This document shows, one piece after another, positions 1 to 26,024 of a stretch of DNA of 26,024 bases. Both the position numbers and the translations under genes were made by a program. The stretch spans positions 1 to 26,024 of IMG/VR virus record IMGVR_UViG_3300034523_000109; one strand, written 5' to 3'. Numbering within the stretch: the first letter of the stretch is position 1; the number at the start of each line of letters is the position of its first letter. This DNA is from a virus. The notes under the pieces are model-generated. The model saw nothing but the letters and a program-made list of their open reading frames with translations. It was not told where the DNA came from and searched no databases.

Positions 1-70
1 TCACGGGTGTGAAACTCGCGGGCTTCGCGTGTGTCTGGCTCCGTGAATCGGGTCCGTTCTTCTGTTCTCG

Positions 71-124
71 AGGCCGGCCGGCCTGCATCGCCCGACTGAC
101 CTCGCGGCCAGGTGCGGCCTGGCC
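71..124. repeat. Palindromes in the non-coding left end
   Basis: Positions 71-84 are a perfect 14-bp palindrome, AGGCCGGCCGGCCT. Positions 106-124 form an inverted repeat with arms GGCCAGG and CCTGGCC around TGCGG. There is no T-run, so neither looks like a terminator. The place just upstream of the terminase genes is where lambda-type phages carry cos. A packaging or cleavage site is therefore possible, but no recognised cos sequence is visible. The rest of 1-150 shows nothing I can name. Confidence 0.45.
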
Positions 125-154
125 TCGACCTATTCCTCAGAGGCTCAAAAGGCT

Positions 155-174
155 ATTTGTCAGAAAGGACAAAT
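155..174. promoter_or_regulatory. Inverted repeat upstream of terS
   Basis: ATTTGTC (155-161) and GACAAAT (168-174) are perfect inverted arms around six bases. They border the 8-bp repeat array that continues to position 218, and share the TTTGTC core with it. A dimeric DNA-binding protein is the natural reader of such a site. Its identity is unknown. Confidence 0.5.
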
Positions 175-218
175 GCCCTTTTGTGCTTTTGTTCCTTTGC
201 TCCTTTGGTCCTTTCTCC
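171..218 (+). repeat. 8-bp tandem repeat array (iteron-like) before terS
   Basis: Read in 8-bp steps, the plus strand from 171 gives AAATGCCC, TTTTGTGC, TTTTGTTC, CTTTGCTC, CTTTGGTC, CTTTCTCC, with a common pattern YTTTGNTC. The array stops three bases before the terS start codon. The same octamer, in the same orientation to the downstream gene, forms the array before parA at the other end of the window. It could be an operator, a centromere-like site or a terminase-binding (cosB-like) site. The sequence alone does not decide. Confidence 0.6.
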
Positions 219-220
219 CC

Positions 221-793
221 ATGGGCAAGATCATCAGCAAGAAGGATCTCGCCGACCTGATCGGCAAGTCGCCGCGCTGGGTTTCGACGTTGATCGAGGA
301 GGGCCTGCCGACAGTCGGCGGGGGTGGCCGTGGCGTTGCCGTCGAGATCGACAGCGCCGCCGCGATCGACTGGCTGATCGCCCGCGAAGTGCGGCGCGAG
401 ATCGGCGTCGAGGGTGACGACGACGAGGGAGCCGGCTCGGCCTCGAGCGAGGATCGCCTGCTCAAGCGCGCCCGCCGGGAAAAGCTGCAGCTCGAAATTG
501 ACCAGGTGCGCGGCCGGCTGGTGCCGATCGACGCCGTAATGACCCTTTGCACCAGTATCGCGGCCGTGTACGCGACGCAGCTCGATTCACTGCCGAGCCG
601 GTGCGCCTCTGACGTGGCGGTGCTCGATGACCCTGCAGCAATCCGAGCTCGACTATTTGAGGAAACACGGCGTATCCGCGCAGCTACTGCCGACCGCCTC
701 GTCGATCGCGCACGCGGTCTCTCTGCAGAAGCTGACGGCCTCGATTCACTCCGTCGCGGCGATGGTGAAGGCACCGCCGCCGAGGACGTCTGA
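221..793 (+). CDS. Terminase small subunit, Nu1-like
   Basis: This 190-residue protein is close to lambda gpNu1 in length (181). In the family, the small terminase binds the phage DNA packaging site as an oligomer and hands it to the large subunit. The first 60 residues look like a winged helix-turn-helix (ISKKDLADLIGKS then a recognition-like stretch), followed by an acidic linker and a charged helix (LLKRARREKLQLEIDQVRG) typical of this group. I chose ATG 221 because the family homology starts with MGKII and upstream codons lie in the repeat array. Only weak GGTCC/CCCC bases precede it, so the ribosome site is poor. The last 167 bases overlap terL in another frame and show poor codon use in this frame. 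Confidence 0.8.
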   Translation: MGKIISKKDLADLIGKSPRWVSTLIEEGLPTVGGGGRGVAVEIDSAAAIDWLIAREVRREIGVEGDDDEGAGSASSEDRLLKRARREKLQLEIDQVRGRLVPIDAVMTLCTSIAAVYATQLDSLPSRCASDVAVLDDPAAIRARLFEETRRIRAATADRLVDRARGLSAEADGLDSLRRGDGEGTAAEDV

Positions 794-2792
794 CGAGTGG
801 GCGCGTGATAAGCGCGTGATGCCGCCGAGCGCCCCGATACCGGGGCCGTTCAACCCTGACGCTAACCCCTACATGCGCCCGGTCGCCTGGGCTTTCGCGC
901 AGCCCTGTTTTTCCCGCGTGACCTTCGTCATGGGCACGCAAATGGGCAAGTCCGTGACGATGGAAAACATCATCGGCCACCGGCTCGACGAAGACCCGAC
1001 CCCCTGCCTGTATGTGGCGCCGACCAAGCCTCTGCTCGAGAGCACGGTCGAGCCCAAATTCATGGCCATGTTTCGCGAGTGCGAATCGCTCTGGAAGAAG
1101 TTCGACCAGGCCGTCAGCACGAAAATGACGAAGTGGCTCGGCGGTACAAAGTTTCGTTTCGCCTGGGCTGGATCTCCGACCGAGCTCGCGGCCGATTCGG
1201 CCGGCCTGGTGATGGTCGACGAGGTCGACCGGATCGTAAACACGGGCGAGGGCGACACGACCGAGATTATCGAGGCGCGGGGCGATGCCTACGCCGACTC
1301 GAAAATCGGTTACACCGCCACGCCAACGGGCGGCAAGGTCTCGCGCCGGAAAGATCAGCGCTCGGGCCTCTGGCATTGGCAGGTCGGGCCGGCGAAGGCG
1401 ATCGCCTCGAAGGTCTGGCAGCTGTGGCAAAGCGGCACCCGTCACGAGTGGGCGGTGCCGTGTCCGCATTGCGGCGAGTATTTCATCCCCTCGAGCGACC
1501 TCCTGTGGTGGCCGGGGAAGGGTGACCCCGAGAAGGAATGCACGCCCGACGAGGCCTACAAGCACGCCCGGCTGACCTGCTCGGCCAATGGCTGCATGAT
1601 CGAGGACAAGTGGCGCCCCTGGATGAACAAGCGGGGCGTCGCCGTGGCGCCAGGCGAGTCGATCAGTCGCGCCGGCGAGATCCTCGGCACCGCTGACACT
1701 GCAGGATTTACGCACTACTCGATATGGGTCTCGGGCCTCTGCTCGTTTGCGGTCAAGAAATCCTATGGATTCCTTGCCAAGAAGCTGCTCGCGGCGCTTA
1801 TCTCGGGCAATCCGGCGACCCTGCAGGCGGTCTATAACACGGGTTTCGGCGAGTGCTATGCCGAGGCGGGCGACGCCCCGACCTGGGAGGCGGTGCAGGG
1901 TCAGCGCTTCGGCTACATGGCCGGTGACCTGCTGCTCGAGCCGCTGCGGATCTTCTGCACGATCGACGTGCAGAAAAATCGCCTCGTGTACGTGGTGCGC
2001 GCCTGGTATGCCGGCCTGGGCTCGATGCTCCTCGAGCATGGCGAGCTATGGGGCGAGACCGATCAGGACGCCGTGTGGGATGACCTGGGCGAGCTGATCG
2101 ACACCGACTACGCCGGTCACCCGATCTCGCTAACCGGGATCGACATTGGCTACCGCGACGACCAGGTTTACCGCTTCATAAACGAGCACAAGGGGCGCGC
2201 AATCGCTCTGCGCGGGCGCGAGAGGCTCGACAAGCCCTTCCGCAAGGAGACCGTAGAGGTCGACAAGCAGGGCAAAACGCGCAAGCGGGGCGACGCTCGC
2301 TGGGCCTTCGATTCCTCTCTCGCTAAGCGCTGGGTGCATAGCCGCTTCGGCCGACCGGATACCCGGCCTGCCTGGTGGCTGCTGCATCAGCAAGTCACCG
2401 ACGACTACTGCAAGCAGCTCGTCGGCGAGGAGTGGCGAGAGGGCGAGGGCAAGTTTCACCAGGTCGGCGAAAACCATTACCTCGACTGTGAGGCGATGCA
2501 GTACATCCTCGCCCTGCGCGACAAGCTGCACCGCCGAAAGGTCGGCGTGCTGACCAAGGCCGAGCTGCGGGAGGCCATCAAGGCCGGCCCGCAGGCCGAC
2601 CGCCTCGAGGAGGTGCCCGAAGTGGCCGACCAGGTCGAAAAGCCCGAGCAGCAGGAGCCCGCCGCCGAGGTGGTCGAGCCCCTGACGCCTGACCCTACGC
2701 CCAAGGCGAAGCCGGCCGCAGTGCGCCGCGCTGATGCCCCGGCGGCTAAGGCTCGCTCGCGATTCAACATCATCAAAAAGCCCCGGCGCTGA
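627..2792 (+). CDS. Terminase large subunit, GpA-type
   Basis: 721-residue packaging motor of the lambda GpA family, with an N-terminal ATPase and a C-terminal nuclease. Visible features are the PPPRTSDEWA entry motif (about residue 50), a Walker A-like stretch in the GTQMGKSVTMEN region (about 103-114), a Walker B-like LVMVDEVD (about 195-202) and the TATPTGG coupling segment. Two CPHCGEYF / CSANGC cysteine pairs follow, as in GpA proteins, then the acidic nuclease region (GIDIGYRDDQVY). The C-terminus (from about 660) is Pro/Ala/Lys-rich and low in complexity. Start 627 overlaps terS by 167 bases. It is preferred over ATG 762 because codons in 627-762 have the high GC at third positions usual here. 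The alternative start at 762 remains possible. Confidence 0.92.
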   Translation: MTLQQSELDYLRKHGVSAQLLPTASSIAHAVSLQKLTASIHSVAAMVKAPPPRTSDEWARDKRVMPPSAPIPGPFNPDANPYMRPVAWAFAQPCFSRVTFVMGTQMGKSVTMENIIGHRLDEDPTPCLYVAPTKPLLESTVEPKFMAMFRECESLWKKFDQAVSTKMTKWLGGTKFRFAWAGSPTELAADSAGLVMVDEVDRIVNTGEGDTTEIIEARGDAYADSKIGYTATPTGGKVSRRKDQRSGLWHWQVGPAKAIASKVWQLWQSGTRHEWAVPCPHCGEYFIPSSDLLWWPGKGDPEKECTPDEAYKHARLTCSANGCMIEDKWRPWMNKRGVAVAPGESISRAGEILGTADTAGFTHYSIWVSGLCSFAVKKSYGFLAKKLLAALISGNPATLQAVYNTGFGECYAEAGDAPTWEAVQGQRFGYMAGDLLLEPLRIFCTIDVQKNRLVYVVRAWYAGLGSMLLEHGELWGETDQDAVWDDLGELIDTDYAGHPISLTGIDIGYRDDQVYRFINEHKGRAIALRGRERLDKPFRKETVEVDKQGKTRKRGDARWAFDSSLAKRWVHSRFGRPDTRPAWWLLHQQVTDDYCKQLVGEEWREGEGKFHQVGENHYLDCEAMQYILALRDKLHRRKVGVLTKAELREAIKAGPQADRLEEVPEVADQVEKPEQQEPAAEVVEPLTPDPTPKAKPAAVRRADAPAAKARSRFNIIKKPRR

Positions 2793-2816
2793 TCGCGCCG
2801 GCGGCTGGGAACAGCC

Positions 2817-3335
2817 ATGGAACCGACGCAACTACACGCCGGCGACTCGATCGCCTGGTCGCGTGACGTGCCCGCCTGCCCGGCCTCTGACGGCTGGTCG
2901 CTGCGCTACGTGCTGAGCGGTCCCGCGCGGCACGAGCTCGAGGCGATCGGGGGCGTGCCGTACCGGGTCGAGGTATCGGCCTCGACCTCTGCGGCCTGGC
3001 CGGCCGGCGTTTATCGCTGGGTCGCCCTGGCGGTGCGAGGGGAGGGGGAGCGCCAGACGGTAGCCACGGGGCTGCTCGAGGTATCTCCGAACCTCGAGAC
3101 CGCCGACCCGGTCGACGCCCGCAGCCATGCGGCGCGAATGCTGGCCCTGATCGAGGCGGCGCTCGAGAAGCGTATCCCGAAAGATCAGCAGAGCTACGAA
3201 ATCGACGGCATGCGGCTGGATCGCATACCGATCGAGCGCCTCGAGGCGCTGCGGACGAAGTACCGCCGCGAGATTCAGCGCGAGAAAGATCGCCGCCACC
3301 CCTACGGGCGCACCGTCCAATATTCCCCGAGGTAA
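2817..3335 (+). CDS. Head-tail connector, gpW-like C-terminus
   Basis: 172 residues between the large terminase and portal genes, where lambda carries gpW. The last 60 residues (QSYEIDGMRLDRIPIERLEALRT and a basic tail) have the pattern of gpW-type head-completion proteins, which close the portal after packaging. The first about 100 residues are an extra beta-rich domain (SIAWSRDVPACPASDGWSLRYVL) that I do not recognise with certainty. A modest GGGA site precedes ATG 2817. The product ends six bases before the portal start, so the two are probably co-translated. The role is inferred from position and the C-terminal motif. Confidence 0.6.
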   Translation: MEPTQLHAGDSIAWSRDVPACPASDGWSLRYVLSGPARHELEAIGGVPYRVEVSASTSAAWPAGVYRWVALAVRGEGERQTVATGLLEVSPNLETADPVDARSHAARMLALIEAALEKRIPKDQQSYEIDGMRLDRIPIERLEALRTKYRREIQREKDRRHPYGRTVQYSPR

Positions 3336-3341
3336 CCGCCT

Positions 3342-4853
3342 ATGAATCCGCTAAAACGCGCCTGGCAATGGGCGCGCGGGGGTGGCGCGCGTGCGCCTGC
3401 TGCCGAGCGAGTCGAGCCAACGGTCAGCCGCCGCAGCTTCAAGATGGCCGGCGGCGGGCGATTGGGTGCCGGATGGGCGCAGCGCACCAGTGGCGCCGAC
3501 GCGAATCAGGAGATCTACGCCGATCACGAGACGCTGCGGCAGCGTGCGCGCGAGCAGTCGATCAACAGCCCCTATCTCAAGCGCTTTTATCGCCTGCTGC
3601 GGCAGAATGTGATCGGGCCTTATGGCATCAACCTGCAGTCTAAGGCTGTGCTGCCTGACGGCACGCCAGACCGCGCCGCCCGTCGCATGATCGAGAGGGA
3701 GTTTCGCCGCTTTTGCAAGCGGGGGAGCTTCGACGTTACCGGGCAATATTCGTTCGTGACGTTCCTCTGGCTCTGGATCGAGACCCTTGCCCGCGACGGC
3801 GAGGTGCTCGTGCGGCTGGTGAGGAACTGGAAGCGCAACCGCTGGGGCTTCGCGCTGCAGATCCTCGAGGCCGATCGCCTCGACATTCATCTAAACACCC
3901 TGCTCGACAACGGCAACCGGGTAAGGATGGGCGTCGAGCTCGACGAGTGGGGCGCCCCGGTCGCGTACTGGATGCTCAACGACCACCCCGGCGACGTGCT
4001 GCGCTCGGCTGCCGAGCGTTACACCCGCATTCCGGCCGACGAGCTGATCCATACCTTCGACCCGTGGCGGCCGCACCAGGCGCGCGGCTTCACCTGGACC
4101 CATGCCGCCGCGCTGGATATTCACCACCTCGGCGAGTTCCGCACCTCGGCGCTGATCAAGGCCGAGCTCGGCGCGAAAATCACGGGCTTCTATGAGCAGG
4201 ACGCCGAGTTTCTCGACCCGCCCGACGAGGGCGACGACGCCCCGGTGCACGAGGAGGTCGAGGCCGGCACGGCCAAGGTGCTGCCCTACGGTCTGAGCTA
4301 CAAGCCGCACCAGAACGCCTCGCCGGGTAGCGATTACGCCCCCTTCGTCAAGGACTCCCTGCGCGGTAGTGCTGCAGGTCTGGGGCCGAGCTACAACCGC
4401 ATATCGCACGACCTCGAGGGCGTGAGCTTCTCCTCGCTGCGCGACGGGACGCTCGACGAGCGCGACTTCTACAAGTGCTGTCAGGAGCTGGTGATTAGCT
4501 CTCTGCTCGAGCGCATGGGCGAGGAGTGGTTCGACAGTGCCGTGCTGCATGGCGCGCTCAAGATCGCCGCGCGCGATCTCGACCGCTGCAGTGAGCAGGT
4601 CTGGCAGCCGCGCGGCTGGGATTGGGTCGACCCCTTGAAGGACTCGAAGGCGGCGACCGAGAGCATCGGCAACCGCACGAAGACCCGTAGCCAGCTAATC
4701 CGCCAGAACGGCGACGACCCCGACGAGATCTTCGCAGAGCTCGAGGCCGAGGAGCAGATGCTCCGCGACAAGGGCTTGCTCGCCGATCCGCCACCGAAAA
4801 AACAGGAGAAGCCAGTCGATGACGACGAGCTCGAAAACGACCGCGCCGAGTAG
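3342..4853 (+). CDS. Portal protein, lambda GpB type
   Basis: 503 residues, usual for lambda-type portals (gpB is 533). The portal forms the dodecameric ring at the capsid vertex through which DNA enters and to which the tail joins. Family-like segments are the NSPYLKRFYRLLRQNVIGPYGINLQ block (about 70-95), LARDGEVLVRLVRN (about 150), HTFDPWRPHQARG (about 235) and DLEGVSFSSLRDGTLDERDFY (about 350). The C-terminus is charged and probably flexible. ATG 3342 follows a good GAGGT site. The gene overlaps the capsid gene by 35 bases, suggesting translational coupling. Confidence 0.93.
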   Translation: MNPLKRAWQWARGGGARAPAAERVEPTVSRRSFKMAGGGRLGAGWAQRTSGADANQEIYADHETLRQRAREQSINSPYLKRFYRLLRQNVIGPYGINLQSKAVLPDGTPDRAARRMIEREFRRFCKRGSFDVTGQYSFVTFLWLWIETLARDGEVLVRLVRNWKRNRWGFALQILEADRLDIHLNTLLDNGNRVRMGVELDEWGAPVAYWMLNDHPGDVLRSAAERYTRIPADELIHTFDPWRPHQARGFTWTHAAALDIHHLGEFRTSALIKAELGAKITGFYEQDAEFLDPPDEGDDAPVHEEVEAGTAKVLPYGLSYKPHQNASPGSDYAPFVKDSLRGSAAGLGPSYNRISHDLEGVSFSSLRDGTLDERDFYKCCQELVISSLLERMGEEWFDSAVLHGALKIAARDLDRCSEQVWQPRGWDWVDPLKDSKAATESIGNRTKTRSQLIRQNGDDPDEIFAELEAEEQMLRDKGLLADPPPKKQEKPVDDDELENDRAE

Positions 4854-6723
4854 CGGTCAGCCGCTGCAGATCCTGCGGCAGATGGAAGGCCGGCCGCTTC
4901 ACCGTGCGCTGCCGGTCGACCTTTCCACGGTAGACAAGGAGGCCCGCACCGTCGAGGTCGCGGTCTCCAGTGAGTACCCGGTGCGCCGCTGGTTCGGTAG
5001 CGAGGTGCTCGATCACTCCGAAGGCTCGGTCGACCTGCTGCGTCTGCTCTCCGGTGCTCCGCTGCTCCTCGAGCACCGGGGCTCTGAGCAGATCGGCGTC
5101 GTCGAGCAGGCCTGGCTCGACTCCGATCGCAAGATCCGCGCTCGCGTGCGCTTCTCGCGCAGCGTCAAGGCCGAGGAGATCTGGCAGGACGTCGTCGACG
5201 GCATCCGTCGCAACATCAGTTGCGGCTATCTGATTCACGAAATGGTGCTCGATCGCCAGGAAAACGGCGTCGATCACTACCGCGTCACTCGCTGGGAGCC
5301 CTACGAGGTTTCCTGCGTTTCGATCCCTGCCGACCCGACCGTCGGGATAGGCCGCTCCAACGAAGCAACGACCCACACCATAACCATTCGAGGCATTGCA
5401 ATGGACAAAGACGAAACCACCACCGACGGTCAAAACCGCACCCTACCGGGTCAGACTGTCGCACCTGTTACCGCCCCGGCTGGCGACGCCCTCGCCAACG
5501 AGCGCCAGCGCGTCGCCGACGTGCTGGCCCTGGGCGATCGCTTCAATCAGCGCGAGCTGGCTCAGGAGGCCGTGCAGAAGGGCTACAGCCCCGACCAGCT
5601 GCGCGGCCTGATCCTCGAGCGCCAGTCGCCGGCTGTGCCGGTCGTGTCGTCGACGCCGAAGGCAAACGACCGCGATCTGCCGGGCTTCACCAAGGACGTG
5701 ACCGCCCGCTCGCTGGGCCTGACTGACAAGGAAATCGGCGAATATTCGCTGATGCGCGCGATCAACGCCGCCGCCGACAAGGACTGGTCGAAAGCCGGCC
5801 TCGAGCGTCAGGTCAGCCTGGCTCTGGCTGACGTGCTCAAGAAGGAGTCGCGCGGTTTCTACGTGCCGCACGACCTGCTGATGCGCGGCATGAACAAGGG
5901 CGACCCGGCGAAGGGCGGCGCCCTGGTGGCAACCGATCTGCGCGTCGACCAGTTCGTCGACATCATGCGCAATAAGACCGTTATGGCTCTGCTCGGCATG
6001 AAGATGCTCGGCGGCCTGACTGGCGACCTGGATCTGCCGAAGAAGATCAGCGGCGGCAATTTCTACTGGCTGGGCGAGGGTCAGGACGTTCCGTCGACTG
6101 ACTTCGATCTGACCACTCTCCCGCTGTCGCCGAAGACCATCGCCGGCGCGATCCCGGTCACCCGTCGTCTGCGCAAGCAGGCTGCGCGCTCGATCGAGCA
6201 GCTGATCATCGACGACCTGGTCGAAGGCCTGGGCGTGGCGATCGACCTCGGTGTGCTGCGCGGCACTGGCCTCGGTAACCAGCTGCTCGGCCTGCTGAAT
6301 CAGCCGGGCCTGCCGGCGATCGAGTTCGACGGCCCCGGTCTGACCTACGGCAAGGCCGTAGACATGAAGACCAAGATCGCAACCTTCAACGCCGCCAAGG
6401 GCTCCTTGGCCTACCTGACGGGCACCGTTCAGGCTGGCCTGGCGCAGCAGACCGAGAAGTTTGCGGGCACCGGGCGCACCGTTTGGGAAGACGGCAAGGT
6501 CAACGGCTTCCGCGCCGAAGACACCAACCAGATGCCCGACGACACCTGGCTTTTCGGTGACTTCTCTCAGGTCGTCATGGGCCTGTGGGGCGTGATGGAT
6601 CTCAAGGTCGACGACTCGACGCTCTCGGCCAGCGACGGCCTGGTGCTGCGCGTGTTCCAAGACGTCGACGCCACCGTGCGCAATAAGTCCTCCTTCTGCG
6701 TGGCTAAAAAGAAGGTGGTTTAA
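4819..6723 (+). CDS. Head maturation protease-major capsid protein fusion
   Basis: 634 residues combining two functions usually coded apart. Residues about 27-185 resemble HK97-family prohead proteases, with a probable catalytic His86 in LLLEHRG and Ser134 in NISCGY. Residues about 285-634 resemble an HK97-fold major capsid protein, with the N-arm near DLPGFTKDVTARSLG and the core from FYVPHDLLMRGM through VTRRLRKQAARSIEQLI. Between them is a charged linker (about 195-285) that may act as the scaffold or delta domain. AGGAG lies 11 bases before ATG 4819. An in-frame ATG at 5401, preceded by GAGG, could start a second, protease-free product. A strong terminator follows. Confidence 0.88.
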   Translation: MTTSSKTTAPSSGQPLQILRQMEGRPLHRALPVDLSTVDKEARTVEVAVSSEYPVRRWFGSEVLDHSEGSVDLLRLLSGAPLLLEHRGSEQIGVVEQAWLDSDRKIRARVRFSRSVKAEEIWQDVVDGIRRNISCGYLIHEMVLDRQENGVDHYRVTRWEPYEVSCVSIPADPTVGIGRSNEATTHTITIRGIAMDKDETTTDGQNRTLPGQTVAPVTAPAGDALANERQRVADVLALGDRFNQRELAQEAVQKGYSPDQLRGLILERQSPAVPVVSSTPKANDRDLPGFTKDVTARSLGLTDKEIGEYSLMRAINAAADKDWSKAGLERQVSLALADVLKKESRGFYVPHDLLMRGMNKGDPAKGGALVATDLRVDQFVDIMRNKTVMALLGMKMLGGLTGDLDLPKKISGGNFYWLGEGQDVPSTDFDLTTLPLSPKTIAGAIPVTRRLRKQAARSIEQLIIDDLVEGLGVAIDLGVLRGTGLGNQLLGLLNQPGLPAIEFDGPGLTYGKAVDMKTKIATFNAAKGSLAYLTGTVQAGLAQQTEKFAGTGRTVWEDGKVNGFRAEDTNQMPDDTWLFGDFSQVVMGLWGVMDLKVDDSTLSASDGLVLRVFQDVDATVRNKSSFCVAKKKVV

Positions 6724-6747
6724 CCGAACCTGAAAGCGGGCAGGTAT

Positions 6748-6770
6748 GGGGGCTCCGGCCCCCTTTTTTT
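6748..6770 (+). terminator. Rho-independent terminator after the capsid gene
   Basis: GGGGGC and GCCCCC pair around TCCG and are followed by seven T. It lies between the capsid gene and the next gene, and probably sets a step-down in late transcription rather than a full stop, as the following neck genes have no evident promoter. Confidence 0.85.
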
Positions 6771-6796
6771 CACCCCATGAAAGCAGGTAACACTCT

Positions 6797-7243
6797 ATGA
6801 GTACCGCTCAACTGAGCACGATTTTTGTCGTGCTGCTGACTGACATTCTTTTGCATGGTGATTGGGTCCATAAGGACACCGTGCTCGAGGTCGAGCGCCC
6901 TCTGCGCAACGACTGGAAGGGCTCGGGGATCTGCCGCGACGCCACCGAGGAGGAGATCGCCGAGGCGCTCGCCGAGCGAGGCGATGGCCAGGACGATGCC
7001 GACCAGGTGCAGCGCCGCGACGATCTGATCGCCGCCGCCCTAGCCCTCGAGGGCGAGGTCGCCAACCTGCAGGAGCGCAAGGCCGAGCTCGCTGGTGACC
7101 TCAAGGCGCTGGAAAGCGCCCTCGAGGAGCTCGGCAACCTGCGCGCCGGCCTGCAGGGCCAAGTCGACGACCTGGTCGACAAGCAGAAGAAGCTCGCCGA
7201 CGAAGTGGCCGCCCTGGAGAAGGCCAAGAAGGCGGCCAAGTGA
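6797..7243 (+). CDS. Unknown head-region protein with C-terminal coiled coil
   Basis: 148 residues, family not recognised. Residues 1-55 (LSTIFVVLLTDILLHGDWVHKDTVLEV) look like a small beta domain of the kind seen in short phage accessory proteins. Residues about 70-148 have a regular heptad pattern of Leu/Ala with Glu/Lys (LEGEVANLQERKAELAGDLKAL onward) and should form a long coiled coil. ATG 6797 has an AGG site eight bases upstream. The stop overlaps the next start as GTGA. Position just after the capsid gene suggests a capsid-associated, decoration or head-completion role. This is inference from location. Confidence 0.55.
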   Translation: MSTAQLSTIFVVLLTDILLHGDWVHKDTVLEVERPLRNDWKGSGICRDATEEEIAEALAERGDGQDDADQVQRRDDLIAAALALEGEVANLQERKAELAGDLKALESALEELGNLRAGLQGQVDDLVDKQKKLADEVAALEKAKKAAK

Positions 7244-7620
7244 TCGGCGAAGACGATCTCGAGGATCTGTTCGACCCCGACGAGTTCGGCGTCGAGGCGG
7301 TGCTCCTCGAGGTCGGCCAGCCATCGCGGCCGCTACGCGGCACGCTGGGCGCCCCTCGGGCCTCGGGCGGTCTTTACCGCTCGGGGGCTGACCCAAACGC
7401 CGCGCAGCTGCGGGTCAAGCCTTCGCAGCAGATCCTGACGGTCGCCGCCTCGGCGGTGCCGGCGGGCTGGAAGCTGGCCAAGGTGATGCTGCGGGGCGCT
7501 GAGCATTCGATCGCAGCGATCGAGCCGGTCGGGAGAATCCGCACGGCCTTGATCCTGGTCCCTTACGGTGACGCGGCATCGCAGCCCGAGGAGCGTGGAA
7601 AGTGGCGGGCTTCGAGCTGA
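7240..7620 (+). CDS. Head-tail joining protein, lambda FII-like
   Basis: 126 residues starting with GTG at the GTGA junction with the previous gene. The acidic start (DDLEDLFDPDEFG) followed by a small beta-rich domain, and the length close to lambda gpFII (117), fit the head-tail attachment family. Those proteins sit between the connector and the tail. The adjoining GPZ-like gene overlaps by 19 bases, as expected in a neck-gene cluster. The match is by pattern and gene order, not by a strong motif. Confidence 0.6.
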   Translation: MIGEDDLEDLFDPDEFGVEAVLLEVGQPSRPLRGTLGAPRASGGLYRSGADPNAAQLRVKPSQQILTVAASAVPAGWKLAKVMLRGAEHSIAAIEPVGRIRTALILVPYGDAASQPEERGKWRASS

Positions 7621-8129
7621 GTTTCGAGGTGGATGGGTGGGCGGCCGTCGAGACGGCGGTCGCAAACCTACCGCGCAAGCTGGATCTCGCCGCCGCACGC
7701 GCCCTGCGCAAGGTGGCGCAGTGGCTGCGCACGCATAGCTCGAGGGAAATCGCCCGCGAGCTCGGTATCACGCAAAGCCCAATCAGGCACCGCTACCAGA
7801 TCCATAGCCGCGCGACCGTTCGCGAGGTCAAGCTCTGGGTCGGCCTGCAGCCGATCGCAGTGCATTACCTCGGCGAGCCCCGGCAAAACTCGACCGGCGT
7901 CCGCGTCGGTCACCGTCAATACGACGACGCCTTCATATCCCCGATGAAAAGCGGCAAGCGCCTCGTTTGGCGCCGGAAAGGCCGCGAGCGCTTGCCGATC
8001 GAGAAAGTCGAGGAGGACTGGCAGGCGCCGGCCCTGACGGCTCTCGAGCGCTGGGAGCGTCGCGCCATGGATCGCTTCGTCGAGCTGTTCGAGCAGGAGG
8101 CCCGCTATGTCCTCAAAGAGGGCGCTTAA
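7602..8129 (+). CDS. Minor tail / neck protein, GPZ-like
   Basis: 175 residues matching the prophage minor tail protein Z pattern: a leading amphipathic segment (FELSFEVDGWAAVETAVANL), a helix beginning AAARALRKVAQWLRTHSSREIA, a basic middle (SPIRHRYQI), and a C-terminal helix. These proteins act at tail completion or head joining. The gene starts with GTG at 7602 inside the previous gene. It overlaps the next gene by 23 bases. Order and length (lambda gpZ is 192) agree with this role. Confidence 0.72.
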   Translation: MAGFELSFEVDGWAAVETAVANLPRKLDLAAARALRKVAQWLRTHSSREIARELGITQSPIRHRYQIHSRATVREVKLWVGLQPIAVHYLGEPRQNSTGVRVGHRQYDDAFISPMKSGKRLVWRRKGRERLPIEKVEEDWQAPALTALERWERRAMDRFVELFEQEARYVLKEGA

Positions 8130-8640
8130 CCAGGTCTCCGACCTGTTCTTCGCCATCGGCGACACCATTCACGCGGCCGGCCTGGGCGTCGACGTGGCCA
8201 ACTACGACGATTGGGACGGCACCGTCCGCGACGCTGTCGTGCTGGTCGAGATCGAGCGTACCGCGCCGGCTGTAAAGCAGGCGGACGGCCGCTATACGCA
8301 CGAGGTTAGCGTAAGCCTGCACGCCGTTGTCGCGGGGTGGCGCAAGTTCGCCGCCCTCGAGGCGGCCAACCTGGCGACCTGCCTCGAGCGCCTGGCCGAC
8401 TGCAATCGCTGGGGGTTTCATGGTCGCAACTGCGACCACCCGCAGGCGCTGAGCAGCAGCCCGAGCATGTTCCAGCGGGGCGGCGAGGGCTACAGCGCTT
8501 GGGCTGCCAACTTCCGGCAGAAGCTGACGCCAGGCGACCCGCCCGCCGAGGTGCGGATCAATACCGCGCCGCTCGTGGCTTATTCGTGGCAGGTCGACGA
8601 CCTGGGCAACCCGGACAACTACGCGCCCCTCGAGGTTTAA
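8107..8640 (+). CDS. Putative tail terminator / tail completion protein
   Basis: 177 residues, placed where lambda carries gpU and P2-type phages carry gpR-like genes, just before the baseplate cluster. The sequence is a mixed alpha/beta protein (ALNQVSDLFFAIGDTIHAAG, then VVLVEIERTAP and a beta-rich end AYSWQVDDL), consistent with the small proteins that cap the tail tube. I see no decisive motif. ATG 8107 follows an AGGAGG site (8095-8100) lying within the upstream gene. Function is inferred from gene order. Confidence 0.5.
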   Translation: MSSKRALNQVSDLFFAIGDTIHAAGLGVDVANYDDWDGTVRDAVVLVEIERTAPAVKQADGRYTHEVSVSLHAVVAGWRKFAALEAANLATCLERLADCNRWGFHGRNCDHPQALSSSPSMFQRGGEGYSAWAANFRQKLTPGDPPAEVRINTAPLVAYSWQVDDLGNPDNYAPLEV

Positions 8641-8642
8641 GC

Positions 8643-9257
8643 ATGTTCGACGTCTTCTTGCGCATGCAGCTGGGGCCGATTATCGAGCGCCTCGCGGCGC
8701 TCGAGGAGGAGCTCGAGGATCTGCGCCGTCGCGCCGAGGGGCACAACCGGATCGGCACGATCGTCTCGGTCGACGCCGCTGCCGGTCTCTGCCAGGTCAG
8801 CCACGGCGAGCTGACGTCGCCGCCGGTGAAGTATTTCAGCGTCGCCGCTGGCGAGGTAAACGAGACCCGGCACCCGTCGATCGGCGAGCAGTGCCTGCTG
8901 ATCAACTACGGCGGCGGCGATGGAAGCGCGCAGGCCATGGCCTTGACGGGCCTCCCGTCGTCGGCCTTCCCGCCGGTATCTACGCGCGCAGAGCTGCACC
9001 GCCGCACCTACCCGGATGGCACGGCGCAGAGCTACGACCATGCGGCAAGCCTGCTGGCGTGGGACAACGGCCCGGCCTTCGTGCGTGGTGGCCGCGACGA
9101 GCTCGTGATCGGCCTCGGCGGCGCTGGCGTGCGGATCACGTCTGCAGGCGTGCGCTTCTTCGGTCCGCGCGTCGATCACAACGGCATCAACATCGGGCAG
9201 GACCACCGGCACAAAGAAGTGCAGCCGGGGCCTGGCACTACAGGGGTGCCGCAATGA
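8643..9257 (+). CDS. V: Baseplate spike protein, P2 gpV-like
   Basis: 204 residues, close to P2 gpV (211). gpV is the trimeric membrane-piercing spike at the tip of the tail tube. An N-terminal coiled coil (IIERLAALEEELEDLRRRAEG) precedes an OB-fold (RIGTIVSVDAAAGLCQV) and a beta-helix region. The end carries DHRHKE, an HxH motif, which in P2 gpV and relatives binds an iron ion at the spike tip. GAGGT precedes ATG 8643. The stop overlaps the W start (ATGA), as in P2. Confidence 0.92.
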   Translation: MFDVFLRMQLGPIIERLAALEEELEDLRRRAEGHNRIGTIVSVDAAAGLCQVSHGELTSPPVKYFSVAAGEVNETRHPSIGEQCLLINYGGGDGSAQAMALTGLPSSAFPPVSTRAELHRRTYPDGTAQSYDHAASLLAWDNGPAFVRGGRDELVIGLGGAGVRITSAGVRFFGPRVDHNGINIGQDHRHKEVQPGPGTTGVPQ

Positions 9258-9586
9258 TCGGACTACACCGCGACACCGGCGCCGCCCTGGACGATTGGCA
9301 CCAGTTCGTCGAGCGCGCTACCCGCGCGCTGACGACGCCTCTCGGCACCCGGCAAAAGCGGCCGCTCTATGGCTGCAGGCTGCCTACCAGGCTCGCCCGT
9401 AACACGGGCGACGGCCTGCTGATTCTGGCGCAGGCCGACGCGGCCGACGCCTTCTACAACCCCGCCAACGGTATCGGCGACTTTTCGCCCGAGGTGGTGG
9501 TCGCCACCCGCCAGGGTGCCGGCCTTCGCCTGGCGCTGGCTGGCAAGTGGCGCAACCGCGCCGCGACCTTCGAGGTGGTTACATGA
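9254..9586 (+). CDS. W: Baseplate wedge protein, P2 gpW-like
   Basis: 110 residues (P2 gpW is 115), of the GPW/gp25 family that forms the baseplate wedge and helps start sheath assembly. Family-like features are the GLHRDTG start, the TPLGTRQKRPLYGCRLP block (about 31-48) and the end VVATRQGAGLRLALAG. Start and stop both overlap the neighbours by ATGA, giving the invariant V-W-J order of P2. Confidence 0.92.
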   Translation: MIGLHRDTGAALDDWHQFVERATRALTTPLGTRQKRPLYGCRLPTRLARNTGDGLLILAQADAADAFYNPANGIGDFSPEVVVATRQGAGLRLALAGKWRNRAATFEVVT

Positions 9587-10584
9587 GCAGCACGATGCTA
9601 GTCCCTGGCGTCAATCAGCTGGCCGAGCCCGAGATCGTCAAGGTCGCCCCGTTCGAGCAGGATCTCGCCGAGTTCAAGGCGGCGGTGCTCGAGTATGTGG
9701 CGGCGCGAGATCCCGCGATCGCCGAGCGGCTGGTCGAGTCGCTGGAGAATGAGAGCGAGCTCATTACGATGCTGCTCGAGGCCTTCACCTTGCGACTGCA
9801 GGCCCGCGACCGGAAATACAACGAGCGTATAAAGCAAATGCTCGCATGGTGGGCCGAGGGGTCGAACCTCGACGCCCGTCTCGCTGACGTGGGTCTCATT
9901 CGCCAGACGATCTCGCCGGGAGATCCGAGCGCCTTCCCGCCGGTGCCTGCCGTGATGGAAGGTGACCCCGAGGCTCGGCTGCGCTACTACCTTGCGCCGC
10001 ATGCGCCGGCCGCTGGGTCTCGCTTGCACTACCGGCACGAGGCGCTGACCCTCGGCGGGCGCGCTGTGGCCAAGGTCGAGGCGCCGTCGCCGGGTAAAGT
10101 GGTCGTGACGTACACCTTCGCCGACGACAGCTTCGCGGCAATGGTGAAGGACGCCAACGGTCGGCGCACTGCGCCCGGCGCCGTGGCGGTGACGATCCTC
10201 GCGCGTGCCGGCAACGGCGTGCCGACTGCCGAGCTCCTCGAGGCTGCTCGAGCGCACTTTGCTCGAGACGACGTGCGCCCCGAGACCGACGAGGTCACGG
10301 TGCGCGCGGCCGAGGTGGTGCCCTACCAGATCTCGGCGATCGCCTATATCTCGACCGGCCCTGACGCGCAGCTGACCCAAGCCGCAGCCGAGAAGGCTCT
10401 CGCGGCTTATGCGGCCCGCGTACACATCCTCGGCGGTTATGTCGACCCGAACTGGATCGAGCACGAGCTATTTAACGCAGGCGCGACGCGGGTCTCGCTG
10501 GCCATGCCGGCGGCGCCGATCGCGTGCGCTGATCATCAGGCGCCGTACTGCACGGGCATAGCCCTCGAGGTTCGCACGCTATGA
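9583..10584 (+). CDS. J: Baseplate protein, P2 gpJ-like
   Basis: 333 residues (P2 gpJ 302), of the baseplate J family that builds the baseplate wedge with W and I. Recognisable parts are the LAEPEIVKVAPFEQDLAEFK N-terminus and the conserved stretch NLDARLADVGLIRQTI (about 90). EARLRYYLAPHAPAAGSRLHY (about 128-148) and the C-terminal NWIEHELFNAGATRVSL complete the pattern. Start at the ATGA junction with W (9583), overlapping I by four bases at its end. Confidence 0.92.
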   Translation: MSSTMLVPGVNQLAEPEIVKVAPFEQDLAEFKAAVLEYVAARDPAIAERLVESLENESELITMLLEAFTLRLQARDRKYNERIKQMLAWWAEGSNLDARLADVGLIRQTISPGDPSAFPPVPAVMEGDPEARLRYYLAPHAPAAGSRLHYRHEALTLGGRAVAKVEAPSPGKVVVTYTFADDSFAAMVKDANGRRTAPGAVAVTILARAGNGVPTAELLEAARAHFARDDVRPETDEVTVRAAEVVPYQISAIAYISTGPDAQLTQAAAEKALAAYAARVHILGGYVDPNWIEHELFNAGATRVSLAMPAAPIACADHQAPYCTGIALEVRTL

Positions 10585-11207
10585 CCGATCGCCCTCGTCA
10601 GACGGTGCTGCCGCCCAATAGCTCGCTGCTCGAGGTGGGTCTCGACCTGGCCTTCGATCAGATGCTCGAGCGGCTCGAGCCTCCCTTCCCTGAGCTGATG
10701 GACCCGCTTAAGACGCCGGCCGAGTTCCTGCCGTATCTGGCGGCGGATCGGGGCGTCGGCGAGTGGGAGTCGACGGCGGGGGAGGCTGAGAAGCGCGCGA
10801 CCGTGGCGAGCGCCTGGTCGGTCAAGCGCCTGGCCGGTACGCGCAAGGCCCTTGCGCTCGCGGTCGAGTCTCTCGGCCTGCTGCCCGAGGTGATCGCCTG
10901 GCACAAGGAGCAGCCACCCGGCAGCCCCTACAGCATCCGGGTAGTCGCTCGCGCCCTCGGCGCCTTCGACGCCGAGTCGAATCGACGCCTCGGGGTGCGC
11001 CTGGATGACGCCAAGGCCGAGCGCGACGTGCTCTCGCTCGACATTGTCAGCGAGGTACAGGGTCGCCTGTATTACGCCGCCGCAGTGAGCACCGGCAGCA
11101 CGACCACCGTTTACCCCTATTCCGAACGCGAGAGCGAAGTGCAGGGCCGCCTCTACTACGGCGCCGGCCTTGTCGAGATCTCGACTACTACGGTGTATCC
11201 GCAATGA
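10581..11207 (+). CDS. I: Tail protein, P2 gpI-like, with duplicated C-terminal segment
   Basis: 208 residues (P2 gpI 176). In P2-type tails gpI links the baseplate wedge to the side fibre. The N-terminal two-thirds (VLPPNSSLLEVGLDLAF, then the LAADRGVGEW region) match the family. Residues 157-179 and 185-207 are two copies of a unit starting SEVQGRLYY and ending STTTVYP. This extends the protein past the usual length next to the fibre-binding end. ATGA junctions couple it to J and to the fibre gene. Confidence 0.88.
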   Translation: MTDRPRQTVLPPNSSLLEVGLDLAFDQMLERLEPPFPELMDPLKTPAEFLPYLAADRGVGEWESTAGEAEKRATVASAWSVKRLAGTRKALALAVESLGLLPEVIAWHKEQPPGSPYSIRVVARALGAFDAESNRRLGVRLDDAKAERDVLSLDIVSEVQGRLYYAAAVSTGSTTTVYPYSERESEVQGRLYYGAGLVEISTTTVYPQ

Positions 11208-12628
11208 CGCCACAAGATCCGATCTACTCTCTGCCGACCAACGTCGGCGCGGCCAAGCTGGCTTATGCCCTGGCCAATCAGCTGACCGTCAATATCTCGC
11301 ACATGGCGCTCGGCGACGGCAACGGCGCCCCGGTCAACCCTACGGCGGCCGCTACGGCGCTTGTGCGCGAGGTTCACCGGGCGCAGCTCAATCAGCTGTA
11401 TCAGCACCAGGACAACCCTAATTGGCTCGTCGCCGAGCTCGTGCTGCCGGCCGAGGTCGGCGGCTGGACGATTCGCGAGATCGGCCTCTATGACGTCGAC
11501 GGCGCGCTGATCTTCGTCGGCAACCATGCCGAGCAATACAAGCCAATTCAGAGCCAGGGCAGCGACGAAACAAAGACGATCCGCATGGTGATCCTCGTCT
11601 CGAGTGTCGCGGCGGTGACCCTGAAAACCGACCCGTCGACGGTCATGGCGACGATCAAGTACGTCAACGACCGGACGCCAGCGGCGAGCGCCGCCGCGCC
11701 TGGCCTGGTCGCGCTCGCGACGGCTGCAGAGGTGCAGGCTGGCACGGATGCCGAGCGGGCGGTAACGCCTGCCGGCCTGGCTTCGCGCACGGCGACGGAT
11801 GCCCGCACGGGTCTGGTCGAGCTGGCAACTGACGCCGAGGTGCAGGCCGGCACTGATACGGCTCGAGCGGTGACTCCTGCCGGTCTGGCTTCGCGCACGG
11901 CAACGGAAACCCGCACCGGCGTTGTCGAGCTGGCAACCATCGCCGAGACGCAGACCGGGACGGACAGTCAGCGAGCGGTGACGCCTCTAGGCCTGGCTGC
12001 GCGCACGGCGACGGATACCCGCACGGGCCTGGTCGAGCTGGCGACTGACGCCGAGGTGCAGGCGGGCGCTGACACGACCCGCGCGATCACCCCGGCGGGC
12101 CTGGCTTCGAGGACCGCGACCGAGGCTCGCACGGGTCTGGTCGAGCTGGCTACGGCAGCCGAAGCGACGGCGGGCACTGACACTGCTCGGGCCGTTACGC
12201 CTGCAGGCCTGCGCGCCTTTATGTCTGGTCAGGTTTGCTTTCATGCCTACCCGTCTGCCGGCACGGCGCTGGCGGCGAATGTGAATAAGAAAATCACATA
12301 CGCGACTGAGCTTTTCGATATCGGCGGTTGCTTTGCGAACAGTCGATTTACCGCGCCGGCCGATGGAATTTATGAGTTCGTCGCCGCTGTGCATTTCACG
12401 AGTAACGGCAGCTCTGCCGACAATGGCGGGGTCGAGCTGTGGGTTAATGGTGCAGTGTCGCGCCGCATTGCCGAGTCTTTCGGTCCTCGAAATCAGCTTT
12501 CGGGAGAGAGCGGCCCCATGCTGCTTACGGCGGGGGATTACGTCGAGGTTTACGCCTGGACTGATATTGCCTGCACGACAAACCCATTCGGCGCCCTGAG
12601 TTATTTCAATGGTCGGAGGGTCGGCTAA
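11204..12628 (+). CDS. H: Tail fibre protein with 36-residue repeats and a C1q-like tip
   Basis: 474 residues. Residues 1-155 match the phage tail-collar fibre N-terminal domain (DUF3751 type; GWTIREIGLYDVDGALIFVG), which attaches to gpI. Residues about 163-340 hold five tandem units of 36 residues with the frame GLVELAT..AEVQAGTD..RAVTPAGL, a fibre shaft motif known in many phages. Residues about 341-474 have the pattern of a C1q/TNF-like jelly roll (FTAPADGIYEFVAAVHF) and likely form the receptor-binding tip. This tip is visibly lower in GC and in codon bias than the shaft, suggesting separate acquisition. Confidence 0.88.
   Translation: MTPQDPIYSLPTNVGAAKLAYALANQLTVNISHMALGDGNGAPVNPTAAATALVREVHRAQLNQLYQHQDNPNWLVAELVLPAEVGGWTIREIGLYDVDGALIFVGNHAEQYKPIQSQGSDETKTIRMVILVSSVAAVTLKTDPSTVMATIKYVNDRTPAASAAAPGLVALATAAEVQAGTDAERAVTPAGLASRTATDARTGLVELATDAEVQAGTDTARAVTPAGLASRTATETRTGVVELATIAETQTGTDSQRAVTPLGLAARTATDTRTGLVELATDAEVQAGADTTRAITPAGLASRTATEARTGLVELATAAEATAGTDTARAVTPAGLRAFMSGQVCFHAYPSAGTALAANVNKKITYATELFDIGGCFANSRFTAPADGIYEFVAAVHFTSNGSSADNGGVELWVNGAVSRRIAESFGPRNQLSGESGPMLLTAGDYVEVYAWTDIACTTNPFGALSYFNGRRVG
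11800..12220 (+). repeat. 108-bp tandem coding repeats in the fibre gene
   Basis: Near-identical units spaced 108 bases apart begin near 11800, 11908, 12016 and 12124, with a more diverged one starting near 11692. Each codes one 36-residue shaft unit. Such DNA repeats can recombine and alter fibre length. Confidence 0.75.
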
Positions 12629-12972
12629 TGCTTTATGAGGCAATCAAGTACCTGTTTCCTGATGCTGTCCCGCGTGTCGATTTTTCGCTGCGCGACGATG
12701 GCGACGGCGCCTACATAGAGTCATGGAATATCGACGCGCCGCAGCCTACGCCGGGCGCCTTGCGGGAGGCTGCAGCGATTGCGGCGCGCCTGCAGGAAAC
12801 CGCCGCCCGCCGCGCCGAGATCCTGGTCGAGCTCGATCGCATAGATCTTGCCAGCGCCCGCCCGCTGCGCGCGATCGTGGCGGGCTCGGCAACTGACGAA
12901 GACCGGGCGCGGCTTGCCGAGCTCGATCAGCAGGCCGCCACCCTTCGCGCAGAGCTCGCCAGCCTGGCCTGA
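12628..12972 (+). CDS. Tail fibre assembly-type protein with XkdW-like N-terminus
   Basis: 114 residues directly after the fibre gene (TAATG overlap), where chaperone or fibre-assembly genes usually lie. Residues 1-40 (YEAIKYLFPDAVPRVDFSLRD and IESWN) match the XkdW-like pattern seen after phage fibre genes. The rest is a helical, Ala/Glu/Arg-rich segment (LQETAARRAEILVELDRID and RARLAELDQQAATLRAELA) likely to form a coiled coil. The role in fibre assembly is inferred from place and this motif. A terminator closes the baseplate-fibre block just after it. Confidence 0.7.
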   Translation: MLYEAIKYLFPDAVPRVDFSLRDDGDGAYIESWNIDAPQPTPGALREAAAIAARLQETAARRAEILVELDRIDLASARPLRAIVAGSATDEDRARLAELDQQAATLRAELASLA

Positions 12973-12988
12973 CCTGCAAAGCCCCAAC

Positions 12989-13013
12989 AAAGCCCCCTCC
13001 TTGGGGGCTTTTT
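12989..13013 (+). terminator. Rho-independent terminator after the fibre block
   Basis: AAAGCCCCC and GGGGGCTTT pair around TCCTT and the right arm runs into five T. It separates the baseplate-fibre block from the next genes. Confidence 0.9.
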
Positions 13014-13031
13014 CATTTCCGAGGATCTCCT

Positions 13032-13790
13032 ATGTCGTCTCTTTCCTGGGCGCCTGCCTTTGGCTGGCGCGCTTGGCTTCTGCCCGTGCACCTGGTTCTT
13101 TTCGTGCTGCAGCTGGCCCTGCTGCTGCCGCTGCGGGTGGCTTTCATCCTTGCGGGCCTTGTGGTGGTTCCGCTGGCCCTGCCTTTCCGCACGATGCACG
13201 CCGATACGGCCGTGCGATTTAGCCAGGCCTCGGGCACCTGGTATCTCGTGACGCTGCCGCGCTGGGCATGGCCCTGGAGCAATGACCGCGACGGCGCGCT
13301 CGGCGATCGCCGGGGGTGGTGGCACACGAATACACCCTTTGGCCTGGGCGCCTATCACTGGTTTTCCATGCTCTTTTGGCTGGCGATCCGAAACCCGGCA
13401 AACAACCTGCGGTTTACCCGCCTGTTTGGGCACCAGGTAACGCGCTCGGCGTGTACCTGGTGGGGTAGTAGCGAGGTCGAGGATGACCCCGGCAAAGGCG
13501 GCTGGCGCTTCCTGATGGCCACCGCTGGCCTGCTGCCCTACTACGGCCTCTATTGGGTGCGGGAATACGCCGCGCCGGCCTGGCTGCTCGCCCTGGCGAT
13601 GGATCTCGAGCTTCGCTTCCCGGCTGCCCTGCAGGGGCTGGTCGACGAGATCTCGGCGCCGCGCGCCCTGGTCGTACAGCTCGGATTCAAGGCCGAGCCG
13701 TCCGACTGGCTCGAGGACTACAGCGGCGACCCGTCGCGCGAGTGGAAGGGCTTCACCTTCGAGATTAACCCCATCAAGGCGATCGGCTGA
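13032..13790 (+). CDS. Unrecognised membrane-anchored phage protein
   Basis: 252 residues. Residues about 14-52 are strongly hydrophobic (LLPVHLVLFVLQLALLLPL and AFILAGLVVVPLALPF) and should cross the membrane once or twice. The rest is Trp-rich and polar, with a conserved-looking LAIRNPANNLRFTRLFG (about 117-133), a motif I associate with DUF7338-like phage proteins, though I cannot verify it. A second hydrophobic patch lies near LLPYYGLYWVREYAAPAWLLALAM. The spot between fibre and sheath genes often carries morons or lysis genes. Holin activity is not supported by anything seen. The start has a weak GGAT site. Confidence 0.55.
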   Translation: MSSLSWAPAFGWRAWLLPVHLVLFVLQLALLLPLRVAFILAGLVVVPLALPFRTMHADTAVRFSQASGTWYLVTLPRWAWPWSNDRDGALGDRRGWWHTNTPFGLGAYHWFSMLFWLAIRNPANNLRFTRLFGHQVTRSACTWWGSSEVEDDPGKGGWRFLMATAGLLPYYGLYWVREYAAPAWLLALAMDLELRFPAALQGLVDEISAPRALVVQLGFKAEPSDWLEDYSGDPSREWKGFTFEINPIKAIG

Positions 13791-13816
13791 GCCGAGCCGC
13801 AGAGGAGAGCGCCACC

Positions 13817-14014
13817 ATGGCAGAACGCAAGAATTACACCGTTTTGATCCCCTACCCGAAGGGCGGCGGCCACTGGACGCAGAAGGGCGACAAGGTCGAC
13901 CTGCTGGGCGTCGAGGCGCTGGCCCTGGAGCAGGCGGGCCGCATCAAGTTGACCGCCGACGTCGAGGCCGAGCAGGCCGCCGCGGCTGAACCGAAAACCA
14001 CTAAGGGCAAGTAA
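13817..14014 (+). CDS. Small conserved-type phage protein before the sheath gene
   Basis: 65 residues. The frame YTVLIPYPKGGGHWTQKGDKVDLLGVEALALEQAGRIK is typical of the short phage proteins grouped as DUF7210 (a small beta domain whose function is not known). The last 15 residues are Ala/Glu/Lys and disordered. GAGGAG gives a strong ribosome site before ATG 13817. It ends six bases before the sheath gene, so it is probably made with it. No function is assigned. Confidence 0.65.
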   Translation: MAERKNYTVLIPYPKGGGHWTQKGDKVDLLGVEALALEQAGRIKLTADVEAEQAAAAEPKTTKGK

Positions 14015-14019
14015 ACGCT

Positions 14020-15186
14020 ATGGCAAAAGTGACCAACTTCGAGCACAACGGCGTTTCGATCAACGCCAGCGAATCGCCCGAGGCGATGGGCGGAATCGGC
14101 GACAACGTGATCGGCCTGGTCGGCACCGCGCCGAACAAGGCCGCCAGCGTGCCGCTCAATTCGCCGTTTCGCATCAACAGCTACACCCTGGCCGAGCTGC
14201 TGGACCCGACCGGCGACGAGGAGGGCACCCTCTATCCGGTCGTCAAGGCGATCCTCAAGGTCGTTAAGGTGCCGATCTATGTCGTCGTCGTGCCGGCGGG
14301 CGCTACCCCGGCCGACACCGTAAACGCGGTGATCGGCGGGGTCGACCCGGCCTCTGGCCAGAAAACCGGCCTGCAGGCCCTGGCCAGCTGTCAGGAGGTG
14401 CCGACCATCATCGGCGCGCCGGGCTTCTCGGATAAGCAGGCGGTGCATAGCGAGCTCGCCAGCCTGGCGAAGCGCATCATGGCTCGCTTCGTGTTCGACG
14501 GCCTCGACGTGCCGGTCGCTGACCAGGTGACCAATAGCGAGACCATCGGCGGCGCTGCGCTGGGCTACGATCGCGGCTACATGGTTCACCAGATGCCGGC
14601 CGTCTACTCCAAGGCCGCGAAGGCTAACGTCTTCCTGCCGCCTTCCTCGCTGGCGATCGCCGCCCTCGCTGCGGTCAAGCAATGGGAGAGCCCCGGCAAT
14701 CAGGTGACCTACGCGGCCGACGTCTCGCGGGTGGTCGAGTACAACATCCTCGACAAGTCGACCGAGGGTGACCTGCTCAACAGCTACGGCGTGAGCTACT
14801 ACGCGCGCACCACCCTCGGCGGCTTCTCGCTGATCGGTAACCGCACCATTACGGGCAAGTTCATCAGCTACGTGGGCCTCGAGGACGCGATCTCTCGCAA
14901 GCTGGTCGGCGCTGCTCAGAAGGTCATGGCCAAAAACCTGACGAAGTCCTTCATGGAGCAGGAGGTCAAGCGAATCAATGATTGGCTGCAGACCCTCGTC
15001 GCCGACGAGACGATCCCCGGCGGCAATGTCTACCTGCACCCCGAGCTGAACAGCGTCGAGAAGTACAAAAACGGCACCTGGTATCTGTGCATCGACTACG
15101 GCCGCTACGCGCCGAATGAGCACATGGTTTACCAGCTCAACGCCACCGACTCGATCATCGAAGAATTTCTTGAGGACGTTCTCTAA
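14020..15186 (+). CDS. FI: Contractile tail sheath protein, P2 FI-like
   Basis: 388 residues (P2 FI 396). The sheath surrounds the tail tube and contracts to drive it through the cell envelope. Features include the N-terminal FEHNGVSINASESPE strand-exchange arm, the VIGLVGTAPNKAA start of the core, a variable middle, and the C-terminal domain (ISRKLVGAAQKVMAKNLTKSF, then VYLHPELNSVEKYKNGTWYL). The end IEEFLEDVL forms the sheath exchange strand. The stop overlaps the tube gene start (TAATG). Confidence 0.93.
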   Translation: MAKVTNFEHNGVSINASESPEAMGGIGDNVIGLVGTAPNKAASVPLNSPFRINSYTLAELLDPTGDEEGTLYPVVKAILKVVKVPIYVVVVPAGATPADTVNAVIGGVDPASGQKTGLQALASCQEVPTIIGAPGFSDKQAVHSELASLAKRIMARFVFDGLDVPVADQVTNSETIGGAALGYDRGYMVHQMPAVYSKAAKANVFLPPSSLAIAALAAVKQWESPGNQVTYAADVSRVVEYNILDKSTEGDLLNSYGVSYYARTTLGGFSLIGNRTITGKFISYVGLEDAISRKLVGAAQKVMAKNLTKSFMEQEVKRINDWLQTLVADETIPGGNVYLHPELNSVEKYKNGTWYLCIDYGRYAPNEHMVYQLNATDSIIEEFLEDVL

Positions 15187-15692
15187 TGCTGACTAACCGC
15201 ACTCGGCAGATCATCACTGCCACCCTGCAGGGTATCCCCCTGATGGCCACGATCGAGGAATACACCCCGCCGCCGATCGAGTTCGATATGGAGGAGCATC
15301 GCGGCGGGCGCTTCCTCCCCGAGGAAATGGCGGCCGGCCTCAAGGCTATGGTCGGCAAGATCAAGCTGCAGGGCATCGGCCTGCCGATTCTCGCGTCGCT
15401 GGGGCTGAGCCCTGGCGACGACGTGCTGCTGACCGTGCAGGAGGCCGGCGTCGATCAAGACGACGAGGAGTGGTTCACCTACCACACTCAGTCGGGGAAG
15501 CTGCGCAAGCTGGACGAGTCGCCGCTCAAGATGGGCGACAAGCCCATGACCGAGCTCGAGATCTCGCTGCGCACCTACACCCGCCTCGAGAATGGCGTGC
15601 CGCTGATCGACGTCGACGCCCGCACGCAAAAGGTGATCATCGGCGGCAAGGATATGCTCAAGGGTGCCCGCCGCCTGGCGCTGATGCCCTAA
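15186..15692 (+). CDS. FII: Tail tube protein, P2 FII-like
   Basis: 168 residues (P2 FII 172). It forms the inner tail tube as stacked hexamer rings. The pattern fits FII: an N-terminal TLQGIPLMATIEEYTPPPIEF, then EHRGGRF, a beta barrel, and a closing VIIGGKDMLKGARRLAL. ATG 15186 (TAATG with the sheath) is preferred to ATG 15243 because the family begins before the TPPPIEF segment. A stem with a short T-rich tail follows, matching a common attenuator between tube and chaperone genes. Confidence 0.9.
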   Translation: MLTNRTRQIITATLQGIPLMATIEEYTPPPIEFDMEEHRGGRFLPEEMAAGLKAMVGKIKLQGIGLPILASLGLSPGDDVLLTVQEAGVDQDDEEWFTYHTQSGKLRKLDESPLKMGDKPMTELEISLRTYTRLENGVPLIDVDARTQKVIIGGKDMLKGARRLALMP

Positions 15693-15718
15693 CCGCCACC
15701 GCTCGAAACCCTCTGGAT

Positions 15719-15744
15719 AGCCGCCCTCGGGCGGCTTTCTTGTT
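15719..15744 (+). terminator. Weak terminator or attenuator after the tube gene
   Basis: AGCCGCCC and GGGCGGCT pair nearly back to back (two-base loop as written, four if the last pair opens), followed by a T-rich but interrupted tail (TTCTTGTTT). It would lower read-through after the highly expressed sheath and tube genes. Confidence 0.7.
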
Positions 15745-15762
15745 TCTGCAAGGAATCCCGCA

Positions 15763-16332
15763 ATGACCTGGAATCTCCCGCCCCATCCTCTGCGCTGGCC
15801 GGTCGCCAAAGACGGCGAGCAGCTGACCGAGATCTGCCTGCGCGCCCTGAGCGTCGAGGAGCATCGCGCCGCCCTGGACGCCGCCGGCTCCAAGGCCGAC
15901 GAAGACGAGCAATTCGAGAGCCTGCTGCTGGCCGCCAGCGGCTTGCCGAAGGAAACGATCGAGCAGATCAAGCGCCCCGATTGGGTGAGCCTGGTCAAGA
16001 TCATGCACGACTACGTGACCAAGCCCGCGAGTCATTACCTGGGCGAGGAGCCGAGCGACCTCGACGACGTGCCGCTGCTCGTGCCGATCAAGGCGCAGGG
16101 CCGCACCTGGGATCGCATCGCCCTGCAGGTGCCGGCGCTTCTCGCGACTAAGGCCATGGGCAAGCTGAAAACCGCCCGCGAGCGGACCGACTTCATCACA
16201 GCCCACTGCACCGGCTTGTCGCCGGTCGAGATCCTGCGCCTTTCCCTGCCGGATTGGACGCAGCTGCAGAGGCGCCTGAACGATTTTTTGAACCGCCCGG
16301 CCGACTACTTTCCGCCCGCGACGTCGAAGTGA
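15763..16332 (+). CDS. E: Tail assembly chaperone, P2 gpE-like (zero-frame product)
   Basis: 189 residues, about twice P2 gpE (91). Its two halves each show a gpE-like plan: a short beta segment followed by helices (LRWPVAKDGEQLTEICLRAL near the start and VPIKAQGRTWDRIALQVP in the middle). This suggests a duplication or fusion of E-type domains. gpE and its frameshifted extension chaperone the tape measure during tube assembly. It begins right after the tube terminator and ends 131 bases before the tape-measure start, the interval that holds the -1 frame extension. A T TTT TTG heptamer lies in phase near its end. Confidence 0.85.
   Translation: MTWNLPPHPLRWPVAKDGEQLTEICLRALSVEEHRAALDAAGSKADEDEQFESLLLAASGLPKETIEQIKRPDWVSLVKIMHDYVTKPASHYLGEEPSDLDDVPLLVPIKAQGRTWDRIALQVPALLATKAMGKLKTARERTDFITAHCTGLSPVEILRLSLPDWTQLQRRLNDFLNRPADYFPPATSK
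16284..16290 (+). promoter_or_regulatory. Slippery heptamer T TTT TTG for -1 frameshift
   Basis: The zero-frame codons are GAT TTT TTG, so the sequence has the X XXY YYZ phase needed for a -1 shift. P2 is known to make E+E' by -1 frameshifting at such a T-rich heptamer. The -1 frame then stays open to 16460. A clear downstream pseudoknot was not worked out by eye. Confidence 0.8.
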
Positions 16333-16460
16333 TCCTCGACGTTGTGCCCCTCGTTTACCACGTAACCGAGGGCGAGGTGCTGGAGTGGGACGCCGGAAAG
16401 GCGCTGCGCCGTTATGAGCTCGCCCTCGCGCGGCTCGGCGTGAACAAGAAGAAGGGGTAA
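16285..16460 (+). CDS. E': Frameshift extension of the tail chaperone, P2 E'-like
   Basis: After the slip, the -1 frame reads EPPGRLLSARDVEVILDVV and ends in LARLGVNKKKG, giving an E+E' product of about 232 residues. The reading frame is open upstream to 16254, but no ribosome site suggests an independent start. The segment replaces the last 13 residues of E. It stops three bases before the tape-measure start, the classic E/E'/T layout. The extended form in P2 is thought to bind the tape measure. Confidence 0.8.
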
Positions 16461-16463
16461 GGC

Positions 16464-19022
16464 ATGGCCGAGAGCAAGTGGTCGCTCAAGATGGCGGCCG
16501 TCGACGCCTACTCGAAGACGTTCGGCGACTTCGCGAAGAAGGGCGAGCAGCTGCAGGAGGGGATCAAGGAGCAGCGGGCCGAGCTGGCCAAGCTGAACCG
16601 CGACGCCCGCAATGCTGACGGATTCGCCCGCCTCGGCGAGAAGGTCGAGAAGACCAGGGCGGCACTGGCCGAGGCCCGCCTCGAGCAGGCAAGCCTCGGT
16701 CGCGTGCAGAAGGAGGCCGCCGCCACGGTCGCCCGCCTCGAGGGGCAGTACGCGCAAGCCGCTGCAACTCTCAAGGCTCTGGAGGCCTCGACCGAGGCGA
16801 GTGCCGCCGAGGTGGCGCAGGCTCGCCTCGAGGAGGAGCGCCTCGGCAAGGCCCTTGCGGGCGCGACGGCCGAGGTCAGGCGCCTGGACCAGGCGCAGGA
16901 CAAGACGACCGCCTCGGTGCGGACGTTGTCGGCTGCTGCGCGGTCTGAGGGGAACGAGCTCGAGCGGCTGCAGCGCGAGCTGACGGCCGCCGGCGTCGAC
17001 ACGAGCCAGCTCGCCAGCGAGCAGAAGCGCCTCGAGTCGGCCACCGAGCAGGCTAATGCCGCCCTGCAGGCGCAGCGCGCCAAGCTCGACCAGGTGCGCC
17101 AGGCGCAGGGCAAGGTCGACGGCAACCGGGAGGCCCGCGCGGATCTGCGCGGCCAGCTGGTCGAGACTGCGGCGATCGGCTACATGGCCGCGAAGCCGGT
17201 CTCGCAGGCCTTCGACCTCGATCTCGCGATGGCCGACGTCGCGAAGGTGGTCGACTTCGAGGGTGACCAGCGCGAGAAAATGGCGCAGGCGAATCTGAGG
17301 ATGGCCACCGAGCGCGAGATCGCGGTCGGCGGCCTGACGGCGATCGACCTCGCGCAGATCGAGGCGGCGGCCGGGCAGTCAGGCGTCGGCGCTGGCAAGG
17401 ACTCAGAGGCCAAGCAGGCCGAGATCATCGCCTTTACGCGCGACGCGGCGATCATGGCCTCGGCCTTCGGCATGGAAGCCCGCGCCGCTGGCGAGACTAT
17501 GGCCGGCTGGCGGGCGTCGATGAATCTCGACCAGGCGGGCGCGGTCAATCTGGCGAACGCCTCTAACCACCTGAGCAATAGCGGATTCAACGCCAAGGCC
17601 GGCGACATTGCCTCGGTCATGCAGCGTTACGGCGCCATTGGCCAGGCCTCGGGCCTGATGCCCGAGCAGACCGCCGCGCTGTCGGCGGCGCTACTCAACC
17701 CCGGCACCGAGAAGGAGATCGCCGGCACCGGCCTTAAAAACTTCCTCTCGGCCCTGACCAAGGGCAAGGCCGCGACCAAGGGGCAGCGCGAGACCTGGGA
17801 GGAGCTCGGGTTTGATCCCGAGGATCTCGCCGAGCGCATGCAGGAAAACGCGCCGGCCGTGATCATGGAGGTGCTCGAGAAGCTGCAGGCCGCGCCCGAG
17901 GCCGAGCAGTCGGCCCTCGCGACGCAGCTTTTCGGCTCGGAAAGCATCGGCGCCATCATGCCGCTGCTGCAGAACCTGAAAGCGGTCGACAAGGCCTTCG
18001 CGACCGTTGCTGATCAGACGAAGTACAGCACGTCGATGATGGACGAGGCCGCCGGCGTGGCGGGCGCCTCTCGGGCTGGCTGGGACTCCTTTACCGCCAA
18101 GCTGACCAGGCTCTCGACGCTGGTCGGTAACGCAATGCTGCCGGCCGTCGACGCGGTGCTCGTGCCGCTCGGCGCGCTGGTCGACATGCTGAGCTGGGGC
18201 GCCGAGACCTTCCCCAATGTCACGGCCGCGATCGCGATAGCCGGCGGCGCCCTGGCGGCGCTCAAGGTCGGCGCGCTCGGCCTCAAGTTCGCCGGCCTGC
18301 TGGTCGGCCAGGCCTTCAACAAGGCCGGGCTCGCTCGGGCGAAGCTGGACGCCACGACCACCCGCTCGGCCATGACGGCCGACGCTGCGGTCATGCGCCT
18401 AAATGCGGCAATGGCCCGCCTCGGCGTCGGCGGCGGCCTTGGCGCTGGCGATCTCGGCGGCGAAGGGGGTCGCAAGGGCGGGCGCGGCGGCGGCCGTCTG
18501 CGTGGCGCTGGGCGCCTTGCTGGTCGGGTAGCGGCGCCGCTGATGCTGGCGGCCGGTGCTCTCGACGTCGCCTCGCTTGTCAGTGAGGACGCCGGCGCCG
18601 AGGAGATCGGCGGATCTGTCGGCAGCACTGCCGGCGGATTGGGTGGCATGTGGGCAGGCGCTGCCGCCGGTGCGGCTATTGGCTCGGTGATCCCGGTCGT
18701 CGGCACTGCTGCCGGCGGGGTGATCGGCGGCGCCATCGGCGGCCTTGCTGGCAGCGGCGCGGGCGAGTGGCTGGGCGAGAAGATCGGCGCCCTTATCGAC
18801 ACGCTGAGCAGTCCCGACCAGGTCGCCAAGGAGGTGACCAACGCGGATAACCGGCAAATCACGTTCTCGCCGTCGATTCAGGTCAACGGGGCCGATCAGG
18901 CTACCAGCGAGGCGCTGGCGAATAAGGTAATGGCGAAGATGAAAGGCGAGTTTGTGCCGCTGATGATGGCCGACCCGCTCGCGGTGCGCCGTGGCGCGTC
19001 TCTGACGGACGGGAGCGACTAA
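16464..19022 (+). CDS. T: Tape measure protein, P2 gpT-like
   Basis: 852 residues (P2 gpT 815). It sets tail length and is ejected before DNA. Residues about 20-220 are a long coiled coil, rich in Glu/Arg/Ala/Leu. About 250-540 resemble the TP901-type tape-measure core (DLDLAMADVAKVVDFEGDQ to ATQLFGSESIGAIMPL). About 600-625 is hydrophobic (VTAAIAIAGGALAALKVGAL). Residues about 650-780 are extremely Gly/Ala-rich with membrane-like stretches (GMWAGAAAGAAIGSVIPVVG), suited to membrane insertion. The C-terminus has FSPSIQVNG, typical of the family. A GGGGTAAGG site precedes ATG 16464. Confidence 0.93.
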   Translation: MAESKWSLKMAAVDAYSKTFGDFAKKGEQLQEGIKEQRAELAKLNRDARNADGFARLGEKVEKTRAALAEARLEQASLGRVQKEAAATVARLEGQYAQAAATLKALEASTEASAAEVAQARLEEERLGKALAGATAEVRRLDQAQDKTTASVRTLSAAARSEGNELERLQRELTAAGVDTSQLASEQKRLESATEQANAALQAQRAKLDQVRQAQGKVDGNREARADLRGQLVETAAIGYMAAKPVSQAFDLDLAMADVAKVVDFEGDQREKMAQANLRMATEREIAVGGLTAIDLAQIEAAAGQSGVGAGKDSEAKQAEIIAFTRDAAIMASAFGMEARAAGETMAGWRASMNLDQAGAVNLANASNHLSNSGFNAKAGDIASVMQRYGAIGQASGLMPEQTAALSAALLNPGTEKEIAGTGLKNFLSALTKGKAATKGQRETWEELGFDPEDLAERMQENAPAVIMEVLEKLQAAPEAEQSALATQLFGSESIGAIMPLLQNLKAVDKAFATVADQTKYSTSMMDEAAGVAGASRAGWDSFTAKLTRLSTLVGNAMLPAVDAVLVPLGALVDMLSWGAETFPNVTAAIAIAGGALAALKVGALGLKFAGLLVGQAFNKAGLARAKLDATTTRSAMTADAAVMRLNAAMARLGVGGGLGAGDLGGEGGRKGGRGGGRLRGAGRLAGRVAAPLMLAAGALDVASLVSEDAGAEEIGGSVGSTAGGLGGMWAGAAAGAAIGSVIPVVGTAAGGVIGGAIGGLAGSGAGEWLGEKIGALIDTLSSPDQVAKEVTNADNRQITFSPSIQVNGADQATSEALANKVMAKMKGEFVPLMMADPLAVRRGASLTDGSD

Positions 19023-19406
19023 ATGCTGCAGCAAATGGCACTCGGCGAGTTCGTGTTCGGGCTTGGTCCCGACTTCGCCTATGAGCGCCTCGAGCGCAAC
19101 ACCTCGGGGGGCTGGGTCGATCTCGACATCATCAGCAGCAAGCCAATGTCGCACCAGACGGGGCAGGGGCTCGAGTCTCTGCGCCTGAGCGGCAAGGCCT
19201 TTCGGGCCGCCGGCATGGCCAAGCTCGACGAGCTGCGCGCCCTGGCTGACGCCCGCGTGCCCTATGTGCTGGTCGACGGTATCGGCCGCGTGTGGGGTCG
19301 CTGGCGTATCGACCGGGTCAGCGAGCAGCAGTCGCGCGTGATCGACGACGGCACCGCCATGGTTATCGACTGGACCCTCGAGCTGCAGGAGTTCGTGAAC
19401 GAATGA
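19023..19406 (+). CDS. U: Tail protein, P2 gpU-like
   Basis: 127 residues (P2 gpU 159, so somewhat short). The pattern LGEFVFGLGPDFAYERLERNT at the start and the central TGQGLESLRLSGKAF are characteristic of gpU, a protein of the tail tip or tube region in P2-type phages. The gene starts immediately after the T stop and overlaps the X gene by ATGA, giving the common T-U-X-D order. Confidence 0.9.
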   Translation: MLQQMALGEFVFGLGPDFAYERLERNTSGGWVDLDIISSKPMSHQTGQGLESLRLSGKAFRAAGMAKLDELRALADARVPYVLVDGIGRVWGRWRIDRVSEQQSRVIDDGTAMVIDWTLELQEFVNE

Positions 19407-19615
19407 GGCGAGTCAGAACTATCTACGGCGACACCGTGCCGCTGCTGCTCTACCGGGAGACCGGGCGAGCTGATGACGCGGCCGAGGAGGCTCTATGGCA
19501 GATAAACCCCGGCCTTGCCGAGCATGGCGCGAGCCTGCCGGCGGGGCTGTGGGTCAACCTGCCCGAGCTGGTCGAGCAGCCGGTCGCCTCGGCGCCGGTC
19601 ACTGCCTGGGATTAA
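19403..19615 (+). CDS. X: Tail protein X, P2 gpX-like
   Basis: 70 residues (P2 gpX 67). The start is TIYGDTVPLLLYRETGR and the middle has INPGLAEHGASLPAGLWVNLP, the LysM-like frame of phage tail protein X. It is thought to act at the tail tip or baseplate hub. It starts within U (ATGA at 19403) and lies ten bases before D. Confidence 0.9.
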   Translation: MRRVRTIYGDTVPLLLYRETGRADDAAEEALWQINPGLAEHGASLPAGLWVNLPELVEQPVASAPVTAWD

Positions 19616-19625
19616 GGGGGTAGGC

Positions 19626-20645
19626 ATGACAATCGGATTTACCCCGGCCGTCGAGATTTACGGTGCCAATGCGGCGCTGATCAACTCGCGGCTTGTGGAT
19701 TGGGAGCACGTCGACGCGGCCGGCGTCGAGTCTGATCAGCTCAAGCTGACGGTGAATATCGAGGGGCTCGAGGGCCTGCCGAGCGTCGACGGAAAGGTCG
19801 GGCTGCGCGTGGGCTACAAGGAGACCGGGCTCGTCGACAAGGGCGAGTTTGTGGTCACCCGCACGACCCCGCAGCTATTCCCGGCCCTGCTGCTGATCGT
19901 GGCCACGGCGGCACCGTTCAAGGTGAAGGACGAGACCGGCTTCAAGGCTCGTCGATCGGCGACCTACGCTATGACGACGCTCGGGCAGGTATTCCGCCAG
20001 CTCGCCGCGCGGCACGGCTTCTCGCCGCGCGTGGCGCCGGATCTCGACGCTATCCCGATCGTGCACGTCGACCAGTCGAACGAGACCGATATGGGCTTCC
20101 TGACGCGCCTCGCGAAGCGTTACGACGCGGTAACGAAGCCGGTCAACGATCTGTATGTGCTCGCGCGGCGCGGCCAGGTCAAGTCGCTGAGCGGCAAGCC
20201 GCTGCCCCCGGTGACCCTATCGGTCACGAAGGACAACAAGCCAGGCGAGCGGGCATTCATCGCGGCCAGTATCGACCAGGACAGCCGCGTCCGCTTCAAG
20301 GGCTGCAAAACGACCTGGTGGGACGGGAGCGCCGGCAAGGAGTGCGTCGTCGAGGTGGGCGAGGAGCCCTTTAAGTCGGTGCGCCAGCGCTACCAGAACG
20401 AGGCCGAGGCCAAGGCCGCCGCCGAAGGCCAGCACCGCAAGACGAAGCGCGAGGCGGCGAAGCTGCGGATCGACTGCCCCGGTAACCCGGCGCTCGGCGC
20501 CGAGGGCTTGCTCGTGCTCGACGATACCTGGCCGAGCTTCATGCGCGGCACCTGGTCGATCGACAAGGTGACCGCCAGCGGCAGCCGGCAGCAGAGTTAC
20601 CGCTGCACTATCGAGGCGACCTATCCAGAGGGTCGCGAAGCCTGA
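19626..20645 (+). CDS. D: Baseplate hub / late control protein, P2 gpD-like
   Basis: 339 residues (P2 gpD 387). gpD forms the baseplate hub linking the tube to the gpV spike. Family features include FTPAVEIYGANAALINSRL at the start, the LRVGYKETGLVDKGEF strand pair, TTLGQVFRQLAARHG, and HVDQSNETDMGFLTRLAKRYDA, the most conserved gpD segment. The C-terminal DDTWPSFMRGTWSIDKVTA completes the match. ATG 19626 follows GGGGGTAGG. It is the last gene of the structural block and is followed by a strong terminator. Confidence 0.93.
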   Translation: MTIGFTPAVEIYGANAALINSRLVDWEHVDAAGVESDQLKLTVNIEGLEGLPSVDGKVGLRVGYKETGLVDKGEFVVTRTTPQLFPALLLIVATAAPFKVKDETGFKARRSATYAMTTLGQVFRQLAARHGFSPRVAPDLDAIPIVHVDQSNETDMGFLTRLAKRYDAVTKPVNDLYVLARRGQVKSLSGKPLPPVTLSVTKDNKPGERAFIAASIDQDSRVRFKGCKTTWWDGSAGKECVVEVGEEPFKSVRQRYQNEAEAKAAAEGQHRKTKREAAKLRIDCPGNPALGAEGLLVLDDTWPSFMRGTWSIDKVTASGSRQQSYRCTIEATYPEGREA

Positions 20646-20646
20646 C

Positions 20647-20658
20647 GAGAGATCTCTC
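20647..20658. repeat. Perfect 12-bp palindrome after gene D
   Basis: GAGAGATCTCTC is its own reverse complement. It touches the base of the terminator stem that follows and overlaps its first C. It may be only an extension of that structure or a protein site. No function is known. Confidence 0.6.
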
Positions 20659-20686
20659 CCGCTGCCTCGTGCGGCGGGCTTTTTTT
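20658..20686 (+). terminator. Strong terminator of the structural block
   Basis: CCCGCTGC pairs with GCGGCGGG (one G-T pair) around CTCGT and is followed by C and seven T. It ends late transcription four bases before the first promoter-leader module begins. Confidence 0.9.
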
Positions 20687-20690
20687 GTGT

Positions 20691-20718
20691 TTGACAATAC
20701 GCGGAAACCGCGTATTAT
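20691..20718 (+). promoter_or_regulatory. Promoter 1 with operator inside the spacer
   Basis: A consensus -35 TTGACA (20691-20696), a 16-base spacer and -10 TATTAT (20713-20718). The spacer is filled by an inverted repeat with 9-base arms AATACGCGG and CCGCGTATT around AAA (20696-20716). A repressor bound there would block RNA polymerase directly. This is the clearest sigma70 promoter seen in the window. Confidence 0.85.
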
Positions 20719-20768
20719 TGACCACACAAAACGACGCGCCTCGGTCTGTCAGGGGCTGGTGATAAACG
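20691..20768 (+). repeat. 78-bp promoter-leader repeat, copy 1
   Basis: This stretch runs from the -35 box to the base before ATG. It is 76/78 identical to 21204-21281. The two differences are the last base of the -35 box (A here, G in copy 2) and one base just after the -10. The transcribed leader of about 45 bases is identical, can form a weak GCCTC/GGGGC stem (20738-20756), and has no well-placed Shine-Dalgarno sequence. Confidence 0.9.
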
Positions 20769-21161
20769 ATGACTCTCAATACCTACCGCGTGCATGTGAT
20801 CGAAAAGCAATGGGGCGGCTTCGAGGCTGACTTCTGGGCCTACGCAGACGGCGCCAGCGAGGCCGAGGCGATCGCCGCTGTCGAGGCCCGCTGCAGCGCC
20901 TGGCGCGCTGATCGCGTCGAGCTGTTCGCCGAGGGCGTGGTCAAGGCCGACGTCGTGCCGGCGGCTGCAGAGCTGCTCGAGGAGCTCGAGCGCTTCGGCG
21001 AGGTGCGGCAAGGTGGCTGCGTGCTCAAGCGCCGCGCTGATCAGTTCGTCATGTACCGCGAGCGCAACGTCTTCGACCGTCACCAGCTCGCGGCCTGCGC
21101 GACCGACGCGGTCAGGCTCGAGGCCCACTGGCGCGGGTTTGTTGAATCGAGGCGCGCGTAG
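20769..21161 (+). CDS. Unknown accessory protein of the first leader cassette
   Basis: 130 residues, family not recognised. It appears soluble and mixed alpha/beta: TYRVHVIEKQWGGFEADFWAY looks like beta strands, ASEAEAIAAVEARCSAW a helix, then AAAELLEELERFGE another helix. It starts right after the first promoter-leader and ends 11 bases before a strong terminator, so it forms a single-gene transcription unit under the palindromic operator. The codon use (high GC at third positions) matches the phage, so it is probably a real gene. No function is assigned. Confidence 0.65.
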   Translation: MTLNTYRVHVIEKQWGGFEADFWAYADGASEAEAIAAVEARCSAWRADRVELFAEGVVKADVVPAAAELLEELERFGEVRQGGCVLKRRADQFVMYRERNVFDRHQLAACATDAVRLEAHWRGFVESRRA

Positions 21162-21172
21162 GTCGGTGCCAG

Positions 21173-21201
21173 GCCCCGGCGAGATCCGGGGCTATTTTTT
21201 T
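21173..21201 (+). terminator. Terminator of the first leader cassette
   Basis: GCCCCGG and CCGGGGC pair around CGAGAT, followed by TA and seven T. Its T-run ends two bases before the -35 box of the second promoter copy, making a compact terminator-promoter unit like the one at 20658-20718. Confidence 0.92.
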
Positions 21202-21203
21202 GC

Positions 21204-21231
21204 TTGACGATACGCGGAAACCGCGTATTAT
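21204..21231 (+). promoter_or_regulatory. Promoter 2 with operator inside the spacer
   Basis: -35 TTGACG (21204-21209), a 16-base spacer and -10 TATTAT (21226-21231), with the inverted repeat ATACGCGG/CCGCGTAT around AAA at 21210-21228. The -35 is one base weaker than in copy 1 and the outermost operator pair is lost, so basal strength and repression may differ slightly. Confidence 0.83.
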
Positions 21232-21281
21232 TGGCCACACAAAACGACGCGCCTCGGTCTGTCAGGGGCTGGTGATAAACG
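21204..21281 (+). repeat. 78-bp promoter-leader repeat, copy 2
   Basis: Second copy of the 78-bp module at 20691-20768, again ending at the base before a start codon. Flanking and coding sequences are unrelated between copies, so only the control region was duplicated or conserved. Confidence 0.9.
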
Positions 21282-21521
21282 ATGAATGCAAGCCAACTGA
21301 TCCAATCCATGCGCGCCCGCGTTGCCTCGCTGAGCCTGCCGCAGATCCTCGAGGCCTTCGAGCAGACCAATGCGCTGCAGGGCGACGAGGTGCCGACCGT
21401 GCGCGGGGTGCTGATGGACGAGCTCGAGCGCCGCGACGAGGCCGCCTTCTCGGCATGGATGGAAACCGCAGACGTCGCGCTGATGGATACCCCGACCCAC
21501 TTCTACCGCGCCGCCCTCTGA
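21282..21521 (+). CDS. Unknown small helical protein of the second leader cassette
   Basis: 79 residues, mostly helical (ASQLIQSMRARVASLSLPQILEAFEQT). The part VRGVLMDELERRDEAAFSAWME resembles short proteins often found on plasmids and integrative elements, whose function is not established. It is the first gene after promoter 2 and is followed after 25 bases by an XRE-like regulator. No catalytic motif is seen. Confidence 0.62.
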   Translation: MNASQLIQSMRARVASLSLPQILEAFEQTNALQGDEVPTVRGVLMDELERRDEAAFSAWMETADVALMDTPTHFYRAAL

Positions 21522-21546
21522 GGGCGGCACCTCTCGAGGGCCTACG

Positions 21547-21783
21547 ATGGCAAACCACCCGAACCGAGGCGCCGGCGGCGCCTCTGCTAACCCCAAGCCC
21601 GAGCAGATCCTCGAGGCACGCAATGCGGCCGGCCTGACGCAGACGCAGGCGGCCGACCTGGTGCACTCGACCTGCAGGCGCTGGCAGGAGTGGGAGGCGG
21701 GCGACTACCGCATGCACCCCGGCCTATTCGAGCTGTTCCAGCTCAAGACGCGGCAGATCAAGCTGCCGAAGGCGGCGCAATGA
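21547..21783 (+). CDS. Small XRE/Cro-like DNA-binding protein
   Basis: 78 residues. Residues about 18-65 (PEQILEARNAAGLTQTQAADLVH then RRWQEWEAGDYRMHPGLFELFQL) form a helix-turn-helix of the XRE/Cro kind: the LTQTQAADL scaffold, a recognition helix around STCRRWQEWE, and the trailing ELFQL helix. The N-terminus is basic and disordered. It is the second gene of the promoter 2 cassette, so it is a candidate for the protein that reads the palindromic operator in both promoters, though this is inference. It overlaps the next gene by ATGA. Confidence 0.75.
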   Translation: MANHPNRGAGGASANPKPEQILEARNAAGLTQTQAADLVHSTCRRWQEWEAGDYRMHPGLFELFQLKTRQIKLPKAAQ

Positions 21784-21884
21784 CGCTCGCTCTCCCGGTC
21801 TTCGACCTGCTCCTCGTGGCGCCGATCGCGCTCGGGTGCTTCGTGCTGGGCGCCCTCGTCGGCTACGCATCGCGGCGCGCCTGA
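21780..21884 (+). CDS. 34-residue membrane microprotein
   Basis: The frame opens at the ATGA junction with the XRE-like gene and codes 34 residues: a short lead, a single hydrophobic segment (LLLVAPIALGCFVLGALVGY, residues 10-29) and a positive end SRRA. The tight coupling and the bidirectional terminator 12 bases later support a real gene. A small inner-membrane protein is likely. Function unknown. Confidence 0.5.
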   Translation: MTLALPVFDLLLVAPIALGCFVLGALVGYASRRA

Positions 21885-21895
21885 TCAGCTGCAAA

Positions 21896-21935
21896 AAGAA
21901 AGCCCCCACTGCCTCGCGGCGGTGGGGGCTTTCTT
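21896..21935. terminator. Bidirectional terminator between converging genes
   Basis: Perfect 14-base arms, AAGAAAGCCCCCAC and GTGGGGGCTTTCTT, around a 12-base loop, with A-rich left and T-rich right flanks. It lies between plus-strand genes ending at 21884 and a minus-strand gene ending at 21947, so it can stop transcription from both sides. Confidence 0.9.
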
Positions 21936-21946
21936 CGTTTCTGGCT

Positions 21947-22315
21947 CTAGCCCTGGCGCAGGATCTCGTCGGGCATGCTGGGCGGTCGCGCTCGATCCTG
22001 GCTGACCTCTGGTAGGCCCTGCAGCTGCTCGGCCGGCACCTTGGCCAGGCGCTCGAGGAGCTCGAGGGCGTTGCCGTTCGCCGAGATCCACACGCCCTCG
22101 CGCTGCAGCCAGACGCTTGCCGTCGCGCCGTTTAGGTAGCGGCAGACGCCCCAGCGCTCGCCGAGGTGGCGCCGGATCTTGCAATCGACGGCCAGGCCTG
22201 CGCGGTCGTTGAGGATCTCGAGGCCGCGTGCGTCTTTGTTGACCAGGTCGACGGCCAGGGCGCCGAGGATGCCGGCGAGGGCGATGCCGCCGATCGCCTT
22301 GGTGGTTTTCTTCAT
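21947..22315 (-). CDS. Unknown membrane-anchored or exported small protein
   Basis: 122 residues, not recognised. The N-terminus KKTTKAIGGIALAGILGALAVDL is a positively charged lead and a hydrophobic stretch, either a signal peptide or an anchor. There is no lipobox. The rest contains two cysteines (DCKIRRHLGERWGVCRYLNG), which could form a disulphide in the periplasm, and a small beta segment (SVWLQREGVWI). GGAG lies upstream of ATG 22315. A minus-strand terminator stands between it and the operon upstream, so it probably has its own weak promoter or uses read-through. Confidence 0.6.
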   Translation of the reverse strand: MKKTTKAIGGIALAGILGALAVDLVNKDARGLEILNDRAGLAVDCKIRRHLGERWGVCRYLNGATASVWLQREGVWISANGNALELLERLAKVPAEQLQGLPEVSQDRARPPSMPDEILRQG

Positions 22316-22357
22316 GCTGCGCGCTTCTCCTTTTGCGGTGGCGGCGCGCAGGGTAAC

Positions 22358-22383
22358 AAAAAGCCCGCCGAGGGGGCGGGCTT
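22358..22383 (-). terminator. Minus-strand terminator of the par-methyltransferase operon
   Basis: Arms AAGCCCGCC and GGCGGGCTT around five bases. On the minus strand the stem is followed by a run of five T. It stands 30 bases after the stop of the repeat-protein gene, ending the eight-gene minus operon. Confidence 0.88.
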
Positions 22384-22412
22384 GTGGGGCTGGCTACATG
22401 GTCGCGCCCCTC

Positions 22413-22778
22413 CTAGGGCTCGTCGCGCCTGCTGTCGTTGTCGAGGTCGCGGTCGCTGCCGCCGTAGTGGTAGTCGCGCCGGCGATCGTTGTCGAGATCT
22501 CGGTCGCTGCCGCCCTGGTCGGCGTCGCGCCTGCTGTCGTTGTCGAGGTCTCTATCGCTGCCGCCGAAGGCCGCGTCGCGCCGGCCGTCGTTGTCGAGGT
22601 CTCTATCGCTGCCGCCGAAAGCCGCGTCGCGCCGCCCGTCGTTGTCGAGGTCGCGGTCTGCGCCCCCGCAGGAGGCATCGCGGCGCCCGTCGTTGTCGAG
22701 GTCGCAGTCGCTGGCCGGGGCAGCGCCGGCGAGCAGCGCCAGGGTGGCCGCGATCGCCGCTATGATTGCTCGTTTCAT
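22413..22778 (-). CDS. Secreted DxDNDxxxD-repeat protein
   Basis: 121 residues. Residues 1-23 (KRAIIAAIAATLALLAGAAPAS) are a clear signal peptide, with cleavage expected after a small residue near 20-23. The whole mature part is six 17-residue repeats with the frame DRDLDNDGRRDAAFGGS, the last cut short. The D-x-D-N-D-x-x-x-D spacing is that of calcium-binding loops in thrombospondin type 3, dockerin and similar repeats. Extracytoplasmic Ca2+ binding is therefore likely but not shown. The first repeat has two cysteines (DCDLDND, ASCGG). The start overlaps the previous gene (ATGA) and has AAAGGAG upstream. The family is not recognised. Confidence 0.7.
   Translation of the reverse strand: MKRAIIAAIAATLALLAGAAPASDCDLDNDGRRDASCGGADRDLDNDGRRDAAFGGSDRDLDNDGRRDAAFGGSDRDLDNDSRRDADQGGSDRDLDNDRRRDYHYGGSDRDLDNDSRRDEP
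22416..22709 (-). repeat. 51-bp coding tandem repeats
   Basis: Six copies of a 51-base unit coding the 17-residue calcium-loop repeat, the last incomplete. Neighbouring central copies are almost identical in DNA, pointing to recent expansion or gene conversion. Confidence 0.85.
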
Positions 22779-23098
22779 GGTGCGGGGCTCCTTTGTTGGT
22801 TTGCTGTGCTGGGCAGCTCCTCGAGGAGGGCTGCCGCGTCGAGTAGGCGCCATCGCACGTCGTCGATCGCCCGGTCGGCCATATCGCGCAGCGCCGCCGG
22901 CAGGCTCTCGAGCGACCAGCGGCTGCGATCGCCCCAGCGCCTGAGCAGGTCGGAAACGTCGCCAGGCGTGCGCTCGAGGGCGTACACGGTAAAGCCGCAG
23001 GATCTGCAGCGGATCGCGTGCCAGCCCTCCTCGGCGCTGTGGCTGCCGGCGCCGCCGCATAGCGGGCGCGGGCAGGGTGGAAGCGCGCCGGCGATCAT
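22775..23098 (-). CDS. Lar-like restriction alleviation zinc-finger protein
   Basis: 107 residues. The first 50 carry a two-pair cysteine finger: CPRPLCGG (about 9-16) and CRSCG (about 31-35), with a His/Trp-rich link (EEGWHAIR) and the following VYALERTPGDVSDLLRRW. This matches the layout of the Lar/restriction-alleviation family (CPFCGG ... CxxCG ... WNRR-like end). Lar proteins enhance host-type methylation or relieve type I restriction. The C-terminal half is a helical extension. It overlaps the methyltransferase by ATGA and the next gene by ATGA, so an anti-restriction pair is likely. Confidence 0.65.
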   Translation of the reverse strand: MIAGALPPCPRPLCGGAGSHSAEEGWHAIRCRSCGFTVYALERTPGDVSDLLRRWGDRSRWSLESLPAALRDMADRAIDDVRWRLLDAAALLEELPSTANQQRSPAP

Positions 23099-24021
23099 GC
23101 TGCCACCATGAAGGCGCGCAGGATCTCCTCGCCGGCCTTCGGCGGCACGGCGTTGCCGGCAAGGTGCACGGTCAGCGCGTGCTGCGGCGGGCGCTTGGTC
23201 CCGGCTGGGAATGACTGGCCGCGCAGCACTTCGTCGGCGGTCAGCATTCGCATTAGGTCGCCGTCGACGAGCGCCCATCGGTCGCGGGTGGTCAGGGTGC
23301 CGATCGGGCGCTCTAGGCTGCGCCCGGTAGTGCCTGAGCCCTTTCCGTAGTACGGCATGACGAAGCGGTCGCCGAAGGTCTGGCGGCCGTTGGCGACGCG
23401 CTGTAGGGTCGCGAGCGATCGCCCCGGCTTGTGGATCTGCGACCAGTTGCCGGCGGCGAAGTCGAGAAAGGTCGCGGCCGGTACATGCTCGAGGCGCGGC
23501 AGCTGCAGGCGTAGCGGCTTGCGGCTGCGGGTCAGCACTAGGAAAAGCCGCTCGCGATTCTGCGGCACGCCGAGGTCGGCGCAGTCGACCAGGTGCGGCG
23601 CGATCGAATAACCGAGCGCCTCGATTGCCATTGCCCAAGCAGGGTATAGAGCCCAGCTCAGGAACTCGCGCACGTTCTCGACGACCCCGCCCTCGGGGCG
23701 ATGGTATTCAAGGGCCGAGACGACGGCCCACGCGGTCGACCTCGAGGCGTCGTGCTGCGGGTTTCCCGATAGCTTTCCGCGCGCCTTGCTGTGCCCTTGG
23801 CAGCAGGGCGAGGCGAGCAGTACGTCATGCGCCGGCACGAGCGACCAGTCGGCCTGGTGCAGATCCTGGCACTTGTGCTCGGTCTCCGGGTGGTTTGCGC
23901 TGTGCCATTCGACGGCGCTCTGCCAGTGATTTGCTGCCCATAGGACGCGCAGGCCGGCCTGCGTCGCTCCGGTAGACCAGCCACCGAGGCCGGCGAAAAG
24001 GTCAATGGCTGTCGCGGTCAT
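23095..24021 (-). CDS. DNA (cytosine-5-)-methyltransferase
   Basis: 308 residues from ATG 24021, chosen because motif I begins seven residues in and an AGGGAG site precedes it. Motifs in order: I DLFAGLGG (7-14), IV SPCCQGHS (71-78, likely catalytic Cys74), VI ENV (115-117), VIII QNRERLFLV (about 153-161), then the variable target-recognition region, and X GNAVPP near the end. Motif IV has Cys where GPPCQG has the second Pro. No restriction enzyme gene is seen beside it, so it is probably an orphan enzyme that protects phage DNA by modification. It overlaps the upstream gene by 20 bases. Confidence 0.93.
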   Translation of the reverse strand: MTATAIDLFAGLGGWSTGATQAGLRVLWAANHWQSAVEWHSANHPETEHKCQDLHQADWSLVPAHDVLLASPCCQGHSKARGKLSGNPQHDASRSTAWAVVSALEYHRPEGGVVENVREFLSWALYPAWAMAIEALGYSIAPHLVDCADLGVPQNRERLFLVLTRSRKPLRLQLPRLEHVPAATFLDFAAGNWSQIHKPGRSLATLQRVANGRQTFGDRFVMPYYGKGSGTTGRSLERPIGTLTTRDRWALVDGDLMRMLTADEVLRGQSFPAGTKRPPQHALTVHLAGNAVPPKAGEEILRAFMVAA

Positions 24022-24166
24022 GCTCGGCGCTCTCCCTGGCTTTGCTGGCGGCCTTGTGGGCCTTGTAGAGGCGGCGCACAAGGGCGCCGATGGCGACGGC
24101 AACGGCCAGCGCCGAAAAGATCAGCCCGAAGAATTGCTCGAGCGGGCTCGACGAGGATCTGCTCAT
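24002..24166 (-). CDS. 54-residue single-span membrane protein
   Basis: A short frame between the methyltransferase and the gene upstream, with an ATGA junction at its start (24166) and a 20-base overlap at its end. The product starts with a Ser-rich segment, has one membrane span (FGLIFSALAVAVAIGALV, about 13-30) and a strongly basic tail (RRLYKAHKAASKAR). The positive-inside rule puts the C-terminus in the cytoplasm. It is too short for many gene finders, but the overlapping junctions support it. Function unknown. Confidence 0.6.
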   Translation of the reverse strand: MSRSSSSPLEQFFGLIFSALAVAVAIGALVRRLYKAHKAASKARESAEHDRDSH

Positions 24167-24447
24167 AGACCGGCCTCCCGCTGCAGTGCGACGAGCAGCT
24201 CCTGCTCGGGGCTGCGGGCGCCGAGATCCTCGCGCATGTAATTGACGATCGCCGCCGCCAGCTTGACCGCGCCCTCGGCGGCGGCCTTGTTCACGCTGTA
24301 GCCGCTGTGCGCGCGGTCGTCGATTACCAGCTCGATCAGGTCGGCGGCTTGGTATCCCTGGTGCTGCAGGATTGCCTCGGCGATCGCCTTCACGCGATGC
24401 CGGTCGTCTGGCGCGATGGCGCTCGAGACGTTGTCGAGAATGATCAT
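24163..24447 (-). CDS. Unknown small protein of the minus operon
   Basis: 94 residues from ATG 24447, which follows GGGAGG and overlaps the upstream stop by ATGA. The longer frame to 24612 lacks a ribosome site and contains the upstream gene antiparallel in codon quality, so I reject it. The product is helical: APDDRHRVKAIAEAILQHQG, then AADLIELVIDDRAHSGYSV and KAAAEGAVKLAAAIVNYMRE. No known motif is seen. It could be a small regulator or toxin-antitoxin-like component, but nothing supports this. Confidence 0.6.
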   Translation of the reverse strand: MIILDNVSSAIAPDDRHRVKAIAEAILQHQGYQAADLIELVIDDRAHSGYSVNKAAAEGAVKLAAAIVNYMREDLGARSPEQELLVALQREAGL

Positions 24448-24596
24448 GCGGCAGCCTCCCCGATGGCGCGCAGCAGGCCGTGATAGGTGATCAGGTTTTG
24501 CTGCTGCGCATAGGCGCGAACGAGGTCGCGATACTTCGGATCGCGCGCCAGGCTCACGGGCAGGCGCGCAGCGGTGATATAGTCCTCTCTGGACAT
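24444..24596 (-). CDS. 50-residue unknown protein, first of the distal minus genes
   Basis: A 50-residue frame starting at ATG 24596 after an AGAGGG site and overlapping the next gene by ATGA. The product begins SREDYITAARLPVSLARDPKY and is helical and charged, with AYAQQQNLITYHGLL near the end. It was too short for a 60-residue cutoff. Codon use and both coupling signals favour a real gene. It lies 65 bases after the parB-type gene and may share its transcript. Confidence 0.55.
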   Translation of the reverse strand: MSREDYITAARLPVSLARDPKYRDLVRAYAQQQNLITYHGLLRAIGEAAA

Positions 24597-24602
24597 AGCG
24601 GA

Positions 24603-24656
24603 ACCCTCTCAAAGGTCGTTGTGTCTTGCCCGGTTGCGGTGGCCGCCGCGCCGGGC
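24603..24656. other. Structured gap between the parB-type gene and the next gene
   Basis: The gap holds GCCCGG and CCGGGC arms with an inner GCGG/CCGC hairpin (about 24630-24656). On the minus strand there is no T-run, so it is not a convincing terminator. It could act as an attenuator or mRNA-stabilising structure between the partition and the distal genes. Confidence 0.4.
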
Positions 24657-24661
24657 TTTCC

Positions 24662-24967
24662 TTACTTCCCGAGCCGATCCAGTCGGCGGCGAAGCTCCTC
24701 GAGGTCGTCGACCTTGAACTTTCCCTCCCCCGACTTGTACTTCTCGAAAAGATCGTCGATCGCCTCGAGCAGCAGGTACTTAACCGGCGTGCTCTCGACG
24801 GTCAGGTTTTTAATGTCCTGCAGGCCCTGGTGATAGTGCGGCGGGGCGAGCAGCGGGATTTTCTTCTCGGGCTGGTCGCTGGAGACGGCCGCGCGGGCCT
24901 TCTCGACGTGGGCCGCCGCGCCGGTATCGGCTCCGCGCTTGCTGGGGCGCTGTGCGGTAAGGCTCAT
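24662..24967 (-). CDS. Putative centromere-binding partner of ParA
   Basis: 101 residues, directly after parA and overlapping it by ATGA, the normal place for the ParB/ParG-type partner. The first 45 residues are basic, Pro/Ala-rich and disordered, as in many small partition adaptors where this tail stimulates the ATPase. The second half (DIKNLTVESTPVKYLLLEAI, then LFEKYKSGEGKFKV and a Leu/Arg helix) has the short-strand plus two-helix plan of small ribbon-helix-helix-like proteins. The sequence match to a named family is not firm. It is the best candidate to bind the 8-bp arrays. Confidence 0.55.
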   Translation of the reverse strand: MSLTAQRPSKRGADTGAAAHVEKARAAVSSDQPEKKIPLLAPPHYHQGLQDIKNLTVESTPVKYLLLEAIDDLFEKYKSGEGKFKVDDLEELRRRLDRLGK

Positions 24968-25611
24968 TTCAGCACCTCGAGCACTTCACTGGTCAGGGCT
25001 TCGACTTCGGCGCGAGCCGGATCATCGGCGCGCAGATCCATGACGCTAAGGCCTTTTACGACCCCGCCGACGTATGCCTGCCGCTGATGGGTGCGCGCCT
25101 TGAGGATTGGCAGCCCGAGCTCTGCGATTGCGCCCTCGATCTCGCGCGCCAGCACCGTGCCCGGCACCGCTCTGGCGACCATCATCACGCCGGCCGGCTT
25201 CCCGTCTGCGATCTCCTGCCGGTCCTTCACCAGCTGCACCAGGTCGCCGCATGCCCAAATGTCGTAGGGGCTGGGCTGCACGGGGATGATTACCAGGTCG
25301 GCGACCTTGATCGCGGCGGCCGACAGCTCGCTAACCTGCGGCACGCCGTCGATCACAACGAAGTCGAAGTCGCCCGCGACGCGCGGTAGGTCGCGTGCCA
25401 GTTGCTTGCCCATGGCGACGACGGGGACGTGCCAGGCGACGTCGTTGCCCTCCTGCGCGGCCGCCCAATCGGTCGCCGATCCTTGGTCGTGGTTAAGGTC
25501 AACGACCATAACCGAGAAGCCCCGCGAGGCGATGCAAGCGGCAAGGTTTGTCGAGGTGGTGGTCTTCGTGGTGCCGCCTTTCTGGTTCAGCACCGAGATT
25601 ATTTTCGGCAT
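24964..25611 (-). CDS. parA: ParA-family partition ATPase
   Basis: 215 residues, the length of small ParF-type ATPases without an N-terminal DNA-binding domain. Deviant Walker A KGGTTKTT (11-18), the A' region MVVDLNHDQGSATDW (34-48), and Walker B FDFVVIDGVP (81-90) are in place; a Thr replaces the usual Gly at residue 15. It segregates plasmid copies together with a small partner and a centromere. Start 25611 has AGGAG nine bases upstream; the longer frame to 25704 crosses the promoter array. Its presence implies that the prophage is maintained as a plasmid. Confidence 0.92.
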   Translation of the reverse strand: MPKIISVLNQKGGTTKTTTSTNLAACIASRGFSVMVVDLNHDQGSATDWAAAQEGNDVAWHVPVVAMGKQLARDLPRVAGDFDFVVIDGVPQVSELSAAAIKVADLVIIPVQPSPYDIWACGDLVQLVKDRQEIADGKPAGVMMVARAVPGTVLAREIEGAIAELGLPILKARTHQRQAYVGGVVKGLSVMDLRADDPARAEVEALTSEVLEVLK

Positions 25612-25651
25612 TGCGTGTGCTCCTGGTGGTGGTTGCTTATCAGCAGGGGTA

Positions 25652-25680
25652 AGAATAGGAACAAAAGAACAAAAGATCAA
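25652..25680 (-). promoter_or_regulatory. Candidate parA promoter within the octamer array
   Basis: On the minus strand, TTGATC (25675-25680) and TATTCT (25652-25657) are separated by 17 bases. Both boxes lie on octamer units, so a protein bound to the array would control parA. Small Par systems often autoregulate this way. Confidence 0.55.
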
Positions 25681-25706
25681 TAGGACATAGGAACAAAAGA
25701 ACATAA
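25659..25706 (-). repeat. 8-bp tandem repeat array before parA (candidate centromere/operator)
   Basis: Plus-strand octamers in sequence: GAACAAAA, GAACAAAA, GATCAATA, GGACATAG, GAACAAAA, GAACATAA. Read toward parA they are TTTTGTTC units. In small ParA systems the centromere lies upstream of parA and consists of such short repeats. The same unit, in the same orientation to the downstream gene, makes up the array at 171-218 before terS. Confidence 0.7.
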
Positions 25707-25713
25707 AAGAAGC

Positions 25714-25728
25714 CGGCGCGAAGCGCCG
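25714..25728. repeat. GAA-loop mini-hairpin 1
   Basis: Perfect 6-base arms CGGCGC and GCGCCG around GAA. The core GCGAAGC is known as an unusually stable single-stranded DNA mini-hairpin. A sister copy with a compensating base-pair change lies at 25812-25826. Confidence 0.7.
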
Positions 25729-25781
25729 ACATTGCCTCTCACTCTAGGCCTGTCCTTTCTCGCCGCCGTAGAGCCCAGCAC

Positions 25782-25802
25782 TGGCGCGGGTTTCCCGCGC
25801 CA
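25782..25802. repeat. TTT-loop hairpin
   Basis: Perfect 9-base arms TGGCGCGGG and CCCGCGCCA around TTT. There is no T-run beside it, so a terminator is unlikely. It lies between the two GAA mini-hairpins. Confidence 0.7.
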
Positions 25803-25811
25803 TAAACAAGC

Positions 25812-25826
25812 CAGCGCGAAGCGCTG
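25812..25826. repeat. GAA-loop mini-hairpin 2
   Basis: Perfect 6-base arms CAGCGC and GCGCTG around GAA. It differs from hairpin 1 by one base in each arm (G to A and C to T), which keeps the pairing. Confidence 0.7.
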
Positions 25827-25944
25827 TCCTTTTCGTGTATGCGATCTGAGGGCATGAAATTGGCCACTCTGGCGCTATGCCGTGCCCTCTCCTTTTCTTC
25901 GTGCCGCTCGTCGAGGCTGCCGATCGAATCCCTTTTAGTGCTAG

Positions 25945-26012
25945 GGCTTTGGGTGTATATCCCGCCCACTCTATGCACTAGCAGCCCTCCCTATATATAC
26001 ACCCCTAGCCCT
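25945..26012. repeat. Interrupted inverted repeat near the window edge
   Basis: GGGCTTTGGGTGTATAT (about 25945-25961) and its inverted counterpart ATATACACCCCTAGCCC (about 25996-26012) match at 15 of 17 positions, including a perfect GGGTGTATAT/ATATACACCC core, around about 34 bases. The right arm is AT-rich inside (TATATATA). It may be an origin, operator pair or recombination site. It is close to the end of the window, so its full extent is unknown. Confidence 0.65.
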
Positions 26013-26024
26013 CTCATAAGGCAG

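Follow-up and report, generated by a model that had tools for sequence, protein, structure and literature searches.

One partition protein probably reads octamer arrays at the parA, terS, repA and lysis genes of telomere phages

The closest precedent for the arrangement reported here is plasmid pSM19035, with its ParA delta and the ribbon-helix-helix ParB omega, for which six sites of 7–10 unspaced 7-bp repeats lie over the copS, delta and omega promoters, and at least four contiguous repeats are needed for full ParA activation (PMC9499535). The use of several arrays by one small partner, as centromere and operator, is thus known already from this plasmid, and a centromere scattered over a linear prophage is known from N15, where the SopABC system has the dispersed centromere IR1–4 (PMC7205306). 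In the TP228 ParF/ParG/parH system the partner acts on centromere and operator; parH is built from degenerate tetramer boxes separated by AT-rich spacers, and the system has no packaging, replication or lysis sites (PMC7308502). On the packaging side, lambda and N15 have a Nu1-family TerS adjoining cos and a cosB element with TerS R sites, repeated short boxes set in both orientations between cos and terS (PMC4669245). A recent VP882-family paper makes no mention of partition, centromere or repeats, and a survey of telomere phages gives no centromere. The combination of these known elements with a site inside cos appears undescribed in searchable papers, the original VP882 and phiHAP-1 genome papers not being among them.

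The DNA analysed here (the window) makes up a whole IMG/VR record, 26,024 bases in length. On sequence grounds the phage is related to Halomonas phage phiHAP-1 and Vibrio phage VP882, both of which have a linear-plasmid lifestyle and a protelomerase in their annotated genomes. The window spans the cos-to-telomere half of a telomere phage. Alignments with the relatives G010 and G012 stop exactly at position 1, sequence like that of 1–220 is found at the ends of VP882 and phiHAP-1, and the palindrome at 25943–26012 is the site matching the annotated phiHAP-1 repeat, between parA and the protelomerase gene. The window being its own whole record, arrays at repA and the lysis genes are visible only in relatives. 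Its relevant features are:

1–220, plus strand: cos region and terS leader, with position 1 at or near the virion end (cos)
155–174, no strand: inverted repeat ATTTGTC / GACAAAT around AGAAAGGAC, the arms resembling opposed octamers; same layout in relatives
162–170, plus strand: AGAAAGGAC box between the inverted-repeat arms, lineage-invariant, a possible TerS (R-like) site
179–218, plus strand: left octamer array before terS, TTTTGTGC TTTTGTTC CTTTGCTC CTTTGGTC and a degenerate CTTTCTCC
208–216, minus strand: second AGAAAGGAC box (GTCCTTTCT on the plus strand), overlapping the array end just before the terS ATG
221–793, plus strand: terS, Nu1-type small terminase subunit (PF07471, E 3.8e-9; phrog_57, E 1e-30)
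24662–24967, minus strand: ParA partner (ParB/CBP-like), 101 residues, predicted octamer reader, with a strand that tracks the octamer type
24964–25611, minus strand: parA, ParF-like small Walker ATPase of 215 aa, its stop overlapping the partner start
25652–25680, minus strand: promoter-like pair TTGATC-17-TATTCT inside the right array, at a conserved position
25659–25706, minus strand: right octamer array before parA, six contiguous units, operator/centromere candidate
25712–25730, minus strand: terminator-like hairpin upstream of the parA array
25752–25760, minus strand: third AGAAAGGAC box, upstream of the parA array
25943–26012, no strand: imperfect palindrome, probably the left part of the telomere (telRL), inside which the window ends on the right

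With type Ib systems, in which a ParF-like ATPase works with a ribbon-helix-helix partner, the partition locus shares a small ParF-like ParA, a directly downstream partner gene and repeats overlapping the parA promoter, and in its ParF-like ParA and adjacent small-partner gene it resembles TP228. ParA is small, lacks an N-terminal DNA-binding domain, matches NF041546 with 219.5 bits (cut-off 180) and finds ParF as the closest among solved structures (4dzz, E 1.1e-29 over residues 3–213); its true start on the minus strand is 25611, within a long open frame that begins at 25704. In nearly all genomes examined, the start of the partner gene and the stop of parA overlap by 4–11 bases. The partner itself has a variable strand-like segment, KKIPLLAP (residues 35–42), followed by two conserved helices. 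We infer a ribbon-helix-helix fold from weak, repeated matches to the model PF20605 (17 of 20 members, best E 1e-4, below the curated cut-off where shown), on which the assignment depends because structure prediction failed: the AlphaFold model of the partner was poor (mean pLDDT 61), and a fold search with it returned no match. A profile search of solved structures with the partner gave no meaningful match, and no omega. Between the tail genes and parA lies a C5 cytosine DNA methyltransferase gene (PF00145; 23095–24102, minus strand); in phiHAP-1 and VP882 the tail genes are directly followed by a gene for an adenine methyltransferase.

As in pSM19035, a small ParA and a small partner are found together with unspaced short-repeat arrays at partition and replication-control genes, and one protein is proposed as both centromere binder and repressor. 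The units here are of 8 bp and YTTTGNNC-like, unlike the 7-bp WATCACW of pSM19035, and the partner has no sequence match to omega in the searches made. The preliminary description had reported six tandem octamers before parA, and these were found exactly there, reading TTATGTTC TTTTGTTC CTATGTCC TATTGATC TTTTGTTC TTTTGTTC on the minus strand toward the gene; the inverted repeat that it saw bordering the left array is also present, with arms at 155–161 and 168–174. Tandem octamers before terS were likewise seen, but they are best placed at 179–218 rather than from 171 onwards, and they end two bases, not three, before the ATG at 221. Over four consecutive octamers, both arrays score 27 of 32 against TTTTGTTC, compared with a best score of 18 in ten Markov shuffles of the window; the same scan detected no further array in the window, no other place scoring 22. 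The proposed motif scan for YTTTGNTC, run on the window, gave 8 occurrences against 2.95 expected, with 6 of the 8 inside the two arrays. Both sites in the window carry at least four contiguous repeats, the number that pSM19035 requires before ParA is fully activated (PMC9499535).

Searches with ParA and TerS yielded about 100 loci, and both upstream regions were readable in 45 genomes. Nine of these loci are contigs in bacterial genome assemblies that carry the labels Pseudomonas (five), Halomonas (two), Stutzerimonas and Spirulina; the Spirulina contig probably stems from an associated bacterium. Telomere phages of the VP882/phiHAP-1 kind are widespread, their hosts belonging to Pseudomonas, Stutzerimonas, Halomonas and Vibrio, and VP882 serves as a model of how phages make decisions. 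Octamer arrays stand at both the parA and the terS site in 45 of 45 genomes; the left octamers, whose possible absence from close relatives had been raised beforehand, are therefore present throughout. Moreover, the octamer letters change together at both sites by lineage, to TTTTGTTC, TTTTGTAC, TTTTGCGT or ATTTGTCC. The TTTTGTTC type is found in the clade of the window and in G016, TTTTGTAC together with TTTTGGCC occurs at both sites in G007, G013 and the Pseudomonas prophages G033 and G034, and the YTTTGTAC type characterises G014, G015, G018, G020 and G021. Four relatives (G023–G025 and G048) carry the TTTTGCGT type, G044, G045 and G054 combine TTTTACGT with TTTTGCGT, and the Halomonas prophage G041 has the ATTTGTCC type; octamers of phiHAP-1 and VP882 are of GTAC type. 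When the pairing of parA and terS arrays was permuted with AGAAAGGAC masked, p was 0.001–0.002 for 7 lineage representatives, and none of 200,000 permutations reached the observed value for 17 non-independent clusters, the compared lineages being few and related.

Repeats within one genome are alike, as would be expected if the arrays had been homogenised by gene conversion, without any common binding protein. This explanation is extremely improbable: the units differ between the sites in number, order and orientation, the flanks are not homogenised, and a protein segment changes along with the octamer letters. G012 runs counter to the pairing: its partner and its arrays at parA and repA are of GTAC/GGCC type, and its terS array is of GTTC type. 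It resembles G010 in the late genes (96%) and G013 on the parA side (98%), and so appears to be either a recombinant or an assembly chimera; should the phage be real, it would show by nature's own experiment whether partner and terS array need to correspond.

The protein segment in question is the strand of the partner. KKIPL (in EKKIP-LLAP) accompanies GTTC octamers, KQLK (EKQLK) accompanies GTAC/GGCC octamers and ER[IV]Y accompanies GCGT/ACGT octamers. In the Halomonas/Vibrio group, partners with an aspartate (YDT, VDI) accompany GTAC, and partners with a glutamate (EV, VEI) are found where GTCC/GTGY units occur (G039, G041 and G058), yet G039 has the glutamate type with GTAC units at parA. 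A partial Mantel test over 20 genomes, controlled for ParA and the rest of TerS, gave correlations of the partner strand of r 0.45 with the parA array and 0.41 with the terS array (0 of 5000 permutations as high), of the partner helices of 0.20 and 0.17, and of the TerS DNA-binding domain of -0.01 and 0.33, respectively. The last of these values is as expected, because the DNA neighbouring the terS array includes TerS sites. The joint change of the octamer letters across relatives implies that one partition protein probably reads the arrays at parA, terS, repA and the lysis genes, and the reader is most likely the 101-residue ParA partner. The earlier proposal of one protein for both arrays, perhaps this partner, is supported by the co-variation of octamer letters and partner strand.

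The left octamers are placed like lambda cosB, between cos and the terS start, and could in principle be a TerS-binding element of that kind, their likeness to the parA array being accidental or compositional. The correlation of the TerS DNA-binding domain with the terS array after controls is in keeping with such a role, for which the AGAAAGGAC boxes are also suited as TerS sites. However, the octamer letters at terS vary in step with those at parA and repA, the TerS DNA-binding domain is much alike across all octamer types and lacks any partial correlation with the array at parA, and the invariant element at cos is the AGAAAGGAC box rather than the octamers. We therefore regard this reading as very unlikely. 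The left region does belong to cos and TerS, which had been considered as its sole function, but it is not only that, since its octamers follow the parA array; a cos-only reading of the left array was rejected because of this co-variation.

Another phage protein, most likely the large RepA or the prophage repressor, might read all the arrays instead of the partner; the changes in the partner strand would then merely travel with that protein, and in the case of RepA the arrays would be iterons or copy-control sites. This possibility is favoured by the array that, in all relatives with an identified repA, extends right up to the start of that gene; of the phage proteins, the co-variation test covered ParA, its partner and TerS. 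It is nevertheless rather improbable, since 8-bp tandem arrays over a parA promoter are typical of a small partition partner, the partner strand outperforms the helices of the same protein in the Mantel test, and scans of complete relatives detected no array at repressor or antirepressor genes.

Returning to the partner as the reader, the two arrays of the window differ in their relation to promoters. A promoter-like pair with a spacer of 16–17 lies about -58 to -77 from the parA ATG in 44 of 45 genomes, whereas none of the 45 has such a pair in the 120 bp before terS, the scoring of pairs having been chosen after the sequences had been seen. A standard promoter scan of the window found none at parA and the hexamers are weak, so the case for a parA promoter leans on its conserved position. 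As the parA array overlaps this conserved pair, it looks like an autoregulatory operator. The statement that the array controls terS found no such support, and the terS array was rejected as a promoter element, there being no promoter-like pair at that place in any genome. To judge from its surroundings, the cos/terS array looks like a centromere or a roadblock within cos, beside the invariant AGAAAGGAC boxes.

These boxes follow a pattern of their own. The window has just three copies of AGAAAGGAC (0.09 expected), all at the terS and parA loci, and the box is nearly absent elsewhere in the genomes of relatives, some of which (e.g. G014, G020 and G021) have it about 200 bp from the repA array. 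Before terS, AGAAAGGA/TCCTTTCT is found in 45 of 45 genomes, with TCCTTTCT at most 38 bp from the ATG in every one; before parA, AGAAAGGA or its complement is found in 35 of 45. The box is invariant across octamer types, and on the parA side it is usually followed by a hairpin. Because of their position at cos and their conservation alongside the TerS DNA-binding domain, the boxes at cos are candidate TerS sites; others lie near parA and the telomere. The Nu1-family TerS adjoining cos and the short boxes in both orientations are as in lambda and N15 cosB (PMC4669245), but in these phages the boxes alternate with an extra octamer array, which co-varies with the partition partner, and further copies of the boxes stand next to parA.

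According to the preliminary description, the same array stands at both ends, which is correct for parA and terS; the system exceeds two ends, because arrays are also found at repA and at the lysis cassette. Genome scans of complete relatives revealed three to five arrays per genome. Relatives that carry repA, which lies outside the window, have the same array at parA and repA, as in pSM19035, and the repA arrays share the octamer type of their lineage, with some mixing in the GTTC clade. Most complete relatives also have a weaker array 200–530 bp before the holin/endolysin genes. Compared with pSM19035, this is a linear telomere phage, and the arrays are also found at cos/terS and the lysis genes. 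In Vibrio phage VP58.5, whose TerS is without a close match, arrays lie close to parA, close to repA and some 240 bp from the end of the record, and there is none directly before terS. An extra array is seen near the late-gene end of phiHAP-1 (23805), VP882 (22685) and VP58.5 (23166); this array of the marine phages is absent from Pseudomonas-type relatives.

We consider it likely that the arrays are dispersed centromere and operator sites of one partner protein, with one site built into cos. The partner would tile the arrays as ribbon-helix-helix dimers, one per 8 bp, and the three to five scattered arrays would act as a set consisting of the parA promoter, the repA leader, the lysis-gene leader and the cos/terS leader. 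In the lysogen, a linear plasmid, they would form a dispersed centromere moved by the ParF-like ATPase ParA. At parA, binding of the partner would cover the promoter and repress parA and the partner gene, and because a bound array would reach the start codon at repA and cos/terS, it could block local expression at both places and, at cos, the access of terminase. We infer partner binding, partition function, repression and cos masking alike from comparison of the genomes. As in N15 (PMC7205306), the sites are scattered over the genome of a linear plasmid prophage with a protelomerase, the centromere role being a predicted one here; unlike N15, with SopB and inverted-repeat sites, these phages have a ParF-like ATPase, a partner of about 100 residues and tandem octamers.

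In a narrower form of this proposal, the arrays would be purely a dispersed centromere, with no effect on terS, cos or the lysis genes. This is possible, though we are inclined to doubt it. In relatives with telomere-like ends, the parA array is close to an end and the terS array roughly one third along the genome (37.1 and 12.2 kb of 37.6 kb in G001), the linear plasmid prophage N15 has four separate centromere sites, and the terS array is without an underlying promoter-like pair, all of which would suit a pure centromere. The placing of the arrays is non-random, however: they end at the terS and repA start codons, sit before lysis genes and interleave with the conserved cos boxes. A broader role is conceivable but unlikely, in which the partner would be a genome-wide lysogeny-maintenance factor coating the repA, lysis-leader and cos/terS arrays, so that replication, lysis and packaging would be kept shut and cos masked from terminase during linear-plasmid life; loss of the partition complexes, for example when rapid replication dilutes the partner, would then help to release the lytic programme. 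The lysogeny switch suggested in the preliminary description is likewise conceivable. The favoured reading, centromere and operator sites of one partner, provides candidates for the centromere sites and for the reader protein, along with a code relating strand to octamer that comes in several natural variants, and under it a single small DNA-binding protein might couple partition, replication, lysis and packaging.

Other repeats were observed in the window. A 97-bp element occurs twice (20676–20772 and 21189–21285, 95% identity), each time ahead of a small gene, and its TTGACA-like and TATTAT boxes flank a perfect palindrome, ATACGCGGAAACCGCGTAT, found only at these two places in the window; the pair looks like a duplicated repressed promoter. 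The frame at 22413–22760 on the minus strand encodes an apparent secreted protein with a possible signal peptide, MKRAIIAAIAATLALLAGAAPAS, and about six calcium-loop-like repeats, DRDLDNDGRRDA, which derive from a 51-bp tandem repeat. Finally, a 108-bp tandem repeat of 4.7 copies (11702–12211) lies within the open frame 11204–12628, a probable tail fibre, and encodes protein repeats of the type GLVELATDAEVQAGTDTARAVTPAGLASRTATD.

Follow-up and report, generated by a model that had tools for sequence, protein, structure and literature searches.

A duplicated promoter-operator-leader module ahead of small phage genes, a candidate Aca10-family repressor and an N-terminal tag associated with the leader

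The phage sequence analysed here, a whole IMG/VR virus record of 26,024 bases (the window), carries two nearly identical promoter-operator-leader modules, each placed directly ahead of a different small gene, and behind them a gene for a helix-turn-helix (HTH) protein of the Aca10 family, which consists of anti-CRISPR-associated repressors; this protein begins with a short NHPNR tag. We think it probable that the HTH controls the two promoters, as its homology indicates, and that the leader RNA is the target of the tag, as suggested by the association between the two. Each module may be read as a self-contained unit made up of a strong sigma70 promoter, an Aca10-type operator in the promoter spacer, a leader and one small cargo gene. 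Because operator, leader and start codon form one piece, new genes could come under the same control by gaining the module.

The modules occupy positions 20691-20768 and 21204-21281 and, in agreement with the duplication described in a sequence-only reading of this DNA, a position-wise comparison gave 76 identical bases out of 78, with a drop to at most 7/10 in the flanking 10-base bins. A repeat finder recovered the same pair as a repeat family (D4; 97 nt, 95%), and the whole record has these two copies and no third. Searching 20560-21960 for sigma70-like promoters returned two against 0.1 expected, one per module and no others: TTGACA-N16-TATTAT at 20691-20718 (+ strand, 11/12 matches, spacer 16) and TTGACG-N16-TATTAT at 21204-21231 (+ strand, 10/12 matches, spacer 16). 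Both modules lie directly behind a terminator, as had been noticed, since hairpins of the intrinsic type with a T run are found on the + strand at 20658-20685 (stem 20658-20678) and at 21172-21200 (stem 21172-21193), and both end exactly at a start codon, the ATG at 20769 and that at 21282. The promoter spacer had also been described as an inverted repeat; a perfect repeat, ATACGCGG-AAA-CCGCGTAT, does fill the 16-bp spacer, but its extent is larger than was thought, with 8+8 paired bases over 19 bp that overlap the -10 box by 3 bases at its start. This is the operator, an Aca10-type palindrome at 20697-20715 in module 1 (ATACGCGGAAACCGCGTAT) and an identical 19-bp palindrome at 21210-21228 in module 2. 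The leader cores follow on the + strand at 20735-20756 (CGCGCCTCGGTCTGTCAGGGGC, with a possible GCCUC/GGGGC stem) and 21248-21269. The earlier statement that the leader has no good ribosome site was wrong: by sequence inspection GGTGAT, which we take to be a 6-base complement of the 3' tail of 16S rRNA (anti-SD), is present on the + strand at 20758-20763 and 21271-21276, 5 bases 5' of each ATG, and modules of sister phages have GGAG at the same place.

Named phages had no match to 20640-21300. The hits of the module alone, in Ackermannviridae and others, reach a best E of 0.7 at 42% cover, which is chance level, and similarity to named phages was rejected. Relatives of the arrangement were found in Pseudomonas prophages, whose three closest loci have one to three modules each with the cargo swapped and reordered. 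The locus from P. cuatrocienegasensis (L006, the same as L020) has three modules and the cargo MQIL, MKSIY and a relative of cargo 2; L004 has MQIL and MRIL, MKSIY and a relative of cargo 2; and L019 has MKSIY and one further short frame ahead of the repressor gene. The same module thus stands before other small genes and in other orders in related Pseudomonas loci, which bears out the suggestion of a reusable cassette. Random variation of operator and leader alongside conserved genes had been named as the pattern that would speak against such a cassette, and the sister loci have the opposite pattern. More widely, at least two same-strand leaders lie within 2.5 kb of each other in 12 loci, one of them that of the window; in 10 of these 12 the leaders have a tagged gene between or after them.

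The genes behind the two modules of the window are unrelated, as had been claimed. Cargo gene 1 (20769-21161, + strand, 130 aa) gave no relative in IMG/VR and no family match. Cargo gene 2 (21282-21521, + strand, 79 aa) has relatives in two sister phages, where they occupy the equivalent position, and on three further viral contigs, with no match among named phages. Since neither leader nor tag is visible in the DNA examined around the relatives on those three IMG/VR contigs (L374-L376), cargo 2 is not tied to the module. Neither cargo fits any known family, and the family search identified no proven acr gene. Judged by position, the cargo is probably counter-defence, a role that is a guess because neither protein matches a known family.

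The rest of the record contains terminase, portal, head, sheath and baseplate genes together with a ParA-like partition protein (24964-25704, - strand) that suggests a phage-plasmid lifestyle; short direct repeats of the AGGAACAAAAGAACA kind at 25655-25706, beside the ParA-like gene, have an iteron-like look. Tandem 51-bp repeats at 22351-22758 (- strand) seem to encode an acidic DRDLDND-type repeat, reminiscent of calcium-binding repeats, and four 108-bp repeats (11702-12241) lie within the tail fibre gene at 11204-12628.

The XRE-like gene near the modules had been proposed as a candidate repressor, and its family assignment strengthens that proposal. The gene (21547-21783, + strand) encodes a 78-aa protein with the N-terminus MANHPNRG, and phmmer aligned it to the P. 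citronellolis Aca10 structure 7XI5 over 58 residues covering the HTH with an E of 6.7e-22. Aca10 was named as the regulator adjoining acrIC7 in PMC7913775. According to PMC9410881, the Pseudomonas citronellolis protein (7XI5) binds ATACGCTCATTGAGCGTAT, which lies inside its own TTGCAA-N16-TATTCT promoter, the same spacer position as the palindromes of the window. An Aca family survey likewise describes inverted repeats in core promoters and the repression of cognate promoters in a reporter screen (PMC9410906). From these parallels in sequence, repression of both modules by the 21547-21783 protein appears well supported.

Residues Q22, R34 and Q37 of Aca10 are conserved in the window protein, where they align to Q32, R44 and Q47. 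At the place of Aca10 Arg44 the window protein and its clade have Tyr, and PMC9410881 describes Arg44 as the most critical residue and reports that R44Y abolishes binding by P. citronellolis Aca10. Arg44 is a functional residue of one member of Aca10, not a definition of the family. With Tyr at this place, the predicted binding of the operator by the window protein must use other contacts. The operator itself agrees with the published 19-bp site in the six outermost bases at either end (ATACGC...GCGTAT), and its centre is GGAAACC compared with TCATTGA in the P. citronellolis site; this altered centre is the sole argument that a Tyr44 protein may still bind.

To survey operators across the family, we drew Aca10 relatives from IMG/VR (one IMG/VR set being 80 of 357), from one genome per species and from plasmids, and in the 121 distinct loci that offered 300 or more bases of upstream DNA we sought an ATACG-N9-CGTAT-like palindrome within 1.5 kb upstream, with at least 8/10 outer matches and an outer plus inner score of at least 11. 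Such a palindrome was present in 66 of these loci, where dinucleotide shuffles led us to expect 2.8; the window locus has one of the ATACG-N9-CGTAT form within the core promoter upstream, and a Klebsiella plasmid has the published Aca10 site letter for letter. The excess over shuffles and this exact site indicate that the fit between Aca10 family and palindrome is general. On two Klebsiella plasmids (L016, L017) the exact published operator lies about 530 bases upstream of an untagged Aca10-relative HTH gene and precedes one gene of unknown function, with umuD and parM genes nearby.

We compared residue 44 with the operator centre in 42 loci (37 Arg44, 4 Tyr44 and 1 Ala44). The centre was CAATG, CATTG or CAGTG in 36 of the 37 Arg44 loci, the remaining site (L040) being doubtful, and GGAAACC in all four Tyr44 loci, which include the window and belong to one clade. 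A further locus outside this count, L071, combines His44 with a GGAAACC centre. From this pattern, which represents few independent events, we predict that operator recognition in the window clade depends on contacts that do not involve Arg44. Nine loci (L026, L027, L059, L073, L078, L086, L098, L133 and L138) read KARMHP, IARMHP or a similar string where Arg44 would stand, typically with CACGGAATCCGTG-type sites, and might form a third recognition class. The window-type operator pattern occurs in only 3 of 398 Pseudomonas genomes, two of these hits being known Aca10 loci themselves, and a host regulator as the ligand of the palindrome, in place of a phage protein, is for this reason barely conceivable. 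Of 399 genomes from the family to which the Variovorax locus L022 belongs, 2 contain a stricter leader pattern, and the system seems, on these genome counts, to be largely confined to mobile elements.

Identical leaders had been taken as a hint of RNA-level control, and that hint has gained weight, as conservation of the leader core extends to many other phages and a covarying hairpin precedes it in relatives. Searched alone, the core, CGCGCCTCGG..CAGGGGC, occurs in at least 120 IMG/VR stretches. Most Aca10 loci that bear NHPNR have ACCGCGCCTCGGG-n-CAGGGGCTGGAG or a near variant before the first cargo start codon; it is kept irrespective of which cargo follows, and in many cases the operator is another one. 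The window together with seven loci gave no Rfam match above the gathering score, and in 20600-21900 only chance-level ones. A covariance model built from 68 leaders gave 73 matches at E of at most 0.05 in 81 chosen sources from the protein-first loci, mostly tagged. The modules of the window are the weakest matches to this model, at about 17 bits and E of about 0.01-0.02 (20702-20764, 17.3 bits, in module 1 and 21215-21277, 17.1 bits, in module 2).

Directly 5' of the core, a hairpin with a score of at least 6 was found in 66 of 141 non-redundant leaders, compared with 5.9% of shuffled and 5.9% of arm-swapped controls. Its arms vary between phages yet pair, that is, they covary. RNAalifold on A3 did not detect this hairpin, whose loop is not of constant length and whose arms are displaced by the aligner, and the arm-swap test was used for that reason. 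The covarying hairpin is absent from the two leaders of the window, and the non-canonical Aca10 leaders have no clear hairpin excess (9/20 at a score of at least 5 vs 32%). The core stem GCCUC/GGGGC is paired in 99.2% of cells among 73 leaders from protein-first loci with nearly no variation, and with hardly any variation there is almost no covariation, so that its structure is unproven. A core hairpin that hides the ribosome site is not claimed, mean pairing being 0.49 vs 0.45 in controls (n=130 leaders). Two leader classes were seen among the 141: CC before the core goes with GGGG after it (49/50), and the second class has mostly AC or GC before the core, with GGG.

The exchange of cargo between sister loci whose modules stay alike could also arise if the module served mainly as a recombination target for cargo swaps and regulation were secondary. 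We regard this as highly improbable. Against it, the 5' hairpin of relatives has arms that covary and are not kept identical, the Aca10 form of the operators persists although the centre changes with the protein, and distant phages have only the functional parts in common.

The leader is also linked to a protein tag. Tagged Aca10 relatives start with M-x-NHPNR or nearly so. Among 120 Aca10 loci, 59 had both the tag and the leader by a strict leader pattern, 18 the tag only, none the leader only and 43 neither (Fisher 1.9e-18, a value that ignores kinship). When the leader model was applied later, 8 of these 18 tag-only loci proved to have a variant leader (E below 0.005; L146 at 0.026), and the model gave a match in 2 (L035 and L046) of the 9 untagged loci on which it was run, out of the 43. 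In the P. citronellolis locus (L028) the protein is untagged and the leader is of another type.

Starting from the leader, we found among the stretches listed an NHPNR-type ORF within 2.5 kb downstream on the same strand in 59 of the 84 loci with room, as against 1/84 antisense and 2/85 upstream; no tagged ORF was found in the other 25 of these 84. Starting from the tag, 113 stretches yielded 99 distinct tagged ORFs after four short frames were dropped, and 96 once three without upstream room were set aside. A leader lay within 1.5 kb upstream in 84 of these 96 (47 by the strict pattern), compared with 3/96 downstream and 4/96 antisense, and in 57 of the 84 the distance from its end to the tagged gene itself was 10-16 bases. 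An HTH motif is present in only 3 of the 96 proteins. With the tag removed, the bodies of 93 of these proteins fell into 58 families by blastp, 53 of them with at least one leader. All synonymous codons for NHPNR are used across 108 distinct ORFs, which indicates that selection acts on the protein sequence of the tag. Ten tagged proteins were scanned, with one Pfam match (DUF6948) and none in PHROGs. The largest HTH-less tagged family comprises 25 proteins, including those of L173, L174, L185, L209 and L263, and the member tested gave DUF6948.

From these distributions, common descent of one operon cannot explain why tag and leader occur together across dozens of proteins that are unrelated to one another. 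The association would be accounted for most simply by an action of the tag on the leader. In loci such as the window, where the leader precedes another gene and the tagged gene follows further on, a purely cis effect of the nascent chain is unlikely. Alternatively, the Aca10 homologue might control the promoter and this might be the whole of the regulation, with the leader merely an efficient or stable 5' UTR and the tag doing an unrelated job, for example in stability or dimer contacts. This is in keeping with promoter repression as the established Aca mechanism, and with the lack of the 5' hairpin in the leaders of the window. Against it, the leader accompanies the tag in 53 of 58 unrelated families, almost all HTH-less, and is missing under the strict pattern from all 43 untagged Aca10 loci (2 of the 9 given to the leader model did match it), and we consider it unlikely. 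We tentatively propose, as something a little short of probable, that leader core and NHPNR tag form a portable cis-trans pair for RNA-level feedback, with the tag on at least 58 unrelated bodies. A phage gene would come under this feedback once the leader stands ahead of it and a tagged protein is fused to it or encoded along with it, and Aca10 would thereby have come to regulate cassette arrays at two levels, DNA and RNA.

If the tag acts on the leader, its effect could be negative or positive. The lambda N peptide pairs with the boxB hairpin, and the resemblance to the present pair, in which the N-terminal tag is short and basic and the leader is small, bears a hairpin and lies close to the transcript's 5' end, suggests that the NHPNR protein might open the leader or alter transcription elongation. 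The likeness is limited in that the NHPNR protein bodies are unrelated to one another. Such positive action seems quite unlikely to us, as the leader ends at the ribosome site and is not free within the transcript, and the tagged Aca10 proteins are members of a repressor family. Repression is favoured over activation on the same two points, namely the membership of the HTH bodies in a family of autorepressors and the end of the leader at the ribosome site.

Taken as repression at both levels, the mechanism that we favour would run as follows. The Aca10-family protein would be made from module 2, behind cargo 2, and as a dimer it would bind both palindromes and shut both promoters, and with them its own synthesis. 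Cargo might accordingly be made in a burst on entry or induction and then be repressed. The N-terminal tag would most probably act on the leader adjoining the ribosome site as a second, RNA-level layer, and the window protein would thus combine two activities, the HTH for the operator and the tag for the leader.

Parts of this arrangement have counterparts elsewhere. Aca2, which reportedly represses anti-CRISPR expression by binding both DNA and RNA (Birkholz 2024), offers an analogy, an HTH repressor thought to act at both promoter and mRNA leader. The sequence match between Aca2 and the window protein is weak (E 0.05-0.3), and unlike in Aca2 the RNA candidate here is a separate N-terminal tag that is found on non-HTH proteins too. 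In a comparison with an Aca2-type system, the leader core is conserved and the 5' hairpin covaries in relatives, whereas the window lacks the hairpin and the core pairs hardly vary. The acrIC7-acrIC6-aca10 locus of P. citronellolis is alike in its HTH family, in the 19-bp palindrome within a sigma70 spacer and in the small genes upstream of the repressor; it differs in having one promoter and one operon, whereas each cargo of the window has its own module. The window protein further differs from P. citronellolis Aca10 in its NHPNR tag and Tyr44, in an operator centre of GGAAACC, not TCATTGA, and in its other leader type. In SIRV2 and other archaeal viruses, according to PMC11065993, anti-defence genes share an early regulatory sequence together with Aca8. 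That case is alike in that one regulatory sequence is repeated before many single small genes under a presumed Aca repressor; it differs in its archaeal promoter, and the passages of PMC11065993 considered here do not describe a leader RNA or tag.

Promoter control by Aca10 is already known, as is one regulatory sequence before many anti-defence genes in archaeal viruses. For the tag or leader sequence in the present sense, the open-access literature returned only unrelated texts, which is weak evidence given that most subscription papers lie outside it. If the account is correct, phages could add or swap small accessory genes without rewiring, since promoter, operator, leader and start codon would move as one unit controlled by a single repressor. 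How Aca10 recognizes DNA becomes a directly testable question through the natural Tyr44 clade, which has an operator centre of its own. The association of leader and tag hints at a control layer that has not been described, and if it holds, the two together would provide a domain-independent handle on unknown phage accessory genes, many of which may be counter-defence genes.
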